This document shows, in pieces, positions 1 through 64,000 of a DNA stretch of 64,000 nucleotides; positions within the stretch are counted from its first letter, which is position 1, and each line of letters opens with the position of its first letter. The position numbers were made by a program, and so were the translations under genes. A model generated the notes under the pieces. The model was not told where the DNA came from. It saw only the letters and a list, made by a program, of their open reading frames with translations, and searched no databases. The stretch lies in IMG/VR virus record IMGVR_UViG_3300018790_000468, positions 1 to 64,000 of that record; one strand, 5' to 3'. The DNA is from a virus.

Positions 1-897
1 ATTTTAATAAACCCTAATAATAATTTGTTATTAGGACCAGTTGGAAATGTGGGTATTGGCACAACTGTACCTGCAGAAAAGCTCACAGTTAATGGTAACA
101 TTTCTGCAGATGGTTCTCTCATAGGCAATTCACTTACTTCACGCAATATCTCACTTGTGCATACACCAGCCAATGATGGTACCAACGCATTCATTCAATT
201 GGGTGAATTCACTACTGGCAGTACCACTGCATCTGCATTCTCTGGATTCCGATTGGAATACAATGAAGCAACAAATTCATTATCTTTGAGTAGTTTGTTT
301 GGATCCACAATCAACAACACATTGACCATAGATGTTTCTGGCAATGTGACAGTACAGAACAGTATCTCTGCAGGTGGATCCATCAGTGCTAGTAATTTTG
401 CAGGCTATACCCCATACACAGTCACATTCACACCATTCACCTCAGGCGGTGTTGGCACTGGTCCAGGTGGCACTCTGTTTTTCCCTGCTGCACTGTCTGG
501 TACCATACCCAGCAGTGAATTGTCAACCAGATTCATAAACAATCGAGGAGCAATTGATGGTGTGTTATTTTTTGCCAATGATGGAGCAGCGAACACAAAA
601 CAATACACACTGGAATTTGCAAAAGATGCTGCGTTCACTTCACAAAAAACATCCATATATCTCAAAGCTACTGGTGAAACACCCAATTCAATCATGAGGC
701 CTGTGAATGGTTCTTTTGCCAATGGTCGCATTGTAATGCCCAGTGCAAATGCTACTCAACCATGGGGCGCCAGTGGCCAATTGATTGCATACCCATATGC
801 AACAGGTGACTCCATATACTACAGAATTGGCTTTGCGTATCCAACTGCATTTGAAAATATGGGATTGTCTGCAGGTTACATCAGAATTATTCCTTAA
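1..897 (+). CDS. Tail-fibre-like structural protein (5' end outside window)
   Basis: The frame is open to the first base of the window, so this is the C-terminal part (about 298 residues) of a longer protein. Near the visible start it has the motif NVGIGTTVPAEKLTVNGNIS, the 'VGIGTT.P..KL.V.G' beta-repeat common in phage fibres and in proteins that precede S74 chaperone domains. The rest is rich in Ser, Gly, Thr and Asn with no S74 domain at its end. It is followed by an early-type promoter for the next gene. The fibre assignment is by repeat style and composition. Receptor binding is inference. Confidence 0.6.
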   Translation: MLINPNNNLLLGPVGNVGIGTTVPAEKLTVNGNISADGSLIGNSLTSRNISLVHTPANDGTNAFIQLGEFTTGSTTASAFSGFRLEYNEATNSLSLSSLFGSTINNTLTIDVSGNVTVQNSISAGGSISASNFAGYTPYTVTFTPFTSGGVGTGPGGTLFFPAALSGTIPSSELSTRFINNRGAIDGVLFFANDGAANTKQYTLEFAKDAAFTSQKTSIYLKATGETPNSIMRPVNGSFANGRIVMPSANATQPWGASGQLIAYPYATGDSIYYRIGFAYPTAFENMGLSAGYIRIIP

Positions 898-900
898 CTC

Positions 901-928
901 TTGAATTACGCACTGCTCAGGTTATCAT
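901..928 (+). promoter_or_regulatory. Early-type promoter of the phosphoribosyltransferase gene
   Basis: TTGAAT (901-906), 16-base spacer, TATCAT (923-928), then 6 bases to the GTG start at 935. Same geometry as the other early-type promoters in this window, and it predicts a leaderless message. Confidence 0.6.
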
Positions 929-934
929 GGAGCG

Positions 935-1375
935 GTGAAGCATTTTATAACTTGGCATGCATTTGATGGTTATGTGCAGGAGCTTGCACAACACATCAAA
1001 CAAAGCATGGACACTGATCTGCACGACATAGTGGGTGTGTCTCGAGGTGGGTTGGTGCTGGCTGCAGCACTCAGTTATGCCTTGAACATAAAAAATGTGC
1101 ATAGTGTTGGCATAAGAAGTTACACTACCAACAATGATCAGCAAGATATTCAAGTGTACCAGCACCTGAATCTTGGCGATTTGAGACATCATGTGCTGGT
1201 TGTGGATGATGTTTCTGACACAGGCAACACATTCCTGCATCTGCAAAAACTACTCATCAACAAACAAGTCACCACTGCAAGCTTGGCCACAAAGTGCGAC
1301 ACCAAGTTGGTACCAGACCACAGTGCATTGCAGCTGGATTCCAGTATTTGGATTGTATTTCCTTGGGATAAATAG
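935..1375 (+). CDS. Type I phosphoribosyltransferase-like protein
   Basis: A 146-residue protein of the PRTase fold. The PRPP-binding motif VLVVDDVSDTGNT is clear near residues 88-100, and an upstream IVGVSRGGLVLAA segment fits the PPi loop. The family (xanthine/hypoxanthine-type PRTases) transfers phosphoribose from PRPP to a base in nucleotide salvage. Substrate cannot be told from sequence. The GTG start is chosen because it sits 6 bases after a TATCAT box with a TTGAAT box 16 bases further up, and it gives a full-length family protein. It may salvage purines for phage DNA synthesis, but there is no context to prove this. Confidence 0.75.
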   Translation: MKHFITWHAFDGYVQELAQHIKQSMDTDLHDIVGVSRGGLVLAAALSYALNIKNVHSVGIRSYTTNNDQQDIQVYQHLNLGDLRHHVLVVDDVSDTGNTFLHLQKLLINKQVTTASLATKCDTKLVPDHSALQLDSSIWIVFPWDK

Positions 1376-1400
1376 TTGATCATGAAGCACATAAGAATGC

Positions 1401-1428
1401 TTGACGTGGGTGGAGATTCCGTTACAAT
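1401..1428 (+). promoter_or_regulatory. Early-type promoter upstream of the 3D-domain gene
   Basis: TTGACG (1401-1406), 16-base spacer, TACAAT (1423-1428). Unlike most promoters here, it is about 70 bases from the next long gene (1500). Only an 11-codon frame starting at 1442 lies between, which I do not call a gene. Confidence 0.5.
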
Positions 1429-1499
1429 AGATTAAATATTAATGAAACAAATTCACTTGTTGACTTTATCTTTTTAAGTTAAAAAGTTTCAAACCGTTT

Positions 1500-2063
1500 A
1501 TGCAAATAACAACCAAAATAAAGAAGCTAGGTGCTATGTTGATGTGCTTGCTGGTAACATCTGTTACCATCAGCTACACCTCATACAAACAAAAACAAAA
1601 GCTGTGCATCAAAGATATACAGACAGAGCTAAAGACAGCCACCCCATTGGCTGAGAAACAGATGGCCACGGCCATCAATGTTGCAAATGATGGCATCCGA
1701 TACAAGAATGAGTTTATCCCCAAGACAAACAGCTTTCGGGTGTTAACAGTGCGACTCACAGTGTATTGGGCCAAAGGCGGCAACACTGATAGCAACAGCA
1801 GAAAGTGCTTGAGCTCCACAGGCTACACCTTGAAACAAGGTGACTCCATTGCCGTGGATCCAAAGATTATACCATATAATAAAGATGTGATCATACCCAA
1901 TGTTGGATTGGTTAAAGCAGTGGATACCGGCACAGATGTAGTTGGAAAGAAAGCATCTGGTGGTAGAATGCCTGTTATAGATGTATTTTTCATGCATAAA
2001 GAAGATGCAGAACGTTTTGCAAATAACTACCCAAAAGTGGTTAAGGTAGCTGTTCTCAATTAA
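1500..2063 (+). CDS. 3D-domain (RlpA/MltA-like barrel) cell-wall protein
   Basis: 187 residues with an N-terminal hydrophobic segment (about residues 10-27) preceded by lysines, which fits a signal anchor that exports the rest to the periplasm. The C-terminal half has the hallmarks of the 3D domain of the double-psi beta-barrel family: AVDPKIIPYNKDVIIP, then AVDTGTDV, then PVIDVFF, with the conserved aspartates. Relatives include lytic transglycosylases and resuscitation-type proteins. It sits 8 bases before a lysozyme gene, so a peptidoglycan role in lysis or entry is likely. Catalysis is inferred, not shown. Confidence 0.7.
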   Translation: MQITTKIKKLGAMLMCLLVTSVTISYTSYKQKQKLCIKDIQTELKTATPLAEKQMATAINVANDGIRYKNEFIPKTNSFRVLTVRLTVYWAKGGNTDSNSRKCLSSTGYTLKQGDSIAVDPKIIPYNKDVIIPNVGLVKAVDTGTDVVGKKASGGRMPVIDVFFMHKEDAERFANNYPKVVKVAVLN

Positions 2064-2066
2064 ATA
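2059..2066 (+). promoter_or_regulatory. Late promoter box (variant) of the lysozyme gene
   Basis: ATTAAATA with 5 bases to the ATG at 2072. It is a one-base variant of the T4 late consensus TATAAATA with the spacing seen repeatedly in this genome. Confidence 0.45.
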
Positions 2067-2071
2067 TATGC

Positions 2072-2746
2072 ATGCATGCAGAGATTAAGCAACAGTTGTT
2101 TGGTGGTGAGGTATCAGACTACTACCAAGCAGTAGACCCCAAGAGCATCAAACAAGACAATGCAGAGCTCGCTGACATCTATGCCAGCGTAAGCAATAAA
2201 CGCATTGTTGCGGAAGGTGCAGATCTGCCACCTCCGCCTCCTGCCATTGTGCAGAAAGCGGCTAACAATTCACTGAGCTACCAAGAGATTTATGATATCA
2301 TCAAAGATCATGAAGGTTACAGGCCTCAAGTGTACAAAGATTCAGTTGGCAAGCCCACCATTGGCATTGGATTCAATTTGACTCGATCCGATGCACGTGC
2401 ACTCATCAAACAAGTGGGTGCTGATTATGACCAGGTATTAACAGGCAAACAATTATTGAATGACAAGCAAATCAATACACTGTTTGAATTGTCTTTGCGA
2501 ACTGCATACAAAGATGCAGAAAAATTCATACCTGACTTGTTCAATCAGCCCAGGAATGTGAAACTGGCATTGATTGACCTGGCTTTCAATCTGGGATATG
2601 ACCGGTTAAGCAAATTCAAGAACACAAAAGCACATTTGATTGCAGGGGACTACAACAAAGCAGCAAATGAATTGATGAACAGCAAATGGGCAGGTCAGGT
2701 GAAACGCAGAGCGCAAAACTTGGCTAAGCTGCTGGTAACTGCTTAA
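2072..2746 (+). CDS. GH24 lysozyme (endolysin, T4 lysozyme family)
   Basis: 224 residues: about 75 N-terminal residues of unknown role, then a T4-lysozyme-type GH24 domain. The catalytic region reads HEGYRPQVYKDSVGKPTIGIG, matching the Glu-Asp-Thr arrangement of T4 lysozyme (E11, D20, T26). It hydrolyses the MurNAc-GlcNAc bond of peptidoglycan. The N-terminal extension has a proline run (LPPPPPAIV) that could be a linker. No signal peptide is seen, so access to the cell wall would need a holin or tail delivery. It follows the 3D-domain gene closely and has its own late-type box. Confidence 0.88.
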   Translation: MHAEIKQQLFGGEVSDYYQAVDPKSIKQDNAELADIYASVSNKRIVAEGADLPPPPPAIVQKAANNSLSYQEIYDIIKDHEGYRPQVYKDSVGKPTIGIGFNLTRSDARALIKQVGADYDQVLTGKQLLNDKQINTLFELSLRTAYKDAEKFIPDLFNQPRNVKLALIDLAFNLGYDRLSKFKNTKAHLIAGDYNKAANELMNSKWAGQVKRRAQNLAKLLVTA

Positions 2747-2948
2747 CTTTTTTTCTTTTGCGAATTGTATCCTTGGGAAATTTTAATATGGCTGTTTTGT
2801 CAGTGGCAGGAAACGTTTTACTCACATCCACTTGTGTGGTGCCCATGCTGGGACCTCTGGTTGCATGCACAGTAGGATAATACAAGGTGTTGCTCTCGTG
2901 ATACACCAACACTGCGTCAACTAGCTTGTCAAACTTACTTGGTTGCAT
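2724..2948 (-). CDS. Small protein of unknown function
   Basis: 74 residues, not recognised. It has a basic C-terminus (DTIRKRKKVKQLPAA) and no membrane segment. Its start overlaps the end of the upstream fibre gene on the same strand by 14 bases, as expected for a translationally coupled gene, and its last codons overlap the convergent lysozyme gene by 23 bases. The only support for it being real is that it fills the space between two certain genes. Confidence 0.45.
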   Translation of the reverse strand: MQPSKFDKLVDAVLVYHESNTLYYPTVHATRGPSMGTTQVDVSKTFPATDKTAILKFPKDTIRKRKKVKQLPAA

Positions 2949-4098
2949 TCTTTAGTTGCTCCACCTCTTGTTTGAGCTCCTTGATACAATTGATGAGCAG
3001 CGGGATGATCTTATCATAATTAACACCCAAGTAACCATCTGTTCTCAATGAGGTGGCTTCAGGTATTACTTTCTGCACATCCTGTGCAATGATTCCTACA
3101 TCATGTGTGCTGTCTTTCTTCCAATCAAACTCCACACCTCGCAGTGTGTCAATCTTTGCAAGTGAATTCTCTATTTCTTTGATGTTAGTTTTTGCGCGTT
3201 CATCTGATGTGTAGAAAGCAATGATGTCTCCTTGCACTCTCAACAATTGTGACACATCACAATTGCCTACAATTGTCGTGTCGCGCTTCAATGTAATGCT
3301 GGTTGGTGCTGTTACATCAATGATGTCTGTGTCGTATCCGATGTTAATGGTAGAGGGTACACCCAAGGTGATGGATCCTGTGATGCCATTTGTGGCATTA
3401 ATTACACCAATGCCACCACCAGATGATACTATTGTTGAGAAATCGATGGGCCCGAGCACCCCACTGTACCTGCCAAGCACTTGTCCATTGCCAATAAAGA
3501 TCTGTTCAATGGGTGCATCAAAATTGTTGGTGTTTCCCAGAATTGTGAATGGTGAGATTGATCCTAAATAACTGATGGGCACTGATCCTGGCTTCAATCT
3601 CACTTGATTGTTGTTGATGTCAATGGTGGTGTTGTCTGGATTGACTTGTATGCTTGTGCCTGCACCACCCACCAACCCACTGCCCACATTGCTTGAATTG
3701 ATGTGTATGGGCATGATGCCAAATTGCTTGACCTGCAATGCAGAGGATGTGTTGAATTCCACTGTGCTGTTATCAACTTTGATCACAAAATCTATTTCAG
3801 CCCAATTGCTCTGTGTCTGCCCAGTGCCACCTGTCAAGAAGTACATGAGATTACTGTCATCATCATACAGAAAATCACCTATCTCGGCACCTGAAAGCAA
3901 GTTAAAATTCAGAGTAGTAAAATTTCTTATGCCATAATTTCTTGCGCCCACTGCAATGCCACCATTGGTTGAACCATCTCCTATGTACAACCGCTGTGTA
4001 TCTGTGTACCAACCAGGCTCACCTGCATTCAAAATCACAGTTTTGCCTGTTTGTCTGAGTCCTCGTCTAAACACCAGCTTTGTTATTTGATTGGCCAT
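2935..4098 (-). CDS. Tail fibre with C-terminal S74 intramolecular chaperone
   Basis: 387 residues. The N-terminus (KLVFRRG...LNAGEPGWYTDTQRLYIGDG) is the short attachment-type domain often found at the start of phage fibres. The C-terminus carries the endosialidase-type S74 chaperone: SDERAKTNIKEIENSL, then GVEFDWKK, then DVGIIAQDVQKVIPEA. In this family the S74 domain helps the fibre trimerise and then cuts itself off at the serine. The middle is Gly/Asn/Thr-rich beta structure that probably binds the receptor. A GATAAATA late box lies 7 bases before the start, which fits a virion gene. Confidence 0.85.
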   Translation of the reverse strand: MANQITKLVFRRGLRQTGKTVILNAGEPGWYTDTQRLYIGDGSTNGGIAVGARNYGIRNFTTLNFNLLSGAEIGDFLYDDDSNLMYFLTGGTGQTQSNWAEIDFVIKVDNSTVEFNTSSALQVKQFGIMPIHINSSNVGSGLVGGAGTSIQVNPDNTTIDINNNQVRLKPGSVPISYLGSISPFTILGNTNNFDAPIEQIFIGNGQVLGRYSGVLGPIDFSTIVSSGGGIGVINATNGITGSITLGVPSTINIGYDTDIIDVTAPTSITLKRDTTIVGNCDVSQLLRVQGDIIAFYTSDERAKTNIKEIENSLAKIDTLRGVEFDWKKDSTHDVGIIAQDVQKVIPEATSLRTDGYLGVNYDKIIPLLINCIKELKQEVEQLKNATK

Positions 4099-4105
4099 AT
4101 AGTGT

Positions 4106-4113
4106 TATTTATC
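4106..4113 (-). promoter_or_regulatory. Late promoter box of the S74 fibre gene
   Basis: GATAAATA on the minus strand, 7 bases before the ATG at 4098. Confidence 0.55.
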
Positions 4114-4132
4114 TTAATCCCAACTTAGCAAT

Positions 4133-4160
4133 TTGCATAATAATATTTATCATGTATTAT
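4133..4160 (+). promoter_or_regulatory. Early-type promoter of the 4170-5385 genes
   Basis: TTGCAT (4133-4138), 16-base spacer, TATTAT (4155-4160), 9 bases to the ATG at 4170. Drives three small genes in a row. Confidence 0.4.
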
Positions 4161-4169
4161 TGATATTAC

Positions 4170-4508
4170 ATGAAAACTATACCTATTACTTGTGTTATAT
4201 CTGGCAAAAAGAATTTGTTCAACATGGAGTACTACAATAGCAAAGCGGCAAAGTTCAATGGCAAAGACAATCTTGTCAAGTATTACATCACTTCAGAGGT
4301 GAAGAGGTTGGCAGAAAAAGGGTTAAATGTTGCAGAAATTCGTAAGATTGTAGGTTCTTCTTCAGATGTAACTGTGGATGCAGCTTATTACAACGACATT
4401 AAGAAACATAATAATGTTGAGAATAGATTAAATAATTTTGTACCGCTTTCGGTGTTTTCATGCTTTGAAACAGACAAAGAGGTAACAAAATTTTTGAGCT
4501 TAATATGA
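4170..4508 (+). CDS. Protein of unknown function (112 aa)
   Basis: Not recognised. It starts MKTIPITCVISGKKNLFNMEYY and is a mixed charged, soluble protein with no membrane segment. It is the first gene after an early-type promoter and its stop overlaps the next start (ATGA), so it is co-translated with the 80-residue protein that follows. An early accessory or host-takeover role is possible from position alone. Confidence 0.55.
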   Translation: MKTIPITCVISGKKNLFNMEYYNSKAAKFNGKDNLVKYYITSEVKRLAEKGLNVAEIRKIVGSSSDVTVDAAYYNDIKKHNNVENRLNNFVPLSVFSCFETDKEVTKFLSLI

Positions 4509-4747
4509 CCAACATAACCAGAGTTAAACAATACCTTGCTGTGCTCGACAGTGCTACCAAACTGGCCATCATTGATGCAGAGAGCGGCATAAAAATAAAC
4601 TACATTAATGTTGGTTACAACATTGTGAACGGTCCCATCATCACCGGTGACAGGTGCACCATCATCATGCAGAAGACCAGTGGCACGAAGTTTGGCAGAA
4701 TTTATCGACTGCCCTCAGGCGCGCTGCAAAATCAATTTCAAATCTAG
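4505..4747 (+). CDS. Protein of unknown function (80 aa)
   Basis: Not recognised. Soluble, with a regular alternating pattern in the second half (GPIITGDRCTIIMQKTSG) that suggests beta structure. ATGA overlap with the upstream gene. The next gene starts about 80 bases further on in another frame. Confidence 0.5.
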   Translation: MTNITRVKQYLAVLDSATKLAIIDAESGIKINYINVGYNIVNGPIITGDRCTIIMQKTSGTKFGRIYRLPSGALQNQFQI

Positions 4748-4824
4748 TAAGCAAGTTATTCTTTTTTCATCAAAATTGCCTAGATAACTTGTTGATAAAT
4801 TTTATTTGCACCTATAATGATGGT

Positions 4825-5385
4825 ATGGTAAATGTACTTGACAGCGCAAGCAAAGCTTTAACGCTTGATAAGTTTGTTGCGTTAAATGAAATGGACACAA
4901 GCTGTCTGTTTTATGGCACTGTGCTTCGCAGTGAATTTGATGTGGAGCGCATTGGCATTAACAAAAAATTTCACCCACAACGATTTTATGCCATTGAGAA
5001 AAATAATAAAAATTATGGCATAATCTACTTGTATGGTTCTTTCTTGCAACCCAAGAGCAAGTACAAAGACCTTACTACAAATTTAGATTCTTTTTATCAT
5101 TTGCCTCAAACACACACAGAAACAAATTACAAGAAAATACTTTCTATTTATGGCTTGAGCTGCAATGAAACATATCGATACTTTTCACAAGGTGTCTACC
5201 CCATTGATTCTGCATGCAGAACTGAAGTGTTTAGTAATAAGATTAATTTTAATGAGTATTTCAAGGGCAACACTGAATACCCTTTCTTCTTAACTATTGT
5301 GTCACCTATTATTTTTTATTTTTCAAATGCAGGACAGAATATTCTGGATTTTAAAAATTATTTGCAGTCCAATACCAAGCTATAG
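4825..5385 (+). CDS. Protein of unknown function (186 aa)
   Basis: Not recognised. The frame is open further upstream, but that part overlaps the preceding gene and reads as an unlikely MHHHHAEDQW start. The ATG at 4825 (MVNVLDSASKALTLDKF) is chosen because it lies just after the previous gene. The protein is soluble and rich in aromatic residues and has no clear motif. It precedes nrdA by 27 bases but has a separate promoter-like box between. Confidence 0.5.
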   Translation: MVNVLDSASKALTLDKFVALNEMDTSCLFYGTVLRSEFDVERIGINKKFHPQRFYAIEKNNKNYGIIYLYGSFLQPKSKYKDLTTNLDSFYHLPQTHTETNYKKILSIYGLSCNETYRYFSQGVYPIDSACRTEVFSNKINFNEYFKGNTEYPFFLTIVSPIIFYFSNAGQNILDFKNYLQSNTKL

Positions 5386-5395
5386 ACTTGTATAC

Positions 5396-5403
5396 ATTAA
5401 ATA
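5396..5403 (+). promoter_or_regulatory. Possible late-type box before nrdA
   Basis: ATTAAATA, 9 bases before the ATG at 5413. Spacing is longer than the common 5 bases, so this is weak. nrdA is normally expressed before late time. Confidence 0.25.
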
Positions 5404-5412
5404 TTCTATTAC

Positions 5413-7665
5413 ATGAAAGTGGTCAAACGTGATGGCTCTGTTGCTAAATTTAATATTGAAAAAATCAATAAAATAATTAGTTGGGCAGTAGATGGCATAC
5501 AGGATGTGAGCTTCTCTGAAGTTGAAATTAATGCAAAATTAAATTTAGTGGAGCACATAACTACAAAAGAGATACACAAAGTATTGATTGAGTCTGCTGC
5601 TAATTTAATTTCCCTTGACAAACCCAACTACCAATATGTTGCTGGTAGACTCTTGAATTATCAATTGAGAAAAGATGTTTGGGGTGGCAAGCATGCACCC
5701 AGATTGATTGATGTGATTAAAGGGGGTATCAAGACGCAAATCTATGATGCAGTTATTATGGAGAAATACTCTGCTGAAGAGTTGAATAAAATTGGAGAAC
5801 ACATTGATCACGACAGAGATTTTATTTTTACATATGCAGGCATCAGACAACTTTGTGACAAGTACCTCATCAAGAATCGAGTGACTGATGTGATCTATGA
5901 GACACCGCAATTTGCTTATGCGCTCATTGCAGCTTATTCTTTTATTAATTATCCCAAAGATGTGCGCCTGGAATATGTGAAGCGTTTTTACAACGCAATT
6001 TCCAGACACAAGATAAATTTACCCACCCCCATCATGGCAGGCATGCGTACCACTTCGCGTAATTATGCCAGTTGCTGCTTGATTGGTGTGGATGATAACA
6101 AGGAATCTATTACTGCATCTGGCACTGCAATTTCTATTGCTACTGCCAGTCGCTGTGGCATAGGCATAGACATATCCAGAATACGTGGCATTGGTGCACC
6201 GGTTCGCAATGGTGAAGTGCTGCACACTGGTGTGATACCGTTTTTAAAAATTTATGAAGCGTCTGTCAAGGCATGGCAACAGAACGGACTTCGTGGCGGG
6301 TCTGCCACCACAAACATACAATGGTGGCATTACGAAATAGAAGATATTGTTGTTCTCAAGAACAACGCAGGGACTGATGATAACAGGGTGAGAAAACTTG
6401 ATTATACAGTAGGCATGTCCAAGCTATTCTACGACAGGGTCATTAGCAATGACAGTATCACACTGTTCAGTCCTCATGAAGTGCCACATCTGTTTGAAGC
6501 ATGGGGCACACCCAGGTTTGATAAGGTGTATGCAGAATGTGAGAGTGATAAACAGATAAAGATGAAGAAAAGTATTTCTGCACGCAAACTGTTCTCTCTC
6601 ATAGTCAAGGAGCGAGTAGAAACAGGCAGAATATATATTCTCAATATTGACAGTGCCAACACACATGGGGCATGGCTGGACAAGGTGACCATGAGCAATT
6701 TGTGCACAGAAGTGATACAACCTACCATTCCTTTGAAAGATTTCAATGACCCGGAAGCAGAAATTGGCATGTGCATTTTATCAGCAATCAATATGCTTGA
6801 AATTCGAGATTGGAAAGATCTGGAAAAAACATGTGATTTGGTAGTTCGCTTCTTGGATGAAGTGATTGATGTGCAAGACTATTTCAACAAAGCAGCTGAG
6901 AATTTTGCTAAGAAGCGCAGAAGCCTGGGCATTGGCATCACCAACCTGGCTGCATTTTTTGCAAAGAACGAAGTATCATACAACTCAAAAGCTGCATTGG
7001 TGTTGATTGATGAATGGATGGAACACTTTCAATACTACCTGCTAGCATCCAGCGTGAATCTGGCCAAAGAAAAAGGTCGGTGTGAAAAGTTTGACCGCAC
7101 AAAATACTCACAAGGCATTCTGCCAATTGACACATACAAGAGCAAGGTTAATGACCTTGTGAAGCGCAAGCTAACTCTTGATTGGGATGACCTTAGAGCA
7201 GAGATCACCAAGCATGGTCTGAGACATTCTACTTTATCAAGCTGCATGCCATGTGAGTCAAGTTCTGTTATTCAATCTTCAACAAATGGTGTTGAACCAG
7301 TGAGATCATTGATGACATACAAAACATCAAAAATGGGCAAGTTGCCGGTGCTTGTACCCAACCCCAGCAAATATGGTAATCACTATGAATTGGCTTATGG
7401 CTTCCAGGACAACACTGGCATTATTAATGTCAATGCTGTTGTTCAGAAATATATCGACATGGCCATCTCAACTAACCTGTACTATAACTACAAACACTAT
7501 GCAGACAACATATTGCCGGACAGTAAGGTGATGAAAGAATTGATGTATGCATACAGTGTGGGTCTCATCAGTCTGTACTACAATAACACAGATGACGGCG
7601 ACAAAGAACAATCTCTGGATCAAAAAGAAGACAGAGATTGCTCCAGCGGTGCATGCAAATTGTAG
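5413..7665 (+). CDS. nrdA: Ribonucleoside-diphosphate reductase large subunit (class Ia)
   Basis: 750 residues, full length. Order: N-terminal ATP-cone (about 1-90, starts MKVVKRDGSVAKFNIEKI), then the ten-stranded barrel. Visible catalytic elements are the NYASCCL cysteine near residue 220, SNLCTEV (Asn-Cys-Glu of the finger loop) and the GMCILSAIN cysteine. Near the end are the paired tyrosines (ISLYYNNT) that carry the radical, and a C-terminal CSSGACKL tail (CX4C) that accepts electrons. It reduces NDPs to dNDPs for phage DNA synthesis with NrdB (8335-9399). An unrelated methyltransferase gene separates the two subunits. Confidence 0.95.
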   Translation: MKVVKRDGSVAKFNIEKINKIISWAVDGIQDVSFSEVEINAKLNLVEHITTKEIHKVLIESAANLISLDKPNYQYVAGRLLNYQLRKDVWGGKHAPRLIDVIKGGIKTQIYDAVIMEKYSAEELNKIGEHIDHDRDFIFTYAGIRQLCDKYLIKNRVTDVIYETPQFAYALIAAYSFINYPKDVRLEYVKRFYNAISRHKINLPTPIMAGMRTTSRNYASCCLIGVDDNKESITASGTAISIATASRCGIGIDISRIRGIGAPVRNGEVLHTGVIPFLKIYEASVKAWQQNGLRGGSATTNIQWWHYEIEDIVVLKNNAGTDDNRVRKLDYTVGMSKLFYDRVISNDSITLFSPHEVPHLFEAWGTPRFDKVYAECESDKQIKMKKSISARKLFSLIVKERVETGRIYILNIDSANTHGAWLDKVTMSNLCTEVIQPTIPLKDFNDPEAEIGMCILSAINMLEIRDWKDLEKTCDLVVRFLDEVIDVQDYFNKAAENFAKKRRSLGIGITNLAAFFAKNEVSYNSKAALVLIDEWMEHFQYYLLASSVNLAKEKGRCEKFDRTKYSQGILPIDTYKSKVNDLVKRKLTLDWDDLRAEITKHGLRHSTLSSCMPCESSSVIQSSTNGVEPVRSLMTYKTSKMGKLPVLVPNPSKYGNHYELAYGFQDNTGIINVNAVVQKYIDMAISTNLYYNYKHYADNILPDSKVMKELMYAYSVGLISLYYNNTDDGDKEQSLDQKEDRDCSSGACKL

Positions 7666-7690
7666 ATTAAATATATAGAGAGTATATTAT

Positions 7691-8338
7691 ATGAATATGA
7701 ACATGGATGATATTATCAAACAAGCGAGCCACGATGAACCGAGAAATGTTAGTTTTTTTCTGCAAGCGCTTGACGTCTTAAAATCAAAAAACAAAGAGAT
7801 GTACACTATGGTAGAATTGGGATGTTCAGAAGCACATTATTCTGCAATCTTTAATGAAAAGTTTGATCATCAATGTAAAAATATTATGGTAGAACCAATT
7901 ATAGAGGTGTGGCAGAAGTTTGGGCAAAATTATTTTCAAGATAAAAAAGATGCATATTTCTATAATAACTATCTCTGTGACCTTGTGTGGGCTGGTTGGG
8001 GTGGACCAGATGTACCTTTTGTTGTGGATCTAAAATCAAAAATTAATAAAATTAATTTTAATCAACTATTGGCAGAATCAAATACTACTTTTATAGATAT
8101 GCTTCATATGGATCTGCAGGGTGCAGAATATTATGTATTAAAAGAAATTATTGAAAATCAATTGATTAAAAAAACTAATTATGTGTTTATTATGACACAT
8201 AATTTTGCTGATATAAATTATGATTCATATTTGAAATTATTATCTGATAACAATTTAAATGATAATATTGTATTTGCAGATTCTTCATATATAGAAAATG
8301 GCGATGGTCTTATAATCTTAAGAATTGAGAATTCATGA
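7691..8338 (+). CDS. FkbM-like SAM methyltransferase inserted between nrdA and nrdB
   Basis: 215 residues. MVELGCSEAHYSAIF (about residues 39-53) resembles the SAM-binding glycine loop, and FIDMLHMDLQGAEYYVLKEI (about 137-156) matches the second conserved block of FkbM-type methyltransferases. That family often methylates sugars or glycans. The gene is visibly more AT-rich than nrdA and nrdB, which suggests later insertion. Its stop overlaps the nrdB start by 4 bases, so it is translated with the reductase genes. Substrate unknown. A link to the phage glycan cluster or to another methyltransferase at 10563 is possible. Confidence 0.6.
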   Translation: MNMNMDDIIKQASHDEPRNVSFFLQALDVLKSKNKEMYTMVELGCSEAHYSAIFNEKFDHQCKNIMVEPIIEVWQKFGQNYFQDKKDAYFYNNYLCDLVWAGWGGPDVPFVVDLKSKINKINFNQLLAESNTTFIDMLHMDLQGAEYYVLKEIIENQLIKKTNYVFIMTHNFADINYDSYLKLLSDNNLNDNIVFADSSYIENGDGLIILRIENS

Positions 8339-9399
8339 AGACTGTGCTCAATCTTAAGAATGTAGATTATACCAAACAACCATTGTTCTTTGGTGAAGAT
8401 CTCAATTTGCAGCGTTATGACAGATTCAAGTATCCCATATTTTTTGAATTGTTTAAAAAGCAAGAAGAATTTTTCTGGTGGCCACATGAAATAAGTCTGC
8501 AAAAAGATAGAAACGATTACAAGGAGCTTACCAAAGAAGAGCGCTTTGTTTTTGATACCAATTTGCGGTTTCAAACATTGGGGGACAGCATGTTGTCCAG
8601 ATCAATTCATTCTTTGAGAGAGCATGTAACTAATCCCGAGCTTGAGATTTGCATGAACACCTGGGCAAGGTTTGAAGGCATTCACAGCTATTCATATTCA
8701 TACCTGCTCAACAATGTGCACCCAGATGCATCTGGCTTCTTTGATAGCATCATGGAGGACAAGGAAATAGTGGGCAGAGCTGAATTTATCAGAGGGCGGT
8801 TTGATAAAATCTTGGGCAGCGATGACAAGAAGGACTTGAAAGAGAAAGTGTTTGACTGCATATTGTCTATTAACTGCATGGAAGGTTTGATATTCTATGT
8901 GTCTTTTGCATGCTCTTTTTACTTTGGGTACAGAGGCAAAATGGAAGGCAATTCTAAGATCATTAAATTTATTCAAAGGGATGAAGCGTTGCATTTTGCA
9001 ATCACTCAAAATTTAATCAAGACTCTGCGTGATGATGATAGGGAAGGTTTTTCCACTCTGGTCAAGAAGAGCGAAGACAAGATATATGCATTTTATGAAC
9101 AAGCTGCCAAGAATGAAATTGAATGGGCCCAATACTTGTTCAGCAAAGGGTCGTTGCTTGGCTTGAACGCTGATGTGCTGGGTGGTTATTCACGGTGGTT
9201 GTGCGACACAAGACTGCGGTCTTTGGGGTACAAGAAAATCTTTAATGAGAAAAGCAATCCCATTGCAGGGTGGCTAGACAGCTACCTGGACAGTAGCAAG
9301 GTGCAAGTTGCTCCTCAGGAAACTGAAATTAGTGCATACAAGATAGGCGCGCGGGATACTAGTCTATCTGAAGACACATTCGAAGACATCAAGCTATAA
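8335..9399 (+). CDS. nrdB: Ribonucleoside-diphosphate reductase small subunit (class Ia)
   Basis: 354 residues with the di-iron ferritin-like fold. Metal ligands are visible as the EERFVFD region, EGIHSYSY (Glu-X2-His plus the tyrosine that corresponds to E. coli Tyr122), MEGLIFY (Glu) and DEALHFAI (Glu-X2-His). The radical tyrosine is present, so this should be an active class Ia beta subunit. The C-terminal EDTFEDIKL is the expected acidic tail that docks on NrdA. Overlaps the preceding methyltransferase gene by 4 bases and the next small gene by 1 base. Confidence 0.95.
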   Translation: MKTVLNLKNVDYTKQPLFFGEDLNLQRYDRFKYPIFFELFKKQEEFFWWPHEISLQKDRNDYKELTKEERFVFDTNLRFQTLGDSMLSRSIHSLREHVTNPELEICMNTWARFEGIHSYSYSYLLNNVHPDASGFFDSIMEDKEIVGRAEFIRGRFDKILGSDDKKDLKEKVFDCILSINCMEGLIFYVSFACSFYFGYRGKMEGNSKIIKFIQRDEALHFAITQNLIKTLRDDDREGFSTLVKKSEDKIYAFYEQAAKNEIEWAQYLFSKGSLLGLNADVLGGYSRWLCDTRLRSLGYKKIFNEKSNPIAGWLDSYLDSSKVQVAPQETEISAYKIGARDTSLSEDTFEDIKL

Positions 9400-9635
9400 T
9401 GTTTAATAATTTTTTTCTTGAGACGTTGTCTGAGGAGGAGTACAGCATACTGTACCTCATAGCTTATAATGCCATTGTTCGCGTTTGTGATTATGAACCT
9501 GGACCAGAGGTGGTTCCTATGCTGAGAGTTGATGTGACGCTGAAGCAGATTGACAAGCTCAAGAAGAAGGCAACTGAGAGTGGATTGCCTGTCTTAGAAT
9601 CATTAACAAAAAGAATTCAGGAGTATAGCGCTTAG
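9399..9635 (+). CDS. Small protein of unknown function (78 aa)
   Basis: Not recognised. Soluble and probably helical at the C-terminus (LKQIDKLKKKATESG). It overlaps the nrdB stop by one base, so it is translated with nrdB. It may be a small partner of nucleotide metabolism, by position only. Confidence 0.5.
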   Translation: MFNNFFLETLSEEEYSILYLIAYNAIVRVCDYEPGPEVVPMLRVDVTLKQIDKLKKKATESGLPVLESLTKRIQEYSA

Positions 9636-9643
9636 TATAAATA
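9636..9643 (+). promoter_or_regulatory. Late promoter box (exact consensus)
   Basis: TATAAATA, the exact T4 late consensus, 5 bases before the ATG at 9649. The predicted +1 coincides with the start codon. Confidence 0.65.
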
Positions 9644-9648
9644 TAATC

Positions 9649-10011
9649 ATGATTAGCATTGTATCACCGCTTCTAAGAATCCAAAATCAGATTCGAATCT
9701 GCCACTGGCAAACAACAAGTTATGCTGAGCACAAAGCATTTGGCAAAGCATATGAACATTTAGATGGACTGATTGATAGCTTCATTGAAGCTTTTTTTGG
9801 CAAATATGGCAGGAATAAGGCCAGGTTGTCTTATAACATTGAATTGAAGAATTATGAGGGTGACTTCAGCTTGTTCATGCAAGATGGCATCGATTTCTTG
9901 AAAAATTTAAATTCTGAACTCACTGCACAAGAAGATTCAGAACTGCTCAACATTCGAGATGAGATGTTGCAGGAGCTGTACACTCTCAAGTATCTGCTCA
10001 CTCTCAAGTAA
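9649..10011 (+). CDS. Dps/ferritin-like small protein (DUF5856 type)
   Basis: 120 residues, all helical by eye. The N-terminal half (IRICHWQTTSYAEHKAFGKAYEHLDGLIDSF) has the His-Trp-X3-Ser-X3-His pattern of Dps-like four-helix proteins, and many T4-like marine phages carry such a gene. A second half ending in DEMLQELYTLKYLL would complete the bundle. Whether it binds iron or DNA is not known. The ferroxidase ligands are only partly visible. It has its own exact late promoter, which suggests a virion or late role. Confidence 0.55.
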   Translation: MISIVSPLLRIQNQIRICHWQTTSYAEHKAFGKAYEHLDGLIDSFIEAFFGKYGRNKARLSYNIELKNYEGDFSLFMQDGIDFLKNLNSELTAQEDSELLNIRDEMLQELYTLKYLLTLK

Positions 10012-10023
10012 TTATCAATCAAC

Positions 10024-10106
10024 AGCCTGAGGTCAGATTCGAACTGACGCGCCCTTGCGGGACAGGTTTACAAAACCTGTGCAATCGGCCACTATGCGAC
10101 TCAGGC
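10024..10106 (-). tRNA. tRNA with anticodon UGU (Thr by anticodon), long variable arm
   Basis: Read on the minus strand: acceptor GCCTGAG/CTCAGGC, 3-bp D stem GCA/TGC with a G18G19 loop, anticodon stem CAGGT/ACCTG enclosing TTTGTAA (anticodon TGT), T arm GTCAG-TTCGAAT-CTGAC, discriminator T, CCA not encoded. Between anticodon and T stems there are 14 bases that form CCC-GCAA-GGG. This makes it a class II-shaped tRNA, which is not expected for threonine. Shifting the frame to GTA (Tyr) breaks the anticodon stem, so Thr(UGU) is the best call by anticodon. Confidence 0.75.
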
Positions 10107-10177
10107 ATGTGTAAGACACCACTACTTATCACCAATTGTTAATAATACATGTCTATATGGTATATTTAAAATTGTTA

Positions 10178-10185
10178 AATAAATA
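10178..10185 (+). promoter_or_regulatory. Possible late box upstream of tRNA-Ser
   Basis: AATAAATA, 14 bases before the 5' end of the tRNA-Ser. No other promoter with good spacing is seen for this tRNA. Confidence 0.3.
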
Positions 10186-10199
10186 ACTGAGTCTTAAGT

Positions 10200-10287
10200 G
10201 GGTAGGTGGCAGAGCTGGTCTATTGCATCTGACTTGAAATCAGAAGTACCAGCAATGGTACCGTGGGTTCGAATCCTACCCTGCCCG
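10200..10287 (+). tRNA. tRNA-Ser(UGA)
   Basis: Acceptor GGGTAGG pairs with CCTGCCC (one G-T pair), discriminator G as expected for serine. The D stem is GCA/TGC, and the anticodon stem TCTGA/TCAGA encloses CTTGAAA, giving anticodon TGA. The long variable arm GTACC...GGTAC is typical of serine tRNA. T arm GTGGG-TTCGAAT-CCTAC. CCA not encoded. Confidence 0.92.
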
Positions 10288-10296
10288 CGTTAGATG

Positions 10297-10509
10297 TTAT
10301 TTCTTTGCTTTTGGATCTTCAGGTGCAATCCGCAACTCACCAATTTGCTTGAAATTTAATTCTCTGCCATCTGCACCACAAACAGCTTGGCCATCCACAT
10401 AACCAATCATTCTGTTGCCTTGTCTAACTGGGGTGACTCTTTTGTCTCCCAAGTATCGATATCGGTGAATACAATTCTTAAAACCTGTTCTTGATGCTGC
10501 CATGTCCAT
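10297..10509 (-). CDS. Small basic protein of unknown function (70 aa)
   Basis: Not recognised. Basic, with a likely small beta fold in the middle (TPVRQGNRMIGYVDGQAVCG) and a lysine-rich end. An alternative ATG lies two codons downstream (MAASRTG). It is the only open frame between two RNA genes and a methyltransferase gene, and no promoter box with the usual spacing is seen. Confidence 0.45.
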   Translation of the reverse strand: MDMAASRTGFKNCIHRYRYLGDKRVTPVRQGNRMIGYVDGQAVCGADGRELNFKQIGELRIAPEDPKAKK

Positions 10510-10547
10510 AGTTATATAATTTCAAACAATAGTCCACTATTGAATCA

Positions 10548-10555
10548 TATAAATA
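10548..10555 (+). promoter_or_regulatory. Late promoter box (exact consensus)
   Basis: TATAAATA, 7 bases before the GTG at 10563. Confidence 0.5.
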
Positions 10556-10562
10556 AAGACAG

Positions 10563-11207
10563 GTGATTAAAAAAATTAATAATTTTGAAATTGAAGTTAA
10601 TGAATTAACTGCAGATACACGGGGCTTAAAGTATATTCCTCAGATCAAAGATATGGACAATGATGCAGATCAATTTGCATTAAATTTGGGTTGTAAGTGT
10701 ACTGCAGAAGTATCATCTAATAATTACTCTTTAATGGAAGAGTTAGCTAAAAAATATACAAAAGATGGTGTTGTTGAGATTGGTGTTAACAGAAATGGTG
10801 CGGGTTCATTTACATGGGCACTTTTAAATAATAAACCCAAAACAACAATCTATTTGGGCATAGATATAGATGATAAAAGCAGTATAAACGATAGGGGAAA
10901 CAGTGTTTATACAATACAAGCTAATTCGTTTGATCATGAAAATATTCGTAAATATATGAAGCAAATAGGATTAAGTAAAATCTCTCTTCTGTTCATTGAC
11001 GGGTGGCACTCGGTAAATGCAGTAATTAATGACTGGAAGTATTCAGATTTGCTAGCAGAAGATGGTATAGTTGTTTTTCATGATACGAATTTTCACCCCG
11101 GTCCTACTATTTTTCTCGACGCCATAGATAATTCTATTTTTAAGGTTGAAAGGTATTTTGCAGATCAACTTGACGATTGTGGTATGGGTGTAGCATACCG
11201 CATATAA
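10563..11207 (+). CDS. Class I SAM methyltransferase (Methyltransf_24 type)
   Basis: 214 residues. VVEIGVNRNGAGSFTWAL is the SAM-binding loop, IYLGIDIDD the acidic strand-2 residue, and LSKISLLFIDGWHSVNAVINDW plus DGIVVFHDTN match the conserved blocks of Methyltransf_24, a family common next to glycosyltransferases. The GTG start is chosen because an exact late box lies 7 bases upstream and no in-frame ATG gives the N-terminal strand. AT-rich like the 7691 gene. It stands alone between two tRNAs. Likely acts on a sugar or small molecule, but the substrate is unknown. Confidence 0.65.
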   Translation: MIKKINNFEIEVNELTADTRGLKYIPQIKDMDNDADQFALNLGCKCTAEVSSNNYSLMEELAKKYTKDGVVEIGVNRNGAGSFTWALLNNKPKTTIYLGIDIDDKSSINDRGNSVYTIQANSFDHENIRKYMKQIGLSKISLLFIDGWHSVNAVINDWKYSDLLAEDGIVVFHDTNFHPGPTIFLDAIDNSIFKVERYFADQLDDCGMGVAYRI

Positions 11208-11229
11208 TAACAAATTAAACTCACAGGTG

Positions 11230-11261
11230 TTGATTATTTGTAAGTATACTTATAATAAATA
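11230..11261 (+). promoter_or_regulatory. Possible promoter region of tRNA-Ala
   Basis: TTGATT (11230-11235) and TATAAT (11251-11256) are 15 bases apart, one less than other early promoters here. An AATAAATA late-like box (11254-11261) overlaps it. Confidence 0.3.
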
Positions 11262-11285
11262 GTTCTTCTGCAACGATTGTTCGAT

Positions 11286-11358
11286 GGGGGATTAGCTCAT
11301 TTGGTAGAGCGGTAGCTTTGCAAGCTATAGGTGACCGGTTCGATCCCGGTATCCTCCA
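11286..11358 (+). tRNA. tRNA-Ala(UGC)
   Basis: 73 bases. Acceptor GGGGGAT pairs with ATCCTCC and includes the G3-U70 wobble that marks alanine tRNAs. The D arm is GCTC...GAGC, the anticodon loop TTTGCAA (TGC), the T arm ACCGG-TTCGATC-CCGGT and the discriminator A. CCA not encoded. Confidence 0.93.
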
Positions 11359-11389
11359 AATTACTCAGTTATCCAGACTAAGTAATTAT

Positions 11390-11662
11390 ATGTTCAAGCA
11401 GCGCAATTGTGTCACTGTAAAAGCCATATTATACATAGGCATTGCATCATTAACCACGCTCATGTCAGACATGAGTGACTTTAAATCGTTTTCTGAAATT
11501 AATCCTGTCAAAGCCGCTTTAATAGCCGTTAATTTCTTATTGCAAGGCATGATTGCCTGGAGAGCATTCTTGGATCAATCAGTTGGGCGAGCTCGCATTG
11601 ATGCAGCCATGCAGAAAAAACAAGAGAAACAATTGGAACTAATAGTGGAAGGTCCTAAGTAA
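11390..11662 (+). CDS. Small two-helix membrane protein, candidate holin
   Basis: 90 residues with two hydrophobic segments (about 11-25, AILYIGIASLTTLM, and about 44-60, AALIAVNFLLQGMIAWRA) and a charged C-terminus (MQKKQEKQLELIVEGPK). The size and two-helix layout fit a class II holin. The frame is open further upstream, but that part lies inside the tRNA-Ala, so I use the ATG after it. It starts a run of lysis-type genes (lipoproteins, M15 endopeptidase) spaced a few bases apart. Holin is inferred from context. Confidence 0.5.
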   Translation: MFKQRNCVTVKAILYIGIASLTTLMSDMSDFKSFSEINPVKAALIAVNFLLQGMIAWRAFLDQSVGRARIDAAMQKKQEKQLELIVEGPK

Positions 11663-11666
11663 TTAC

Positions 11667-12116
11667 ATGAAATACATCTTGTTTGCTGCACTTGCTCCAC
11701 TGTTTGTTGTAGGTTGTGCCACCACCAGTTCCAATGGTAAAATTGATGCAGCTCAAACTGTTGAAAATGCATTACCATACATTGCACCTGCTGTCACCCT
11801 GACTTGCACAATTGTTCTGAACCAAGCTTTGGATGAGAATGATCGCATTGAAAAAGCAAAAATGATCAACAACGTTGCCACCATTGTCGAGGGGCTAACG
11901 CGTGGTGCAACACCCACACCAGACCAACTGCAGAAAGCACTCACAGATTATCTGCCAGTGGAAAAAACTCATTGGGCGAAATATGTTGTGGCTTTGAAAG
12001 ATTTATATGCCACTCAGTTCAACAGAGTAAATGGTGACGCTAAACTTGCAGTTGTTGTGCTCAATGCAATCGCTAAAGGTTGCAAGGATGCAACTGAAGG
12101 CTACGTCAATAACTAA
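11667..12116 (+). CDS. Lipoprotein of unknown function in lysis cassette
   Basis: 149 residues with an N-terminal signal and lipobox (LAPLFVVGC, Cys at residue 17), so the mature protein should be lipid-anchored in the periplasm. The rest is helical. It follows the holin-like gene by 4 bases and precedes another small protein with a one-base overlap (TAATG). It could be part of a spanin-like system for outer-membrane disruption, but it is longer than classic Rz1 proteins and not proline-rich. Function open. Confidence 0.55.
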   Translation: MKYILFAALAPLFVVGCATTSSNGKIDAAQTVENALPYIAPAVTLTCTIVLNQALDENDRIEKAKMINNVATIVEGLTRGATPTPDQLQKALTDYLPVEKTHWAKYVVALKDLYATQFNRVNGDAKLAVVVLNAIAKGCKDATEGYVNN

Positions 12117-12316
12117 TGCCAACTGGCATCATACAGGCTTTGTTGAGTGCTGTTGCAGGTATTTTCGGTGCAATTAACAATGTGTTTGGTGCGAAGAATA
12201 CCAAAGATATGAAGGATCGGCAACTGCAACAAAAAGAGATTGATTTTGAGAGTGGCATTGAAAGTGCTATTAAGGAGAAAAATGTTAAGAAAATTCGCGA
12301 TATTCTTTCTGAGTAG
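12116..12316 (+). CDS. Small protein with hydrophobic N-terminus and coiled-coil C-terminus
   Basis: 66 residues. The first about 25 residues are hydrophobic and glycine-containing (IIQALLSAVAGIFGAINNVFG), and the rest is highly charged and helical (KDRQLQQKEIDFESGIESAIKEKN). A membrane-anchored coiled coil next to lipoproteins recalls inner-membrane spanins or holin-like proteins. Start overlaps the previous stop by one base. Its end overlaps the start of the next lipoprotein gene. Role inferred from layout only. Confidence 0.5.
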   Translation: MPTGIIQALLSAVAGIFGAINNVFGAKNTKDMKDRQLQQKEIDFESGIESAIKEKNVKKIRDILSE

Positions 12317-12701
12317 TTTTTTATTTTGCTCGTGTACAACAGTTACACCTGACAAAGTAACAGATGAAATAGCCTCTTATGATGCAACAACACCTTCAGG
12401 GTATGATGTACAGAATTCTGGCTTCATTGGCTTTACGGATGATGGGCGGGGTCTTATTACTCAGTTTGGTCTGCTCCGGTACAACACCCTCATCAAAGCG
12501 TACAAGATAAGATTCAAGTCCTTCAAAGGTGTGGAACTAAACGAAAATGATGGTATAACAGAATACACCGATAAACGCAGCAACAAGCTTTATATCATAG
12601 ATCAACAGCATTTGGTGTATTACGCTGTTCTCAATGGCTGGCGCAAAGATGGTAAAGAGCCTGATTCCATTTGGGATAAGACCAAGGACCTTGTCAAATG
12701 A
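12282..12701 (+). CDS. Second lipoprotein of the lysis cassette
   Basis: 139 residues. The start at 12282 is chosen because a strong ribosome site AAGGAG lies 4 bases before it and it gives a clean signal peptide (MLRKFAIFFLSSFLFCSC) with a lipobox-type cysteine near residue 18. The longer reading would bury the signal. The mature part (about 120 residues) is mixed alpha/beta and unrecognised. Overlaps the previous gene by 35 bases and the next (M15 peptidase) by 4 bases. Possibly an outer-membrane spanin partner. Not recognised beyond the lipoprotein signature. Confidence 0.55.
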   Translation: MLRKFAIFFLSSFLFCSCTTVTPDKVTDEIASYDATTPSGYDVQNSGFIGFTDDGRGLITQFGLLRYNTLIKAYKIRFKSFKGVELNENDGITEYTDKRSNKLYIIDQQHLVYYAVLNGWRKDGKEPDSIWDKTKDLVK

Positions 12702-13183
12702 AGACAGACTTAAGCATTATAGATGAAAGAAGTGCAAAAAATGTTGCAACTCTGCATCCCAAAGTACAAGAAATTTTTCGAAACTGGATAGCAGAAAGTC
12801 AAATATTGGCCAAAGCTCATGGCTATGAATATAAGGCCATTTCTGGAAATCGAACATGGGATGAGCAGGGTAAGATTTATGCACAAGGAAGAACATCACC
12901 CGGTAAGATTGTGACAAATGCAAAACCCGGGTACAGCAATCATAATTATGGCATTGCGGTTGATATGGGAGTCTTCAAAGATGGTAAGTACCTGGATGCA
13001 TCAAAGCCAACAGAAGCGCAAACCTTTCACAATAAAGCTGCAATTATTGCAGAAAAATATAATATTGAATGGGGCGGTAGTTGGAAATCTTTTAAGGACT
13101 ACCCACATTTTGAATATAAAACAGGCAAGACATTGAGTCAATTGAGACAGCTAGTAGCTGAAGGCAAAGATATTCTATCTTAG
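12698..13183 (+). CDS. M15 family L-alanyl-D-glutamate-type endopeptidase (endolysin)
   Basis: 161 residues. It carries the M15 zinc peptidase motifs: SGNRTWDEQGKIYAQGR, then SNHNYGIAVDMGVF (His and Asp zinc ligands), then DYPHFEY (second zinc His). Phage members such as T5 endolysin cut the L-Ala-D-Glu bond of peptidoglycan stems. Overlaps the lipoprotein gene by 4 bases. With the GH24 lysozyme (2072) the phage has two enzymes that cut different bonds. No signal peptide, so a holin should release it. Confidence 0.85.
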   Translation: MKTDLSIIDERSAKNVATLHPKVQEIFRNWIAESQILAKAHGYEYKAISGNRTWDEQGKIYAQGRTSPGKIVTNAKPGYSNHNYGIAVDMGVFKDGKYLDASKPTEAQTFHNKAAIIAEKYNIEWGGSWKSFKDYPHFEYKTGKTLSQLRQLVAEGKDILS

Positions 13184-13188
13184 AGTGC

Positions 13189-13216
13189 TTGCATACAGTA
13201 AGATTGCCTATATACT
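13189..13216 (+). promoter_or_regulatory. Early-type promoter of the tmRNA gene
   Basis: TTGCAT (13189-13194), 16-base spacer, TATACT (13211-13216). Predicted start about 16 bases before the mature tmRNA 5' end, leaving a short leader for RNase P. Confidence 0.45.
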
Positions 13217-13238
13217 AATATTGTTCTTTAACAACGAT

Positions 13239-13642
13239 GGGGGTGAATGGAATCGATTGAACAGTGGGGCTCCTGAGTGCAAGTACCGGGGCATGCCGGT
13301 TTATCAATAGCAAATCAAATCAAATGCCGAAGACACATTCGACATGGCCATGAGTTTAGAGGAGGCTGACGCAATTCTTGCTGCAGCTAACTTCGAAGAT
13401 TCAACAGCCACACTTGAGCTAGTTTAAGCTCAATCGTCTCATTGTAGGTTGGAACCAGTAAGATGAGGCGTGTTACAGGTTCCTGACTTGGTGTGTTATG
13501 ATGGTTATCTGCCAAGCGTATAAAATCATCATATTGAGTATGTTTTGTTTAGTTTAATATGCTCTGAAGTTCAACTAAAATAAACTTGTAGTGCTTGTGC
13601 GCGAAATTGTTCAAGACCTGGGTTCAAATCCCAGCACCTCCA
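13239..13642 (+). ncRNA. ssrA: Transfer-messenger RNA (tmRNA), one-piece
   Basis: The ends form an alanine-type acceptor: GGGGGTG (13239-13245) pairs with CACCTCC (13635-13641) including a G3-U70 wobble, discriminator A at 13642, CCA not encoded. The T arm is CTGGG-TTCAAAT-CCCAG and the 5' side has the usual tmRNA D-like segment GGAATCGATTG. TTGAACA near 13258 can pair with TGTTCAA near 13609 (helix 2). Downstream stems such as GGAACC/GGTTCC and CTTGG/CCAAG fit the pseudoknot region. The best tag frame starts with GCC at 13326 (nt 88, compared with nt 90 in E. coli) and runs 33 codons to TAA at 13425-13427. It begins AEDTFDMAM and ends TATLELV, so it lacks the usual hydrophobic LAA end. The tag frame is inferred; an alternative is GCA at 13310. 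Its function would be ribosome rescue during infection. Confidence 0.9.
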
Positions 13643-13659
13643 TTTGTTTTGCATTGCAG

Positions 13660-13667
13660 CATAAATA
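13660..13667 (+). promoter_or_regulatory. Late promoter box downstream of tmRNA
   Basis: CATAAATA, exactly 5 bases before the GTG at 13673. It decides the start of the small gene that follows. Confidence 0.55.
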
Positions 13668-13672
13668 ATTGT

Positions 13673-13855
13673 GTGGTAAGTTTAACTGCTAACTTGACCG
13701 GCACCAGCTTGTATCAACGCTTTCTTGACGAGCGGTTCTGTATTCTTCAAAACAAATGGTACATGTCAGAGCGTGAGGGCAGGGATGTGGGGTTTGAGAG
13801 AGCACTGCTGGATTGGGTTTTTAATCACAGAAACAACTGGCTAAAGAACAAATAA
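13673..13855 (+). CDS. Small conserved-type phage protein (60 aa)
   Basis: Its C-terminal half (LYQRFLDERFCILQNKWYMSEREGRDVGFERALLDWVFNHR, about residues 13-53) resembles the end of DUF4032-type proteins seen in T4-like phages, with the Trp-Tyr-X-Ser-Glu and Gly-Arg-Asp-Val-Gly pattern. The frame is open back into the tmRNA, but the GTG at 13673 is chosen because a CATAAATA box lies 5 bases before it. It ends directly at the end of the convergent baseplate gene. Function unknown. The family resemblance is from memory of the motif. Confidence 0.6.
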   Translation: MVSLTANLTGTSLYQRFLDERFCILQNKWYMSEREGRDVGFERALLDWVFNHRNNWLKNK

Positions 13856-16309
13856 TTATTTCTTGGCATTCAGAGTAGGTTGTGGTGCAATTCTGTTGCC
13901 AGATTTTGTAGTTAACCCGCTTGCAGAGTCTCTCACTGCATTGTTGGATCTCTTCAATGTTAACGGCAGATTTTTGAATGTGTGACTATGACCATACAGT
14001 ACAACACAGTCTTTGTCTGAGAATTGGCCTGTGGTTGTTGCAGAGTACACTGGTGCAGGCATGCCTCCAACGAATCCAGTCACAGAGGCCTTCACAGGCA
14101 AATCAAACATGGCACTCACAGTCACTTCATGACCAGCAGAATCAAAAAATATACCTATGGGTGTGCCCACAGGCACATAACCAATGTATCCCACACCAGG
14201 TGCAATGTCATTATATCCAATGATCTTTGGCACCAAGTTGGTTTGACCTGTGACAATTGTTCGATTGGTCTCTTGTATTTCCACTGGGGCTGTGATGTGG
14301 TTGACTGTCAGTTCACCCTCAATGTGTGCACCACCACCCACCACCATGTTGCGCGCCACACCCAAGTTACTTTCAATAACAACTTGTTGGTTGTGTCGCT
14401 GCTTGATGTTCACAATGTCTGCTATCAATTGCAGTTTTTGTCCACCATCAATGCACACCTCATTCTCACTAGCAATGTTTACCTGTTGACCAGCAATGTT
14501 AGTAATGGTGCCACTCACATTCACTGGTCCATAGCTTTTGAAATTGATGCCACCAGCTCCTACCATTAAATTGTATCTGTTGCCAATGGTTTGTGTGAAC
14601 GTACCACCAGGCAAATCATCCACATGCACATACTCAACCACAGGGCTTGGCTGTTGACTGTTGAACACACCTTCTGGGTGCACAATGACTGCATTGATGC
14701 TCATTTTTCCTACCTTGTCAATTCTTGTGGATGGCAGATCATTGATGTCCATGCCAATGGTTTCAATTTTATTTTTTGTAATGCTAATGATCTCGCTGCC
14801 ACCCACTCCCATTTGTTTCTCCAGATTTGCAAAATTATCCATGTTATCTGAAATGTATTTTGCTATTTGTTGCTTGCGAGGTTCAGTTAAGAAGTCACCA
14901 TCTTGTGTGCTGGGGCTAATTCCTGAGCCATTGCATGCAGGACACGTATCACCAAAGATTGTACCACCACCAGGAAATTTGCCTGAAGTGGCTGGTATGC
15001 CAATGGCAAAAGGTATAACAGCTGGTATGCCCATGTTGGACCATGGTGAGTTTATCAAGGAAGTTGTTTCACCAGTGCCTGCATATACAAAGATGTTGTT
15101 TATTTTCCAATAGAAATCTTTGATATTCGTGCACACTGGACATGCTGCATTTTTGCCACTTTTGGATTGCAGGGGAGAGCTCAGATTAATGAATCCTTTT
15201 TTGACTGCATCCGCTCTTCTTGTTTCAAATAACTGCTTCAAGTCAGCCAATCCACGCAACAACTCTTTGTATTGTACGTGTGGCACGTAATTTAGATTTC
15301 CAATCTTTCTGTACAAATCTCCTCTGACAACACTGTCAAAATCTCTGCCCACATACAGATTTTTAAACCCATTGACTGTCAAGAACTGATCCTGCATCAC
15401 AAGCTTTTGATCAGATTGAGTTGCAAGTTCTATGTTTGTAAAATTATTAAATTCCTTGAATGAGCCAGAGAAATGTGTCATCTTGAGCACTTCACGATTG
15501 TCTGTGTTAACGAACTCCAGTGTGCCACCTTTCTGATTGATTACATACTTGTTGCGATACGTGTCAACATTTATGTCAAAAATGTCTTTGCCAGACAGAG
15601 AATAGTTTTCATAATACCCTGGGTAATCCTGCCCAGGTGCACTGTCACCCACACTGTCCACGCTATCATATATGCCCTTCCAATCATCCTTGCCATAGGC
15701 AACAGCAAAGTAAACTGGATGCATGACGTCACCATCTGTAAAAAATACATACACATGTGAGCCCACATTGGGCACACCAAATGTGCCTTTGGCTCGGTTG
15801 GAATAACTGTTGGGTACATAATTGTAACTGTACTTGTTTGTGATGTTGGTATTGTATTTTGCAGGGTCACTGAATGCATCGTTTAGTTTATACTCCACTG
15901 ACTCATACACATTGGCCGGTTTTTCACCAATGTTATCAATGTTCTGATTGCCAATGTCCACGTTTTTTTCCAGTGTGGGGGCAAATGTGCTCAACCTTGC
16001 AGTATCAGACACAGAACCTGTGGCAGTAAAATAATTGAACCGACCACTTGCAGCTTCACCACTGATGGGTGCAGCACATTCAGCCCAAGGCAGCTGCAGC
16101 TTCAAGTCTTCCAATATGGTGTTTATGCTGCTGTTGATGTTGTTGCCAAGAAATTTAAATTTCTTATCATTCAATGTGTCCACCCAGCCACGGTATGTTG
16201 TGGCCATCAAATGCGGCACCCACACTTTGACACGTCCGCGTCTTTGTGGATCATTATTTTGAACCACCATGCCCATGTAATTTCCGTAAAATTTCTGTCT
16301 CTTAGCCAT
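13856..16309 (-). CDS. Baseplate central spike / hub protein (gp5-like, without lysozyme domain)
   Basis: 817 residues. The N-terminal OB-fold of gp5/VgrG-type spikes is visible as YMGMVVQNNDPQRRGRVKVWVPHL and GTFGVPNVGSHVYVFFTDGDVMHPVYFAVAYG. The C-terminal third has the repeating beta style of a spike helix (EVCIDGGQKLQLIADIVNIKQ and similar). No GH24 lysozyme domain is seen, unlike T4 gp5. In the middle are CPVC (about residue 390) and CPACNGSG (about 456), a likely zinc-binding pair. The ATG at 16309 (MAKRQKFYG) is preferred over an upstream one at 16342 because the latter would abut the divergent gene. Punctures the outer membrane, by family. Confidence 0.75.
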   Translation of the reverse strand: MAKRQKFYGNYMGMVVQNNDPQRRGRVKVWVPHLMATTYRGWVDTLNDKKFKFLGNNINSSINTILEDLKLQLPWAECAAPISGEAASGRFNYFTATGSVSDTARLSTFAPTLEKNVDIGNQNIDNIGEKPANVYESVEYKLNDAFSDPAKYNTNITNKYSYNYVPNSYSNRAKGTFGVPNVGSHVYVFFTDGDVMHPVYFAVAYGKDDWKGIYDSVDSVGDSAPGQDYPGYYENYSLSGKDIFDINVDTYRNKYVINQKGGTLEFVNTDNREVLKMTHFSGSFKEFNNFTNIELATQSDQKLVMQDQFLTVNGFKNLYVGRDFDSVVRGDLYRKIGNLNYVPHVQYKELLRGLADLKQLFETRRADAVKKGFINLSSPLQSKSGKNAACPVCTNIKDFYWKINNIFVYAGTGETTSLINSPWSNMGIPAVIPFAIGIPATSGKFPGGGTIFGDTCPACNGSGISPSTQDGDFLTEPRKQQIAKYISDNMDNFANLEKQMGVGGSEIISITKNKIETIGMDINDLPSTRIDKVGKMSINAVIVHPEGVFNSQQPSPVVEYVHVDDLPGGTFTQTIGNRYNLMVGAGGINFKSYGPVNVSGTITNIAGQQVNIASENEVCIDGGQKLQLIADIVNIKQRHNQQVVIESNLGVARNMVVGGGAHIEGELTVNHITAPVEIQETNRTIVTGQTNLVPKIIGYNDIAPGVGYIGYVPVGTPIGIFFDSAGHEVTVSAMFDLPVKASVTGFVGGMPAPVYSATTTGQFSDKDCVVLYGHSHTFKNLPLTLKRSNNAVRDSASGLTTKSGNRIAPQPTLNAKK

Positions 16310-16336
16310 TGAATTATTAATATTTACTGTTATAAT
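16309..16336 (+). promoter_or_regulatory. Early-type promoter of the deazaguanine operon
   Basis: TTGAAT (16309-16314), 16-base spacer, TATAAT (16331-16336), 6 bases to the ATG at 16343. Predicts a leaderless dpdA message. Confidence 0.65.
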
Positions 16337-16342
16337 GAACAT

Positions 16343-17173
16343 ATGCTAATGAAAGTATCACATGAAACGCCTGTGTCTCTGTTGGAATATTCAAAGACTT
16401 ACAATGATTTTGACTACTGTCTGGTGCATCTGTTGCATGAAAATGTGGGGTCACCTCAACAGTTAGATTATTATAGTTTCTATAAATTTGGCAGAACTCT
16501 TCACAACAGAGAGGTGTTGCTGGACAATTCCATATTTGAACTTGGCAAAGCTTTTGATCCAGTGCAATTTCATAAATCTGTGCTGGACATTGAGCCAAAC
16601 ATGTACATTGTGCCAGATGTGCTGGAGGATATGCAAGGCACTGTGCACAGTTTCAAAGAGTTTGGTGACAAGAGAGATGACATAAGAAATGCATTTCAAA
16701 CAAAAGCCATTGGTGCCATCCAAGGTAAGAACTGGCATGAGCTCCAAGAGTGTTACAAGTACATGTCTGAAAATGCAGACATGATTGCCATCAGTTTCGA
16801 TTTTAGCTATTACCAGATCACGGGAGAGGGTGAGAACCCATTGGAGAGATGGTGCTCTGGCCGGCAACGTTTCATCACAGACTTGATGAACACAGGCATA
16901 TGGGACTGGAACAAGCCTCACCATTTGCTGGGATGCTCCTTGGCCAAGGAATTCAGGTATTATGTGGACAATGATATTAGCAACATTGTTTCATGTGATA
17001 CCAGCAACCCCATTGTGGCCGCCATCCATGGATTAAAATATGATGCAGATTATGGGCTGACTACCAAGCCTTCAACCAAGCTGGTCGATCTAATTGCACA
17101 TGAATTTACCGTTGATCAACTTGAGCTGTTAAAGTATAATACATCCATGTTCAAGAAGATTATTCGCAGATGA
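16343..17173 (+). CDS. dpdA: DpdA-like DNA-guanine transglycosylase
   Basis: 276 residues of the tRNA-guanine transglycosylase superfamily in its short phage DpdA form. Matching blocks are LLDNSIFELGKAF (about 60-72, with the substrate Asp), YIVPDVLEDMQGTV (about 88-101), AIGAIQGKN (about 123) and LLGCSLAKEF followed by VSCDTSNPI. DpdA enzymes exchange guanine in DNA for a 7-deazaguanine base and protect phage DNA from restriction. Its stop overlaps the next gene, a formyltransferase, by 4 bases. folE, queD, queE and queF are elsewhere in this window. The start lies 6 bases after a TATAAT box; a second ATG two codons on is possible. The subfamily (DpdA1/2/3) is not decided. Confidence 0.75.
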   Translation: MLMKVSHETPVSLLEYSKTYNDFDYCLVHLLHENVGSPQQLDYYSFYKFGRTLHNREVLLDNSIFELGKAFDPVQFHKSVLDIEPNMYIVPDVLEDMQGTVHSFKEFGDKRDDIRNAFQTKAIGAIQGKNWHELQECYKYMSENADMIAISFDFSYYQITGEGENPLERWCSGRQRFITDLMNTGIWDWNKPHHLLGCSLAKEFRYYVDNDISNIVSCDTSNPIVAAIHGLKYDADYGLTTKPSTKLVDLIAHEFTVDQLELLKYNTSMFKKIIRR

Positions 17174-17742
17174 AGCGTCCTTGGGTTGCATTTTTTAGCC
17201 AAACGGGAACAGAGATTCAACAGCTATGCAACAAGCTTGGCACATATCCAGATTTGATTGTTACCAATCAACATCAACAGGGGAAAATTAACAAAGATTT
17301 GCTCACTGTTGCAACATCCAGAGCTGTATTATTGAACATGCGCAACTGGGAAGTGTTGCCTGTGAAACCTAGTCTCAAGGATTACACTGACGCATTAGCT
17401 GGGTATGAGGAAAAAGATCCGCTCATCACACTGCATGGCTACCTGCGCATCATACCCAAGGAAATTTGTAACAAGTATGAGATGTACAATCTGCATCCTG
17501 GTCTTATTAATAAGTTTCCAGAACTCAAAGGCTACAACCCACAAGAGCGCGCTTTTATTGATGGATACAAAAGTGCAGGGTGTGTAATTCATAAAGTGAC
17601 TCCTGGTGTTGATGAAGGTGACATCATATCATACAGTGAAATTGATATTGATAGTCTCACACTACCTCAGGTGTACAGTGCATTGCATGCATGTGCACAG
17701 ACACTGTGGCAGTCATTTCTCAGCCCACATGTTGCAGCTTAA
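17170..17742 (+). CDS. dpdN: Formyltransferase, candidate dPreQ1 formyltransferase (DpdN)
   Basis: 190 residues with the PurN/Fmt formyl-transfer fold. The catalytic pattern is visible: YNLHPGLINKFPELKGYNPQ (Asn-X-His) and CVIHKVTPGVDEGDII (Asp). Relatives use 10-formyl-THF as donor. The family alone would suggest GAR or sugar formylation. However, its ATGA overlap with dpdA and the queF gene in the same operon point to N-formylation of preQ1 in DNA, the reaction assigned to DpdN in phages with 7-(formylamino)methyl-7-deazaguanine. A sugar formyltransferase for the glycan cluster is the main alternative, but that cluster is 12 kb away. Confidence 0.65.
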   Translation: MKRPWVAFFSQTGTEIQQLCNKLGTYPDLIVTNQHQQGKINKDLLTVATSRAVLLNMRNWEVLPVKPSLKDYTDALAGYEEKDPLITLHGYLRIIPKEICNKYEMYNLHPGLINKFPELKGYNPQERAFIDGYKSAGCVIHKVTPGVDEGDIISYSEIDIDSLTLPQVYSALHACAQTLWQSFLSPHVAA

Positions 17743-17783
17743 TGATAGCATTTTTGCAGGTGTGTATATAATATAATTACATT

Positions 17784-18152
17784 ATGAATAAAGAACATGT
17801 GCATGACGGTGACGCTGAAATTGTAAATGTTGTAGAGAATACATACCCACAGACATGTGATGAATTTAAAAAGATACAACTGGAACAGTACACAGTTTTT
17901 TGCAAGAAACAGAATGACTATGGTCCTCATAACATAAGCCTGGGATCTGACTTGAAGCAACAAGAAGACAGAGAAGCATCCATCTCTGCCATTGTGGTGC
18001 GGTTGAATGATAAAATACAGCGACTCATAAACATGGTGCTGAGAAGAAAGACGTTTGTGGCTGCAAATGAATCCATATTTGATGCATTTTCAGATTCTGC
18101 TGTGTATTGCATCATTGCTGAGATTATCAAGAGAGGCAAGTGGTGCAAGTAG
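17784..18152 (+). CDS. Nucleotide-modification-associated domain 1 (DUF1599-like) protein
   Basis: 122 residues. LEQYTVFCKKQNDYGPHNISLGSDLKQQED (about 30-59) and VVRLNDKIQRLINMVLRR match the Nmad1/DUF1599 family, which is named for its gene association with phage DNA base modification. Its biochemical role is not established. It lies 41 bases after dpdN, and a TATAAT box sits 6 bases before its ATG (-35 box weak), so it may also have its own leaderless transcript. Position supports a part in 7-deazaguanine modification. Confidence 0.65.
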   Translation: MNKEHVHDGDAEIVNVVENTYPQTCDEFKKIQLEQYTVFCKKQNDYGPHNISLGSDLKQQEDREASISAIVVRLNDKIQRLINMVLRRKTFVAANESIFDAFSDSAVYCIIAEIIKRGKWCK

Positions 18153-18153
18153 T

Positions 18154-18324
18154 ATGTCATTAATGCATGCATGGAGAACATGGAATACCAAAGTTAAATC
18201 CCTTGAGGATGAATTGAGTATCATGTTGCAAGAGAACAAGATTCTTTTGGAAGAAATAAAGATGCTTAAAAAGCTTGTGTATGACTTGGAGATAGAGTAT
18301 ACTACCTTGATACGACGCAAATGA
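18154..18324 (+). CDS. Small coiled-coil protein (56 aa)
   Basis: Starts MSLMHAWRTWNTKVKSLEDEL one base after the previous stop. The rest is a continuous heptad-rich helix (LSIMLQENKILLEEIKMLKKL). The ATG is chosen because the longer frame would overlap the Nmad1-like gene. Its stop overlaps the next start (ATGATG). Function unknown; may be an oligomerising partner of its neighbours. Confidence 0.5.
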   Translation: MSLMHAWRTWNTKVKSLEDELSIMLQENKILLEEIKMLKKLVYDLEIEYTTLIRRK

Positions 18325-18911
18325 TGTTCACTTTCACAGGCCCTCAGTGTTCTGGCAAATCTACATTGCTACAAGCATGTAAGAAGCATTATGACAGTCG
18401 GCTTACATATGTGGAAGAGGTTACACGACTCATCAAACGTGAGTTTGATGTGCCTATCAATGAAGAAGGTGCATGTGATATTACTCAGACTTTAATCTTG
18501 AATAAAGAATTTGAGAACCTGTTTATTGGTTACAAGTTGAGTGGCTTCCAAGGTATTCTGCATGATCGATGTTTGTTGGATGGCATGATATATACAAACT
18601 ACTTTGCAGAAAAATATGGCAGGAACAAGTTCCAATTCTCAGAAGCTTTGGGTGCACGGTATTATTATTCACACATACACCGGTATGATCATATCTTTTA
18701 TACCAATCCGCATGATGTGCCCATGGAAGATGATGGTGAAAGAAGCACGTGTGATCATTTCAGATCGCGCATCACTAGCATGTATGAAAATTTCTGGTTG
18801 GATGATATCAATATTCGTGGCAAAGTTACTATATTGCGGGGCACTGTGGCAGAGCGTATGGAGCAGATCAAAGCTAAATTGCATGAGTTGCTGCCAAGTG
18901 CTACACGGTGA
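18321..18911 (+). CDS. P-loop kinase/ATPase (AAA_28 type)
   Basis: 196 residues. Walker A is FTGPQCSGKST (about 5-15). LHDRCLLDGMIYT is the Asp-Arg pair of nucleotide kinases, and a lid-like acidic region (VPMEDDGERS) follows. The overall layout fits AAA_28/NadR-like kinases that phosphorylate nucleosides or nucleotides. It is linked by 4-base overlaps to both neighbours inside the dpdA-queF operon, so a role in nucleotide modification is plausible. It is not clearly homologous to a known dNMP kinase. A second P-loop kinase of the same class lies at 43868. Confidence 0.6.
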   Translation: MMFTFTGPQCSGKSTLLQACKKHYDSRLTYVEEVTRLIKREFDVPINEEGACDITQTLILNKEFENLFIGYKLSGFQGILHDRCLLDGMIYTNYFAEKYGRNKFQFSEALGARYYYSHIHRYDHIFYTNPHDVPMEDDGERSTCDHFRSRITSMYENFWLDDINIRGKVTILRGTVAERMEQIKAKLHELLPSATR

Positions 18912-20233
18912 GTGACATGCCCTTTTGTTTGGCCCCTTGGGCAGGCATACATGCATTGCCAGATGGCCTGGTGTATCCTTGTTGCATGTCCACATTTGAT
19001 CCTGAGAACGCGTTTGGTGACCTGAATGATAATGCAATTGAAGATATCTTGAATTCAGAAAAAGCCAAGCAATTCAGATGCAAGATGATGGCAAATGAGC
19101 CAGATCAGAAGGCTTGCAGCCATTGCGTGAGTGAGGAAAAGACAGGTACAAAGAGTTTTCGTCATCACTGGAATACCAAGTATGCACATGCACTGCCACT
19201 TGTTGACAAGACAGACAAAGATGGTCATTATCATTTTGAAAACTTTCCCTACATTGATATACGGTTGTCCAGTTTGTGCAATTTTAAATGCAGAATGTGT
19301 CACAGTGGTTTGAGCTCTTCTTGGTTGCTAGAGGATGTGAAGTATGCATCAAATTATCAAAATTCTTTCAATTCCAAGACTGGTGTCATTGAAATACCAC
19401 AAAAAGAAAAACTTATCAAATTTATCATTGACAGAATTGAGCATGTGGAAGAAATTGAGTTTGCAGGTGGTGAGCCTTTTCTAATATCTGATTACTTCAC
19501 TTTGATAAAAGAATTTAAAAGGGTAAACAATCTTAACGTTAAAATAAGATTTCATACCAATGCATCATCTTTGTTTTGCAAAGGTGAGTACATACCGGAC
19601 TTACTCAAAGAGTTTAAGAACGTTTTTATCATGCTAAGCATTGATGGTCATGCCCAAGTTAATGACTACATGAGAAAAGGAAGCATATACAAAAAAATTA
19701 TTGCAAATGTGAGTCAGCTCAAGCAAATTGTGCCTCAAGCATTCCTAAGATTGGTACCCACCATTAGCATACCCACCATATACAGTGTGCCTTTCCTGTA
19801 TGCAGACTTTCTACGCAAAGGGTTAGTTGGTCATGCAGACATTGCATGCAGACCATTGTACGGGCCTGAATATCTGAACATACAAACATTGCCGTTGGAG
19901 GACAAGTTAAAAATTCTAAAGTTTTACAATTGCTTCATTGACAATGTGGCAGTTAAGCTTTTGCAGCGTTTCTCAGAAGAAAGTGTTGCATATGTGCGGC
20001 AAGAGTTCTCATCCATCATGAATTTCATGTTGCTCAAGAATCAAATTGAGCCATTCAATAGCAAGAGATTCAAAGAGAGCATCAAGCGACTGGATGTGAG
20101 ACGCAATGAAAGTTATGAAGATATTTTTCCTGAAACTGCACATCTGTTGTCAGGTGATGTGTCAACATACAACTTGGATATCAAATATAATGAGTTGAAG
20201 AACTTTGTAGATGGTATACAATATAACCAATGA
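18908..20233 (+). CDS. Twitch-domain radical SAM protein
   Basis: 441 residues. The radical SAM cluster motif is LSSLCNFKCRMCHSG (about 121-135, CX3CX2C), followed by EFAGGEPFL (SAM-binding GGE). An N-terminal CLAPWAGIHALPDGLVYPCC and a CSHC pair form SPASM/twitch-like cysteine sites for auxiliary clusters. Proteins of this type are frequent in marine phages with unknown targets. The GTG start gives a 4-base overlap (GTGA) with the kinase gene, and its stop overlaps queF by 4 bases. In this operon it may act in base or nucleotide modification, which is inference. Confidence 0.8.
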   Translation: MSDMPFCLAPWAGIHALPDGLVYPCCMSTFDPENAFGDLNDNAIEDILNSEKAKQFRCKMMANEPDQKACSHCVSEEKTGTKSFRHHWNTKYAHALPLVDKTDKDGHYHFENFPYIDIRLSSLCNFKCRMCHSGLSSSWLLEDVKYASNYQNSFNSKTGVIEIPQKEKLIKFIIDRIEHVEEIEFAGGEPFLISDYFTLIKEFKRVNNLNVKIRFHTNASSLFCKGEYIPDLLKEFKNVFIMLSIDGHAQVNDYMRKGSIYKKIIANVSQLKQIVPQAFLRLVPTISIPTIYSVPFLYADFLRKGLVGHADIACRPLYGPEYLNIQTLPLEDKLKILKFYNCFIDNVAVKLLQRFSEESVAYVRQEFSSIMNFMLLKNQIEPFNSKRFKESIKRLDVRRNESYEDIFPETAHLLSGDVSTYNLDIKYNELKNFVDGIQYNQ

Positions 20234-21150
20234 ATACAGAATTAGATAACAGTAATAGTGCCAAGCATTTGGGTAAGATCACTGGGTACAAGTGCACTTA
20301 TGATCCCACATTGTTGGTTCGTGAACCCAGATGCAACAACAGAAAGCATTTGAATATTAGTGATGAAGCACCACCCTTTTGTGGTTATGATATTTGGAAT
20401 GCATATGAGGTGTCTTGCTTGACCAATGAAGGCATGCCCATTGCTGCCATTGCCAAGTGTGTGTACCCTGCAACCAACAAATACATTGTGGAGTCCAAGT
20501 CCATCAAGCTGTACATGAATACTTTCAACATGGAGAAGTTTAGTGGCAGCATAGTTAGCGTTTTGAAGCAGTTGGAACAGGTGATTGCAAAAGACCTATC
20601 CACCCTATTAGAAACTGATGTGCAGGTCTATGTTCGTCTTACAAAAGCGGTTGATGAAGAGATGCATTATCCTCCCTTGTTTCCACGCACTGCATATCCT
20701 ACACTGGAGAACAACATTGATGTGACGACTATCAAGTCCAGAGGTTACAAAGAGGATCCAGAATTACTTGGTTGGTTGCAAGGTGATGCAAGCAAAGTGC
20801 AGCGCTTTCATTCCGCCCTGTTAAAGAGCAATTGCCGGGTCACATCCCAACCAGATTGGGGTGATGTGTACATACATTACAAAGGACCTTATGAGCTTAA
20901 CCAAACCTCTTTGTTGCAATACATTGTGTCATTCAGAGATGAATGTCATTTTCATGAAGAGATATGTGAGACCATTTACAAGCGCTTGCATGATCTGACA
21001 AAACCTGAAGAGCTCATGGTGGCCTGTTTGTATGTGAGACGTGGTGGCATTGACATCAATCCCATCCGAGCCAGTAGCCCAGAGCTGTTGGCACAGAATT
21101 GTGCCATTTGGGACAAGTACAAGTACTTTACTAAAACAGTGCGTCAGTGA
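20230..21150 (+). CDS. queF: 7-cyano-7-deazaguanine reductase QueF (long type)
   Basis: 306 residues, the size of the two-domain QueF of the E. coli type. The QueF motif is IVESKSIKLYMNTFN (about 86-100), and the catalytic block SNCRVTSQPDWGDV places Cys202 and Asp209 seven residues apart, as in E. coli. It uses NADPH to reduce preQ0 to preQ1. Being last in the dpdA-dpdN operon, it supplies the aminomethyl base that a formyltransferase would need, which strengthens the fdPreQ1 prediction. Convergent with the gene at 21151, ending one base before it. Confidence 0.88.
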   Translation: MNTELDNSNSAKHLGKITGYKCTYDPTLLVREPRCNNRKHLNISDEAPPFCGYDIWNAYEVSCLTNEGMPIAAIAKCVYPATNKYIVESKSIKLYMNTFNMEKFSGSIVSVLKQLEQVIAKDLSTLLETDVQVYVRLTKAVDEEMHYPPLFPRTAYPTLENNIDVTTIKSRGYKEDPELLGWLQGDASKVQRFHSALLKSNCRVTSQPDWGDVYIHYKGPYELNQTSLLQYIVSFRDECHFHEEICETIYKRLHDLTKPEELMVACLYVRRGGIDINPIRASSPELLAQNCAIWDKYKYFTKTVRQ

Positions 21151-21543
21151 TTAACCGTTGAGATTCCAGAGCCTGCGCTGCTCTGAGCTCACACTGTCAA
21201 AACCATTGTCTGCCAATGTCTGTGCTGCTGTGCCAGTGGCACATGTGAAGATGGAGCTGGAATTGTTTGCCCTTTGCAGTGCAAATTGTGCACCATCATA
21301 AGCTTTGTCCACTCGGAATGATGTGTCGACACCATCAAGGGAGCCTGAAAGGACTGCATATGTGCTTGTCAAGCTACCAGTAGCAGCTTGAAACAGCAAT
21401 GACTGTGCAGTGCTGCCTATGGTAATGAGATTGACTCCCAGAAAACTACCTGCAGCATCTACAGCTGACTTGGATAGGTTCAAAGATGTGGGGTTTGAAA
21501 CAGCGGGATCCTTGACTTGATATGTGAATGAAATTGATGCCAT
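21151..21543 (-). CDS. Small structural-type protein downstream of the capsid gene
   Basis: 130 residues, Ser/Ala/Thr-rich, starting MASISFTYQVKDPAVSNP. Not recognised. The composition, the CATAAATA late box exactly 5 bases before the ATG and the place next to gp23 suggest a virion or fibre component. It is cut off from the gp23 message by the terminator at 21586-21618 and uses its own promoter. Confidence 0.55.
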   Translation of the reverse strand: MASISFTYQVKDPAVSNPTSLNLSKSAVDAAGSFLGVNLITIGSTAQSLLFQAATGSLTSTYAVLSGSLDGVDTSFRVDKAYDGAQFALQRANNSSSIFTCATGTAAQTLADNGFDSVSSEQRRLWNLNG

Positions 21544-21548
21544 GTAAT

Positions 21549-21556
21549 TATTTATG
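21549..21556 (-). promoter_or_regulatory. Late promoter box
   Basis: CATAAATA on the minus strand, 5 bases before the ATG at 21543. Confidence 0.55.
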
Positions 21557-21585
21557 CAAAATTATCATAATTTTTGTTAATAACC

Positions 21586-21618
21586 AAAAAAAAAGGGCCC
21601 CGCAAGAGGCCCTTTTTT
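21586..21618 (-). terminator. Rho-independent terminator after gp23
   Basis: A-run, then GGGCC (21595-21599), an 8-base loop region, GGCCC (21608-21612), then six Ts. The A and T runs make it work in both directions. It lies 58 bases after the gp23 stop on the minus strand. A smaller hairpin CCTAG-GACTTA-CTAGG (21625-21640) precedes it. Confidence 0.85.
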
Positions 21619-21675
21619 AACTATCCTAGGACTTACTAGGTGAAATATTTTTCTTTTACAACTCTATCTCTTCGG

Positions 21676-23178
21676 TTAGAAGTAGACTGATTGTGTTCCA
21701 GGGGTAAAGGCAACGCCTAGACCCGAGAGGATGATAACGTGATAGTACAAGTTAGCACCAAAGATGTTATCGACAACACCGTAGCGGGTCATGAGACCAA
21801 CACGGGGTGCGAAATCATTGGGACCAATTGTACGCTGTACCATGACAGGGATGTATGGGCAGTAGATAATACCAGTATCATAGAACTCAGGACCCTTGTA
21901 GCCCAGAAGGGCATACTCGAGTGGCTGATTCCGGGTACCAGATTGGAACTGTGCCTCAGTACGTGTGTCACGATACACATTAAAACGTCCACCAAGCGAA
22001 CCTACCTTAGCCACGCCTACCGGTTGTGTGTTTACGTTACCCTGGACAGGTACCCACTGGAATTCAGGGAGCATCTCTAGGATAGCACAAACGCGAGGTG
22101 TTGCAACAACAAAGTTGGCTGCACCACGACGATTACGAACGGCAATACGGTTAGCTTCGATAATTAGTCTCTGATAGAAATCGCGATTACGTTCAACGAG
22201 CCAACGGCCGTCTGCTGAAGCTGGGCTCCAAACAGAGTAGCCGGCGCCTGCGCCAGCGTTTAGAGCGACCTGGATCATGCGGATGATCATTTCACGATCG
22301 ATTTCTGCCTGTAGCTCATAGCTCATAGCATTTGTCAATTCTGTGTCAATGTCAATACCGTTCATGTTCTTGAGATCTTGCTCTAATTCAACTGACCAAC
22401 GCGCGCCTAGTCTACGTGTACCGGCTTCAACTGCAGTTTTCTCGAAGGAAACCACGACCTGAGGGATAGATCCCGTCAATTCGTAATCCTTGAGAATACG
22501 TGCCACACCTGCATCTGATCCGAGGATCGAGAAGGCAGAGTTACCGGACAAGCCGGCAGATGATGTACCAGTGAAACGTGTATCTAGGAACTGATAACCC
22601 AATTCTTGTCCATCAGTACCTGCGGCAGTCTGACTGCCGTAGTTTGTACCAACGGTTGTACCGGTGGCTGATGGCTGACCATCAACACCGTTACCAAGGG
22701 CTTCATTCTCGTAACGATAGCGCAAAGCAAATGCCAAACCCACTGGGCCTGACATGGGCTGCACGCCAACGATTTCATTAGAAATAAGTTCGGGGAACGT
22801 TCTACGAATCATGGGAATCAAGATCTTAGGAAGACGATAATCACCAGCTGCATAGGTATCAGTTCCAGGTGTGCCAGCTGGATTTGAATTCCAACCGCCT
22901 GTTTGTGATGTGCCTATTGAGCCACCGGCAGTGCCGGTAGCATTTGAACCAGCTTGATTAGCATAACCAACGGCAGGGCTATAATTAGGCCCTGCTTCTC
23001 TCAAGCACCACTGCTCTTGGTTTTCCAAGAGAATGGCTGTGTTCAAACGGGTATGATCATCTTCGATAGCTGCAACGTTCTTGGAAGTGTAATCCAATAC
23101 TGGACTCCACTTTTCAAGAAGAGCTGAAGCTCTTGACTCGTCAATGTATGACTGCGAAGGACGAACAACTTTTTTCAT
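21676..23178 (-). CDS. gp23: Major capsid protein (T4 gp23-like)
   Basis: 500 residues with the N-terminus typical of T4-like gp23 (SYIDESRASALLEKWSPVLDY...HTRLNTAILLENQEQW). CLRE|AGPN at about residue 61 fits the L-X-E cleavage rule of the gp21 protease, as expected for capsid maturation. Base use is richer in G+C than most neighbours, as often seen for the most highly expressed phage gene. A GGAG ribosome site lies about 15 bases before the ATG, unlike most leaderless starts here. It follows gp22 (23258-24145) and is ended by a strong terminator. Confidence 0.93.
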   Translation of the reverse strand: MKKVVRPSQSYIDESRASALLEKWSPVLDYTSKNVAAIEDDHTRLNTAILLENQEQWCLREAGPNYSPAVGYANQAGSNATGTAGGSIGTSQTGGWNSNPAGTPGTDTYAAGDYRLPKILIPMIRRTFPELISNEIVGVQPMSGPVGLAFALRYRYENEALGNGVDGQPSATGTTVGTNYGSQTAAGTDGQELGYQFLDTRFTGTSSAGLSGNSAFSILGSDAGVARILKDYELTGSIPQVVVSFEKTAVEAGTRRLGARWSVELEQDLKNMNGIDIDTELTNAMSYELQAEIDREMIIRMIQVALNAGAGAGYSVWSPASADGRWLVERNRDFYQRLIIEANRIAVRNRRGAANFVVATPRVCAILEMLPEFQWVPVQGNVNTQPVGVAKVGSLGGRFNVYRDTRTEAQFQSGTRNQPLEYALLGYKGPEFYDTGIIYCPYIPVMVQRTIGPNDFAPRVGLMTRYGVVDNIFGANLYYHVIILSGLGVAFTPGTQSVYF

Positions 23179-23257
23179 ATTTTGAATAAATTTCTCCGTA
23201 ACATAAGTCGACCGTTTTTTTCCTATTAAGGCTAAAGCCTAAACGAAACTGCAAAAA

Positions 23258-24145
23258 TTAGTATTTGCTGAGCTCTTTGAGGTAGTATTTGGATGAATCA
23301 TCATCAGCAGGCAGATTTGTGTTCTCACCAATTATTTTTTCTTCAATAATGGGACGATCTACCTGGGATGAAGATGAATCTTCAACTGCTTCAGTGGCCA
23401 GTGTTTCGAGCCGTTCTGTCTCAGACTTTTCAAACATTTTAACAGTGTAGTCAAAATTCTCTTTGACAAATTCAGGATTCTTGCCAGCAAAAAGTTTAAC
23501 AACTTGTTTAACTTTCTGTGGATCCATGTCTTTTGTCTTTTCTGCAAAGAGATTTGTTTCTTCAATCTCTTGGAGTTTTGACTTCAATGCTGCATTCTCT
23601 GAGAGAACAGCTTCAAGCTTTTTATAAGCTTCATTAATTTGATTCTTGCCGTCAACAATGGCATCACGAATAGAACTATTCGCAAGTGCTTCATCAACAG
23701 CCAGAGTCTTTTTGATGCCTTCAAGAACAGCAACTGCTCGCTTGTTCTTTACTGCTTCATTGATTGATGCAGCAGGTATTGCTTCATCAATGTAAAGTTC
23801 CAAATAATTTGATATGTTTTCAACCAAATTGCCTTTGAAATTCTTGGCGTCTTTGTCAGACATGTTTTCATATTTTTTGAGAACATTCTGCAATTTGCCA
23901 GTGTGATCAGCAACCACTGCTTCATACACTTTGGTCAGCTTGGCTGTGTGATCTGTGTCAATGGCAGATACTAGCTTCTCAAGCTTGCTGGAATAATCTT
24001 CATCTTGCTCAATGAGTGCTTTCTCAACATGCAGTTGCACCTTGGTGTTGACTGCTTCATTAAAAATATTCTGCAACTCATTCAATGTCTCTTCAGACAA
24101 AATATCTTTGGTTGCTTCTTTGAGTACGTCTTTTACTTCTTTCAT
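23258..24145 (-). CDS. gp22: Prohead scaffold protein (T4 gp22-like)
   Basis: 295 residues starting MKEVKDVLKEATKDILSEETL. Long, acidic, almost all helical and without aromatic core residues, as expected of the gp22 scaffold that is degraded by gp21. The start at 24145 is preferred because the longer frame runs into the 50-residue gene at 24153. Position between gp21 and gp23 fixes the assignment. Several L/I-X-X-E sites (for example LQEIEETN) fit protease cleavage. Confidence 0.85.
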   Translation of the reverse strand: MKEVKDVLKEATKDILSEETLNELQNIFNEAVNTKVQLHVEKALIEQDEDYSSKLEKLVSAIDTDHTAKLTKVYEAVVADHTGKLQNVLKKYENMSDKDAKNFKGNLVENISNYLELYIDEAIPAASINEAVKNKRAVAVLEGIKKTLAVDEALANSSIRDAIVDGKNQINEAYKKLEAVLSENAALKSKLQEIEETNLFAEKTKDMDPQKVKQVVKLFAGKNPEFVKENFDYTVKMFEKSETERLETLATEAVEDSSSSQVDRPIIEEKIIGENTNLPADDDSSKYYLKELSKY

Positions 24146-24152
24146 AAATTGT

Positions 24153-24305
24153 TTATTTTGCAACCTTGGAGATTCTTTGCATGATCTTCTCTTCAATTGC
24201 AGTCTTTAAGTATTTATTGGCCGCGGCAAAGTTTTTCTCAGAAATTGCTTGAATAAATTGATTAATTTTCAGCTTTGCCCCGTTCTTGACTAAGTCTTTC
24301 TGCAT
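24153..24305 (-). CDS. Prohead core-type small protein (gp67/gp68-like candidate)
   Basis: 50 residues, starting MQKDLVKNGAKLKINQFIQA and ending RISKVAK, helical and basic. An exact TATAAATA lies 5 bases before its ATG and it fills the gap between gp21 and gp22, so it is very likely real despite its size. T4 and cyanophages have small prohead core proteins (gp67, gp68) near this place. The AAANKYLKTAIEEKIMQRI segment recalls them, but homology is only suggested. Confidence 0.65.
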   Translation of the reverse strand: MQKDLVKNGAKLKINQFIQAISEKNFAAANKYLKTAIEEKIMQRISKVAK

Positions 24306-24310
24306 AAAAA

Positions 24311-24318
24311 TATTTATA
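24311..24318 (-). promoter_or_regulatory. Late promoter box (exact consensus)
   Basis: TATAAATA on the minus strand, 5 bases before the ATG at 24305. Confidence 0.65.
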
Positions 24319-24988
24319 CTGCCAGAGTCATTTTTTTAAAGAAATTTGATATTTGTTCTTTTAAATATGACTCCACATCCACTCTAGGCAAGTTCTTCAG
24401 TGTGTTGCAAAACGTGTCATACACCTCTGCATACTTGCCATCTGCTTCCAGAACAAACTGCTTGGATTCCAGAATACCATTGACAAAGGCCTTGGGAAAC
24501 GATGGATCTGCAACACAATCAATGGCCACCAGACGCATTTCTGTGACACGTTGTATGCCACTGGATTGTTCTTCAAGCTTGCCCAAGGCGCGCGATGACA
24601 TGCCAACTCGCACACCATCATTCACAAGAGAGCGCACAATCATGCCCATGGGGGTGGTTAACACCTTGGATTTGCCATAAAATACATTACCATCTTGCTT
24701 GAGCTCTGTAACCAAGTGACAAGCTCTTTCCAAGTCCACATCAGCAGTGGTGGGGTGATTTAATTCTCCCATGGAGCGGTTATTCTTGATGAGCTCGTCA
24801 CTGTACCGTGTTACTTCACGTGCCATTTCATTCACATCATACACTCTGTTATTTTTATTAACACCTTCAGCCATCATGTATGGTCCATTGATGTACAGAG
24901 TGGCAGGGCCTTTGGAATTCTTCTCTTCTAAAACATATTCAAATTGTTCTTCAGGAGCAGGTCTTTCTACCAATAGTTTTAGAGCCAT
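24314..24988 (-). CDS. gp21: Prohead core protease (T4 gp21-like)
   Basis: 224 residues. SMGELNHPTTADVDLERA supplies the catalytic His, and DGVRVGMSSRALG the catalytic Ser of the U9/herpes-like phage prohead protease family. LYINGPYMMAEGVNKNNRVYD is the conserved N-terminal block. It matures the head by cutting scaffold and capsid proteins after L/I-X-(X-)E. It starts the gp21-core-gp22-gp23 gene order, and an exact late box lies 5 bases before the ATG. Confidence 0.92.
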   Translation of the reverse strand: MALKLLVERPAPEEQFEYVLEEKNSKGPATLYINGPYMMAEGVNKNNRVYDVNEMAREVTRYSDELIKNNRSMGELNHPTTADVDLERACHLVTELKQDGNVFYGKSKVLTTPMGMIVRSLVNDGVRVGMSSRALGKLEEQSSGIQRVTEMRLVAIDCVADPSFPKAFVNGILESKQFVLEADGKYAEVYDTFCNTLKNLPRVDVESYLKEQISNFFKKMTLAV

Positions 24989-24993
24989 AATAA

Positions 24994-25001
24994 TATTTAT
25001 A
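24994..25001 (-). promoter_or_regulatory. Late promoter box of the head operon
   Basis: TATAAATA on the minus strand, 5 bases before the gp21 ATG at 24988. Confidence 0.65.
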
Positions 25002-25026
25002 TCTTGGAAATGCTATTTTTATGAGC

Positions 25027-25869
25027 TTAGTACAGATATCCTGTCAAAATAACCTTACCATTTAATACAGTATAACTACCATTGCCTATGGCATATGCTG
25101 TGTCTACGCGCAAATATAATGTGTCGCCAGGTGTAGCAGTAGTTGACCGGGCGGCGGTTAATGAGCTTCTAGCCCACTGATTGATACTCAAAGTAGCACT
25201 ACTTGAAAATGGTGACACCGTGGGTGTGATCTGATTGGCCAAGACAGTGGCTGAGTTGCTGTTGTAAACTCTAAAAACGGGCATGGTGTCAGTACTACCC
25301 ACAGCACCAGTCACAGCGTCCACTGTGAAAATGAGATCTTGTGGTGCAAACCTAAAGCCTGCTGGCACAACACCTATGGTTGCATAAGTGCCAACTGCAG
25401 CCAGATAATTAACTGTGCCAGTTGTGTACACTTGGTTTCTTAGAAAGGAGCTTGTGCCTGATGTGGCAGCAGCAAAAGTACCAGTGCCAGTTCTATATAT
25501 GATGCCGTTATCAGTTATGTTATGCAAGGCTAATGCTTGACCTGACAAAGCAGTTACCGGGCTGCCTGCCACGCCATCACCATCAGTGACCGCGATGCCA
25601 GTGCCACTTGCTATGGTTCTGCCTGCTACTGTGCCAGCTGCAGTTCTGGTTATGAGACCATTTGTGCCTAAGTTGTGCAACGCCAATGCTTGGCCGGATA
25701 AAGCGGTTACCGGGCTGCCTGCCACGCCATCACCATCAGTGACCGCGATGCCAGTGCCACTTGCTATGGTTCTGCCTGCTACTGTGCCAGCTGCAGTCCT
25801 AGTTATGAGACCATTTGTATTCAAGTTGTGCAACGCCAATGCTTGTCCTGTTAATGATATTTGACCCAT
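25027..25869 (-). CDS. Repeat-containing fibre/virion protein
   Basis: 280 residues. Residues 8-109 are two nearly identical 51-residue units (GQALALHNL.TNGLITRTAAG...GVAGSPVTALS), and a third, partial unit starts at residue 110. The C-terminal about 150 residues are beta-rich and end TVLNGKVILTGYLY. This layout is common in phage fibres, with a repeat stalk and a C-terminal head. A GATAAATA late box lies 5 bases before the ATG. Function beyond virion structure not known. Confidence 0.65.
   Translation of the reverse strand: MGQISLTGQALALHNLNTNGLITRTAAGTVAGRTIASGTGIAVTDGDGVAGSPVTALSGQALALHNLGTNGLITRTAAGTVAGRTIASGTGIAVTDGDGVAGSPVTALSGQALALHNITDNGIIYRTGTGTFAAATSGTSSFLRNQVYTTGTVNYLAAVGTYATIGVVPAGFRFAPQDLIFTVDAVTGAVGSTDTMPVFRVYNSNSATVLANQITPTVSPFSSSATLSINQWARSSLTAARSTTATPGDTLYLRVDTAYAIGNGSYTVLNGKVILTGYLY
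25543..25848 (-). repeat. Two 153-base direct repeats inside the fibre gene
   Basis: Units 25543-25695 and 25696-25848 are nearly identical at DNA level (for example GCTGCCTGCCACGCC occurs at 25561 and 25714, offset 153). The identity at third codon positions points to recent duplication or ongoing recombination. Confidence 0.8.
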
Positions 25870-25874
25870 GTAGT

Positions 25875-25882
25875 TATTTATC
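25875..25882 (-). promoter_or_regulatory. Late promoter box of the repeat fibre gene
   Basis: GATAAATA on the minus strand, 5 bases before the ATG at 25869. Confidence 0.6.
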
Positions 25883-25885
25883 TAC

Positions 25886-27514
25886 CTAGATAACCCTATC
25901 AATAAAGTATTTTGGTAATCTGTCTTTGTGTGTCTTTATGACATCCACTATGTTACCGTCCAGGATGTACGTAACAGAGTAATCATTTTTGCTTCTTGTA
26001 GCTCTTCCAGTTGCTTGCACCATGGCGTTCAACATTTTATCAATGTACCAGGTTTTGTCCAATTCAAACAACTTCTTGATTCTTTTGGAAGATAATGGCA
26101 AGTATGGCAGTTTGACTATGATTTGAAATCTAGCCAATTCATCCTTGAGATCAATACCAAAGGACAATGATGGTGACACCAGCACAGTAGGTGCACTGCT
26201 CAAGGAATGCTCCTTGAGAATATCTTCATTTTTTGACGATAGCTCCCTGAAGAGAAATCTATCACCACTCAAATTTGCTTTAATATATTCTGTTATCTCC
26301 ATGGTATGGGTGTGTATGATACCCTTTTCATCTTTATGAAAATCACAAATTTGCTTAATCTTGTTAACAATTTCTGGCAATTCTGTTTTAATGGTTTTAT
26401 AGTTTAACTTGTTCTTAGATGTGACATATATGGGTGATTTTGACGATTCAAAAGTGGAGTCAACCTCCACATATTCATAATCTTTGATGCCCAGCGTTTT
26501 TGCAAAGTTTTTATGATCAATGATGGTAGCAGACATTAACAAGATGTTGTCACCATAATCAAAGATATATTTTGATAATTTGTCCACTTTGAGTGGTGTG
26601 AACAAGGCACGGCGTGAATCCTTGTCCACAACAAACTCACACTCATCCCACAGCGATTCAATAATTGCAAGATTGCTGTGTAGGTTCTTGAGATAGCGAA
26701 TTTTAATTTTGTCCAATGGAGATAGATTGGTTATTTTTTTGGTGTTCCTGCTTTGTAGCAGGCCAATTGTTTCGCTGAGACGAAAGATGAGCTCGTACAG
26801 CCAGACACGAGTTTTCTGCATGCTCTCTGTGACCAGAGGCAGCACACTGATATCGTAGCTCCTCAATCTGTCATAATCAATGAGAGCAGAGAACCGTCTC
26901 ACCAATTCATCCTCTAATTCTGACGCTTCATCACACACAATAAAATTTTTTCGTTTCACATGATCTGGCAGAGATAAAAACATTTTGTAATTTAAAATGG
27001 AGAACCTGTCCAGCAGAGCAGTGTTTCTTGCAGCATAATAAGGACATATATTTTTTGTCCAGCAATCCTCCTTGAGCTTGCTTACTAATACACATGGTGC
27101 AGACTCCACATCAAAATTTTCATCCACATGGCATTGATAATTTGTTTTGCCCTTCAATAGTTTGCCATCCTCAAACAACTGAATGTATTGGTCTTGCAGA
27201 GATTTTGTTATGGTCAGAGTGAAGGTGCCAAAGGCAGGTTCCTTCCTTGCGTCTGCTTCATGTGTATAATTGCCACTGTAATCTTGTCTGAATGCATCAT
27301 AACTGTTGATAAGACTGGTATATGCTGCAGTGGGTGGTGTGCTCAGATTAGCCAATGTCTTGCCAAGAAAGCTTTTACCTGTGCCTGTGGGCGCACAGCA
27401 GATCACAAACTTCTTTCCTTTGGCAAAAGCTTTCTCAACACCATCAATCAACTGTATCTGACTGCTGCTCGGAGTATAGTTTTGAGGAAAATAAGAAACT
27501 AATTTTTTCTGCAC
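25886..27514 (-). CDS. DinG/XPD-like superfamily 2 helicase
   Basis: 542 residues. Walker A is CCAPTGTGKS (about 39-48), motif II FIVCDEASELED, and the end carries QATGRATRSKNDY (motif VI). Cysteines at YQC, APCV, EDCW and NICPYY (about 128-167) match the four-cysteine iron-sulphur site of DinG/XPD helicases. It would unwind DNA 5'-3' or remove R-loops. The GTG start is chosen because a TACAAT box lies 6 bases before it with TTGATC 16 bases further up. T4 has Dda and UvsW, while this phage also has UvsW (58779), so this is an additional helicase. Confidence 0.78.
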   Translation of the reverse strand: MQKKLVSYFPQNYTPSSSQIQLIDGVEKAFAKGKKFVICCAPTGTGKSFLGKTLANLSTPPTAAYTSLINSYDAFRQDYSGNYTHEADARKEPAFGTFTLTITKSLQDQYIQLFEDGKLLKGKTNYQCHVDENFDVESAPCVLVSKLKEDCWTKNICPYYAARNTALLDRFSILNYKMFLSLPDHVKRKNFIVCDEASELEDELVRRFSALIDYDRLRSYDISVLPLVTESMQKTRVWLYELIFRLSETIGLLQSRNTKKITNLSPLDKIKIRYLKNLHSNLAIIESLWDECEFVVDKDSRRALFTPLKVDKLSKYIFDYGDNILLMSATIIDHKNFAKTLGIKDYEYVEVDSTFESSKSPIYVTSKNKLNYKTIKTELPEIVNKIKQICDFHKDEKGIIHTHTMEITEYIKANLSGDRFLFRELSSKNEDILKEHSLSSAPTVLVSPSLSFGIDLKDELARFQIIVKLPYLPLSSKRIKKLFELDKTWYIDKMLNAMVQATGRATRSKNDYSVTYILDGNIVDVIKTHKDRLPKYFIDRVI

Positions 27515-27520
27515 GTACTA

Positions 27521-27548
27521 ATTGTAGTTATAAGAACTCAATGATCAA
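27521..27548 (-). promoter_or_regulatory. Early-type promoter of the DinG-like helicase
   Basis: On the minus strand: TTGATC (27548-27543), 16-base spacer, TACAAT (27526-27521), 6 bases to the GTG at 27514. Confidence 0.55.
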
Positions 27549-27866
27549 GGTATTATCGTAAAATTTTGAAAACTTCTGTCTTTTTAAAAGCTTAATAATT
27601 GTCTCCAGTTCCTTATTCTTCTTGGTGAGTGTGTAATTTGTGTAATCAAAAAATAGTTGGTTTTTTTCAAATTTATATGTGTACGGGTAAGGTATTTCAA
27701 TATATTTGTATGCATTGTCTCCCACACAAAGCTTGAAGTGCAGATAGAACTCTTTGAAGGAAAAAAGTATCAGCTTGCCCTCTCTTAATATTTTGTTATT
27801 GATTTTAAATTTGAGATCTTTTTGAAAAATCGAAGTCACATCTTTTTCTAAATTAAGAATGCTCAT
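27528..27866 (-). CDS. Protein of unknown function (112 aa)
   Basis: Not recognised. AT-rich, lysine- and tyrosine-rich, probably alpha/beta (FSFKEFYLHFKLCVGDNAYKYIEIPYP is the most beta-like part, about 36-62). Its start overlaps the preceding gene by 4 bases, so it belongs to the 29580-27528 operon with the co-chaperonin and gp62. Confidence 0.5.
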   Translation of the reverse strand: MSILNLEKDVTSIFQKDLKFKINNKILREGKLILFSFKEFYLHFKLCVGDNAYKYIEIPYPYTYKFEKNQLFFDYTNYTLTKKNKELETIIKLLKRQKFSKFYDNTLIIEFL

Positions 27867-28243
27867 GTGTTCATGAACCTTTCTTTCTCTGCAACTGACA
27901 TGAAGCGCAGACTTTCATTAAAATATTTCCAAAATTCATCATCCGTGATAGGTATTGTTTTTATGAGCTCACAGCTCTCCATGTTGATGCATCTAAAATC
28001 TTGCATGAAAATGTCCCATGTTATGATAATATTTTTGTTAGTAGGATCAAATTTTGGTCGTCTTTTAGGCTGCTTGTAATTTAATAAGATCTTACCATTT
28101 ATACTACCCAACAAGCCTGCACTGTTGGTGCATAGCATTCTGCGCGTGAGCGGTTCACCTGCAACAGGCCGCTTCCTAGAAAACTTCACTTCACAAACAT
28201 TATTTTCTAGGAGATTTTTTAGGGACCCTAGTGTTATTTTCAT
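27863..28243 (-). CDS. SH3-like barrel protein of T4-like phages (candidate)
   Basis: 126 residues starting MKITLGSLKNLLENNVCEVKF. The first half (CEVKFSRKRPVAGEPLTRRMLCTNS, then GKILLNYKQPKRRP) resembles the small SH3-beta-barrel proteins (DUF2693-like) common in T4-like phages. The longer frame is rejected because it would run deep into the co-chaperonin gene. The ATG used still overlaps that gene by 44 bases. Function unknown; family assignment tentative. Confidence 0.5.
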   Translation of the reverse strand: MKITLGSLKNLLENNVCEVKFSRKRPVAGEPLTRRMLCTNSAGLLGSINGKILLNYKQPKRRPKFDPTNKNIIITWDIFMQDFRCINMESCELIKTIPITDDEFWKYFNESLRFMSVAEKERFMNT

Positions 28244-28652
28244 TATCCTTACGTGTGGTGCATATGCCAAAGATGCGTTGTTCATTAATAAAAATGCCTT
28301 TGTCAATCTTACCATACCCCTCCACATCAATGTTTGAAATGGGTACCCCGAGATTATTTGGAAAGCAAATGACGTCACCGGGAGTGGTGTGTCTCACGCT
28401 TGGACCTGTAAGAATTACTCTGCCCAATCGCCATGCTTTTGTTTCAGCATTTACAGGCACCAGAATGCCATTGCGTATGATCTCTTTTCCATTGTCCGAT
28501 TCATCAATAAAAATAGCAAGAATAATATCATCTAGCACTTGTTTCAGGTTGTGTCCTAAGAATACTGAATCAAACGTATTTTTAGGCAGATCAGCGAAAT
28601 CAATTAAACTCTTGGGAACTGGGCCCAGAGCATCTACAGATAGTTTTGACAT
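28200..28652 (-). CDS. GroES-like co-chaperonin (T4 gp31 analogue)
   Basis: 150 residues. The middle has the GroES-fold layout: DDIILAIFIDESDNGKEIIRNGILVP (mobile loop and strand), then GRVILTGPSVRHTTPGDVICFPNNLG. Co-chaperonins of this type cap host GroEL to fold the capsid protein, as T4 gp31 does for gp23. The C-terminal tail is basic (KDNENNTRVPKKSPRK). It lies between gp62 and the SH3-like gene, with overlaps on both sides. Confidence 0.72.
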   Translation of the reverse strand: MSKLSVDALGPVPKSLIDFADLPKNTFDSVFLGHNLKQVLDDIILAIFIDESDNGKEIIRNGILVPVNAETKAWRLGRVILTGPSVRHTTPGDVICFPNNLGVPISNIDVEGYGKIDKGIFINEQRIFGICTTRKDNENNTRVPKKSPRK

Positions 28653-28996
28653 ATGATGTAATGATTTATCTCTCTTTTTGAGAGTTCAAGGTTTCGCGAC
28701 AACATTGTTAGATTTGCATCTTCTTCTTTTTCTTTGTTATTGTTTTTCTTCATGTAGTCTATCTTGCTAAAGTTGTACCTCGGTAAGAAGTTTTTCAAGA
28801 AGTGAAAATGCTCCTGTTTGGACAGGTTAGTAAATCTGTTTGTAGTTATGTTGATAACATTGGCCAGTTCCTTGCTATGAAATGAACACCAGCGGTTAAT
28901 CATATATGGTATATAGGAATTGTTGTTATCGTGATTTATTTCTCGCTTTTTCTTTGAAAAAAGAATAGAGTTAAGAAAATCAAAGATTGTATCCAT
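28634..28996 (-). CDS. gp62: Clamp-loader small subunit (T4 gp62-like)
   Basis: 120 residues. YIPYMINRWCSFHSKELANVINI and QEHFHFLKNFLPRYNFS match the conserved core of T4-like gp62 in marine phages (Pro-Tyr/Phe-Met-Ile-Asn-Arg pattern). gp62 works with gp44 to load the sliding clamp gp45. The ATG at 28996 is chosen because it overlaps the upstream stop by one base (TAATG). A TTG two codons upstream is less likely. gp44 is not in this window. Confidence 0.65.
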   Translation of the reverse strand: MDTIFDFLNSILFSKKKREINHDNNNSYIPYMINRWCSFHSKELANVINITTNRFTNLSKQEHFHFLKNFLPRYNFSKIDYMKKNNNKEKEEDANLTMLSRNLELSKREINHYIICQNYL

Positions 28997-29580
28997 TAGC
29001 AAATGACTTTTGTCGTTGCAATGAATATGTTGTCGTTGAGATGGTAGAACAGATCGATAACTTCAGACATGAAGCTGTTTGCTTGATCATCTGTAAGATC
29101 TGTTGAGTATGCAAAGGCAGGTGCTTTTTTTCCTGCTTTAATATTGATGCCTGTATGACCCAGGGCAACATCATTCTTAGTGTATGTGATACTAACGCTG
29201 CACTTGCCGCGAGGTTGTGCAACACCACCTTGTGTATGCTCCTTGTGCACAATCAAATCATCACCCTTCATTTCAATTGGTGCTTTGAGGTATTGTGTTG
29301 ACAGTATATTTGCAATTTGAGTATTTAAAAGTCTCTGATATGCCACTGCACCAAAAGCATCCAGGTACGGAATTTCCCAAAGGAAATTAATAGCATCATC
29401 ACTGTATATGTAATCAGCATTAAGAATATCCTCACTGTCAATCATGCCCTCTGCTTCAACTTGCATGGGTGCTCGAAAAGCAACAATGTTGCCGATGGGC
29501 AGAGTTTTATCTCGAAAAAACTTATAAGCAAATCGAGAGTGTAGCAACGAACCGTCATATATTTTTTGACTAATAATCAT
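28996..29580 (-). CDS. DUF366-like protein
   Basis: 194 residues. The start IYDGSLLHSRFAYKFF, then GNIVAFRAPMQVEAEGMIDSEDIL and AVAYQRLLNTQIANIL, recalls DUF366 (a biotin/lipoate-ligase-like fold, function unknown). It opens an operon whose next genes are gp62 and a co-chaperonin. A perfect early-type promoter lies in front (TTGATA, 16 bases, TATTAT, 6 bases, ATG). Assignment rests on remembered motif pattern and should be tested by profile search. Confidence 0.5.
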   Translation of the reverse strand: MIISQKIYDGSLLHSRFAYKFFRDKTLPIGNIVAFRAPMQVEAEGMIDSEDILNADYIYSDDAINFLWEIPYLDAFGAVAYQRLLNTQIANILSTQYLKAPIEMKGDDLIVHKEHTQGGVAQPRGKCSVSITYTKNDVALGHTGINIKAGKKAPAFAYSTDLTDDQANSFMSEVIDLFYHLNDNIFIATTKVIC

Positions 29581-29586
29581 TTAATA

Positions 29587-29614
29587 ATAATAATATGTTA
29601 AGTTTGTATATCAA
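29587..29614 (-). promoter_or_regulatory. Early-type promoter of the DUF366-gp62 operon
   Basis: On the minus strand: TTGATA (29614-29609), 16-base spacer, TATTAT (29592-29587), 6 bases to the ATG at 29580. Confidence 0.55.
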
Positions 29615-30618
29615 CTATTTTCTATTTGGGATTTAATCCAGAAATAAGTTTTCTCTAACCCTGCAACCAATGGGCTACATGGCTGCCAATTCAATTGCTT
29701 GTGTATCAACTTGTTGCAAGAATTTCTGCCTCTTACACCGGTAGGCCCATCCAGCTTGTAGTTTTTTATAATTTTTTTATTTTCAAATGAACATGCCAAG
29801 TCAACCAATTGATTGATGGTTACTCGTTCCACAGAACCAATGTTCACTGGTTCTGCAAAGTCTGATTGCATCAATCTGCGAATGCCTTCAATGCACTCAT
29901 CAATATACAAGAAGGATCTAGTCTGCTCACCATCACCCCAGATTTCAATGTCGCCTGTGGATTGCAACACTTTGCGACAAATTGCAGCTGGTGCCTTCTC
30001 TCTACCACCCTGCCATGTACCTTGGGTGCCAAAGATGTTGTGAAAGCGAGCAATGCGCACGCTCAAATTGTAATTGCGGCTGTAAGCCAAGTATAACCTC
30101 TCACTAAAAAGTTTTTCCCAGCCATACTCACTGTCTGGGTTTGCAGGGTATGCGCTGTCTTCACTGCAGTTGGGATTGTTGGGGTCCAATTGATTGTGTT
30201 CTGGATACATGCAAGCACTGCTGCTATAAAAAATCTTTTTGCCTGCATAATTATATGCTGCAGCTGTCTTGCACACATTTAAATTGATAGTTGCAGAATT
30301 TTGCATCACATCTGCATCATGTTCTTTTGTGAAGATGTAGCCTGCACCACCCATGTCAGCAGCCAATTGATACACCTCGTCAAATGGCGTGACAACACTA
30401 GCTGTGCTATAATGCCAACTGGCATTCATTGCTCTTTTTACGGCGCTAGGATCTGTGAGATCCATTATAAAAAATTCATCCGCACCAGTATCAGAATACT
30501 CTGGGTGTTTTAAATCTATGCCTCGAACAAAATACCCCTCACTCTTCAATCTCGTTACAAGGTGGTTGCCAATGAATCCACCTGCACCAAGCACTAATGC
30601 TTTCTTGATATTACTCAT
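29611..30618 (-). CDS. GDP-mannose 3,5-epimerase-like NAD-dependent epimerase
   Basis: 335 residues of the extended SDR family. LVLGAGGFIGNHLV is the NAD loop, FYSSSACMYPE and YGWEKLFSERL contain the catalytic Ser-Tyr-Lys set. Strong specific blocks (ADMGGAGYIF, IARFHNIFGTQGTWQGGREKAPAA, WGDGEQTRSFLYIDEC, GVRGRNSCN) match plant and bacterial GDP-mannose 3,5-epimerase, which makes GDP-L-galactose or GDP-L-gulose. It is the last gene of the glycan cluster and overlaps the next gene upstream by 8 bases. Confidence 0.85.
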   Translation of the reverse strand: MSNIKKALVLGAGGFIGNHLVTRLKSEGYFVRGIDLKHPEYSDTGADEFFIMDLTDPSAVKRAMNASWHYSTASVVTPFDEVYQLAADMGGAGYIFTKEHDADVMQNSATINLNVCKTAAAYNYAGKKIFYSSSACMYPEHNQLDPNNPNCSEDSAYPANPDSEYGWEKLFSERLYLAYSRNYNLSVRIARFHNIFGTQGTWQGGREKAPAAICRKVLQSTGDIEIWGDGEQTRSFLYIDECIEGIRRLMQSDFAEPVNIGSVERVTINQLVDLACSFENKKIIKNYKLDGPTGVRGRNSCNKLIHKQLNWQPCSPLVAGLEKTYFWIKSQIENS

Positions 30619-31336
30619 ATCTTAATATAGAATGTATCGATTCAATATCAAGAAGGTTTTTTAGAATTTTTGCGTTGGGCACAACGCAATGACCACCGAT
30701 TTTCTTGGAACCATACAGCACAGGTCTTGTCACATTCTTTTTGCCCAATGCTAAATAACCTTCATTATAAGTGAGATTATATGTTGTCATGACTTCTTCA
30801 AAATTTAACCCTTCTGTTTCACATAACTTGAGCACATCGTTATGAAACGCAATGCAAATGCCATAATATGTAGTGTCCAGTAGTTTTGCATATTCTGTGG
30901 TCTTGCTATTTTTGCAAATCAACGATTTAATATTCAGACAGTTCAAGTGCTCTTGATATTTTTTTGCTACAGAGCGGTCATCTGCACCAATGTATTTTAA
31001 GAAGAGCTTTATGCCTGTATCCAGATTAGGATGCAAGCCGCGAACAGGTGAATGACAGGTGTTGCCAATGATCTTGCTTGTTGTGCCTGGTACAACTGTG
31101 GAGTGTATGACAGTGAGTTTTGGTGCGTTTTCTGAGATGTAATTGTTGACTGTAGTAACAAAATTCTCTGTAAATGGTATGCAGACGTTTAGTACATCAC
31201 AGTTTTTTATGTCATCGTTGCAATTAAACTTGGGGTCTACAATGTATACTGAAGATGCAAAGTCCTTGTGCTCTCTGTACACCTTGGCAAGGCTACTACC
31301 AATTTCACCATACCCAATGATGCCTATTTTGTACAT
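30611..31336 (-). CDS. Short UDP-glucose/GDP-mannose dehydrogenase-like protein
   Basis: 241 residues, about half of a usual UDP-sugar dehydrogenase. IGIIGYGEIGSSLAKVY is the Rossmann loop, HSTVVPGTT and EYAKLLDTTYYGICIAFHND match the family, and GGHCVVPNAKIL holds the likely catalytic Cys. The C-terminal UDP-binding domain is missing. It overlaps the epimerase gene and the dehydratase-like gene by 8 and 13 bases. Probably an NAD-dependent nucleotide-sugar or sugar-acid enzyme; substrate unknown. Confidence 0.62.
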   Translation of the reverse strand: MYKIGIIGYGEIGSSLAKVYREHKDFASSVYIVDPKFNCNDDIKNCDVLNVCIPFTENFVTTVNNYISENAPKLTVIHSTVVPGTTSKIIGNTCHSPVRGLHPNLDTGIKLFLKYIGADDRSVAKKYQEHLNCLNIKSLICKNSKTTEYAKLLDTTYYGICIAFHNDVLKLCETEGLNFEEVMTTYNLTYNEGYLALGKKNVTRPVLYGSKKIGGHCVVPNAKILKNLLDIESIHSILRYE

Positions 31337-32301
31337 TTTTTATTTTTGTAGAAATTTACAACTTCTTCAATTACTTCATCAACATTTTTTGTAGGCTTCC
31401 AACCAAGATGTTGTTTAATTTTTTCACTATTAGGAATTTTTTCAGGAGCTTCAGAGAAAAGAGGACCATGTAATGACACTGGATCAACATGACTAATATT
31501 TGACATTGTATGTGTAAGCTCTTTTACTTTCTCTGCAAGATACAGCACAGTTCTTTCGTTTTGCTCGTAACCGATATTCCATTCATGGTTCCAGTATTCA
31601 TCAGGTGCAGTTGAAGTTAAATATATGCCATCAACTATATCTTTTACCCAGGTGAAAGCTCTGAGCTGCAATCCATTATAATAAACTGTGATGTCCTCAT
31701 TGTTTAGTGCTTGGTCTACAAATCTTGGCAAAACAAAGCCACCATCAGGCAGTTGATACTCACCTGTAATATTAAATGGTCTGATGATCTGATATTTAAA
31801 ATTGGAATTAATTTTACCATGATTAGCCAGAACTATTTCTGATAGTAATTTTGAAATTGCATATTCATTTCTTACAGTAAAAGGTCCATGTAAAACTTTA
31901 TCGTCTTCTTCTTTCAGATAACTTTTACTGGCTCTATATCCATAGATTTCAGATGTGGATATGAACAGCAGGGGACATTTGTTGTGATTTGCTCCGTTGA
32001 TTGCCCAGTATATATCATCTAAAATCAATCTCGCCATATTACCAGAATGCTTGAGGACACCAACCGGGCCCACTGGTGATGCGAGGTGCAGTATTAAATC
32101 AAACTTGGGCAGATCCGCCCACTTGACATGCAAAATGTTGTCCACAATAACCTGTGTATCTTTGGTAATGGAGTGATCTGCAGGTATGGCATTCGATGAC
32201 ATGTTATCAATGATGGTAATGCTCCAGCCAAGCGCTTTCCACTTCTCAATGCAGTGTACACCTACGAATCCTAGACCACCAGTGATAAGAATCCTTTTCA
32301 T
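31324..32301 (-). CDS. NAD-dependent sugar epimerase/dehydratase
   Basis: 325 residues. MKRILITGGLGFVGVHCIEKW is the NAD-binding start (chosen over five upstream residues), ISTSEIYGYR and NEYAISKLLSE carry the catalytic Ser/Thr and Tyr-X3-Lys. The family includes UDP-glucuronate decarboxylase and dTDP-glucose dehydratase. VKDIVDGIYLT and LGWKPTKNVDEVIEE fit it. Exact reaction not decided. Part of the minus-strand glycan operon. Confidence 0.75.
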   Translation of the reverse strand: MKRILITGGLGFVGVHCIEKWKALGWSITIIDNMSSNAIPADHSITKDTQVIVDNILHVKWADLPKFDLILHLASPVGPVGVLKHSGNMARLILDDIYWAINGANHNKCPLLFISTSEIYGYRASKSYLKEEDDKVLHGPFTVRNEYAISKLLSEIVLANHGKINSNFKYQIIRPFNITGEYQLPDGGFVLPRFVDQALNNEDITVYYNGLQLRAFTWVKDIVDGIYLTSTAPDEYWNHEWNIGYEQNERTVLYLAEKVKELTHTMSNISHVDPVSLHGPLFSEAPEKIPNSEKIKQHLGWKPTKNVDEVIEEVVNFYKNKKCTK

Positions 32302-32343
32302 CACTATAATTAGCACATGTTATTGTTATTTCAATCTACCTTA

Positions 32344-33075
32344 TCAGACGTAACTAGTAATTAATTTTCTATTGGCTATTAGTGATGATCCGGATGGCCC
32401 GGATTCAGGTTTATCATAATCTATATTGAGGATTGAATCACTCCACTTCTTCCATGTAGTACTAATATCAGATCTGGGGTCACCATTGAATAGATCCCAG
32501 TGTGGGTATTTTTCTTCAGCTAAAGTTTTTACAATAACAAAGTGGTCATAACCATTGTATTTTTGCAGCCAATGTGGTGTGGAGCTATGACCACCAGGCA
32601 CATTGAGAGGCGATTTCCAGGTGGTATCATAAGTGCTCTCCTGGCTCTCATAAAGGGCTAAATCTGCTTCATACAATCTCCACACCCAATCACGATCTTC
32701 CCAACCACCATGAATGAACCTCTCGTCCCACCAGCCTATTTTTCTGATTAATTCTTTTGCAAACCCCATGAACCCAACATTATAAAGCAGCACACACGAC
32801 ATGCCATTCTCAAGTAAATGCAGCATTTTTTCCACTTCTTCTGGTTTCGGATAAGTGCGATCGTTAATTAATATTACCCATTCCGTTGGTGAAGTAACAA
32901 TAGCGTGGTTTATGAGCTGAGAGTATGAGGGGTACATTTTAGGATACCTATCGATTCTATTGTTCCAGTGTACTTTGTATTTTGCCTCTAACGGCTTTAA
33001 TGCCTCTATTTGTTTATTTGTTATATCTCTACTGCAACCACAGTGCAAGCTAATTGTAAATTCGTCAATTTTCAT
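32344..33075 (-). CDS. Glycosyltransferase-like protein (GT-A type)
   Basis: 243 residues. SYSQLINHAIVTSPTEWVILINDRTYPKPEEVEKML looks like the GT-A nucleotide-sugar region, with Asn-Asp in place of DXD. FIHGGWEDRDWVWRLYEAD has the Glu-Asp pair near the acceptor site seen in GT2-like enzymes. Overlaps the phosphodiesterase-like gene by 4 bases. Sugar and acceptor unknown. Confidence 0.55.
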   Translation of the reverse strand: MKIDEFTISLHCGCSRDITNKQIEALKPLEAKYKVHWNNRIDRYPKMYPSYSQLINHAIVTSPTEWVILINDRTYPKPEEVEKMLHLLENGMSCVLLYNVGFMGFAKELIRKIGWWDERFIHGGWEDRDWVWRLYEADLALYESQESTYDTTWKSPLNVPGGHSSTPHWLQKYNGYDHFVIVKTLAEEKYPHWDLFNGDPRSDISTTWKKWSDSILNIDYDKPESGPSGSSLIANRKLITSYV

Positions 33076-33488
33076 ATAAAATCAGTGCATATGCCGTAAC
33101 AATTATAGTTTAACTGTTTCCAATCATTTTGCAAGTGCACAATAATGCTTTTTTCATTCACTGCTTTGCCTGGATATGTCCAAATATAACCATTGGAAGT
33201 TAATGTCCGTTCATCAGATTCATGCCAGAAGCAAGCAACATTTTTATTTAAAAGAAATATTAATGCATCTAAATTTTTTGCATGCCACCAAATGCTCTTA
33301 AGCTCAAAAAAGGAGCCATCAACAGCATGATCAGGCGCATCGTGACCAAGAAACAAACCCCCATGAGTTGCATGGACATCAACCTCGCAATCATAACCCA
33401 TGTTCAATACTTTTTTTATTTGTTCCGGGGTATTTTCCAATGTTAAGTTCGAGCCGCTTGTATTGCCTCTGTGTGAAATTAGCTTCAT
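33072..33488 (-). CDS. Glycerophosphodiester phosphodiesterase-like domain protein
   Basis: 138 residues. LISHRGNTSGSNLTLENTPEQI and GYDCEVDVHATHGGLFLGHD match the first half of the GDPD fold: His-Arg, Glu-Asn and the Glu-X-Asp metal site, then the catalytic His. Full GDPDs are about 240 residues, so this is a short version and may be a diverged or minimal enzyme. It sits directly after the RuBisCO-like gene (3-base gap) and overlaps the next gene by 4 bases. Substrate unknown; perhaps a phosphodiester in a surface polymer. Confidence 0.6.
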   Translation of the reverse strand: MKLISHRGNTSGSNLTLENTPEQIKKVLNMGYDCEVDVHATHGGLFLGHDAPDHAVDGSFFELKSIWWHAKNLDALIFLLNKNVACFWHESDERTLTSNGYIWTYPGKAVNEKSIIVHLQNDWKQLNYNCYGICTDFI

Positions 33489-33491
33489 CTG

Positions 33492-34688
33492 TTATGCAGA
33501 AACTATGCCCCACTTTTCAATGGCTTGGTTATATTCCTTGCCATGTTCCTTATCAATAGCTTGCCGCATAGCCAAGGCACCAGATCGGGAGCCACCTGGA
33601 TGGCCGTGCACTGCACCACCTACATTTGCCATAAAATCATTACCCACCCTGCCAATACAGAAATCAACTAGACCGGGATGCATTCCGCAACTAAGAGCTG
33701 GCACAGTATTGCCTTCTCTTAAAATTTTTAATGCTTGCATCAATTCAATTTCATCATCATTGCTATAACCACCAACCATACCTGCTTGTATTGTATCAGC
33801 ACCCATGAGAGTTGCTAACTGACAAACAACAGGCCAAGCAATAGAGAATCTATGACTTCTATCTGTAAATACTCTGTCGCCGCTTTTTTGAAAATGTAAG
33901 AATACTGGTAAATCTAACTTACGAATGCTATTATAAACCCCCAGACCGCTCCATACATTTATGTGTACTCCGTTGCCGCCCAGTTCGCTTACTTTGCGTA
34001 CCCTATCTAAAACAACATGTGGATCTCCATTAATTGTGTGGCAAAAAGCTATTTTTTTCTTTTGTGTTGAAAGATAGTTAGCTATAACTTCTACCCTTTC
34101 CTCCAACCGGCAACATGCAGGGTTACTCATTATTTCATCTTCTTTAATAAAATCAACACCACCCTCAACAACTTGTTTAACCATTTCAAGCAAAACTTTT
34201 GAAGTGATACCAGTTTTGGGTTTAATAATAGCACCAAAAAGCGGTTTGTTAAATTGATTGGTTAATTTCCTCAATCCTGTGATGCCAAATTTTGGGCCCA
34301 AGAAATGCTGCTTAACACATTCTGGTATTAGCAAATCAATTAATCTGCAGCTAGTGATCAGATCGATATCTACATGACCTCCCATGAGCTGGCACAATAA
34401 ATGGCTAATACCATCGTTATCCCAGTCACTATTGATAACAGGAAATCCTATCTCTACCATACCAGCCTTTTGTTCCTCTAATTTCTTTTCATCCGCAAAT
34501 ATAATACAGCTGTGATTTTCAAACAAGCTGTCTGTCTCCCATTCATTTCTTACATTAGGATTACCAACACTTTGACCTATGGCTAGGTTCCAAGCTGCTG
34601 CTTTGAGAGATTGGTTGCTTGACATTCTATATGTGGCAACAACATATTTGTTGATGTCTACCTCTTCCTTGTTACGGAAAATTTTCAT
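33492..34688 (-). CDS. RuBisCO-like protein (form IV type, large-subunit fold)
   Basis: 398 residues with the whole RuBisCO large-subunit layout. FGAIIKPKTGIT (Lys156, Lys158) matches the K175/K177 loop. GVDFIKEDE (Lys182, Asp184, Glu185) matches the carbamylated K201-D203-E204 metal site. His279 fits H327, ALSCGMH (Ser333) fits S379, and NVGGAVHGHPGG fits the phosphate-binding G403/G404. Loop 6 reads QAGMVGGYSNDDE with no equivalent of Lys334, so it should not fix CO2. Form IV relatives act as enolases, isomerases or decarboxylases on sugar phosphates. It overlaps a cupin gene by 17 bases and lies in a glycan cluster, so a sugar-phosphate reaction is likely. Confidence 0.85.
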   Translation of the reverse strand: MKIFRNKEEVDINKYVVATYRMSSNQSLKAAAWNLAIGQSVGNPNVRNEWETDSLFENHSCIIFADEKKLEEQKAGMVEIGFPVINSDWDNDGISHLLCQLMGGHVDIDLITSCRLIDLLIPECVKQHFLGPKFGITGLRKLTNQFNKPLFGAIIKPKTGITSKVLLEMVKQVVEGGVDFIKEDEIMSNPACCRLEERVEVIANYLSTQKKKIAFCHTINGDPHVVLDRVRKVSELGGNGVHINVWSGLGVYNSIRKLDLPVFLHFQKSGDRVFTDRSHRFSIAWPVVCQLATLMGADTIQAGMVGGYSNDDEIELMQALKILREGNTVPALSCGMHPGLVDFCIGRVGNDFMANVGGAVHGHPGGSRSGALAMRQAIDKEHGKEYNQAIEKWGIVSA

Positions 34689-34998
34689 ATTTATCTCCTG
34701 TCACAGAAGGTGTTTTTACAACTATAAGTTCGCAATCTTCAAAAAAAGTGGGATCTGCTATTTCATTTGGTTCAATAACAAAAACATCTCCTTGTTGTAA
34801 AATTTTTTCTTGTATCATCATTTTACCTTTGATTAGATAGTTAATCTCCGTCGCAACTTTATGCAAGTGCTTTGGCCAGCATTCACCTTTCTGATGCTGC
34901 TTATAGCAGACTTCAAATTCTTTTGTCTTGAGAACAGAAGGGCTAAAATCACCGATAAACCACCCACCTTTAAAAGTATTAATGTTATAGATTTTCAT
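34672..34998 (-). CDS. Cupin-domain protein
   Basis: 108 residues. CWPKHLHKVATEINYLIKGKMMI (cupin motif 1 with His-X-His and Glu) and GDVFVIEPNEIADPTFFEDCELIVVKTP (motif 2) form a single cupin barrel. Small cupins serve as isomerases, epimerases or sugar binders. The close coupling to the RuBisCO-like gene (17-base overlap) and a nucleotidyltransferase gene (14-base overlap) suggests a shared sugar pathway. Confidence 0.72.
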   Translation of the reverse strand: MKIYNINTFKGGWFIGDFSPSVLKTKEFEVCYKQHQKGECWPKHLHKVATEINYLIKGKMMIQEKILQQGDVFVIEPNEIADPTFFEDCELIVVKTPSVTGDKYENFP

Positions 34999-35713
34999 AT
35001 ATTTGTTCTGTAAAATAATTTAAATCGTCTGGCACACCAATGGGGTAATGGAGATTATAGTAATAAGGTATAATTTTCTTACCATCTCTTATCATGTAAT
35101 TGTATGAAGGTGCAACATAAAATTCATTACCATATCTTTCATCTTTTTTTATCATTTCGTTTGCTGAATAAACAAAATCAGAACCCTTGGACCAAAAGTG
35201 CAGACCATTTGTTGCAATATTACTGATTACAATTTTTTCTTTTATTTCCTGAATTCTTAAATCTTCACTAAGCTTTATGTAGCTATTTTTATTGGAATTA
35301 GAATGAAAGGCACCAACAATGCCATCTGCTTGATTAAATTTAGCAAAATTAAGTAAATTTTTAATATTAAAATCAACAATAATCTGGTCACAATTTACTA
35401 TAATAAGCTGTTGACTGTTGTTGATATATTTTTCAGCTAGTAAGCATGTGCACGCGGGTCCTTCAGTAAGAGCCTCAGCAACTATGAGCTCATAATTAAT
35501 GTCTAGTGAATCAAGAATGTCTTTGAAGCTTTTATCTGTACTGAGTTGTGATGAGATAATTAAAAAAAATTTAGTTTGTTTATCTTGTGATAGGTTATCA
35601 ATGATGCGAGTTACCATCGGCTTGCCTTTCACATCAATCAGGGGCTTGAGCTCACCCGGGTGAGTTTTGCTAAATCGAGAGCCCACCCCAGCCATGGGTA
35701 TAACCATATTCAT
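34985..35713 (-). CDS. Sugar-phosphate nucleotidyltransferase-like protein
   Basis: 242 residues. The N-terminus VIPMAGVGSRFSKTHPGELKPLIDVKGKPMV is the nucleotide-binding signature (G-X-G-X-R and Lys-Pro). IIVNCDQIIVDFN holds the metal-binding Asp. It would activate a sugar-1-phosphate as NDP-sugar for the glycosyltransferases in the same operon. Substrate is not decided. Confidence 0.75.
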   Translation of the reverse strand: MNMVIPMAGVGSRFSKTHPGELKPLIDVKGKPMVTRIIDNLSQDKQTKFFLIISSQLSTDKSFKDILDSLDINYELIVAEALTEGPACTCLLAEKYINNSQQLIIVNCDQIIVDFNIKNLLNFAKFNQADGIVGAFHSNSNKNSYIKLSEDLRIQEIKEKIVISNIATNGLHFWSKGSDFVYSANEMIKKDERYGNEFYVAPSYNYMIRDGKKIIPYYYNLHYPIGVPDDLNYFTEQIYENL

Positions 35714-35717
35714 GGCA

Positions 35718-36380
35718 TCAACAACCGATTATGCCGTCTGCACGTACAATATAAAATGTCTTATGAATTATATTAACATTAATATTGTTTGCATTTAAAT
35801 GTGCACCTAGTATACCCTCTGGACATGGTTGTTTTATACGCTCGGTGCCTTCATTATCGTTGTAAACTTTTGCATATGTGTCCATAGTATTCGAATTACC
35901 GTATGCAAACCAATCATTTATACCACCGCAGCCACCTGGGCGGTCCATAAGATATACCTGCTTCTCTGCACAGTTGTGTAGATTTATTTTTTCGCTATAA
36001 AGCAAATCCCATCTTACTCTTACTACAACATCATACTTAAAATTATTAACCCGCTCGTATTCTTTCTTAAGATCATTACTTCTTGTAATAGACCTGAGCA
36101 TGCTCTTTGTATTTTCAGAAAAGGTGGGGTAATCAAAACAGAAAGAGATTGGCTTTAGAAAATTAACTACGTCAGTTATATCATAATCTGTATACTTGCC
36201 ATAGGGTGTTGTGTCATGGTCGTTGAAATCATTCTTATAAGCACTATCGTCATGCTTATGCCAGCAATGGCAAAACACATCACAATTGTAAGGATCGATT
36301 AGATGGTCTTTTAAGCTTTGGCGTACATAATTAAAGCTACGTATTTGACCTGATAAACAAACAGCTACTTTCATTTCCAT
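35718..36380 (-). CDS. Glycosyltransferase-like protein (MKVAVCLSGQIRSF type)
   Basis: 220 residues. It opens with KVAVCLSGQIRSF, a start found in a group of small surface-glycan transferases, and has YDVVVRVRWDLLYSE in the middle where a nucleotide-sugar site is expected. Not assigned to a numbered family. It lies 5 bases from its neighbours on both sides within the glycan operon. The enzymatic call is by resemblance and context. Confidence 0.5.
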   Translation of the reverse strand: MEMKVAVCLSGQIRSFNYVRQSLKDHLIDPYNCDVFCHCWHKHDDSAYKNDFNDHDTTPYGKYTDYDITDVVNFLKPISFCFDYPTFSENTKSMLRSITRSNDLKKEYERVNNFKYDVVVRVRWDLLYSEKINLHNCAEKQVYLMDRPGGCGGINDWFAYGNSNTMDTYAKVYNDNEGTERIKQPCPEGILGAHLNANNINVNIIHKTFYIVRADGIIGC

Positions 36381-36385
36381 ATAAT

Positions 36386-37207
36386 TTATTTGATGGGGTA
36401 GCGCCTATTGTATTCCTCGAATAACCAAGGCTGGCCACCTGCAAAATGTCTGTAGATTATATTATTTGGATCGGCATGCACAATATCATATGTGTTGGGC
36501 TTTGTTGGTGTGAACGTTTTATCGCCTGTCTCGTCCAATAGATGTGTAACGTTCCATTCTGTTGGCAGTATATCAACATTCTCAAGCAATTCGTCCAGCG
36601 ACAGAACAGTTTTTTCAGTTACTTCAGAATGCAGACCGTTGTTAGGTAGATCATAGAAAGGCGTCCAGCTATGAGGTTTTATGCCAGCATGCACATAGTA
36701 TGCCTGCTGATCACCATGATAAAAGGTTCTCTTTTCATTAAAATGTTCGTTCCAAATTTTAAAATCTTTGTTTTCATAGAATTTCTCTCTTGAAGTAATC
36801 AGATTGATTAGCTTGCGGGTGAATGGCGAGATTTTGAGAATAAAGAATCCAAAGCAATGTGTGTTGCCTGAATCAATTGCATAGGTGAAACTTTTCTTGG
36901 GCTCATAAAACTTATCGAGCTGAGCAATAAAAACGTCTGCATCATATTGATATATAACATCACCATCCACAAGCTTGCCTGAGTCAACTAAATCTTTGAA
37001 AAGATACCACCTGTTGAAATGAAAATTATCACCAGGGTGAAGCTCTGGGAAGTAGATTTGTGGAGTAAAATTGGTTTGATTGATCTCAATATACTTTAAC
37101 CCGTGCATCTCACAATATTTTCTATTGCGCGGCTCAATATACTTTCTGAATAAGTTTTCGCGTTCACCGTGCCATATAGCAAAATTTAAGAAATATTTCT
37201 TCATCAT
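36386..37207 (-). CDS. Glycosyltransferase (GT34-like, DXD motif)
   Basis: 273 residues. DGDVIYQYDADVFIAQLD holds a DXD metal site. The segments NFAIWHGERENLFRKYIEPRN and THCFGFFILKISPFTRKLINL resemble galactosyl/mannosyltransferases that transfer from UDP- or GDP-sugars. The C-terminus RHFAGGQPWLFEEYNRRYP may be the acceptor side. Exact family uncertain. Operon member. Confidence 0.55.
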   Translation of the reverse strand: MMKKYFLNFAIWHGERENLFRKYIEPRNRKYCEMHGLKYIEINQTNFTPQIYFPELHPGDNFHFNRWYLFKDLVDSGKLVDGDVIYQYDADVFIAQLDKFYEPKKSFTYAIDSGNTHCFGFFILKISPFTRKLINLITSREKFYENKDFKIWNEHFNEKRTFYHGDQQAYYVHAGIKPHSWTPFYDLPNNGLHSEVTEKTVLSLDELLENVDILPTEWNVTHLLDETGDKTFTPTKPNTYDIVHADPNNIIYRHFAGGQPWLFEEYNRRYPIK

Positions 37208-37225
37208 TCTAATATATACTATTAA

Positions 37226-38047
37226 TTAGCTTTTGCAAGTACTTGCGGCATCGAGAATTAATTTTTTATAATAATTGAAGTCTGATTTGTATGTTTCTTT
37301 TTTACTCACCTCAGCATACTTGGTCATGAGCAGCTCCGGTGTTAAATCTTCCCATGAGTTAATAAAAAGAATTGGGCAATCTTTAAAATAAACCACTGGT
37401 ATATCTTTTAAAACAATGGGCACTGTTCCTACATACATTGACTCCCAGATTCTATGACAGTCAACACTGTTTCCTGGTGGTGAAATAACATACTTGTATG
37501 TGCTTAGTTTGCGCAAATAGTCTTCAAAGCTATGCTTATGAAAATCGAAATCGATAAAATCGTAATGTTTGATCTTCTGTATTGCATGAGACCTCTCATT
37601 GGGATTTGTGTTGGGATCAAAGTTACAGTAAACAAGATTCTTTTTACTATTGTTCTCATTAATTATTTTTAATATTGTTTCTTTGTTACCGTGAGGCCAA
37701 ACTTCATTTGCCATACCTATGGGTATGGTTTGTAATTTATTGTGCATAACATGGCAATTCATGCCAAACCATTTGACGAGATGCGGGTTGTTGAGAATCG
37801 ATAGATGTTCTGTTGTGACTGGTGCATCTGCATCATGCGTAATCAAGACAAACGGGTAATTAATGTTGGGTAAATTTTCTCTTGCAAATAGAGAAATGTT
37901 ATCACCATGAAGAAAAATAATATTTTCGTCAGGGTTGTATGTAATTTTCTTACCATATCTAGATATGTAGTTGCTTGCAAGGCTCAACAACTTATCTGGT
38001 GTAATTATAAAATCTGTATTATTCACTTTTCTTAATAAACTCTTCAA
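37226..38047 (-). CDS. Exostosin-like glycosyltransferase (GT47-like)
   Basis: 273 residues. The C-terminal block STYKYVISPPGNSVDCHRIWESMYVGTVPIVLKD matches the exostosin/GT47-type nucleotide-sugar site (Pro-Pro-Gly-Asn, Arg-X-Trp-Glu). The earlier part has PFVLITHDADAPVTTEH. Likely adds a sugar to a surface glycan. Overlaps the upstream gene by 29 bases. Confidence 0.62.
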   Translation of the reverse strand: MKSLLRKVNNTDFIITPDKLLSLASNYISRYGKKITYNPDENIIFLHGDNISLFARENLPNINYPFVLITHDADAPVTTEHLSILNNPHLVKWFGMNCHVMHNKLQTIPIGMANEVWPHGNKETILKIINENNSKKNLVYCNFDPNTNPNERSHAIQKIKHYDFIDFDFHKHSFEDYLRKLSTYKYVISPPGNSVDCHRIWESMYVGTVPIVLKDIPVVYFKDCPILFINSWEDLTPELLMTKYAEVSKKETYKSDFNYYKKLILDAASTCKS

Positions 38048-38936
38048 TGCATTTCTTATTATGCATGTGTAGGTTGAAGATAGGAATCTTCTTATCCTTA
38101 TAAATCACATAGGGTTTCTTATCAAATCCTACTGAGATGCTTTTCTCGATGAGCTCCTTGCCAACATAGTGACGGTATTCCACATAGCCTGGTGGATGGT
38201 TTTGATTAGTACCACCGAGAAACATGCCATAGGGATTAGGATCAAAAAGCATCTGCATTTCGTTAAAATTTTCAGAAAACGGTCCTGATGGCACACATGG
38301 TAGCATTTTATAATTTTTTCCGTATTTGTAGATTAAGTCGAGCAAGGCCATGTCTGTAATCCAGCTATAAAAATGCCCAACATGACTGCGTAGAGCTTCC
38401 TCACCTTTCTTGATGAGCTTCACATGAAGGTCCAGAAGTGTCTGTGCTGCTGCACTATCTTTTACAAAGATACAGCATGGTGCAGAAGCGGACGGCGCTT
38501 CATTGCAAAATCCAAACTCACCTGGTTTAAAAAATTTGCTTATGTTTGAAATATCATCAAATATAAGATTGTCACCTTCCAGATGCAGAGTATCTTTGAG
38601 GTCTCTTTTGATGATAAAAATGAGAAATAGGAATACACGAATTGTTGTGTTGAACCAGAATGCATCAGTCATATACCTGGGCCATTTTGTTTTAAATATA
38701 TGAATAATTTCTTTATACTCCTCTGTCTGAAGCAGTGGTTCCACATCCACAGAATTTTCGTGCTTGTATTTTTCTTGTAAAATAATATATGCATTATCTG
38801 CATGTTTTTTATTAAAAGCAAGTGTCTGTTTGTAGTAATCAGGCAGAGAGGCAGGTGCGTAGATATTTTCCTCACTACTAGGAATACTGGTGGGTAGAAA
38901 TGTTCTGTCTAGAAAGAACGAAACCAAATTACTCAT
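38019..38936 (-). CDS. Glycosyltransferase-like protein (305 aa)
   Basis: TIRVFLFLIFIIKRDLKDTLHLEGDNLIFDD has the Glu-Gly-Asp-Asn motif in the place of DXD in GT-A enzymes. GHFYSWITDMALLDLIYKYG could be the acceptor side. Otherwise not recognised. Overlaps both neighbours, so it is translated as part of the cluster. Confidence 0.45.
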   Translation of the reverse strand: MSNLVSFFLDRTFLPTSIPSSEENIYAPASLPDYYKQTLAFNKKHADNAYIILQEKYKHENSVDVEPLLQTEEYKEIIHIFKTKWPRYMTDAFWFNTTIRVFLFLIFIIKRDLKDTLHLEGDNLIFDDISNISKFFKPGEFGFCNEAPSASAPCCIFVKDSAAAQTLLDLHVKLIKKGEEALRSHVGHFYSWITDMALLDLIYKYGKNYKMLPCVPSGPFSENFNEMQMLFDPNPYGMFLGGTNQNHPPGYVEYRHYVGKELIEKSISVGFDKKPYVIYKDKKIPIFNLHMHNKKCIEEFIKKSE

Positions 38937-39732
38937 ATTTTTTAGTAAAAAATGCCTTGGTCAGATCTTTTTTGTCATATTGATGCACAATGGCAAAAGG
39001 TTGTTGACCTGGCTTGGTAAGCAGATTGTTGCATATCCATTTTTCACTCAAATCATTTTTCTCATCAGCTGCAGACAGGTGTATTAAGAATTCATCTCCA
39101 TGCGGGAGAATCTCTAGCTGCAGACTCTTCCTCACATATGTTAAGAGATTTAAAATAACTTGATCGTATGCAAAATAATTTCTTTGTGGTAGAATGATGC
39201 TCAGCTCTGTTGCAACTTGCTTTTGATAATCAATTAGCTTGTCAATATTACCAATGGTAACGCCACAATTCAAAATCTTCTTGTCCTTTACCCCATCGTA
39301 ACTCTCACTGTACCCGAACTTGTACCAAGTTGTGTTGGTGTCACAGTCTCTAAAATAGTTTCGTTCTTCTGCAAGCACAGTGCTGTTTGCAGGGAATTTT
39401 TTTGCATATTCAACAAAGGGGTCTTTTTGAAAAATGACATCCACATCTGTCATCAAAGCTGTCTGACAATTCGTTTGTGCTTTGATCTCTTTCAAGAGAA
39501 GATAAAATACAATGGGTTTTAAATTGTACGGTGTGAGGCTTCTAATATTATGTTTTTCGGCAAATTTATAGTAATTTATTATTTGTATCTTCTTTTGATC
39601 AATTGGCAGGCTCGAGCAATCCAGATCAGTTACAAGGAATAAAACACCATCCACATTGTCATTAAAGCTCTTGAGAAATGGTTTCAAGTAGTTGTAGTTA
39701 AACCCCAGAGATAGTGCAATAGTACAATTCAT
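38929..39732 (-). CDS. Glycosyltransferase-like protein with DXD motif (267 aa)
   Basis: TALMTDVDVIFQKDPFVEYAKK has the Asp-X-Asp metal motif followed by the typical phenylalanine/lysine context. LNCGVTIGNIDKLIDY and QVILNLLTYVRK fit a retaining GT-A enzyme such as GT8/GT77 relatives. Overlaps upstream and downstream genes by 4 and 8 bases. Sugar unknown. Confidence 0.55.
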   Translation of the reverse strand: MNCTIALSLGFNYNYLKPFLKSFNDNVDGVLFLVTDLDCSSLPIDQKKIQIINYYKFAEKHNIRSLTPYNLKPIVFYLLLKEIKAQTNCQTALMTDVDVIFQKDPFVEYAKKFPANSTVLAEERNYFRDCDTNTTWYKFGYSESYDGVKDKKILNCGVTIGNIDKLIDYQKQVATELSIILPQRNYFAYDQVILNLLTYVRKSLQLEILPHGDEFLIHLSAADEKNDLSEKWICNNLLTKPGQQPFAIVHQYDKKDLTKAFFTKKYE

Positions 39733-40592
39733 TGTGTTAGTTTAAAGTAGTGTTGCTCTAATTCAACTTCATTTTCAAAAGGTTGGTACCACCTGCAATT
39801 GTTTACTGTGGGTCGCTTCTCCAGAACATTGAACACATAATTCCACCAAATACGATTGACAATAGGGTCGCGTCTAAATACATCTTCAGTATAATAATTT
39901 TCAACAAATGCTTTGTCACTGGAACAACCATCATGATTTATATGAAAGGAAACAAAAGGTAATTTGTTTAGATTCTTGCATTTACACAAGCAATTGAGCA
40001 TGGTGAAGAAATATGTATCCCAATAATTGTGACCAAGTATGAACTGTTTAAGAGATTTTGTTACACGCTTCCATGTGCTGTTTTTAATTGCAAAAGCATC
40101 AAACCCGTGCACTGAGTATGCATCTGCAACAGGTGTATCGTCAAGTGATTTAATATTGCTAATGCAGGCTTTGCTTGAGGGATAACACTCATACTCTGCA
40201 GTAATGTGCTTGATGAACCTATCAGAAATTATTATGTCACTGTTTGTGAATAAGAAATAGTCACTATCAATATCTGACATGACATCAAATATTTCATTTA
40301 CAATTGGTAATTCTCTCTTGTTGTTGTTGATATCATTTTCTCTCAAACTATACTCTTGTGATAGATGGGCTTGTTTAAAATACTCCTTTACAACTGCATT
40401 TGACTTCTTTTTTAATTTGTTGATGGTAATGAATCCATCATAAACTAATTGATCTTCTTGAAACGTTATTATATACAGTTCAACGTTTTTAAATTTTTGC
40501 TTTAATTTTTGCAAGCTCTCAATGCACAGCATTTCACGATGATTCAATCTATCGTAAGGCTTGAAAGCATTTATACCAATTGCAATTTTCAT
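39729..40592 (-). CDS. Glycosyltransferase-like protein (287 aa)
   Basis: Starts MKIAIGINAFKPYDRLNHREML. DIDSDYFLFTNSDIIISDRF has the Asn-Ser-Asp-Ile pattern at the DXD position, and HGFDAFAIKNSTWKRV follows. This is the style of sugar transferases in this cluster but no family can be named. Joined by 4-base overlaps at both ends. Confidence 0.45.
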   Translation of the reverse strand: MKIAIGINAFKPYDRLNHREMLCIESLQKLKQKFKNVELYIITFQEDQLVYDGFITINKLKKKSNAVVKEYFKQAHLSQEYSLRENDINNNKRELPIVNEIFDVMSDIDSDYFLFTNSDIIISDRFIKHITAEYECYPSSKACISNIKSLDDTPVADAYSVHGFDAFAIKNSTWKRVTKSLKQFILGHNYWDTYFFTMLNCLCKCKNLNKLPFVSFHINHDGCSSDKAFVENYYTEDVFRRDPIVNRIWWNYVFNVLEKRPTVNNCRWYQPFENEVELEQHYFKLTQ

Positions 40593-41371
40593 GGTTTAAT
40601 TTGCTTCAAAAAGCTAACAACCTCTTGCTTTGTTTTGATGGGTATTTGATTCACCATGACACCGTGTTTTTTAACAAAATATTCCCACTCTTTATGAATT
40701 TTTAGAGTACGAGAGCCATCAGGATTATCTGGGGCATCAATGCGGCTGCTCGTCTCTGGGTTATTCATAATGTAATTATCTGAATTTGTTAAATCTGCAA
40801 ACCACCAGAACGGCGCTGCATAATCTCCACGCACAGACTCTCTATATGTGAGGTCAACATCCCATGCAAACCTATATCCAGTGTCATATAAGCCAGTCTT
40901 GCTGTAGCACGAAGCATGATGATATGTGAACTCGTTGCACATGTTTGGATAAAATGAAATGCTTGTATCTTTGCTATATTCTACAGTTAGTTTTGGTGTT
41001 CGTTTTTCTGGTGCACCAGATTCCCAGGATGTACTCACAAATGAAAAGTACTTCAAGTTGCTTGCTTTGGATGCCTCAATATATTTGTAGAATATATTCT
41101 TGTCTTTGATGATCATGTCATCTTCAATTATAAAAATATGATCACATTTTTTTTCCAAAAGAAAATTAATACAATCATTTCTGCATACACTTGGATACCT
41201 ATTTTTGTGATGCTGTATCCAATCAGAATCATATTTTTTAGAATATTCTTTCCCACCATTAACTGTCACAAGTTCATCAATTGTATCACGTGGTAGAGAA
41301 TTGTACAATGCATCATAATAATGCTCAGTATTATATGTGGTGATACCTACTCCAATTTTCTGTGTGTTCAT
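40589..41371 (-). CDS. GT2-like glycosyltransferase (260 aa)
   Basis: IGVGITTYNTEHYYDALYNSLP is the GT2 beginning, RNDCINFLLEKKCDHIFIIEDDMIIKDKN the nucleotide-sugar and DXD region (Glu-Asp-Asp). It resembles the next gene (41368) in layout, so the two are probably paralogues. The cluster position suggests surface or virion glycan synthesis. Confidence 0.65.
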   Translation of the reverse strand: MNTQKIGVGITTYNTEHYYDALYNSLPRDTIDELVTVNGGKEYSKKYDSDWIQHHKNRYPSVCRNDCINFLLEKKCDHIFIIEDDMIIKDKNIFYKYIEASKASNLKYFSFVSTSWESGAPEKRTPKLTVEYSKDTSISFYPNMCNEFTYHHASCYSKTGLYDTGYRFAWDVDLTYRESVRGDYAAPFWWFADLTNSDNYIMNNPETSSRIDAPDNPDGSRTLKIHKEWEYFVKKHGVMVNQIPIKTKQEVVSFLKQIKP

Positions 41372-42132
41372 AATGATTTAAAATATTCAATAACCTTATC
41401 CAAGCCATCATATGGCTGACCAGGGTCTGTAACATCAATATTATATTTTTGTTTGAATCTATCCACACCATTTCTAAAATTCTTCATCCAATCACCTTTC
41501 CTTATGGTAGATTTATCATGATGGTAGTCTTGATCAACAATGTATTGGTTGCTGTTCTCTAGGTCAATGAACCAACGGAACGGTGGGTGGTATCCATGCC
41601 TTATAGCATTCATGGTATGATCCACATGCTCCATGGCATTGACATATTGCTCATCCATCAATCCTATTTGGTCAAAGACTGATTTGTGGTAATAACTGCA
41701 TGCTCCATACACATTAAAATACAGAGCCACTCTTTGTCCTCGTATTTCAAAGATTTTGCGGGGGATTGGCACATTGTTCTGTTTGTTATCTTGACCATGT
41801 AAGCAGTAGTTAAAATGCTTCACTCTGGTCTTTTTGCTTGCTGCAACATATGCAGCAAATGCATTGTCAAGAAAAACAACATCATCCTCCACAAGAAAAA
41901 TGTGATCGCAACCTTTTGCCAAGAGAAATTCTATGGCTTTGTTCTTTGACTTGCCAACACCTAGATTCACTTCATTATTAATAATATGCATACCTGGTTG
42001 CATAATTTTATCAAATCCATCATTAACAACAACTAATTCATCATACCAATCTGGCTTGAGACTTTTGATGCATTCTCTAAGAAATGATGGCCGATCACAA
42101 GTGATAACACCTATCCCAGTTTTTTCTTTCAT
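41368..42132 (-). CDS. GT2-like glycosyltransferase (254 aa), first gene of the cluster
   Basis: TGIGVITCDRPSFLRECIKSLKPDW, then GVGKSKNKAIEFLLAKGCDHIFLVEDDVVFLDN, gives a standard GT-A fold with Glu-Asp-Asp metal site. Its ATG lies 7 bases after TACAAT, with a perfect TTGACA 16 bases further up, so it begins the long glycan operon that runs down to 29611. Confidence 0.7.
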   Translation of the reverse strand: MKEKTGIGVITCDRPSFLRECIKSLKPDWYDELVVVNDGFDKIMQPGMHIINNEVNLGVGKSKNKAIEFLLAKGCDHIFLVEDDVVFLDNAFAAYVAASKKTRVKHFNYCLHGQDNKQNNVPIPRKIFEIRGQRVALYFNVYGACSYYHKSVFDQIGLMDEQYVNAMEHVDHTMNAIRHGYHPPFRWFIDLENSNQYIVDQDYHHDKSTIRKGDWMKNFRNGVDRFKQKYNIDVTDPGQPYDGLDKVIEYFKSL

Positions 42133-42139
42133 CTCTTGT

Positions 42140-42167
42140 ATTGTATATTAAATAATAGAGATGTCAA
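42140..42167 (-). promoter_or_regulatory. Strong early-type promoter of the glycan operon
   Basis: On the minus strand: TTGACA (42167-42162, full consensus), 16-base spacer, TACAAT (42145-42140), 7 bases to the ATG at 42132. The -35 box overlaps the start of the divergent fibre gene at 42161. Confidence 0.7.
42147..42154 (+). promoter_or_regulatory. Late-type box (variant) of the fibre gene
   Basis: ATTAAATA, 6 bases before the ATG at 42161. It lies inside the spacer of the divergent early promoter. Confidence 0.4.
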
Positions 42168-42886
42168 ACAATAGTAATTATGTCAACATATCAGATCTAC
42201 CTGTAATACCCGAAATAGCACCTGGTGATTATTTTGTAGTTAAAACACCACAAGGCCAGGCTCTCATAGATTATGCAGATCTGCCATTTACCACAGTTTC
42301 AGGCAACAACGTCACCATATTCGGATCACTCTCTTCAAATTCCCTTACTGTGAGTACATCCATTTCAGCAGCATCAGCATACATTACCCAAATATATGTT
42401 GATGGTGTTTCTGGTCTTAACACAACAGGCAACTATAACACATTTGACATACGCTCAGGTATCATTGTGGATGTAGGCAACACCACTTCAGATTACATCA
42501 TCTCATTGAGTGCAACTACAGACACAAAATTGAATGCTGTTTCAGCTGCAGTGCCAAAAATCTTTACTGACAGTGGAATTATATATATTAATGCTTCTGT
42601 TTCAGCACCCTCATTCTCAGAGGTGTGCATTGGCAACAATAATGTGCCGCAGAATTTGTTCATTCAGCCAGATGACATAAACATTCAGTACCTGTTTAAT
42701 ACTGAATTGGATTCGTTTCTCTTGACCAATTATCTCTCATCCATACCCATGGTATATATTGAGGAGAATGTGAGTAACAGTTACACCAATAGTAACAGTA
42801 AAATTCAGTTCAGAGCCGTATTCAGACCGCCACTCAAGAGTAGTGCCAGGGTAGCATGGAACATAGCAAAAGTATATTCTAGCTGA
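42161..42886 (+). CDS. Fibre-like virion protein (241 aa)
   Basis: Ser/Thr/Asn-rich. Starts with a short conserved attachment-type segment (ISDLPVIPEIAPGDYFVVKTPQGQALIDYADL) that is echoed in the next gene (SSDLFLIETPSGTGTIDASQV), so the two are paralogous. The middle has NTTGNYNTFDIRSGIIVDVGNTTSDYI beta repeats. Its stop overlaps the next start by one base. Likely paired fibre or decoration proteins. Confidence 0.6.
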   Translation: MSNNSNYVNISDLPVIPEIAPGDYFVVKTPQGQALIDYADLPFTTVSGNNVTIFGSLSSNSLTVSTSISAASAYITQIYVDGVSGLNTTGNYNTFDIRSGIIVDVGNTTSDYIISLSATTDTKLNAVSAAVPKIFTDSGIIYINASVSAPSFSEVCIGNNNVPQNLFIQPDDINIQYLFNTELDSFLLTNYLSSIPMVYIEENVSNSYTNSNSKIQFRAVFRPPLKSSARVAWNIAKVYSS

Positions 42887-43644
42887 TGGACACTGTAATC
42901 ACATCGTTGCTGTCATCAGATTTATTTCTTATTGAAACGCCTAGCGGCACAGGCACAATAGATGCATCTCAAGTTAATTATGTTTCAACACAATTTCAAA
43001 AAATTTATTCCCTCATCGGTACATACTCACTCAATGTGCGGGAAGCTACAGCCAACACTTTAACTGTGCAGAGAATTAAGCCTTTTACTACTAACGTTGC
43101 TACAGTCACAGGCAACTTCAACACCTTTGTGTACAATTCCGGGTTAATTGTATCTGCATACAACACAACAAGCTCAGAAGTTAACTCCATAAGCTCCACC
43201 ATAACCAGAGAGATAAGCGCGCTGTCTGCATCCGTGTACAATGTATTCTTTGAATCAGGTACTGCCAGAATCCCTCAATACATACATCAATACAATGTTA
43301 ATCAGTCCACACAAATAACTTTAACAGGTGCAAAGACTGTACCGGCTGGTGTTGTCATTGCTGCACAAAACATAAGGTTCAAAGTTTTGTTTGATGGTTT
43401 CACTGACATTGGCGATAACACTTTTGTGACATACAACACAGCTTTTCCGTTTGTATATTTGAAAGATTTTGATTATACCATGTCTAACGGTTTTGACAAA
43501 AAGAATGATGATAATGGTAATGATTATGTGGACCCAGCCACACGACAAGTTGTATTGCCAATAATAATTGCAAATATGCCTGCTGCAGGCGACCCCGCAA
43601 GTGGTGGTGTGCTGTTCACCTGGAAAGTCCAGAAATTTTACTAA
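42886..43644 (+). CDS. Fibre-like virion protein, paralogue of the upstream gene
   Basis: 252 residues. Shares layout with the 42161 protein (attachment-type start, then VTGNFNTFVYNSGLIVSAYNTTSSEV, then a distinct C-terminal domain). The C-terminus (PAAGDPASGGVLFTWKVQKFY) is probably the exposed tip. Converges with the small gene at 43641 with a 4-base overlap. Confidence 0.58.
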   Translation: MDTVITSLLSSDLFLIETPSGTGTIDASQVNYVSTQFQKIYSLIGTYSLNVREATANTLTVQRIKPFTTNVATVTGNFNTFVYNSGLIVSAYNTTSSEVNSISSTITREISALSASVYNVFFESGTARIPQYIHQYNVNQSTQITLTGAKTVPAGVVIAAQNIRFKVLFDGFTDIGDNTFVTYNTAFPFVYLKDFDYTMSNGFDKKNDDNGNDYVDPATRQVVLPIIIANMPAAGDPASGGVLFTWKVQKFY

Positions 43645-43859
43645 TTGTTTTTGGAGTGAAAGTGCAGAGCTTTGGATATTTTATCCAAGATTACTTTGGG
43701 GCTGTGCCCTTCGCCCATGAGTCTGTTAAATTCTAGTTTGAATGCTTTAATAAATTCACTGGATAGCTGCAGATTGCGTGGATAAAATAACCGTCTCTTG
43801 AAGGTGATGGAACCGTAGCCCTCAAACAGGGCAGCAAATTTCTTGTTGAAACGGCTCAC
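43641..43859 (-). CDS. Small protein with capsid-targeting-like N-terminus (72 aa)
   Basis: GTG start, reading MSRFNKKFAALFEGYGSITFKR. The first residues share the pattern (M-x-x-F-x-x-x-F-x-x-L-x-E) found in several small genes here that recalls the T4 capsid-targeting sequence. A GATAAATA box is exactly 5 bases before the GTG, which decides the start and suggests late expression. Otherwise unrecognised, basic, helical. Confidence 0.55.
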   Translation of the reverse strand: MSRFNKKFAALFEGYGSITFKRRLFYPRNLQLSSEFIKAFKLEFNRLMGEGHSPKVILDKISKALHFHSKNN

Positions 43860-43864
43860 ACATA

Positions 43865-43872
43865 TATTTATC
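43865..43872 (-). promoter_or_regulatory. Late promoter box
   Basis: GATAAATA on the minus strand, 5 bases before the GTG at 43859. Confidence 0.58.
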
Positions 43873-44614
43873 TTTTGGGTATGATAAGATTGCTGTAAAA
43901 GGATTTTTCATGCTTCTCTTTTTCAGATATCTGTTTCTGTGTGTTAATCAACTCCTCCATTTGCGAGGATGCTTGTATATCACTGATTACACTCTGATCT
44001 TCACCAATTAGATCGCCGTTCACATTGAGGTAATACCTCACCAATTGTATTCTTTCCTCAGGCTTGCCAAAAATTTCCACTATGCCAGGTGAATCATCCT
44101 TGGGAAAAAACACAGACACACCTGTTTTTTGAATTTGTTGCACAATGGTTTTGAATATGTTGTCTATTTCTTTGATGTAGACTTCATCTATCTCGCGCTT
44201 GTCATCTTGCACAACGGGCACAGGTGCTACACGTGTTATAGGTGTGAAGAATATGATGTCCAGATAGCGCATAGACTCACGCACCAACGGTATGCACTTG
44301 TCAATGAATTTGTCATCAAATTTATCGGGAGTCTTGCTGTTGCCCCAAAGAGAGTATATGATGTTATCCAAGGGACAACGGTCAAATATGATTTTGCTTC
44401 CCCTTTCACAATTTTTCTGCATGTCATCAATCATGCAGTTTAGTATCTTCCACTGCAGATCTGGTGTGGATTCCTTGCTATGGGGTGCCTTCTCTTGCTT
44501 CAATATTTTTCTGTAACTTGAATCAATCTGTTTGTAGGATGGCCATTCCTTTATGAAATCATTTATGAAGGTTGTTTTGCCTTGACAAGCGGATCCAGAT
44601 ACAGCAATTCTCAT
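43868..44614 (-). CDS. P-loop kinase/ATPase (AAA_28/dNMP kinase-like)
   Basis: 248 residues from the ATG giving MRIAVSGSACQGKTTFINDF. Walker A is GSACQGKTT. SKIIFDRCPLDNIIYSLWG has the Asp-Arg of nucleotide kinases. A long charged helical C-terminus (VISDIQASSQMEEL...KQISEKEKHEKS) follows. Similar class to the kinase at 18321. Likely phosphorylates a nucleotide or sugar nucleotide; substrate unknown. A short frame extension upstream (TTG) is not used. Confidence 0.62.
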   Translation of the reverse strand: MRIAVSGSACQGKTTFINDFIKEWPSYKQIDSSYRKILKQEKAPHSKESTPDLQWKILNCMIDDMQKNCERGSKIIFDRCPLDNIIYSLWGNSKTPDKFDDKFIDKCIPLVRESMRYLDIIFFTPITRVAPVPVVQDDKREIDEVYIKEIDNIFKTIVQQIQKTGVSVFFPKDDSPGIVEIFGKPEERIQLVRYYLNVNGDLIGEDQSVISDIQASSQMEELINTQKQISEKEKHEKSFYSNLIIPKR

Positions 44615-44652
44615 AACATATTTTACAGTTAATTTCAATATTTGCAAGCCTG

Positions 44653-44660
44653 CTTAAATA
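44653..44660 (+). promoter_or_regulatory. Possible late-type box before the AsnB-like gene
   Basis: CTTAAATA, 8 bases before the ATG at 44669. Imperfect match and spacing. Confidence 0.25.
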
Positions 44661-44668
44661 ACATTATT

Positions 44669-46117
44669 ATGTGCGGTTTTCTAGTAACAAACAAGCCAGT
44701 GTCAGATGCAGAATTGGACCATGCAAATTTTTATATCAAATTCAGGGGGCCTGATCATACCGAGAAACCAAAAATAGAAAATATTAGCTTCATACACAAC
44801 CTGCTCAGTCTCACAGGAGAATTTAGACCCCAGCCAATTTTTAAAGATAATATAGCTGTGGTCTATAACGGTGAAATTTATAATTTTAAGGAATTAGATA
44901 AAGATGCAAAATCAGACGGTGATGTAATTATTCCACTGTACAAAGAATATGGTGCCAATTTTCTTGATAAACTTGATGGTGAGTTCTCCATAGTGCTTAT
45001 TGATTTTAATACAAACAAAGCAATATTAGCTGTTGACACCTTTGAAACAAAACCTCTGTATGTTGCACACAAGGGCCCATACTTTGGTGCTGCATCTCTG
45101 AGAAGCGGTTTAGTAAGGCTGGGATTCAAACATATAAGAGAATTGAGATGCAATACAGGTATAATATATAATATAAAGTCACTAGCAGTTGAGGACATAT
45201 TTGAAATACATAAGTTTGATGTTGAAAATGAGCACAAGAAAACCTTTGATGATTGGCATAATGCCTTTGAAGCAGCAGTTTTGAAGCGGCTAAAATATGT
45301 GGATCTTAAGAAAACTGGAGTTGGTCTGCACTTAAGTGAGGGTCATGACAGTGGCTCTATTGCAGCGTGCCTTAAAAAATACAACCTTTCGGATGATATC
45401 TTAATACATTCTTTCATAACACAGGATATGCATCCTGAAGTCTTGAGGTGGAGACATGGGCTTGATCAGGATACTTTGCCAAAGAATGGCAGTGGAGAAA
45501 TTTTTAAATCTCCAAATTTTAAACGATCCATACTTGATAGTATAAGAGAGGAGGATTTTGTTTTGAGCAATATTTTATATAAGAAAAGAGTTGAGGATTT
45601 TGATTATTTTACAATGACACCCGAAGCAAAGCTGGAAGTAAGAAATTCCTACTATCATTTCACAAGAAATATGTACCATCTTATATACAGAGCTAGATTG
45701 AAACATAGTTGCAGAATAGGGCTGGGTGGTTATGGTGGTGATGGTGTGTCAAGTGCGTGGGTAAATAAAATTTATAAGAAATATGGAAGCATATGGCCTA
45801 TTATTAATTTCAGGGATAACTCGATGTATCTATCAGATATAATAGCAGGTTCTCTGGGAGTTGAAGTAAGAAACCCTTACATGGATAAAGCATTATGGCA
45901 GGAGTCTTTCTGGATGGATAAATCTGTCTATAGAAATGAAAACAATAATCATAAACCACCATTGCATGACTATCTTGAGAAAGAGAAATTTCCATTTTAT
46001 AAGAGAGATAAAAACAACGATATAGAGTTCTTCTGGATTGGATTCGGTAATTTTCTGAACTTTAACTCAGTACATAAAGACCCTATTTATGTACCGCAAC
46101 CTGATATTACACTTTAA
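44669..46117 (+). CDS. AsnB-like glutamine amidotransferase with altered PP-loop
   Basis: 482 residues. The start is fixed by the need for Cys2: MCGFLVTNK begins an Ntn-type class II glutaminase domain, with FRGPDHT (about 25-31) and VYNGEIYNF (about 65-73). The second half is an asparagine-synthetase-type ATP pyrophosphatase domain, but the usual SGG.DS loop reads SEGHDS (223-228). LGGYGGDGVSSAWV is the second conserved loop of AsnB. It would move ammonia from glutamine to an activated acid. Asparagine, a glycan amide or a 7-deazaguanine amide are all possible targets. It converges with queE, overlapping its end. Confidence 0.72.
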   Translation: MCGFLVTNKPVSDAELDHANFYIKFRGPDHTEKPKIENISFIHNLLSLTGEFRPQPIFKDNIAVVYNGEIYNFKELDKDAKSDGDVIIPLYKEYGANFLDKLDGEFSIVLIDFNTNKAILAVDTFETKPLYVAHKGPYFGAASLRSGLVRLGFKHIRELRCNTGIIYNIKSLAVEDIFEIHKFDVENEHKKTFDDWHNAFEAAVLKRLKYVDLKKTGVGLHLSEGHDSGSIAACLKKYNLSDDILIHSFITQDMHPEVLRWRHGLDQDTLPKNGSGEIFKSPNFKRSILDSIREEDFVLSNILYKKRVEDFDYFTMTPEAKLEVRNSYYHFTRNMYHLIYRARLKHSCRIGLGGYGGDGVSSAWVNKIYKKYGSIWPIINFRDNSMYLSDIIAGSLGVEVRNPYMDKALWQESFWMDKSVYRNENNNHKPPLHDYLEKEKFPFYKRDKNNDIEFFWIGFGNFLNFNSVHKDPIYVPQPDITL

Positions 46118-46859
46118 GTGCTTTGTCCCAAATTACAAGCTGCAGACGCGGGCTAAAATTGAACATGTGCTTCTTGCAAAGATCGGCTACCATGGCCGCC
46201 TTTTCTGCTAATTCTGCCCTGCTGCCACAACAAGGCATCAACCATACACGATTCTTTGGCACATTAACGTCAGGGTTGTTTATATACTTCTCCAGGATTT
46301 CCTGCACATCAGATTCACCGCTAACAACAAACTTGAACCCTGACCCATTCTCTGCATGCCACTTTAAAACAGCGGGCTTGTATCTCTTTTCAACAGCATC
46401 CCCATTATTAGACAGTTTTGGTGATGTTGTGAACGTTGCCCTATATTCTGTTAGCCAGGCTTCATCCGGCAGAATGGTTGCATTGGTTTCAAAATCAATA
46501 ACCGGCGTGTATCCAAATCGGTCTGCATACGAGCGCACTAATTTGAGCAATTGCTTCTGTTGAATGAGTGGTTCACCGCCAGTGATCTTCCATATGGCAC
46601 CCTCGCGCAACTTGCACTCATATCCCTCTTGCAACAACAGATCCAATATGCTGTCCAAAGTCAACTTGTTCTTTACAGACCAGCTCACAAAGCTGTCACA
46701 ACCATGTGGTGCAGCTGCAGAAGCAAATCCTTTGCATGTGAGGTTGCACATAGAAAGGCGCATGAACACAGAAGGCATGCCGGCATATTCACCTTCACCT
46801 TCAATGGTGTAAAAAATCTTATCATCACTAAGAAATAGTGTATCAATTGCATCAGTCAT
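46107..46859 (-). CDS. queE: 7-carboxy-7-deazaguanine synthase QueE (radical SAM)
   Basis: 250 residues. FYTIEGEGEYAGMPSVFMRLSMCNLTC is the QueE start (Gln/Glu-Gly-Glu and the cluster region), WKITGGEPLIQ the SAM-binding GGEP, and VIDFETNAT matches QueE. The cluster cysteines are spaced CX3CX11C rather than CX3CX2C, an insertion also known in variant QueE proteins. It converts 6-carboxytetrahydropterin to 7-carboxy-7-deazaguanine, between QueD and QueC. It has its own early-type promoter, with the ATG 6 bases after TATTAT. Confidence 0.8.
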   Translation of the reverse strand: MTDAIDTLFLSDDKIFYTIEGEGEYAGMPSVFMRLSMCNLTCKGFASAAAPHGCDSFVSWSVKNKLTLDSILDLLLQEGYECKLREGAIWKITGGEPLIQQKQLLKLVRSYADRFGYTPVIDFETNATILPDEAWLTEYRATFTTSPKLSNNGDAVEKRYKPAVLKWHAENGSGFKFVVSGESDVQEILEKYINNPDVNVPKNRVWLMPCCGSRAELAEKAAMVADLCKKHMFNFSPRLQLVIWDKALKV

Positions 46860-46865
46860 ATGTTT

Positions 46866-46893
46866 ATAATAAATTATATTTCTTTGTTTTCAA
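46866..46893 (-). promoter_or_regulatory. Early-type promoter of queE
   Basis: On the minus strand: TTGAAA (46893-46888), 16-base spacer, TATTAT (46871-46866), 6 bases to the ATG at 46859. Confidence 0.55.
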
Positions 46894-46947
46894 CTGGTTT
46901 CCTTGTTCAATATTATAATATATATGCCACAAAAGAATGTTGCACAG

Positions 46948-46955
46948 AATAAATA
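46948..46955 (+). promoter_or_regulatory. Late promoter box before phoH
   Basis: AATAAATA, 7 bases before the ATG at 46963. Confidence 0.45.
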
Positions 46956-46962
46956 ATTACAG

Positions 46963-47706
46963 ATGTCGAAAAAAGACAAGCTGCGTAAAAGAGCTGTAAG
47001 ACAAGCCAAGGATGAAAACGGTATCATCAAGAATGACATTTTTCTCAACTTTAAAATTGATCAAAAATTTCACCTAAATGATCATCACAAAGCCTTTGTA
47101 GAGAAAGCCATGGCAGACACCTCACAGATTATATTCTGTGATGGTCCTGCAGGTTCTTCCAAAACATATCTGGCAGTTTATGTGGCTTTGTCCATGTTGC
47201 GAGACAAAAAAATAGAGGAAATAGTATACATCCGCAGCATTGTGGAGTCTGCCACAAGAAAATTAGGCAGCTTGCCTGGTGAAGTGGATGAAAAGTTCAA
47301 ACCATGGAGCATACCATTAGTGGAGAAATGTGATGAACTTGTGGGTAAACAAATAACAGAAATGCTTTTTGAAAGCGATTACTTGAAGAGTATTCCAGTA
47401 AATTTCTTGCGTGGTTCAACATTTGCAAACAATGTTGTGATAGTGGATGAAGCGCAAAACTTGGAGCACAGTGAATTGGTCACTATTTTAACCCGGTTTG
47501 GCAAAAACTGCAAGCTGTTTGTCATTGGTGATTCCTTGCAATCAGACATACAGAAATCCGGCTTTGAGAAGATAATGCATGCATTTAATACAGAACAAAG
47601 TCATGAGAATGGCATCAGTGCGTTCCATTTCACAGAAGATGACATCACACGCAGCAAGCTGCTCAAATTTATTGTGAAGGTTATTGCCAGTATCAAGATG
47701 AAGTGA
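46963..47706 (+). CDS. phoH: PhoH-like P-loop ATPase
   Basis: 247 residues. FCDGPAGSSKTYLAVYVAL is Walker A, VVIVDEAQNLEHSEL Walker B, LTRFGKNCKLFVIGDSLQSD motif III. IRSIVESATRKLGSLPGEVDEKFKPW is the PhoH-specific block. PhoH is common in marine phages; its helicase/nuclease-like role in infection is unclear. Basic N-terminus (KKDKLRKRAVRQAK). Converges with a small gene by 14 bases. Confidence 0.88.
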   Translation: MSKKDKLRKRAVRQAKDENGIIKNDIFLNFKIDQKFHLNDHHKAFVEKAMADTSQIIFCDGPAGSSKTYLAVYVALSMLRDKKIEEIVYIRSIVESATRKLGSLPGEVDEKFKPWSIPLVEKCDELVGKQITEMLFESDYLKSIPVNFLRGSTFANNVVIVDEAQNLEHSELVTILTRFGKNCKLFVIGDSLQSDIQKSGFEKIMHAFNTEQSHENGISAFHFTEDDITRSKLLKFIVKVIASIKMK

Positions 47707-47905
47707 TTTGAGACAATCTCTCTAATTCTTCAAGCGCTCTGCGAATATTCTGTTGTGCCTCTGCACTGTACCCGGATGTAGCATCATGATGTGAATCTGC
47801 ATCTGTTGCAGTCACCTCTTTGTCACCATTGATTATGGTGTTCATTCTGCTCAACACATCTGTCTTGAGCTTTTGCAATTGCGGGTCTTTGTCGCGATGC
47901 ACCAT
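47693..47905 (-). CDS. Small protein of unknown function (70 aa)
   Basis: Not recognised. Charged, helical at both ends (QNIRRALEELERLSQ). Starts one base after the queD stop on the same strand, so it is probably co-transcribed with queD. Its end overlaps the phoH end. Confidence 0.5.
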   Translation of the reverse strand: MVHRDKDPQLQKLKTDVLSRMNTIINGDKEVTATDADSHHDATSGYSAEAQQNIRRALEELERLSQITSS

Positions 47906-48544
47906 TCAAGTGCCCCAAGAGGTTCCTGCATAAGGAATGCTTATGCCGCGTGTCACTTTGTTGGTGAGCGGTGCACCAGACTCAATGTTCAGACCTGCAT
48001 TCACTGCAGTTACATTCTGTAGTGCAGGTGGTATGGTAGTTGTAACAGTTACTGCAGCTGCATTGCCTGAAGCTATACTGGTAGCGGTATGTGCAGTTTG
48101 TGTGGCTGTGGCAATTGCAATTGCAGAATTCTTCTCATGTTCCCACACTTCCACCTGTTTAACCCAGCAACGACCATTGGTAAGATGTCTCACATGTCGA
48201 TCAGCTGTCTCCAAGCACCATTCTGCAGTACGCTCGATGCCTACTCCATTTTCCATGATGCGTGGTAATGCTGCACCTGCATGACCCAATGCAATGAATG
48301 TATCAAGTAGAGGATCATCACCTGCAATGCATAATGTATGATCAAATTGATGTTCTAATGCTTGCTTCAATTCCTTGAGACCACCAAAATCTACAACCCA
48401 ATTTCTTGCATCTAAGTGTTCACACTCAAACCAAAATTTTGCCACCAATCGGTAACCATGCACATATTTGCAATGACTGTCTGCTCTCCATTGTCTGAAT
48501 GCGCAACTTCCCAGCTCTATAATCTTTGTACTTTCATGTTTCAT
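47906..48544 (-). CDS. queD: 6-carboxy-5,6,7,8-tetrahydropterin synthase QueD (PTPS family)
   Basis: 212 residues. FRQWRADSHCKYVHGYRLVAKFWFE is the metal and catalytic-Cys region of the FRQW-type QueD group, with HGY in place of the usual HGH. ARNWVVDFGGLKELKQALEHQFDHTLCI supplies the downstream Asp/His motif. The C-terminal about 70 residues (Ala/Thr/Val-rich) are an extra tail. It makes 6-carboxytetrahydropterin from dihydroneopterin triphosphate, the product of FolE (50110). It has two tandem early-type promoters. Confidence 0.82.
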   Translation of the reverse strand: MKHESTKIIELGSCAFRQWRADSHCKYVHGYRLVAKFWFECEHLDARNWVVDFGGLKELKQALEHQFDHTLCIAGDDPLLDTFIALGHAGAALPRIMENGVGIERTAEWCLETADRHVRHLTNGRCWVKQVEVWEHEKNSAIAIATATQTAHTATSIASGNAAAVTVTTTIPPALQNVTAVNAGLNIESGAPLTNKVTRGISIPYAGTSWGT

Positions 48545-48550
48545 ATTTGA

Positions 48551-48578
48551 ATTATAACTGTGTTTGTTCGTTAATCAA
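48551..48578 (-). promoter_or_regulatory. queD promoter, proximal copy
   Basis: On the minus strand: TTGATT (48578-48573), 16-base spacer, TATAAT (48556-48551), 6 bases to the ATG at 48544. The 12 bases ATACAGTTGATT at the -35 box are repeated in the distal promoter, 62 bases away. Confidence 0.65.
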
Positions 48579-48612
48579 CTGTATACATACCAACTCTTTA
48601 TATTACTGTATT

Positions 48613-48640
48613 ATTATAACCAAATTAATTTAGAAATCAA
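48613..48640 (-). promoter_or_regulatory. queD promoter, distal copy
   Basis: On the minus strand: TTGATT (48640-48635), 16-base spacer, TATAAT (48618-48613). Same 12-base -35 context as the proximal copy. A shared activator or repressor site is possible. Confidence 0.6.
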
Positions 48641-48688
48641 CTGTATTTGTTTGGAATTTATGCAATATAATGTTGCAACATGCACTTA

Positions 48689-49657
48689 TTAACTCTTGAG
48701 AGATCGGAGTGCGGTTATGGCTTGCTGATCATTAGGATTTTTTCTAATTCTTTGTATGAGTTCTTCTGCACGGCCTACATTCTGTTGCACTGGTGCTGTA
48801 TCAGTGGCCACTGGATCTGCTGCACCAGTAATACCACCGCGACGGGCAGTACCAGCTATCTGTCGTTGCAACTGCTGCGGTGCACCACCTGCAGCAGACT
48901 TGAGCGCTTGACCCAATGCACGCGGTGCATTCACAATGCGTGAATATGCACCAATGCCTTTGGTGAGCGCATTTACTGGTGCAGCTGCAATTTTACTGAT
49001 CATATCTGGTCCCCGGGGTTGTGCAGGTTGTGGTGCAAGTGCAGCTGCAGCTGCAGCTTGTGCAGACACTTGATTGCGATAATTCTGATTGACAGTTCGT
49101 CCTGGTGCGCGCTGCTGCTGTGGTTGCTTTGGTTTGATTGTTGCTTTGGGTGCACTATTAGATGGTGCTGCAGGTGCGACAGGAGGAGCTGGAGGTGGTG
49201 GTATTTTTCCGCCCCCGGCAGTAGCTACAGGTGCTTTTACTGCAGGTGCAGGTGCTACTGCTGGTGCTGGAGCTACAGGTGGTACAGGTGCTACTGCAGG
49301 TGCAGGTGCTACAGGTACCGGGACAACTGCTGGCGCCCTTGATGCAGGCTTTACAGGTGCATTGGGCACTGTCTTGTACTTGCTGATAATATCCTGATAC
49401 CTGCTCTCAAACTCTGACATCTTCTTTTTTGCAGCTGACTTCTCTCCCTGTGGTGCACTTGGGTCATTTGCAATCCTATTCATTACATCATACTGCTTGG
49501 CTATTTTTGCAGCATCAACAGGCTTTTTGCTTGCAGGTGCAGGCACTGTCGTTGCTGCAGCTTGACTGGGCTGCGGCAATGATGGTCGAGGTGGTGGTAG
49601 CTGAGGTACACCCTGCTCTTCAATTAAACTGTGGAAGAAATTATTAAACTTGCTCAT
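48689..49657 (-). CDS. Pro/Ala-rich protein with capsid-targeting-like N-terminus
   Basis: 322 residues. Starts MSKFNNFFHSLIEEQGVPQL, fitting the M-x-x-F-x-x-h-x-x-L-h-E pattern of a T4-type capsid-targeting sequence. The middle is a long Pro-Ala-Val low-complexity linker (VAPAPAVAPVPPVAPAPAV), and the C-terminus is a small helical domain (AEELIQRIRKNPNDQQAITAL). Not otherwise recognised. An internal head protein cut by gp21 after the LIEE site is one reading. Overlaps the upstream gene by 14 bases. Confidence 0.55.
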   Translation of the reverse strand: MSKFNNFFHSLIEEQGVPQLPPPRPSLPQPSQAAATTVPAPASKKPVDAAKIAKQYDVMNRIANDPSAPQGEKSAAKKKMSEFESRYQDIISKYKTVPNAPVKPASRAPAVVPVPVAPAPAVAPVPPVAPAPAVAPAPAVKAPVATAGGGKIPPPPAPPVAPAAPSNSAPKATIKPKQPQQQRAPGRTVNQNYRNQVSAQAAAAAALAPQPAQPRGPDMISKIAAAPVNALTKGIGAYSRIVNAPRALGQALKSAAGGAPQQLQRQIAGTARRGGITGAADPVATDTAPVQQNVGRAEELIQRIRKNPNDQQAITALRSLKS

Positions 49658-50057
49658 TGCTTAGAATATACTCCTTGTACAAATCTTTTATATGCACATC
49701 ATTCAAGCCATTGTCCTTGAGTATGGCTTCAATTGCCACAATGTCAGCCAAATTGACAATCATTTCACCTGCAGGTGCACCCAGTTTTTGCAGAATAAAA
49801 GCTTTTAATCCTTGTAAATTATTGTGTGTAGGTGCTGCCACCATGGAAGCAGGCAGATCCACCATGGGGTTCATGTCTTGTGCAGGTTGCATCACTACAA
49901 TGGAAACTGAGCCACCACACTCATGCAGCACATAACCCTCATAGCCTGCATATGCTTTGAATGCATCATGCTCTTTGTTGAGAGGATCAAACTTTATGCG
50001 TATTCTTTTCAAATTCTGCGCTTTGGCAGTACTCTCAATTAGTTGATCAAATTTCAT
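49644..50057 (-). CDS. Protein with capsid-targeting-like N-terminus (137 aa)
   Basis: Starts MKFDQLIESTAKAQNLKRI, with an early L-I-E that the gp21 protease could cut. The rest is mixed alpha/beta (VADAIEAIL-like helices at the end) and unrecognised. An AATAAATA box lies 9 bases before the ATG. Co-transcribed with the Pro/Ala-rich protein. Confidence 0.5.
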   Translation of the reverse strand: MKFDQLIESTAKAQNLKRIRIKFDPLNKEHDAFKAYAGYEGYVLHECGGSVSIVVMQPAQDMNPMVDLPASMVAAPTHNNLQGLKAFILQKLGAPAGEMIVNLADIVAIEAILKDNGLNDVHIKDLYKEYILSNEQV

Positions 50058-50066
50058 TGACTATAA

Positions 50067-50074
50067 TATTTATT
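50067..50074 (-). promoter_or_regulatory. Late promoter box
   Basis: AATAAATA on the minus strand, 9 bases before the ATG at 50057. Confidence 0.35.
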
Positions 50075-50075
50075 A

Positions 50076-50103
50076 TTGAATATCACAAACTTTAAGTTAT
50101 ATT
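50076..50103 (+). promoter_or_regulatory. Early-type promoter of folE
   Basis: TTGAAT (50076-50081), 16-base spacer, TATATT (50098-50103), 6 bases to the ATG at 50110. Confidence 0.55.
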
Positions 50104-50109
50104 ATTAAT

Positions 50110-50757
50110 ATGTCTACAAAAGTATTAATTCCATACGCAAATCATAACCACCCTCGATCTGAACAAGAGAAGCAGGAGATCATTGCACATGCTGCAAAAG
50201 CTTATGAAGCATATCTGGATGCATTGTGCATTGATTGGCGCAATGATCCCAACAGTTCCAACACACCACACCGAGTGGCCAAAGCCTTTGTGGAAGATCT
50301 GGCCAGTGGTTGTTACAGTACCCCGCCCAAGGTGACTGCGTTTGCAAATGTGGACCAGTATGATGGCATTGTGTGTCAGAACAACATCAGAGTAACCTCA
50401 CTTTGCTCTCATCACCATGTAGCGTTCACTGGTGTGGCACATGTGGCATACATACCTGCACGTGATGGCAAGGTCATTGGATTGAGCAAGCTTAATCGCA
50501 TTGTGGACTGGTTTTCACGCAGACCACAGGTGCAAGAAAATCTCACCATGCAAATTCATACACATATTGATGAAGCTTGTGTGAAGAACAATGGTGTAGC
50601 AGTCATGATTGAAGCCAAGCATTCATGTTGTTCCAACCGCGGCATCAAGCATGATTCTACTATGCGCACTGCGCGCATGTCTGGTGCATTCCTGGACAAT
50701 GGCGACAACTCTCGTTCAGAGTTTTACAAGTTCATTGAATTTGCACAAGTGCATTAA
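50110..50757 (+). CDS. folE: GTP cyclohydrolase I (FolE type)
   Basis: 215 residues. The zinc and catalytic block SLCSHHHVAFTGVAHVAYIP, GLSKLNRIVDWFSRRPQVQENL and EAKHSCCSNRGIKHDST are all present, giving the two cysteines and the histidine that bind zinc. FolE makes dihydroneopterin triphosphate from GTP, the first step to 7-deazaguanines (with QueD, QueE) and also to folates and the 10-formyl-THF used by formyltransferases. An early-type promoter predicts a leaderless message. Confidence 0.9.
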   Translation: MSTKVLIPYANHNHPRSEQEKQEIIAHAAKAYEAYLDALCIDWRNDPNSSNTPHRVAKAFVEDLASGCYSTPPKVTAFANVDQYDGIVCQNNIRVTSLCSHHHVAFTGVAHVAYIPARDGKVIGLSKLNRIVDWFSRRPQVQENLTMQIHTHIDEACVKNNGVAVMIEAKHSCCSNRGIKHDSTMRTARMSGAFLDNGDNSRSEFYKFIEFAQVH

Positions 50758-50799
50758 GTCTCATCCAGCTCCAATTGATCATCACTTGCTTGCCCTGCA

Positions 50800-51456
50800 C
50801 TAAGCCATCTGGCGTCTTGCCGATGTGTCGCAAGATTGCATATCTGAAGTGCCTTTTAGCAAAAGCGGTTCTCTTAGGCTAAGCTCAATTGACTTGAGAT
50901 TTTCACTGAACTCAAGCAGAGGAGCAGTGCTAGGAATCAAGCCAATCTTTTGCAAAGCTAAAAAGGTGGGCGGGTGATTCATGGCATTTCTAATTTTAGC
51001 AGGGGACGCTCGACCATTGGCAATAACCTCTGAGAGGATATCCTTGGCAATCATGGCAGTATACTCATTGGCCGCATTTGCTTCAAACATCTGCTCGTCA
51101 CTATACCCCTCAATTCTGGTTGGTTCTGCAATCTCATACAGCTCAGCCAACAACTTTTCCAGGATAACAATCTCTTGCTTGTTTAACTCATAGGCTTCAA
51201 GTGCAGCTGGAATAACAGATTGCATCTCAATTAACTCTGCCTCCAGGGTGAGGATGACGTGTGGGAGTGCATTTTTTTTTCTACAATTGGCCAGCTCCAT
51301 TTCTTTGGCCTTGAGCTTCTTTTCGCCCACCTCCTGCAGCATGGCAGCTCGGTAGCGTCCCTCCAAAAATCCCTTCAGTGTCTTGATCTTCTCCCAAGTA
51401 GTCTCTCCAATTACTTGGTAGCGGTAATTAAACTCTGTATTTAGTTTTGCAGCCAT
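50800..51456 (-). CDS. Coiled-coil protein of unknown function (218 aa)
   Basis: Not recognised. The first about 110 residues are mostly helical and charged (LKGFLEGRYRAAMLQEVGEKKLKAKEMEL, about 24-52), and the middle has HPPTFLALQKIGLIPS, a segment that looks conserved-domain-like. No membrane part. A TATAAT box lies only 2 bases before the ATG, so the true start may be slightly downstream. Possibly structural. Confidence 0.5.
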   Translation of the reverse strand: MAAKLNTEFNYRYQVIGETTWEKIKTLKGFLEGRYRAAMLQEVGEKKLKAKEMELANCRKKNALPHVILTLEAELIEMQSVIPAALEAYELNKQEIVILEKLLAELYEIAEPTRIEGYSDEQMFEANAANEYTAMIAKDILSEVIANGRASPAKIRNAMNHPPTFLALQKIGLIPSTAPLLEFSENLKSIELSLREPLLLKGTSDMQSCDTSARRQMA

Positions 51457-51483
51457 AAATTATACTTACTTTATAGCTATAAA

Positions 51484-54219
51484 TTATCCATATGCAGCTG
51501 CTGCAGGGCCACTCCTGGCTGTACCCACTCCTGCCACATCATTGCCCACCACTCCAGTGTTAGTAACCAGGTTAGTCATGGAAACACCGGATCCTACGGA
51601 TCCATAGCCAAAGATGGCTTTGTCAGTACCATATGCAGCTGCTGCAAGGGCGAATCTAGGTGTGCCTACCCCTGTCACATCATTGCCCACCACTCCAGTG
51701 TTAGTAACCAGGTTAGTCATGGAAACATTACCGCCTGTACCTCCCCCATAACCAAAAATGGCTTTGTCAGTACCATATGCAGCTGCTGCAAGGGCGGTCC
51801 TAGCTGTGCCCACCCCAGTCACATCATTGCCCACCACTCCAGTGTTGGTAACCAGGTTAGTCATGGAAACATGGGAAGCTACATATCCATAACCAAAGAT
51901 GGCTTTGTCTGTACCATATGCAGCTGCTGCAAGGCCACTCCTGGCTGTACCCACTCCTGCCACATCATTGCCCACCACTCCAGTGTTAGTAACCAGGTTA
52001 GTCATGGAAACATTACCGCCTGTACCTCCCCCATAACCAAAGATGGCTTTGTCTGTACCATATGCAGCTGCTGCAAGGTCACTCCTGGCTGTACCCACTC
52101 CTGCCACATCATTGCCCACCACTCCAGTGTTGGTGACCAGGTTAGTCATGGAAACATTACCGCCTGTACCCCCATAACCAAAGATGGCTTTGTCTGTACC
52201 ATATGCAGCTGCTGCAAGGGCATACCTAACTGTACCCACCCCAGTCACATCATTGCCCACCACTCCAGTGTTGGTGACCAGGTTAGTCGTGGAGACCAAA
52301 ACACCCCCAGCTGCAAATCCATAACCAAAAATGGCTTTGTCAGAAGTAGTAGGTGTTATTACATCACCATACCTGGTTGCAAATGTTGCATAGAATGTTC
52401 TAATTGCCCCTACGTTGCAGTACAGTGGTCCACTGGTGTAAGACCACACACCACCAGTGGTTCTCTTGAGAACATGAAAGGAGTTATCAAAATTAGGACT
52501 GCCTTCATATGTGCTCACAAACAGTCCCAAGGAATTGTCTGCAAAGACATCCAGCTTGGCTGATTGGATGCTACTGGCTTCAGAGGGATTGAAGGCAATT
52601 CCACCCAAACCTGATCCCTGACATGATGCAACAACTGTGTTGGATATGATGGTGTTGGTAGTAAAATTATATTCTATGAGCGCTATGGCTGCACGTGGAA
52701 GAGACACTGTTTTCTTGACGTATATGATGTAGGCTATGTTGCTGTCTGTTTTGCTGAAGTCCAGCCCAACAATGGGTGATCTGCCATCAAGATTGTCTCC
52801 ACCGCCAATGCCGGGATCAATCCTGTAGTCAGTGGCCACACTGGCGTCTGTGTATATGGCCACATTATCAAAGTAGAGTGTACCAGCTGAAGTGACACCA
52901 GCAGTGTGAAAGACACCCAAGTAATCGCAATTGTAATCATAATTATACACAATGCCGGGGCTGCCATCAAAAATCAAAGCATTGTCCGGATATGAATGTA
53001 TGGTGTTACTGCTTCCGCTGGCTCCGCCCCCGGGGTAAGCTAACTTATAACCTGATGCATTTGTCTTGTCTTGCACCGCAATCAATGCAGCACCATTTGC
53101 ACGGAAATCGCGCGCCACAGCGCTTATTTGCGTTGGTGTGGACCATGTGAGACCTCTGTCAGTTGAAGAAGAAGTAAACAGAGGTTTGGTATTTGAGGTG
53201 CCGGTATCGAAATAGAAATAATAATATGTGTTGTCAGCAGCTATGAAGAGATGGTCAGTGCCTGGAAAGAATGAGACTGGTGGTGCAAGATTGGCTGGTG
53301 TGGAGACTATATCCCATGATGTGCCGTTCCATCTTCTGACAGATCTGAAGAGACCAGGGTCTCTGGCATTTGTAACCATTGCAACCAAACTATTATTTGC
53401 ACCACTCTCATAAGCCATGACCATTTGTGTCCTGCTATTTCCTGCAAAGGGAATTGTCGTGATTTTGCTCAGTGTCACCAGATTGTTGGTATATTCTCTT
53501 ATTTCAAAAGGAGGTTTGCCTGTATCCAAAGCGGTTCCCTGAGCCAGAAAGGACATTTTCTGTACAATAACAGAAACAGGATTTGTGGGTGTGGGTGTCA
53601 CAGTGGGTGTCACAGTGGGTGTCACAGTGATTGTGGGCGTCACAGTGGGTGTCACAGTGATTGTGGGCGTCACTGTGGGTGTCACAGTGGGTGTCACAGT
53701 GGGCGTCTCAGTGATTGTGGGCGTCACAGTGGGTGTCACAGTGCATGTGGGTGTCAGAGATATGGTGGGTGTAATTGTAATGGTTGGTGTGACTGTGTTG
53801 GTAGGCGTCACTGTGGGTGTCTCAGTGGGTGTCACAGTGCATGTGGGTGTAATTGTAATGGTTGGTGTCACAGTAGGTGTCACTGTGGATGTAACGGTGA
53901 TGGTAGGCGTCACAGTAGGTGTTGCAGTGCGTGTGGGTGTAATGGTGGGTGTTGCAGTGCGTGTGGGTGTAATGGTGGGTGTTGCAGTGCGTGTGGGTGT
54001 AATGGTGGGTGTCACAGTAGGTGTAGCGGTTGGGGTGGGTGTAACTATTGTAGGCGTTACTGTGATTGTAGGTGTTGGTGTTATTGGTACAATCACATAG
54101 TTGGTATCTGTTTTTGTAACATTAACAATTGATGCTAAATTCTTTTTCACATACTCTACACCATTTATAGTGACATAATTGTAACCAGACAATGCTGCTA
54201 TATTTGGTAGTACTATCAT
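51484..54219 (-). CDS. Giant repeat fibre: Thr-Pro stalk plus six-unit propeller-like repeats
   Basis: 911 residues. N-terminal about 50 residues (MIVLPNIAALSGYNYVTING), then about 160 residues of Thr-Pro-rich stalk (VTPTITVTPTVTPT type). Next comes a large domain of about 410 residues with a BNR/sialidase-like feel (SSTDRGLTWSTPTQI). Last are six 47-48-residue units (TDKAIFGYG...MTNLVTNTGVVGNDV..VGTAR..LAAAAYG), probably blades of a beta-propeller. The protein ends exactly at a repeat border (AAAAYG). A stalk with a lectin-like head fits a receptor-binding or glycan-recognising fibre. Confidence 0.65.
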   Translation of the reverse strand: MIVLPNIAALSGYNYVTINGVEYVKKNLASIVNVTKTDTNYVIVPITPTPTITVTPTIVTPTPTATPTVTPTITPTRTATPTITPTRTATPTITPTRTATPTVTPTITVTSTVTPTVTPTITITPTCTVTPTETPTVTPTNTVTPTITITPTISLTPTCTVTPTVTPTITETPTVTPTVTPTVTPTITVTPTVTPTITVTPTVTPTVTPTPTNPVSVIVQKMSFLAQGTALDTGKPPFEIREYTNNLVTLSKITTIPFAGNSRTQMVMAYESGANNSLVAMVTNARDPGLFRSVRRWNGTSWDIVSTPANLAPPVSFFPGTDHLFIAADNTYYYFYFDTGTSNTKPLFTSSSTDRGLTWSTPTQISAVARDFRANGAALIAVQDKTNASGYKLAYPGGGASGSSNTIHSYPDNALIFDGSPGIVYNYDYNCDYLGVFHTAGVTSAGTLYFDNVAIYTDASVATDYRIDPGIGGGDNLDGRSPIVGLDFSKTDSNIAYIIYVKKTVSLPRAAIALIEYNFTTNTIISNTVVASCQGSGLGGIAFNPSEASSIQSAKLDVFADNSLGLFVSTYEGSPNFDNSFHVLKRTTGGVWSYTSGPLYCNVGAIRTFYATFATRYGDVITPTTSDKAIFGYGFAAGGVLVSTTNLVTNTGVVGNDVTGVGTVRYALAAAAYGTDKAIFGYGGTGGNVSMTNLVTNTGVVGNDVAGVGTARSDLAAAAYGTDKAIFGYGGGTGGNVSMTNLVTNTGVVGNDVAGVGTARSGLAAAAYGTDKAIFGYGYVASHVSMTNLVTNTGVVGNDVTGVGTARTALAAAAYGTDKAIFGYGGGTGGNVSMTNLVTNTGVVGNDVTGVGTPRFALAAAAYGTDKAIFGYGSVGSGVSMTNLVTNTGVVGNDVAGVGTARSGPAAAAYG
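51487..52343 (-). repeat. Six 141-144-base tandem repeats at the end of the giant fibre gene
   Basis: The motif CCATATGCAGCTGCTGCA starts at 51488, 51629, 51773, 51914, 52058 and 52199. Units are nearly identical over most of their length and differ mainly in a short variable window encoding GYG....VSM and AR..L. Confidence 0.85.
53585..54085 (-). repeat. Thr-Pro low-complexity repeat region in the fibre gene
   Basis: Tandem short units such as GGTGTCACAGTG and its variants, encoding TVTPT/TITPT repeats. Units are 12-18 bases and imperfect. Confidence 0.85.
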
Positions 54220-54224
54220 GATGA

Positions 54225-54629
54225 TTACTTGTTAATGTCAATGAGTGCATTCAATTTTTGTAGAAATTCCATGCCCAACAACACTGGTGTTTCATTTCTG
54301 CTTCTGTCTGCTATTGAAAACTTCACCTTGTTATATTTTTTGCCTTTGAAAATAATGTCAAACTCCACAATGGGTCTGCTTTCATTAACACCTGATCCAA
54401 TGTGTATCACAATTGTGTCTGCAATTTTTTTCTGCAAACGCAAATTGTTGGGTGTGGAAACAAAGGTGACTGTGCCATTCTCTATCTGTATGTTGCGACC
54501 GTCCAGCACGTTAAAAGCACTGTTGCCTGAATCTGCCATGCTATCCACCACACCAACACCTTCAATGGTAATGGACTCTATTAAATTGACTATGTTTTTC
54601 TCGTAATAGTACTGCCGGAAGGGATTCAC
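54225..54629 (-). CDS. Retropepsin-like aspartate protease (RimB/Zn_protease-like)
   Basis: 134 residues. VVDSMADSGNSAFNVLD holds an Asp-Ser-Gly catalytic motif. PIVEFDIIFKGKKYNKVKFSIADRSRNETPVLLGMEFLQKL has the psi-loop layout and the LLG-x-x-FL end seen in retropepsin-like domains of the RimK-associated family. Such single-lobe proteases dimerise. The GTG start is fixed by an AATAAATA box exactly 5 bases upstream, so it is a late gene. Whether it processes virion proteins is not known. Confidence 0.7.
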   Translation of the reverse strand: MNPFRQYYYEKNIVNLIESITIEGVGVVDSMADSGNSAFNVLDGRNIQIENGTVTFVSTPNNLRLQKKIADTIVIHIGSGVNESRPIVEFDIIFKGKKYNKVKFSIADRSRNETPVLLGMEFLQKLNALIDINK

Positions 54630-54633
54630 CCCA

Positions 54634-54843
54634 TTATTTATTCTTTTTATTATATGAAAGCTTGGTGGGCCGCTCTATATATTCTTCCAGGTGCTTTGCA
54701 AATGTCTTTACTTGTTCCACAACAATGTCCTTCTCCTCACCCTTGAGCTTCTTGGTGCGTTCATACAGATCCAGTATGAAATCTGAGCTTATTCTGATGT
54801 AACTCACACCCTCTTTGAGCTCAGTTTTCTTTAAAAATTTCAT
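54634..54843 (-). CDS. Small protein of unknown function (69 aa)
   Basis: Basic and helical (DFILDLYERTKKLKGEEKDIVVEQVK). Not recognised. It lies 4 bases upstream of the protease gene on the same strand. Confidence 0.45.
   Translation of the reverse strand: MKFLKKTELKEGVSYIRISSDFILDLYERTKKLKGEEKDIVVEQVKTFAKHLEEYIERPTKLSYNKKNK
54635..54642 (-). promoter_or_regulatory. Late promoter box of the protease gene
   Basis: AATAAATA on the minus strand, 5 bases before the GTG at 54629. Confidence 0.55.
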
Positions 54844-54903
54844 TTAAATACTTAAGAGAAAAGTTGATAAGGCTACTATTTGTTGAGATAATATGCTCGA
54901 TCA

Positions 54904-54911
54904 CATAAATA
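54904..54911 (+). promoter_or_regulatory. Late promoter box
   Basis: CATAAATA, exactly 5 bases before the ATG at 54917. It decides between two possible starts of the gene. Confidence 0.55.
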
Positions 54912-54916
54912 TTATC

Positions 54917-55450
54917 ATGTACAGAGATGATATTAACAATTTAAATAATGCCTTCTTAAAGGTAATAAATGAAGGTGTAGCAGATTTAGGACCTCAGGCA
55001 GACTCACAGCAGGGTTTGTCACCAGTGATACCCACCATAATCAAGGGCAAGCAAGAGGAGTGTGAGGATTGTGGGTGCGATGGCAGCTCTACAGCTGCAT
55101 CAGTCAATCCACCGGATGCTGATGAAATTGAAATGGCCAGGGGTGAGCTACACAACACCATTCGCCATGCCATTAGTTTGTATGCAAAACTCAAAACAAC
55201 CAACAATCTTGAGGCTTGGGTGCGCGCAAAAATAACAAAAGCTGCAGATTATTTGAACTCTGTGAAACATTACATGGACACTGATGAAGTGCAGAGTGAG
55301 CAAAATGAAGAACAGGAATTGTTCAATGCTCTTGATCAAGGTTCAACAGATATCATGCACAAACTTTCCAGCATACTTGCACGTGAAAGCAAGGAAAATT
55401 TAGAAAAAATCTTGTTTGAAGTGGTGCAGTTGATTGAAAAGAAAACTTAA
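54917..55450 (+). CDS. Acidic helical protein of unknown function (177 aa)
   Basis: Starts MYRDDINNLNNAFLKVINEGVADLG. The ATG at 54917 is chosen over one 24 bases earlier because CATAAATA lies exactly 5 bases before it. A CEDCGCDG cysteine cluster near residue 50 may bind metal. The C-terminal two thirds are acidic helices. Not recognised. The N-terminal N-N-A-F-x-x-V-I-N-E-G has some likeness to capsid-targeting ends. Stop overlaps the convergent cytidylyltransferase-like gene. Confidence 0.5.
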   Translation: MYRDDINNLNNAFLKVINEGVADLGPQADSQQGLSPVIPTIIKGKQEECEDCGCDGSSTAASVNPPDADEIEMARGELHNTIRHAISLYAKLKTTNNLEAWVRAKITKAADYLNSVKHYMDTDEVQSEQNEEQELFNALDQGSTDIMHKLSSILARESKENLEKILFEVVQLIEKKT

Positions 55451-56235
55451 TACATCATTCGACCAACTGTCAAACCGCCATCCACCTGGTAGGGCGGGTT
55501 GGTGAGTTTGTTACCAAATGCCTTGTCTGTATCTTTCATCAATTCTTTGCCCAGAAAGCTGTTCACTTCATTCTCTTCGCTGCTGTAGCTTGCAAGATGC
55601 TTGTCAAAGATTTTCTTAATCTTGTCATGATTGCTGGTGTACATCTTCTTAATTAAATTCATCTTCTGATTGTCAGTGAGCGTGCTATACATCTTGCGCA
55701 ATTCAGATGCACTCTCAATATCCTTGCCAAAGATGTTGCTACCAAATTTAATTGCTGGAAATGTGTATATGTAGCCATGCTTGGAAAATGGTTCCATGTT
55801 TGCAACAGAATAATCCTGAAAATATGATGCAGTACCATCCTTCTTGATGCGTGTGAACAATGACTGCCTGGTGGGGTCTTGCTTCTCTTTGCTACTCACT
55901 GCAAATACAGCCTTATCTTTATCAGGATTATATTTCTTGAGAATCTCCTCTGATCTGAATGGTGACTTCACTTCAATAATTTTATTCGGGTCTATGCCTG
56001 TGGATGATATTATGAGCTTCTTCTCTTGAGCTGTGAATGGTCTCTCCTCTGTGTAGCCTGTTATGGCTATGTAGGTATCTGCATCTGGAAATGTATGTTG
56101 TATGTTATCGAAAATGCTTTTATGGCCCAAATGAAAAGGATGAAAGCCACCTGGAAAAATTACTACTGTCTTGCCCGTACTCTCTACAATAAAATGCTTG
56201 TGAACAATGCTCTCTACCAATGCATCGAATTTCAT
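55447..56235 (-). CDS. Nucleotidyltransferase (cytidylyltransferase/NMNAT-like) with capsid-targeting-like N-terminus
   Basis: 262 residues. After MKFDALVESIVHKHFIVES comes VVIFPGGFHPFHLGHKSIFDN, the His-X-Gly-His nucleotidyltransferase motif, then FGKDIESASELRK in the place of the ISS-x-x-R block. Family members move CMP or AMP to phospho-compounds, for example in NAD or phospholipid-type synthesis. The N-terminus fits a T4-type head-targeting signal with an early V-E/L-V-E cut site, so the enzyme might be packed in the head and injected. Overlaps the next gene by 4 bases. Confidence 0.62.
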   Translation of the reverse strand: MKFDALVESIVHKHFIVESTGKTVVIFPGGFHPFHLGHKSIFDNIQHTFPDADTYIAITGYTEERPFTAQEKKLIISSTGIDPNKIIEVKSPFRSEEILKKYNPDKDKAVFAVSSKEKQDPTRQSLFTRIKKDGTASYFQDYSVANMEPFSKHGYIYTFPAIKFGSNIFGKDIESASELRKMYSTLTDNQKMNLIKKMYTSNHDKIKKIFDKHLASYSSEENEVNSFLGKELMKDTDKAFGNKLTNPPYQVDGGLTVGRMMY

Positions 56236-56558
56236 CTATTTAAATCTACATCCGGATCATATTTTCTCACCAGTGTGATGAGCTGTGTGAGTACTTCCTT
56301 GGCATTCTCCGGGTTAATGTCTGGCAGCTCAATGATGGTGTCTGTGTCTGTGGTGTCAGGCTTGATCACAAGAGCTTTCTTCAGCAACCTCACCAGCATT
56401 GTCTCACCTTCAGAAGTTAAAGGTGCAGCAGGTTGAGCAGCAACAGGTGCAGCTGCATCTGCAGGTGGCATGGCGGCATCTTGTGCAGGGGGCAATGCAG
56501 AGGCAGGCTCCTGTTCAAGTAGGTGCTGATATTTTTTCAGAGTTTCTAGAAATTTCAT
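56232..56558 (-). CDS. Small Ala/Pro-rich protein with capsid-targeting-like N-terminus (108 aa)
   Basis: MKFLETLKKYQHLLEQEPASALPPA, then an Ala-Pro linker, then a helical domain (ENAKEVLTQLITLVRKYDP). The LLEQ|EPAS area could be cut by the prohead protease. Not recognised by family. Overlaps the nucleotidyltransferase gene by 4 bases. Confidence 0.5.
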   Translation of the reverse strand: MKFLETLKKYQHLLEQEPASALPPAQDAAMPPADAAAPVAAQPAAPLTSEGETMLVRLLKKALVIKPDTTDTDTIIELPDINPENAKEVLTQLITLVRKYDPDVDLNR

Positions 56559-56561
56559 AAA

Positions 56562-57020
56562 TTAGGTTTGTATTTGACCTGCCACGCTTTTTATTTTTGA
56601 AGAAAGCTTCTTGAGAAGAACACCATAGGATCTTTCAATATCTTTCTGCGGATTATCAAAAGGATTCAGCCCACCCTTTGCCTGTCCACCTGCGAGGTTT
56701 TTTACCAACATTACATCACTGGCAGAAATTGAATTTTTACCTAGAATACTTGATGAATTTTCTGCATTCTCTTCACCGCCACCTGTGTCAGATGCATCTG
56801 CAACCTGGTTACCATCTTCATCCATATCAATAATGTTGTAGCCTGCAGCATGCTTGCGCATCATGCAATAACACTTTTTCTTGGAAGTGGGATGCTGATA
56901 TTTGTGTATCACATCAAATTCATCGGAAACATCTGCACAATTATCTGACTCCATGGCGCTAGCTTCACGCAGATCCAGATCTTCATATATAGAAGACAGC
57001 TTCACAAGGTACTTGCTCAC
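56562..57020 (-). CDS. Protein of unknown function (152 aa)
   Basis: GTG start, MSKYLVKLSSIYEDLDLREASAM. A CYCMMRK cysteine pair in the middle, then a Gly/Asn-rich linker and a basic helical end. The N-terminus again has the h-x-x-L-x-x-h-x-E pattern. An AATAAATA box sits exactly 5 bases before the GTG. Not recognised. Confidence 0.5.
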   Translation of the reverse strand: MSKYLVKLSSIYEDLDLREASAMESDNCADVSDEFDVIHKYQHPTSKKKCYCMMRKHAAGYNIIDMDEDGNQVADASDTGGGEENAENSSSILGKNSISASDVMLVKNLAGGQAKGGLNPFDNPQKDIERSYGVLLKKLSSKIKSVAGQIQT

Positions 57021-57025
57021 ATATG

Positions 57026-57033
57026 TATTTATT
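57026..57033 (-). promoter_or_regulatory. Late promoter box
   Basis: AATAAATA on the minus strand, 5 bases before the GTG at 57020. Confidence 0.55.
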
Positions 57034-57598
57034 ATCTCAGAAGCAGTTGTTTGGATTTTATTGCATTAAAGTACACATCAGATAAGAAGGTTAACCCATA
57101 CTTCTGTGTAAAAATGCGGATCTTACGGAAAGTATACTGCTCATAGCTGGTTCTATCAATAAGAGCTCTTATTCTGTACAGAATCTCCATTCCCCTGGCC
57201 TCATTCTTTTTTACCAGATACACAAAGGACTTGAATGTATGGCTTGTGATGAATATTCGCACAGGAAGCAATCTCATGACTTTGCGAAGCAACATTTCAA
57301 TGAACAGAGTCAGCTCTTCTTCAGCAATGTATTTGTTCAGATCAGTTTTGATCAGATTGCTTGTGCTGTAAAATACAACCACCTTCTCACTGCATCGCGC
57401 ATGCAGTATCTCCTCACACAATGCATGTATGATGCCGTGGTACAGCAGCTTCCTGATGTCTTTGTTTGCGAGTCTGATATCAGTTAATTTGTAGTCATTC
57501 AAGTGTGCAAAGAAATTGTGCAGAATTTTGTCATTGTAAATTTTTTCAAAATCAATAACATACAAGTTGTGTGTTGGTAGCAGTATGCTGTCTGACAT
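57032..57598 (-). CDS. Protein of unknown function (188 aa)
   Basis: Not recognised. LYVIDFEKIYNDKILHNFFAHLNDY at the start, then long helices (LTLFIEMLLRKVMRLLPVRIF) and a basic end. A TACAAT box lies 2 bases before the ATG, closer than the usual 6, so the first residues or the promoter call may be off. No clear family. Confidence 0.5.
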   Translation of the reverse strand: MSDSILLPTHNLYVIDFEKIYNDKILHNFFAHLNDYKLTDIRLANKDIRKLLYHGIIHALCEEILHARCSEKVVVFYSTSNLIKTDLNKYIAEEELTLFIEMLLRKVMRLLPVRIFITSHTFKSFVYLVKKNEARGMEILYRIRALIDRTSYEQYTFRKIRIFTQKYGLTFLSDVYFNAIKSKQLLLR

Positions 57599-57625
57599 GT
57601 ATTGTAGTATATGTGCGGTATGACA

Positions 57626-58051
57626 TTACTCAACAAATCGGTTCTTAAATTCTGTTGGTGGCGTGCCTATGCGTACATTTATTATGCCGTTGTAATAGTT
57701 GTCATTGAGCAGCACATCTCTGGCTATTTGTTCTTTTATTTCAAAATAAGCTAACTCCCATTTGGATCCACATGTGCGTAGAATTTTAAATTCAAACTGT
57801 TCTTTGCCAAGCTTCAGCATATCTGCATTCAATTCATTTGATGAGCTAGTATAGCCTCTCCAGCTTGATTCCTTGATTTCAATTCTATTTCTAGTCTTGC
57901 CCTTGAGCGGCTTTTTCTTGTGTCTGGATTTGCACTGCTTCTTGCCAATGTACTTCTTGTTGGTGCTTAGATTCGTTATTTCGTATATGAAGCCAAATGT
58001 TGTTTCATCAATAACAACACCATCTGCCAATAGCCAGTGTCCGGTGTCCAT
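57626..58051 (-). CDS. GIY-YIG nuclease-like protein
   Basis: 141 residues. FGFIYEITNLSTNKKYIGKKQ is the GIY-YIG core (Phe-Ile-Tyr ... Tyr-Ile-Gly), followed by a basic stretch (KSRHKKKPLKGKTRNRIEIKE) and SSWRGYTSSS (Arg and Tyr of the active site). T4-like phages carry such proteins as homing endonucleases (Seg) or recombination/restriction nucleases. With no intron nearby, a free-standing nuclease is likely. Confidence 0.7.
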   Translation of the reverse strand: MDTGHWLLADGVVIDETTFGFIYEITNLSTNKKYIGKKQCKSRHKKKPLKGKTRNRIEIKESSWRGYTSSSNELNADMLKLGKEQFEFKILRTCGSKWELAYFEIKEQIARDVLLNDNYYNGIINVRIGTPPTEFKNRFVE

Positions 58052-58079
58052 GTCTTACTTAATTTGCATGCATCAGAAA

Positions 58080-58349
58080 TCACATGCCTGTAAGAGGCCT
58101 GCGCATAACCACCATTTTCACCTTGCCCTTGCCTTTGCTCTTTCTTCCCTTAGCACCCAAAGCAACTGGCGACCGGTAATCGTCCTTGTTATATTCATCT
58201 TTACCGGGTGTGCCTGAGGGTATATCCTTCCAATCAGATGTTTGGAACGTTCCCAGAGATCCCCCGGAACCTGCTGTATTAGAAGCTGCAACTGTCATTG
58301 CACCTGCATCCTCTATGAGCTTGGCAAACAATATATCAAACATTTTCAC
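58080..58349 (-). CDS. Small protein that mimics the mature N-terminal arm of gp23
   Basis: 89 residues, GTG start (MKMFDILFAKLIEDAGAMTV) fixed by a TATAAATA box 6 bases upstream. L-I-E|D-A-G (about residue 13) fits the gp21 cut site. Residues 29-59 (GGSLGTFQTSDWKDIPSGTPG...DYRSP) share about half their positions with gp23 residues 85-116 (GGSIGTSQTGGWNSNPAGTPG...DYRLP). The C-terminus is very basic (GRKSKGKGKVKMVVMRRP). A small head or decoration protein processed like gp23 is the likely role. Confidence 0.6.
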   Translation of the reverse strand: MKMFDILFAKLIEDAGAMTVAASNTAGSGGSLGTFQTSDWKDIPSGTPGKDEYNKDDYRSPVALGAKGRKSKGKGKVKMVVMRRPLTGM

Positions 58350-58377
58350 TTTAATTATTTATAGTATACATTATAAT
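58350..58377 (+). promoter_or_regulatory. Early-type promoter of uvsY
   Basis: TTTAAT (58350-58355), 16-base spacer, TATAAT (58372-58377), 6 bases to the ATG at 58384. The divergent late box TATAAATA (58356-58363) lies inside its spacer. Confidence 0.5.
58356..58363 (-). promoter_or_regulatory. Late promoter box (exact consensus)
   Basis: TATAAATA on the minus strand, 6 bases before the GTG at 58349. Confidence 0.55.
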
Positions 58378-58383
58378 AAAGAT

Positions 58384-58782
58384 ATGGAATATAACATATC
58401 AAGCATATTAGCTGAGATAAAGCAAGATGTAACAGTGGATGAATTGAATCTACGAGAGGTGCAATTCCGGTTGCCAGCTATCAAGCACAAGTATGCAGGT
58501 CTTCTGATCAGATCCAAAATTGAGCTCAACAACAAGAAGAAAGAGCTTGATGAGCAGCGCAAGAATGCTGTGGAGCAAATAAAAGAAAAAAGCCCCATCA
58601 AATTGGCACCTAACACACTGTATGATACTGCAAGCGAACTGCCCAACCTCAAGAAAATACGCAGCGAAATTGAGGAAATGGAACTGCTAATAACATTGCT
58701 GGAGAAAACTGAGAAAACTCTGGCCTCCATGACATATGACATAAAGAACATTATAGAGATACAAAAGCTTGAAACTACATGA
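58384..58782 (+). CDS. uvsY: Recombination mediator (T4 UvsY-like)
   Basis: 132 residues, the size of T4 UvsY (137). Starts MEYNISSILAEIKQDVTVDELNL, which fits the L-x-x-E-I-x-x-D-x-x-I/V-D start of UvsY, then is almost wholly helical. The ATG at 58384 lies 6 bases after TATAAT and is preferred over an upstream frame extension. It directly overlaps uvsW (4 bases), the same order as in T4. UvsY loads the UvsX recombinase on gp32-coated ssDNA. Confidence 0.72.
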   Translation: MEYNISSILAEIKQDVTVDELNLREVQFRLPAIKHKYAGLLIRSKIELNNKKKELDEQRKNAVEQIKEKSPIKLAPNTLYDTASELPNLKKIRSEIEEMELLITLLEKTEKTLASMTYDIKNIIEIQKLETT

Positions 58783-60242
58783 TAAAGATTGATCTGGATG
58801 GTAAAAAGAACAAAGCTACTCTCACCGGGCTTTACTTTGATGAAATAAGAGAGAATTTCTCTGTTAAGAACAAAGCTGCCGTATTCCTGAAGCGGTACGC
58901 CCGTTACATACCATCGCGCATTTACAGTATTACACCTACCGGCAGATTTGATCCATGCCTGACACTAGAACTACAGAAATTTTTTCTTGAAAAACAATAT
59001 GCCTGCACCATTGAAATTTCCGAAGACATAAAGAAGATAATTACACCATCTGTTTATTCATGGCAACAGAATGCAAATTTTTCTCCTGTGCCTTACAAGT
59101 TGAAGTTAGATTTGCGTGATTATCAGGAGGAGATAGTCAAACAGTGCCTAGCCTCAGGCAGAGGCACAGTGGTACTTGCAACTGCTGGTGGCAAGACTCT
59201 TGTAATGGCTTCACTGATATCATCTGTGTACCGTTTTCACAATAGCAAATTCAAATGTCTGCTTGTGGTGCCAGATCGCGGTCTTGTGGAACAAACATTC
59301 AATGATTTTGTTGAATATGGTGTACCCTTGTCATTCTCCAAGTGGACAGGTGATAACAAGCTGGACCTCACTTCAAATATTATAATCGCCAACCTAGGCA
59401 TACTGCATAGCAAGAATTCGAATTTGTCTTGGCTAGAAAATATTGACATGGTGGTAGTGGATGAAGTGCATAAGATTAGAAAAGGAAATGAAGTTAACAA
59501 GCTGCTAGCCCTGATCAAGACACCGCACAAATTTGGCTTCACTGGAACCTTGCCTGAGGAGAAAGAGGACCAGTGGAATATTATTGGAAAGATTGGACCA
59601 CTGTTGTATGAAAAGAATAGTTATGAACTACGAACTGAAAACTATGTAAGTAATGCAAGCATACAAATGCTCAATATTTTCTATCAGACTGTGCCCAAGC
59701 GCAACAGTGGTAACTTCACACCCACTGATTTCTACAGGAAAGAGCTCGATTTTATCATTGATAATAAATTCAGGAACATACTGCTGTCGAAAATTGTAAA
59801 CAAAGTTTCAAAGAACGTTCTCATCTTAATTGACTTCATCAAGCATGGTGAAATACTTGAAGCTACTCTCAAGGCAAGCTGCCCTGGCAAAAAGATATTT
59901 TTTATTCGCGGTGAAGTTGAAGTGGAAGAAAGAGAGAGAATTAAGAGCATCATTGAAGCAGACAATGATGTGGTTGTGGTTGCCATTTCCAAGATATTTT
60001 CTACTGGTATCAATGTCAAGAATTTACACTACATCGTATTTGCAGGCGGTGGCAAAGCTAAGATTAAAACTGTTCAATCTATTGGTAGAGGTTTACGCTT
60101 GCATATTAACAAGGATAAGCTTATAATATTTGATATATCAGATCAGCTGTATTACGGTATACAGCATACTAGCAAAAGAAAACAAATTTATGAAAAAGAA
60201 AAAATCCAATACAACACCACCGATATCTACGAAAAAGCCTAA
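58779..60242 (+). CDS. uvsW: UvsW-like DNA/RNA helicase
   Basis: 487 residues. Superfamily 2 motifs in order: LRDYQEEIV (Q-like), VVLATAGGKTLVMASL (I), CLLVVPDRGLVEQTF (Ia), VVVDEVHKI (II, DEVH), FTGTLPEE (III), and QSIGRGLRLH (VI). The N-terminal about 100 residues match the extra domain of UvsW. UvsW remodels forks and removes R-loops to switch from origin to recombination-dependent replication. Overlaps uvsY and is followed by gp55, whose start lies within its last codons. Confidence 0.88.
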   Translation: MIKIDLDGKKNKATLTGLYFDEIRENFSVKNKAAVFLKRYARYIPSRIYSITPTGRFDPCLTLELQKFFLEKQYACTIEISEDIKKIITPSVYSWQQNANFSPVPYKLKLDLRDYQEEIVKQCLASGRGTVVLATAGGKTLVMASLISSVYRFHNSKFKCLLVVPDRGLVEQTFNDFVEYGVPLSFSKWTGDNKLDLTSNIIIANLGILHSKNSNLSWLENIDMVVVDEVHKIRKGNEVNKLLALIKTPHKFGFTGTLPEEKEDQWNIIGKIGPLLYEKNSYELRTENYVSNASIQMLNIFYQTVPKRNSGNFTPTDFYRKELDFIIDNKFRNILLSKIVNKVSKNVLILIDFIKHGEILEATLKASCPGKKIFFIRGEVEVEERERIKSIIEADNDVVVVAISKIFSTGINVKNLHYIVFAGGGKAKIKTVQSIGRGLRLHINKDKLIIFDISDQLYYGIQHTSKRKQIYEKEKIQYNTTDIYEKA

Positions 60243-60696
60243 AAAAGATAAACCTTTTTATGTTAGTCCCAAGGAATTTGAGGCAGAGATTACTATCTAT
60301 TACAACACTGGCAACATGTCCATCAATCTGGGCGAATCAATTACCAAGATTGCCAATGGCTTGAGCTATGCCCCTAACTTTATCAACTACACTTACAAGG
60401 ATGACATGATTGGCGATGCAATTGTGAAGATGTTTTCTGCTTTAAAAAATAAGAAGTTCAGATTAAACAGCGGGTTCAGCCCCTTTTCTTACTTTACAAC
60501 AATTGCTTTCCATGCCTTCATCAACAGAATTAAAAAAGAAAAGAAGCACCATGCTGCAATCAATGATTACAGGGAAAAGGTGTACACTGATTTGATTCAT
60601 TCTTGCCCGGGCGGTGAACACATATACGTTAAACCAACTGACAACCCTCATACAGATGATGGTGAGAACGGTGTGTACAGTAATTTGAATGGTTAA
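60190..60696 (+). CDS. gp55: Late sigma factor (T4 gp55-like)
   Basis: 168 residues from the ATG giving MKKKKSNTTPPISTKKPKK. The core YKDDMIGDAIVKMFSALKNKKFRLNSGFSPFSYFTTIAFHAFINRIKKEKKHH matches T4 gp55, the sigma-70 region-2-like late factor, which binds TATAAATA -10 boxes on host RNA polymerase. Its presence explains the late boxes in this window. It overlaps uvsW by 53 bases and gp47 by 8 bases. The frame is open upstream but the ATG is the first sensible start. Confidence 0.85.
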   Translation: MKKKKSNTTPPISTKKPKKDKPFYVSPKEFEAEITIYYNTGNMSINLGESITKIANGLSYAPNFINYTYKDDMIGDAIVKMFSALKNKKFRLNSGFSPFSYFTTIAFHAFINRIKKEKKHHAAINDYREKVYTDLIHSCPGGEHIYVKPTDNPHTDDGENGVYSNLNG

Positions 60697-61741
60697 GCTT
60701 AATAACAAGAAAATATGCTGCTTTTCTGATGTACATATTGGTGTACACCAGAATAATGTCTTTTGGTATAATGTTGCCCAAAAATTCTTTACTTGGGTAG
60801 CACAAGAACTCAAGAGTAGACAGATTGAAGATATCATCATTTGTGGTGATTTGTTTCACTACCGGGATGAAATCTCTGTGCACACCATTCACCTTGCATC
60901 ACAGCTCTTGGCAGAATTAAAAGACTTCAACATCATAATGCTGGTCGGTAATCATGATGCTTACTACAAGGACCGGTCTGATGTAAATTCTCTAACACCG
61001 TTTGCAGGATGGCCCAACATACGCGTCATTTCCCAAGCTACTTCGTCTTTTAATTTCAACAGAGAACTTTCTTTTATACCATGGGGCACAGATCCTAAGC
61101 TTCTGCCTGATAGTGAAGTGATGTTTGGCCACTTTGAAATTGAAACATTCAAGATGAACAGCCATAAAATATGTGAACGCGGCATCAAAGCATCACAATT
61201 ACTCGACAAGGCTAAACTTGTTATCTCAGGACATTTTCACCTCAAAGATGAACGCAAATATGCTGAAGGCACAATTCTCTATTTAGGAAGCCCTTACCAG
61301 ATGGATTTTGGTGATGTGGAGAGCCAAAAAGGTATCCACATATTGGACCTCAACACTTTAAAATATGAGTTTGTTGAGAATGATAACTACCCCAAGCATA
61401 AAAAAATTCTTTTATCAGATCTTATTAAAGAAGAGGGATTCACAGATAAAGTTAAAGATGAGTTTAAGGATAATATAGTTAAATTTATTGTTGATAAGAA
61501 TATTACTGCAGATGAGATTGATTTATTGCTTGAAAAATTATCCACGCTTAACCCCTTGTCAATTAATGTAGACTATGCTGTTAATTTCAATAAGTTTTCT
61601 GTGCAGAATGATCCAAACTGTGATTTGTCAGGGGTGAACATACCCAAGGCTATTGAAGAATTTGTAAACATGCTTGATGATATTAACAACAAGCAAGAGA
61701 TTATAGAGTATACAACAGAGTTGTTTAAAAGGGTCAAATGA
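60689..61741 (+). CDS. gp47: Recombination nuclease subunit (T4 gp47 / SbcD-like)
   Basis: 350 residues. Calcineurin-type phosphodiesterase motifs: CFSDVHIGVHQN, ICGDLFHYRDE, VGNHDAYYKD, and VISGHFHLKDER. With gp46 it forms the phage Mre11-Rad50-like nuclease that resects DNA ends and degrades host DNA. Start overlaps gp55 and its stop overlaps gp46 (ATGA). Confidence 0.9.
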   Translation: MVKLNNKKICCFSDVHIGVHQNNVFWYNVAQKFFTWVAQELKSRQIEDIIICGDLFHYRDEISVHTIHLASQLLAELKDFNIIMLVGNHDAYYKDRSDVNSLTPFAGWPNIRVISQATSSFNFNRELSFIPWGTDPKLLPDSEVMFGHFEIETFKMNSHKICERGIKASQLLDKAKLVISGHFHLKDERKYAEGTILYLGSPYQMDFGDVESQKGIHILDLNTLKYEFVENDNYPKHKKILLSDLIKEEGFTDKVKDEFKDNIVKFIVDKNITADEIDLLLEKLSTLNPLSINVDYAVNFNKFSVQNDPNCDLSGVNIPKAIEEFVNMLDDINNKQEIIEYTTELFKRVK

Positions 61742-63543
61742 AGAAAATCATATTCAAAAAGATCTCTGTAAAAAACTTTCTATCTGTGGGCAGTGAACCG
61801 GTAGTCATTGACTTCAAATCAGGTTTGCACATCATTACAGGTCTTAACAAGGACAAGGAAGATCGCCGCAATGGTGTAGGCAAGTCAACTATTGCAGATG
61901 CCATATACTTTGCTATCTTTGGTGACACATTAAGAGAGCTCAAGAAAGAACATATTGTTAACAACACCAACAGAGAGAATTGTGAGATTATATTAGATTT
62001 TGATATTGAAGGATTTGAGCACAAGGATGAATACAAGATTGTAAGAATGCTGGAACCTTCACGGTGTTACATCTATAAGAATGGTGAAGACAAGACACGA
62101 GACAGTATTGTCAATACTACTGAATACATCTTCAAGAAGATCAATTGCTCTCCAGATATTTTCCAAAATTGCGTAATAATGACAGTCAATAACACTGTAC
62201 CTTTCATGGCAAAAAAGAAGATTGAAAAGCGTAAGTTTATTGAAGGTATCTTTAATCTAGAAGTGTTTGGTACCATGTTGCAACAACTACGAGAAGAGTA
62301 CAACGAATCAAAGAAGAATTTTGACATTGAATCTACTAAATGTGTTGAAATTGAAAGCAACCTGGCATCACAGGTAGCTGCAAGTGAAGCTTACAACAAA
62401 GAGCGTGACGTCAAGAGACAGAAGTATATTACCCGCAAAGAAAACAACACAAAGGAATTGCAGAGTTTGAGTGAGAATGCCAAGGAGTTTGCTGTGCTGG
62501 ATGTCAAGAAGATAGAGAAGGATATAGATGCTCTTACTGCAAAAGCACAGAAGATTGATCAAGAGGTCATTGCATTGCGCGACAAAACATCATCTTACAA
62601 GACACAGATTGAATTGAAGGAAAAAACACACAAACATATTGGAACAGACAAAGATGTGTGTCCAACATGTCTGCGTGGTTTGGAAGATAAAGACAGGCAC
62701 AACATCAAAGAAGAGAAGCAAAAAATTAAGCAAGACATCAGCAATTTTGAGAGCAAGATAGCTAGCAATCTCAAGAAAGAAGAAGAGTCTTCTGCTCTGG
62801 AGCTCAAGCTTTATGGAGCAGTGGACAGCTTGAAGAGCAAAATAAATAGTTTTAATCTTGAGCAAAAAGAGCTTGAAAATATTAAGCTCAGAATCAATCA
62901 ATTAAACCTGTGGCAGAAAGAGTTAGATGTGGATTTAGCTGAAGTTAGCAAAGCCAATAATCAACACAATGCGAATATAGAAGCAATTACAAAGCGATTG
63001 GAAGAAGTAAAAACCTTGCTTGAGAAAACAAAAATGCATCTCAACATGCTTGATGCAGTAAAATTTGTTTTATCAGAAGAGGGTGTGAAGTCTTATATTG
63101 TAAAGAAGATTTTGCAGTTGTTCAATAGCAAATTGGCTTACTACTTAAAAAAGATGGATGCCAATTGCATTTGCATATTCAACGAATACTTTGAAGAAGA
63201 GATCATTGATGAAAAAGGCAAACCATGCTCTTACTTTAATTTTAGTGGTGCAGAGCGCAAGAATATAGACTTGGCATGCCTGTTTGCTTTCATGGACATC
63301 AGACGTTTGCAAGGCAATGTGGCGTTTAATTTCAGTGTGTATGATGAATTGTTTGATTCATCTTTGGATGAAAAAGGAGTGGAGCTGGTGTTAGGTATTT
63401 TGAGAGAAAGAATTGAAAAGTACAACGAATGTATCATGGTGATCAGTCATCGCAAAGAGAGTGTTAAATTTGCTTCTGGTGATATTATCTACTTGGAAAA
63501 GAAAAACGGAATCACCAAGCGAGTAGAGTACAGCGACTATTAA
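61738..63543 (+). CDS. gp46: Recombination nuclease ATPase subunit (T4 gp46 / SbcC-like)
   Basis: 601 residues. The N-terminal Walker A region reads HIITGLNKDKEDRRNGVGKST, with the short insertion typical of T4-like gp46. The central coiled coils carry a zinc hook (VCPTCLRG, about residue 306). The C-terminal lobe has FNFSGAERKNIDLAC (signature) and FSVYDELFDSSLDE (Walker B). It works with gp47 in recombination-dependent replication. Converges with the next gene by 4 bases. Confidence 0.92.
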   Translation: MKKIIFKKISVKNFLSVGSEPVVIDFKSGLHIITGLNKDKEDRRNGVGKSTIADAIYFAIFGDTLRELKKEHIVNNTNRENCEIILDFDIEGFEHKDEYKIVRMLEPSRCYIYKNGEDKTRDSIVNTTEYIFKKINCSPDIFQNCVIMTVNNTVPFMAKKKIEKRKFIEGIFNLEVFGTMLQQLREEYNESKKNFDIESTKCVEIESNLASQVAASEAYNKERDVKRQKYITRKENNTKELQSLSENAKEFAVLDVKKIEKDIDALTAKAQKIDQEVIALRDKTSSYKTQIELKEKTHKHIGTDKDVCPTCLRGLEDKDRHNIKEEKQKIKQDISNFESKIASNLKKEEESSALELKLYGAVDSLKSKINSFNLEQKELENIKLRINQLNLWQKELDVDLAEVSKANNQHNANIEAITKRLEEVKTLLEKTKMHLNMLDAVKFVLSEEGVKSYIVKKILQLFNSKLAYYLKKMDANCICIFNEYFEEEIIDEKGKPCSYFNFSGAERKNIDLACLFAFMDIRRLQGNVAFNFSVYDELFDSSLDEKGVELVLGILRERIEKYNECIMVISHRKESVKFASGDIIYLEKKNGITKRVEYSDY

Positions 63544-64000
63544 TCGTAAGAGGTATAGTTTCTATCACCTATTGTGCTGGGAACCACTCTTTTTCCAAAC
63601 TCTCTGCGTGCAATGTCTTCAATGTCTGGTTCAAGCCCAGGCTCCAGGACCACTGGTTCCTTAGTAGTGTCTTCTGGGTTAGCTAGCTTGTAGTAATCTG
63701 CAGTAAGATCCACAAAGTTCTGAAAGTAGTCAAAATTATCGCTTTGGTCCACCTTAAAGAATTCATCCTTCTCCTTCTTATCAAGCATGTCTTCTGCCGC
63801 ACTACGCGCAGCTGTTGTGATCTGCTTCTTTAATTCATCAGGGTTGCTGGTGTTGAAAGAATCTGGCAGCTCATCATACACTCTGGGGCTTATCTTGTCA
63901 TACTTACCAAAATTGGGTGTACCTGTTCGAGTGTAAACACCTTCAACTTCTGCTGCAGCACTCTTGCCTGCAACATCTTCATTCTTTGCACCAGCTTCCA
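63540..64000 (-). CDS. Virion-type protein of unknown function, 5' end outside window
   Basis: The frame is open to the right window edge, so only the last 153 or so residues are seen. VEGVYTRTGTPNFGKYDKISPRV, then an acidic helical region (DKKEKDEFFKVDQSDNFDYFQNF) and a tail ending IGDRNYTSYD. Not recognised. Position after gp46 on the opposite strand and the sequence style suggest a structural or head-related protein. Confidence 0.5.
   Translation of the reverse strand, partial: EAGAKNEDVAGKSAAAEVEGVYTRTGTPNFGKYDKISPRVYDELPDSFNTSNPDELKKQITTAARSAAEDMLDKKEKDEFFKVDQSDNFDYFQNFVDLTADYYKLANPEDTTKEPVVLEPGLEPDIEDIARREFGKRVVPSTIGDRNYTSYD

Follow-up and report, generated by a model that had tools for sequence, protein, structure and literature searches.

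A conserved phage operon predicted to place a 7-deazaguanine in DNA, with a possible base exchange on nucleotides before replication

Genes for preQ0 and preQ1 in the phage record

The window analyzed here is a stretch of 64,000 nucleotides (positions 1 to 64,000) of the 112-kb IMG/VR record IMGVR_UViG_3300018790_000468. An initial annotation had placed folE, queD, queE, queF, dpdA and a formyltransferase gene in this DNA and called the phage T4-like. All six proved to be open reading frames at the positions given, recognized by profile matches or, for DpdA, by fold, and the T4-like label is fitted by matches to a head protein (phrog_138, 6.6e-85), a baseplate hub/lysozyme (phrog_430, 2.1e-7) and a scaffold protein (phrog_237, 1.3e-5). 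Profile matches identified the GTP cyclohydrolase I FolE (50110..50757, + strand; PF01227, E = 5.7e-48), QueD (47906..48544, − strand; PF01242, 1.9e-17; phrog_2389, 1.2e-33) and a phage-type QueE (46107..46859, − strand; phrog_2076, 6.3e-46) with Cys38, Cys42 and Cys54. QueC, for which a search of the rest of the genome had been proposed, lies 5.7 kb past the window end (record 69744-70568, + strand; PF06508, E = 2.3e-59), and the preQ0 pathway (FolE, QueD, QueE, QueC) is therefore complete in this one record.

Each of folE, queD and queE had also been credited with its own early-type promoter. Sigma-70-like consensus matches do stand directly before these three genes, while their early-type character found no support. 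The queE/queD/folE region holds 36 such sites against 19.7 (sd 4.2) in shuffles. A promoter-like site, likewise a consensus match only, abuts the dpdA ATG (16309..16345, + strand), in a region that is not enriched (20 sites vs 16.9 in shuffles). With a gap of only 4-6 bases between the -10-like element and the ATG, almost leaderless transcripts would be expected.

The predicted preQ0 nitrile reductase QueF is of the two-domain type (20230..21150, + strand; PF14819, 2.8e-32; PF14489, 6.7e-22) and scores 257 bits against TIGR03138, for a cut-off of 293. QueF enzymes are marked by catalytic Cys and Asp residues at a spacing of seven and by the NADPH motif E(S/L)KSxK; the window protein has Cys202 and Asp209 at this spacing and ESKSIK at position 88. 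Both catalytic residues are kept in 13/13 aligned sequences, in which ESKS is followed by I, M or A. Of 87 loci, 68 carry the strict pattern SNC..T.QPDW and 57 carry E(S/L/T)KS(I/L)K, the remainder being variant or truncated.

Organization of the dpdA-to-queF operon

The genes from dpdA to queF form a single block on the + strand, with 4-base overlaps at dpdA/formyltransferase, kinase/18908 and 18908/queF. The proposal that QueF, DpdA and the formyltransferase share one operon was borne out, and the operon is a conserved one, compared here across 92 dpdA-to-queF loci, which represent related phages and not independent events. Beyond the six genes first named, the operon encodes a DUF1599-like protein (17784), a kinase (18321), a radical SAM protein (18908) and, between 17784 and the kinase, a small ORF of 56 aa (18154..18324, + strand), a counterpart of which was seen by eye in locus L005.

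The DpdA-like protein (16343..17173, + strand) gave no Pfam match above curated cut-offs, TGT included, and no NCBIfam match; the bona fide DpdA1 of phage 9g likewise lacks a Pfam TGT match. Its one strong profile match was phrog_19058, of "unknown function" (3.1e-50). Its AlphaFold model (pLDDT 92.8) adopts the TGT fold, matches 2pot in Foldseek (E = 7.9e-10) and aligns with 7ui4, "DNA preQ0 insertase DpdA", over 236 residues (VIA Z 17.9, rmsd 3.1). Judged by this model, the protein is a DpdA-fold transglycosylase. Furthermore, it is 40-41.5% identical to proteins of Flavobacterium phage vB_FspM_immuto (NC_055915; immuto hereafter) and of the type found in Campylobacter phage CP220, and tblastn recovered CP220 (E = 4e-45) and CPt10 (E = 2e-45) at 41% identity. 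By sequence it belongs to the CP220/CPt10/immuto type, which we take to be the DpdA3 subfamily. The family assignment made initially is upheld by the TGT fold and by homology to CP220 and CPt10, and not by Pfam or NCBIfam profiles. Residues D61, D92, D153 and D219 are invariant in 67 DpdA-like sequences; D61 (LDNSIFE) and D219 (SCDTSNP) were paired by eye, from motif order, with TDSGGFQ and MFDCVMPT of E. coli TGT, a pairing for which hhalign gave about 1% probability and left those Asp residues unpaired. This DpdA type is common, with at least 556 stretches in a scan of viral contigs encoding a relative, and its profile found no match in phages 9g, CAjan, Dp-1 and nt-1, which have other DpdAs.

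The formyltransferase (17170..17742, + strand; PF00551, 1.2e-16) is a candidate dPreQ1 formyltransferase, DpdN-like in role. The catalytic triad of formyltransferases is Asn-His-Asp, and N107, H109 and D148 are invariant in 14 sequences. The protein is 45% identical to its immuto counterpart, and a homologue is present in 78/92 loci. Since QueF and a formyltransferase with an intact triad sit in one conserved operon, fdPreQ1 is our best guess for the product in this phage.

The thymidylate-kinase-like P-loop kinase (18321..18911, + strand; phrog_2107, 6.1e-20), a candidate kinase for modified dGMP, belongs to a family whose profile finds the thymidylate kinase 2pbr (3.9e-6). It is the most constant operon member, with a homologue in 92/92 complete loci. 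When it was used as bait, dpdA lay upstream in 60/60 judgeable loci and queF downstream in 59/59. The window kinase and DpdA each matched 19 of 50,697 phage records, in the same phages; for IBB_35 and CC_R7 the kinase match in this search is a second, distant copy, and the dpdA-linked copy was found separately. Even a kinase profile from which the immuto and Campylobacter sequences had been left out recovered the dpdA-linked kinase of immuto (9.5e-31), CP220 (9.8e-36), CC_R7 (1.1e-10) and three MAG contigs. Of six other 7-deazaguanine phages, five showed no kinase match, 9g, CAjan and Dp-1 among them, and nt-1 gave 9e-5; in locus L288, no kinase was found within 5 kb downstream. The kinase family reaches further than DpdA, as the CP220 kinase also matches records of Streptomyces phages (89) and of a Rhodococcus phage (1).

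The DUF1599/Nmad1-like protein (17784..18152, + strand; phrog_1485, 1.4e-14) is a candidate dGTP pyrophosphohydrolase. Of 51 family members, 27 match DUF1599 at E <= 0.1, with 4.9e-8 as the best value; the window protein itself scores only 0.031, under the cut-off. Its model is all-helical; a match to 2p06 (Z 6.9, rmsd 3.3, 82 residues) is within noise for helical proteins, and the model gave nothing at Foldseek E <= 0.001. Profile comparison with the PDB likewise gave no meaningful match. Either a DUF1599-like gene (68 loci) or a PF18909 dATP/dGTP-diphosphohydrolase-type gene (7 loci), never both, occurs in 75/78 formyltransferase loci, always between the formyltransferase and the kinase (75/75); in L093 and L095 the formyltransferase is present with no hydrolase recognized nearby. 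Neither gene type was found in the operon of the 14 loci without formyltransferase, nor did DUF1599-like, MazG, HD or PRA-PH matches turn up in a pair of records from this clade, 98 and 209 kb long. The hydrolase therefore goes with the formyltransferase rather than with DpdA itself. Three distant relatives have MazG or PRA-PH near dpdA: a PRA-PH gene lies one small gene upstream in immuto and in L287, and MazG is one gene away in L288. The window's own record gave no GMP reductase, MazG, HD or PRA-PH match.

The radical SAM/SPASM (twitch) protein (18908..20233, + strand; NF033640, 303 bits, cut-off 170) has a homologue in 3/92 loci, two of these being near-copies of the window, and is probably cargo or a tailoring enzyme. 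A GMP reductase gene occurs in 21/92 loci. Variable genes inside the block across loci encode radical SAM, GMP reductase, cupin and ornithine cyclodeaminase family proteins.

Where guanine may be exchanged

Judged by its gene content, this phage has every gene for making a modified guanine and placing it in DNA. The nucleotide-processing genes of the operon suggest that the swap may take place on DNA building blocks before copying, and the kinase and DUF1599-like gene bear on whether exchange occurs at the DNA or the nucleotide level. From the observed gene content, modeled DpdA fold, linkage and co-occurrence we infer the following catalytic steps, their order at the nucleotide level and the product. 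FolE, QueD, QueE and QueC would make preQ0, which QueF would reduce to preQ1. The 17784 protein, or its PF18909, MazG or PRA-PH counterpart in relatives, would turn dGTP into dGMP and lower normal dGTP. The CP220/immuto-type DpdA would exchange guanine for preQ1 on dGMP before replication, the thymidylate-kinase-like enzyme would phosphorylate the modified dGMP for polymerase use, and the formyltransferase would convert aminomethyl to formylaminomethyl, so that most or all virion dG becomes fdPreQ1. We regard this scheme as a whole as slightly favored. That this DpdA type is a deoxynucleotide base-exchange enzyme acting on dGMP, with a dedicated pyrophosphohydrolase and kinase, and that the polymerase builds a guanine-free genome, we hold to be close to an even call.

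The initial annotation had read the pathway as yielding fdPreQ1 by exchange in DNA. The preQ0-to-preQ1 route, the DpdA fold and the linked, triad-bearing formyltransferase make that product the best guess; as the operon resembles the schemes of T4 and the Z genome, pre-replicative exchange on dGMP is an alternative to exchange in DNA. In the classical scheme, which we rate a serious possibility if one short of even, DpdA would work on finished DNA, replacing guanine by preQ1; formylation of the dPreQ1 already in the DNA would follow, and the kinase and hydrolase would do no more than tune general dNTP supply. TGT acts on polymer, the DpdA model aligns with a DNA preQ0 insertase, and the published view is of post-replicative insertion, as Cui et al. 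2023 reportedly state in their abstract. The DpdA1 of 9g is also small (317 aa), so small size is no argument for a nucleotide substrate. Moreover, the formyltransferase-less loci have no visible hydrolase, and in Streptomyces phage LukeCage, the one such phage examined, the kinase is present with no dpdA annotated or profile-matched within 12 kb. However, exchange in finished DNA leaves unexplained why one kinase accompanies this DpdA in all 92 loci and in the same phage records, and why pyrophosphohydrolases of different families are repeatedly found nearby. Nor does it account for the total replacement of dG in CP220 and CPt10, when Dp-1 has 1.7% of its Gs replaced and HVTV-1 about 30% (available parts of PMC8306585 and PMC6884629).

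Alternatively, the formyltransferase could be a PurN-like purine-synthesis gene feeding nucleotide supply, leaving plain dPreQ1 as the base, a reading compatible with the others. Its best named matches are indeed PurN, and one PHROG hit (1e-9) carries the name cyanobacterial phosphoribosylglycinamide formyltransferase. Yet its 50 bits fall far under the cut-off of 150 for PurN, it lies <=50 bases from dpdA in 70/78 loci, 14 loci that have queF lack both it and the hydrolase, and among phage records it was matched at E <= 1e-5 only in immuto, again near dpdA; we consider this reading unlikely. Phage 5-hydroxymethyluracil DNA kinases phosphorylate the base in DNA, and the variable genes within the block would fit such a hypermodification leading to a further derivative, but this is very improbable here, as the kinase is equally present with dADG (CP220) or the inferred dPreQ1/fdPreQ1, none of which has a side-chain hydroxyl, and its best solved relatives are thymidylate kinases.

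If exchange on dGMP before replication is true, it would add, beside hydroxymethyl-C and Z, a further route to total pre-replication replacement of a DNA base, and the reading would cover hundreds of metagenomic phage contigs. It would also explain the complete replacement in CP220 and CPt10 relative to Dp-1, which has another DpdA (PMC8306585 and PMC6884629, in the parts available). From the operon variants one would predict two chemotypes in nature, one carrying the formyl group and one lacking it.

Comparison with known systems

Phages 9g, CAjan, Dp-1 and nt-1 resemble the window phage in having preQ0 genes and a DpdA, and modification is low-level in nt-1 and Dp-1 (available part of PMC6884629). 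In CP220 and CPt10, where the base is dADG at 100% (available part of PMC8306585), a kinase gene adjoins dpdA and DpdA is about 41% identical to that of the window. Unlike the window, CP220 has no queF or formyltransferase annotated within 20.7 kb around dpdA, and an HD plus P-loop gene lies directly upstream. Like the window phage, immuto has queD, queE, folE, dpdA, formyltransferase, thymidylate kinase and queF, in its case close together on one strand. It differs in its PRA-PH-type gene upstream of dpdA and in its block, where no 17784 homologue and no radical SAM gene were found; no report on its DNA base was found in the literature searched.

The fdPreQ1/DpdN pathway, reportedly described by Cui et al. 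2023, comprises the same predicted enzymes as the window, namely the preQ0 genes, QueF, DpdA and a formyltransferase, the window enzyme being DpdN-like by role only; kinase and pyrophosphohydrolase are not known to be part of that scheme. Phage T4 has a comparable scheme of pyrophosphohydrolase, dNMP-altering enzyme and kinase in gp56, gp42 and gp1. Cyanophage S-2L carries the Z-genome cluster datZ, mazZ and purZ, in which MazZ makes dGMP from dGTP (available part of PMC8342488). As in our proposal, a pyrophosphohydrolase yields the dNMP, an enzyme alters it, and a kinase step follows; unlike in S-2L and T4, the altering enzyme of the window phage would be a TGT-fold base exchanger.

Gene content and the fold of DpdA

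The six genes named in the initial annotation, folE (50110, + strand), queD (47906-48544, - strand), queE (46107, -), queF (20230, +), dpdA (16343, +) and a formyltransferase gene (17170, +), all proved to be open frames, and family profiles matched FolE, QueD, QueE, QueF and the formyltransferase well above chance. Searching the remaining record for queC revealed the gene at record positions 69744-70568, just beyond the window, in a parent virus record of 112,223 bases that may be a fragment. Megablast of window positions 14000-24000 against 50,697 phage records gave no match. QueD has HGY, as does QueD of the public MAG contig L285, at the position of the zinc ligand HGH in cellular QueD. 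An asparagine-synthase-like amidotransferase gene adjoins queE (44642-46117, +; TIGR01536, 5.1e-30, below the cut-off of that family).

The dpdA label had rested on context, and no sequence family named the protein, which had no Pfam match above cut-off and no NCBIfam match; its single strong family match was a PHROG without an assigned function. The label was instead upheld by an AlphaFold model built from 67 sequences (mean pLDDT 92.8), which has a TGT fold. Foldseek ranked TGT structures first (2pot, E 7.9e-10), and VIA-align gave Z scores of 18.1 against the archaeosine TGT 1iq8 and 17.9 against the DNA preQ0 insertase DpdA 7ui4. A PDB profile search with DpdA as query gave no match. By eye, motifs of E. 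coli TGT have counterparts in the same order in DpdA (TDSGGFQ/LDNSIFE, GIIQG/GAIQG, YLMGVG/HLLGCS and MFDCVMPT/SCDTSNP) and 9g DpdA1 has LDSGAFS and SCDSSSW, with no significant HHalign score for the DpdA profile against either protein. D61 and D219 are invariant among the 67 aligned sequences. We presume that this type corresponds to DpdA3, after Cui et al. 2023. The small size of DpdA was discounted as a sign that it acts on nucleotides, since 9g DpdA1 is also small (317 aa).

Relatives in annotated phages (E <= 1e-5; 26-41.5% identity) were confined to 15 Campylobacter and four Flavobacterium immuto records. According to two reports, dADG replaces 100% of dG in CP220 and CPt10 (PMC8306585) and likewise in Campylobacter firehammervirus DNA (PMC10273834); an earlier one raised the question of DpdA-independent insertion of the base in Campylobacter phages of this kind (PMC6884629).

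Upstream of dpdA, queE, queD and folE, TTGA is followed after about 20 bases by a TATAAT-like element, with the ATG 4-6 bases further on. A loose pattern, drawn from these sites and thus circular for these four genes, marked the starts of 12 frames in the record with 60 or more codons, whereas 20 first-order random sequences gave no more than one such start each. This arrangement suggests four separate units under shared, near-leaderless control. Promoter-like elements nearly touching the start codon also occur at 4825 (+), 7697 (+), 29580 (-) and 30618 (-), and transcripts from such start-abutting elements may be leaderless.

A kinase gene in the dpdA-queF block

Relatives were fetched from IMG/VR, each scan yielding 80 loci that are the most similar and not a random sample. 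With identical dpdA sequences merged, 99 distinct dpdA loci were annotated using profiles built here; 92 reach queF, the other seven comprising two Campylobacter phages, loci cut off by the contig end, and locus L155. The thymidylate-kinase-like gene (18321 in the window) was present in all 92, the formyltransferase gene in 78, the family of the 17784 gene in 68, a PF18909-type gene in seven (two Pfam-confirmed, the remainder called by our profiles), a GMP reductase gene in 21 (confirmed in L005 and L007, the remainder called by our profiles) and the radical SAM gene in three. With the kinase as bait (80 loci, 69 distinct), dpdA was found in 60 of 60 judgeable loci and queF in 59 of 59, the 60/60 being slightly favored by setting aside nine loci that lacked dpdA and extended only a short way upstream. 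In an 89-row DpdA tree, from which fragments and rows with stops were excluded, operon type changes 14 times vs a shuffled mean of 40.6, indicating that the locus counts largely reflect shared descent. The formyltransferase-free rows require only two changes; the deepest rows are long branches of unsure placement.

Of the 50,697 phage records, 19 were matched by the window kinase at E <= 1e-3 and 19 by DpdA at E <= 1e-5, from the same phages. In IBB_35 and CC_R7 the match was a second kinase copy far from dpdA, and the dpdA-linked copies were found separately. The full kinase profile included immuto and Campylobacter sequences; a profile made without those rows still recovered the dpdA-linked kinase in immuto, CP220 and CC_R7. 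Neither the full kinase profile nor the DpdA profile matched 9g, Dp-1, CAjan, 7-11 or HVTV-1; in nt-1 the kinase profile scored 9e-5 and the DpdA profile gave no match. The idea that this kinase family goes only with DpdA was rejected, as the CP220 kinase matches 111 records, 89 of them from Streptomyces phages and one from a Rhodococcus phage. In LukeCage, the sole Streptomyces phage examined, the kinase was matched at 9.1e-22, and neither annotation nor profile placed a dpdA within 12 kb. The window also encodes a second thymidylate-kinase-like P-loop protein (43868-44647, -; phrog_2107, 5.7e-15; kinase profile, 1.4e-22), and CP220 and CC_R7 likewise have two kinase copies.

The gene order in immuto is queD, queE, folE, dpdA, formyltransferase, thymidylate kinase and queF; in CP220 and CC_R7 a kinase gene follows dpdA. 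Four public MAG contigs, representing independent lineages, encode DpdAs 37-43% identical. L285 has queE, a phosphoribosyltransferase gene, queD, folE, dpdA, formyltransferase, kinase, queF, three further frames and queC; L286 has dpdA, kinase, queF and queC; in L287, dpdA, kinase and queF are interspersed with other frames, and folE lies some way upstream of them; L288 combines dpdA and formyltransferase with a gene for a family-A DNA polymerase, and no kinase was seen. The phosphoribosyltransferase gene recurs in immuto, L285 and L287, and its positions in DpdA clusters of distant lineages are L024:7843-8238, L285:2194-2646 and L287:1901-2293; speculatively, it could recycle guanine freed by the exchange.

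The radical SAM/SPASM gene (18908-20233, +) was dropped as a core enzyme, being present in 3/92 loci with unrelated genes filling nearby slots elsewhere. Variable slots in or beside the block (L049, L092, L094, L095, L105) encode ornithine cyclodeaminase family and cupin proteins and, by eye, halogenase-like and aminotransferase-like proteins. The products of these variable genes might tailor the base further and so add to its diversity.

A candidate hydrolase and possible modification at the nucleotide level

The protein encoded at 17784 is related to DUF1599, which 27 of 51 family members match at E <= 0.1 (best 4.9e-8). Its model is all-helical and weakly matches AF_0060 (2p06; Z 6.9), an all-alpha NTP pyrophosphatase. 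Its family and the PF18909 type are mutually exclusive across the 92 loci; of the 78 loci with the formyltransferase, 75 have one or the other, in every case (75/75) placed after the formyltransferase and before the kinase, and none of the 14 loci lacking the formyltransferase has either. Upstream of dpdA, with a single gene intervening, lies a PRA-PH gene in L287 and immuto and a MazG gene in L288; L285:7956, MazG-like by eye, had no Pfam match and was not counted. The proposed pyrophosphohydrolase role of 17784 is argued chiefly on the grounds that PF18909-type genes can take its place and that other lineages have these neighbours. In 21/92 loci, a phage GMP reductase gene lies between formyltransferase and the 17784 homologue (L005:11402-12370 and relatives; 332 bits for the L005 protein, where the cut-off is 344), and its product might deplete guanine nucleotides.

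Pyrophosphohydrolase, base-altering enzyme and dNMP kinase together form the layout of total-replacement systems acting before replication, the T4 counterparts being gp56, gp42 and gp1. In S-2L, MazZ converts dGTP to dGMP for PurZ (PMC8342488).

Several observations count against DpdA acting on nucleotides. The formyltransferase-free clade keeps kinase and QueF, and a hydrolase elsewhere was not supported, as DUF1599-like, MazG, HD and PRA-PH profiles matched nothing in its L013 and L016 records (98 and 209 kb); a PF18909 search gave no match in any control and carries no weight here. Outside its operon, the L016 record does contain an IMPDH/GMP-reductase match. No hydrolase was recognised near the block in L093 and L095, two loci with the formyltransferase. 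The kinase without dpdA in LukeCage and the lack of a GMP reductase in the window's own record weigh the same way. Furthermore, 7-deazaguanine insertion is reportedly post-replicative, which also counts against this reading.

The predicted base and known systems

Window QueF retains Cys202, Asp209 and ESKSIK, making reduction of the preQ0 nitrile to preQ1 likelier than amidine formation. A QueF-like amidinotransferase in the clade with divergent QueF was rejected: the strict motif missed 19/87, and the alignment shows that Cys and Asp are kept. The formyltransferase retains its Asn-His-Asp triad. The 209-kb L016 record had no PF00551 match, and relatives like it are predicted from gene content to carry plain dPreQ1.

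Our literature search found no report linking a kinase or dGTPase to DpdA. fdPreQ1 is reportedly already known as a phage DNA base, from the work of Cui et al. 2023. The predicted fdPreQ1 chemistry would thus be a further case of a known kind, and the kinase/hydrolase module is what differs.

What the first reader, a model, noticed from the sequence alone, without database searches (positions are those of the whole stretch)
16343..17742. DpdA and a formyltransferase fused into one translational unit by an ATGA overlap
The dpdA stop and formyltransferase start overlap by 4 bases, which links their dose. The formyltransferase keeps the Asn-X-His and Asp catalytic pattern (NLHPG, VDEGDII) but is short (190 aa). 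It is a good candidate for a DpdN that acts on DNA or on free preQ1 and would be a useful new test case.
Basis: partly seen in the sequence, partly recalled or inferred. Interest (0 to 1): 0.8.

Follow-up and report, generated by a model that had tools for sequence, protein, structure and literature searches.

The report
Phage preQ1 formyltransferase beside DpdA
A virus carries, side by side, the gene that puts a modified guanine into its DNA and a small enzyme that most likely caps that base with a formyl group; in some relatives a different capping enzyme sits in the same place.

Summary
In detail: dpdA (16343-17173) and a formyltransferase gene (17170-17742) overlap by ATGA. The overlap is ordinary: 13 of 56 neighbouring same-strand ORF pairs in the window overlap by 4 bases. 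The first gene has the TGT/DpdA fold. The second is a PurN-like formyltransferase with the catalytic Asn/His/Asp but altered substrate residues, outside the Fmt/ArnA clade. The virus record also encodes FolE, QueD, QueE, QueF and QueC, so it can make preQ1. Best reading: DpdN, a preQ1 formyltransferase; a new member of a known kind, closest to Flavobacterium phage immuto. Free preQ1 or DNA as substrate stays open.

Two results go beyond the finding. (1) The slot after dpdA holds DpdN in 137, nothing in 32 and a GNAT acetyltransferase in 5 of 174 distinct loci, predicting N-acetyl-preQ1 DNA. (2) A kinase is in 18 of 18 chosen records with this DpdA type (4 were reached through the kinase) and a guanine/xanthine-type phosphoribosyltransferase in 15 of 18, against 1 (weak) and 0 of 5 other deazaguanine viruses; recycling of released guanine is proposed.

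The parts
16343..17173 (+). dpdA: DNA-guanine transglycosylase-like gene, 276 aa
   Evidence: predicted structure matches TGT and DpdA 7ui4, Z about 18; 40% identical to the annotated DNA guanine transglycosylase of phage immuto
17170..17742 (+). dpdN candidate: PurN-like formyltransferase, 190 aa
   Evidence: Pfam Formyl_trans_N 1.2e-16; PurN fold Z 20.8; N107, H109, D148 conserved
17170..17173 (+). ATGA overlap of dpdA stop and dpdN start
   Evidence: sequence
17784..18152 (+). small conserved gene, weakly DUF1599-like
   Evidence: weak Pfam match in 4 of 9 members; usual neighbour in the window's clade
18321..18911 (+). AAA_28 kinase, constant partner of this DpdA type
   Evidence: Pfam AAA_28 4.2e-15; linkage
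18908..20233 (+). radical SAM/SPASM gene inserted in the run, not core
   Evidence: Pfam, NF033640 over its cut-off; present in few relatives
20230..21150 (+). queF: preQ0 to preQ1 reductase
   Evidence: Pfam QueF_N 2.8e-32 and QueF; TIGR03138 257 bits, cut-off 293; 45% identical to immuto QueF
46107..46859 (-). queE-like radical SAM gene
   Evidence: five NCBIfam QueE models match, none over its cut-off, best 1.5e-13; immuto QueE 21%, E 2e-9
47906..48544 (-). queD
   Evidence: Pfam PTPS 1.9e-17; 42% identical to immuto QueD
50110..50757 (+). folE
   Evidence: Pfam GTP_cyclohydroI 5.7e-48
935..1375 (+). purine phosphoribosyltransferase, nearest xanthine/guanine type
   Evidence: NF006613 7.2e-24, 84 bits, cut-off 138

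Best explanation
The phage makes preQ0 from GTP (FolE, QueD, QueE, QueC) and reduces it to preQ1 (QueF). DpdA exchanges guanine for the 7-deazaguanine base. The formyltransferase (DpdN) moves a formyl group from 10-formyl-tetrahydrofolate to the aminomethyl nitrogen of preQ1 with the PurN-type Asn/His/Asp site, so the finished base is 7-(formylamino)methyl-7-deazaguanine. Shown here: fold, catalytic residues, loss of the PurN substrate residues, gene linkage. Inferred: that preQ1 is the acceptor and 10-formyl-THF the donor. Open, with a slight lean to the first: DpdN acts on the free base (bare PurN core without an added nucleic-acid domain) or on dPreQ1 in DNA. The overlap probably couples translation, as for many neighbours in this genome.
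For: PurN fold over the whole length. N107 and H109 in 67 of 67, D148 in 66 of 67 homologues; the PurN position N13 is Glu in 66 of 67 and E173 Ala/Ser/Gly in 67 of 67; W180 in 67 of 67 (mapping). Linkage of DpdN with dpdA (87 of 89), kinase (85 of 89) and queF (82 of 89), exceptions at contig ends. Same order in phage immuto. Complete preQ1 gene set. PurN model 50 bits against a cut-off of 150. Only formyltransferase-domain match in the record.
Against: No activity is shown for any homologue in what I could read; the 2023 paper on such bases is not held. DpdA motif residues barely differ with or without DpdN (119 against 28 sequences; of 44 motif columns only 88 and 218 shift), so DpdA gives no sign of adapting to a capped base. 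L163 has DpdN but no dpdA in 4.9 kb upstream. D148 is Ala in one homogue (L092) and E15 Ala in another (L044).
Confidence: 0.75

Rival explanations
1. It is a phage PurN (GAR formyltransferase) that boosts purine synthesis, as in cyanophages, and lies beside dpdA because both serve nucleotide metabolism.
For: PurN is the nearest family by sequence and fold; cyanophages carry PurN.
Against: TIGR00639 50 bits, cut-off 150; positions that I recall as binding GAR are changed in nearly every member; own clade, UFBoot 100; linkage to dpdA and queF.
Confidence: 0.08
2. It is a sugar N-formyltransferase of a surface-glycan pathway.
For: Same fold: ArnA Z 17.6, other sugar formyltransferases Z 15.7-16.1; weak profile matches, 29.9 bits.
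Against: PurN scores higher in sequence and fold; the Fmt/ArnA clade (UFBoot 98) excludes it; slot conserved in 137 of 174 distinct loci.
Confidence: 0.02
3. It formylates a preQ1-derived deoxynucleotide: DpdA swaps the base at the nucleotide level, the kinase raises it to the triphosphate and the polymerase builds it in.
For: The nucleoside/nucleotide-type kinase is a constant partner of this DpdA. A modified-dGTP route had been proposed for Campylobacter phages (PMC6884629, passages), which have this DpdA and kinase side by side.
Against: TGT-fold enzymes are known on nucleic acids; the kinase is equally explained by guanine salvage; its substrate is unknown.
Confidence: 0.12

Closest known systems
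dpdA - formyltransferase - kinase - queF run of Flavobacterium phage vB_FspM_immuto_2-6A (NC_055915)
   Same: Homologous DpdA (40%), formyltransferase (45%), kinase (25%) and QueF (45%) in the same order
   Different: No dpdA/formyltransferase overlap (a small ORF lies between), no radical SAM gene; queD, queE, folE lie just upstream
DpdN, predicted dPreQ1 formyltransferase, of Cui et al. 2023 (10.1093/nar/gkad657; recalled, paper not held)
   Same: Proposed chemistry and context, as recalled
   Different: Defining sequences and measured phage could not be checked
PurN (GAR formyltransferase), also in cyanophages
   Same: Fold and catalytic residues
   Different: Changed substrate residues, separate clade, far under the PurN cut-off
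DpdA - kinase pair of Campylobacter phages CP220 and CC_R7
   Same: Homologous DpdA (41% and 26%) directly followed by the homologous kinase
   Different: No formyltransferase or QueF annotated in the stretches read

Membership tests
DpdN (preQ1/dPreQ1 formyltransferase; definition recalled) | Formyltransferase fold with Asn-x-His and Asp catalytic residues | tested here: met
DpdN (preQ1/dPreQ1 formyltransferase; definition recalled) | Encoded with DpdA and QueF | tested here: met
   window genes; 87 and 82 of 89 distinct homologues
DpdN (preQ1/dPreQ1 formyltransferase; definition recalled) | Formylated preQ1 in the DNA / activity on preQ1 | not testable with these tools
   needs biochemistry
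PurN | Curated score cut-off of TIGR00639 | tested here: not met
   50 bits, cut-off 150.1
PurN | E. coli PurN N13 and E173 (recalled as GAR contacts) | tested here: not met
   Glu in 66 of 67, Ala/Ser/Gly in 67 of 67
Sugar N-formyltransferase | Groups with ArnA and its relatives | tested here: not met
   excluded from the clade with UFBoot 98; 18 of 67 members, 11 outgroup sequences
Sugar N-formyltransferase | Sugar-binding residues | not tested
   no residue-level comparison was made
Methionyl-tRNA formyltransferase (Fmt) | Curated cut-off of TIGR00460 and a C-terminal domain | tested here: not met
   36.8 bits, cut-off 201.5; 190 aa against 315 aa for E. coli Fmt
DpdA / TGT superfamily | TGT fold | tested here: met
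   Z 18.2-18.3 to TGT and DpdA 7ui4
DpdA / TGT superfamily | Catalytic Asp and Gln positions | tested here: met
   D61, D92, Q127, D219 invariant in 37 sequences; profile alignment to E. coli Tgt joins the Q127 and HLLG motifs, statistically weak
tRNA-type TGT | Zinc motif CxCxxC | tested here: not met
   0 of 37 sequences; E. coli Tgt has it
DpdA3 subfamily (recalled: total guanine replacement) | Complete replacement of guanine in DNA | not testable with these tools
   only kinship to CP220 (41%); PMC6884629 passages call genomes of Campylobacter phages highly modified by dADG

The most novel reading that the evidence does not exclude
The gene slot between dpdA and the kinase is a swap site for amine-capping enzymes. 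In four contigs one GNAT acetyltransferase type, and in a fifth contig another, sits there instead of DpdN; the first type overlaps dpdA by ATGA in three of its four contigs and the second by one base. These viruses should carry a new DNA base, 7-(acetylamino)methyl-7-deazaguanine. The cassette would be completed by a guanine sink (phosphoribosyltransferase, kinase and, in some, GMP reductase) that removes the guanine released by DpdA and drives replacement far.
Probability: 0.4. Interest if true: 0.8.

Novelty: new member of a known kind. Interest (0 to 1): 0.55.

Why it matters
It widens a formyltransferase annotated only as PurN in phage immuto into a large viral family with pocket residues to test (E15, W180). 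Loci with DpdN, with nothing and with a GNAT in the same slot predict three different finished bases from one machine. The constant kinase and frequent phosphoribosyltransferase offer a testable answer to how such viruses could reach high replacement: recycle the guanine, or make a modified dNTP.

Tried and rejected
Substrate level from charge: DpdA types and E. coli Tgt all have pI 5.3-6.1 and DpdN spans 4.8-9.4, so nothing follows.

Substrate level from DpdA covariation: of 44 motif columns only 88 and 218 shift between sequences with (119) and without (28) DpdN; the columns that differ most lie outside the motifs and the groups are phylogenetically clustered (5 parsimony changes on 147 sequences). 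Inconclusive.

A MazG-like reading of the DUF1599-like gene, to copy the 2-aminoadenine phages: no profile link to the immuto PRA-PH gene (E 0.46), no solved relative, weak Pfam matches. Dropped.

GMP reductase as a general partner: 7 of 18 records and 40 of 155 distinct DpdN loci, none in the window's record. Kept as a feature of part of the family.

Radical SAM gene as core: found in few relatives. Rejected.

Results against the linkage claims: L163 has DpdN, kinase and QueF but no dpdA in 4.9 kb upstream; L222 has dpdA and kinase but no queF in 4.9 kb downstream. Three of 18 records lack the phosphoribosyltransferase match; all 15 matches are under the curated cut-off, and the same model rings in 13 of 14 control genomes, so it shows a purine-type phosphoribosyltransferase rather than a proven guanine enzyme. 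Phage nt-1, a control, has a weak kinase match (E 1.8e-4). The 18 records were chosen by me among larger contigs and isolates; 4 of them (L207, L209 directly, L297, L299 indirectly) were reached through the kinase search, so the independent count for the kinase is 14 of 14. A sixth control (NC_004684) was not in the collection. The DpdA, kinase and DpdN-profile scans kept the best 80 loci each. One GNAT (L296) is just under the Pfam cut-off (19.8, cut-off 20.7), and the fifth GNAT contig's record (15,277 bases) was not searched whole. The QueE assignment rests on models under their cut-offs.

Viral structure library: the only good matches were two giant-virus formyltransferases. Literature searches listed no paper on DpdN, acetylated preQ1 in DNA or guanine salvage with DpdA; most subscription papers are not held, and mostly hit unrelated abbreviations.

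Full report
Observation. The two ORFs and the ATGA overlap are as described. The overlap is ordinary for this genome: 13 of 56 neighbouring same-strand ORF pairs overlap by exactly 4 bases, two more of them in the same gene run. Of 142 distinct homologous pairs 59 have ATGA. Coupled translation is plausible; a fused unit is not shown.

The first gene. No Pfam model matches it convincingly and no NCBIfam model at all. Its predicted structure (pLDDT 93.8) aligns with tRNA-guanine transglycosylases and the DNA preQ0 insertase DpdA 7ui4 at Z 18.2-18.3 over 235-238 residues. It is 40% identical to the 'DNA guanine transglycosylase' of Flavobacterium phage immuto and 41% to a protein of Campylobacter phage CP220; 19 of 50,697 phage records match it. 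D61, D92, Q127 and D219 are invariant in 37 diverse homologues; their roles are inferred from TGT (recalled). The tRNA-type zinc motif is absent (0 of 37).

The second gene. Pfam Formyl_trans_N, 1.2e-16. The model (pLDDT 96.4) aligns over its whole length with PurN (3av3, Z 20.8, 176 residues); ArnA reaches Z 17.6 and other sugar formyltransferases 15.7-16.1. In 67 homologues N107 is present in 67, H109 in 67 and D148 in 66. Two PurN positions that I recall as contacts of its substrate GAR are changed: N13 to Glu in 66 of 67 and E173 to Ala/Ser/Gly in 67 of 67; a Trp is invariant where E. coli PurN has Y177. All NCBIfam models score far under their cut-offs, PurN best. In a maximum-likelihood tree of 18 of the 67 with 11 other formyltransferases the family is one clade (UFBoot 100), outside the clade of Fmt, ArnA and three others (UFBoot 98). 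So: same chemistry, probably another acceptor, not a sugar enzyme by this test.

Surroundings. The same gene run holds a kinase, a radical SAM gene and queF; folE, queD and queE are elsewhere in the window and queC is at 69855-70499 of the 112,223-base virus record. The record has no second formyltransferase-domain match. Immuto has dpdA - small ORF - formyltransferase - kinase - queF.

Relatives. A pattern-based scan of one genome for each of 84,980 prokaryote species found 2 loci, both next to dpdA. Of 89 distinct formyltransferases 87 have dpdA, 85 the kinase and 82 queF within 5 kb; those without have at most 1.3 kb of DNA on that side. Of 76 distinct dpdA from the DpdA scan 71 have the kinase; four of the other five end within 1.9 kb, and in L119 the kinase lies just over 5 kb away. 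Anchored on the kinase, 71 of 77 have dpdA and 76 of 77 queF; L163 (no dpdA) and L222 (no queF) are not explained by contig ends.

Mechanism. Best account: DpdN formylates the preQ1 amine with 10-formyl-THF, giving 7-(formylamino)methyl-7-deazaguanine in DNA. This is inferred from fold, residues and linkage. Whether the acceptor is the free base or dPreQ1 in DNA is undecided. The bare PurN core leans to a small molecule. DpdA motifs hardly change with presence of DpdN (119 against 28 sequences), which leans to DNA unless the pocket tolerates the cap, as human TGT tolerates large N-substituents (PMC8136771, passages).

The slot. In 174 distinct dpdA loci with a kinase downstream, the stretch between holds DpdN in 137, no ORF of 90 aa or more in 32, one GNAT type in 4 and another in 1. 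Of the five GNATs four pass the Pfam Acetyltransf_1 cut-off and one is just under it. The two types share 24% over 100 residues, E 0.001 for the single comparison. Three of the four genes of the first type start in an ATGA overlap with dpdA, the fourth two bases after the stop; the second type overlaps by one base. Four of the five records were searched whole (184,542, 137,746, 64,682 and 28,497 bases): no DpdN, while the positive control was found; QueC is in 2 and QueD in 3 of the four. A last scan of IMG/VR found no more of the first type and no isolate phage matches it. The simplest reading is an acetyl cap in place of the formyl cap; a GNAT acting on something else is not excluded. Searches listed no report of it, in a library that lacks most subscription papers.

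The kinase and guanine. A tblastn of the kinase against 50,697 phage records hits 19 records, 15 of Campylobacter and 4 of Flavobacterium phages: the same phages that match DpdA, phage IBB_35 through another record of its split genome, and CC_R7 first through a second kinase copy. By profile it is in 18 of 18 chosen records with this DpdA (14 of 14 if those reached through the kinase are left out) and weakly in 1 of 5 other deazaguanine viruses (9g, CAjan, nt-1, HVTV-1, Dp-1). A purine phosphoribosyltransferase nearest the xanthine/guanine type is in 15 of 18 against 0 of 5, all under the curated cut-off; of five scanned in NCBIfam four have that model first. In L145, L195 and L211 it lies in the run queE-PRT-queD-folE-dpdA-dpdN-kinase-queF. 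A GMP reductase-like gene (332 bits, cut-off 344) or IMPDH-domain relative is in 7 of 18 against 0 of 5. Base exchange releases one guanine per insertion. For human TGT, guanine has kinetic constants like queuine's and can displace preQ0 but not preQ1 (PMC8136771, passages). I therefore propose that these genes remove or recycle guanine (about 0.45). The rival is a modified-dNTP route, mentioned as proposed for Campylobacter phages (PMC6884629, passages) (about 0.2 for the kinase's role). The kinase's substrate is unknown; its nearest solved relatives include deoxynucleoside, thymidylate and NadR-type kinases.

Papers: PMC6884629, PMC8136771, PMC12783734, PMC13329287 and PMC11515303 were seen as passages. 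The 2023 paper 10.1093/nar/gkad657 was not held; the names DpdN and DpdA3 and their meaning are recalled.

Verdict. The finding is real; its special point, the overlap, is ordinary; the candidate DpdN is well supported and of a known kind. The bolder results lie in its relatives.

Noticed in passing
L213/L295, L296, L297, L298/L304; L221/L299: GNAT acetyltransferase genes in the DpdN slot between dpdA and the kinase; whole records of four of five contigs lack DpdN.
   Followed up: yes
window 18321-18911; records: AAA_28 kinase is a constant partner of this DpdA type, with or without DpdN and QueF.
   Followed up: partly
window 43868-44647 (-): A second kinase of the same family; a second copy is also in nine other records of the 23 searched, CP220 and CC_R7 included.
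   Followed up: no
L007:6572-7525, L066:7381-8334, L073:7405-8376 and others: GMP reductase-like gene between dpdN and the DUF1599-like gene in part of the window's clade.
   Followed up: partly
L143:8868-9896 (phage CP220): HD phosphohydrolase domain joined to an AAA_33 kinase domain just upstream of dpdA.
   Followed up: no
L012:4425-6002 (same contig as L076): Tryptophan-halogenase-like flavoenzyme between dpdA and dpdN.
   Followed up: no
window 18908-20233: Twitch-domain radical SAM protein inserted between kinase and queF.
   Followed up: partly
window 33492-34688 (-): ORF that looks by eye like a RuBisCO-like protein; not tested.
   Followed up: no
L002:10332-10853 (phage immuto): PRA-PH (NTP pyrophosphohydrolase-type) gene two genes upstream of dpdA, conserved in 29 ORFs of the immuto-type loci.
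   Followed up: partly
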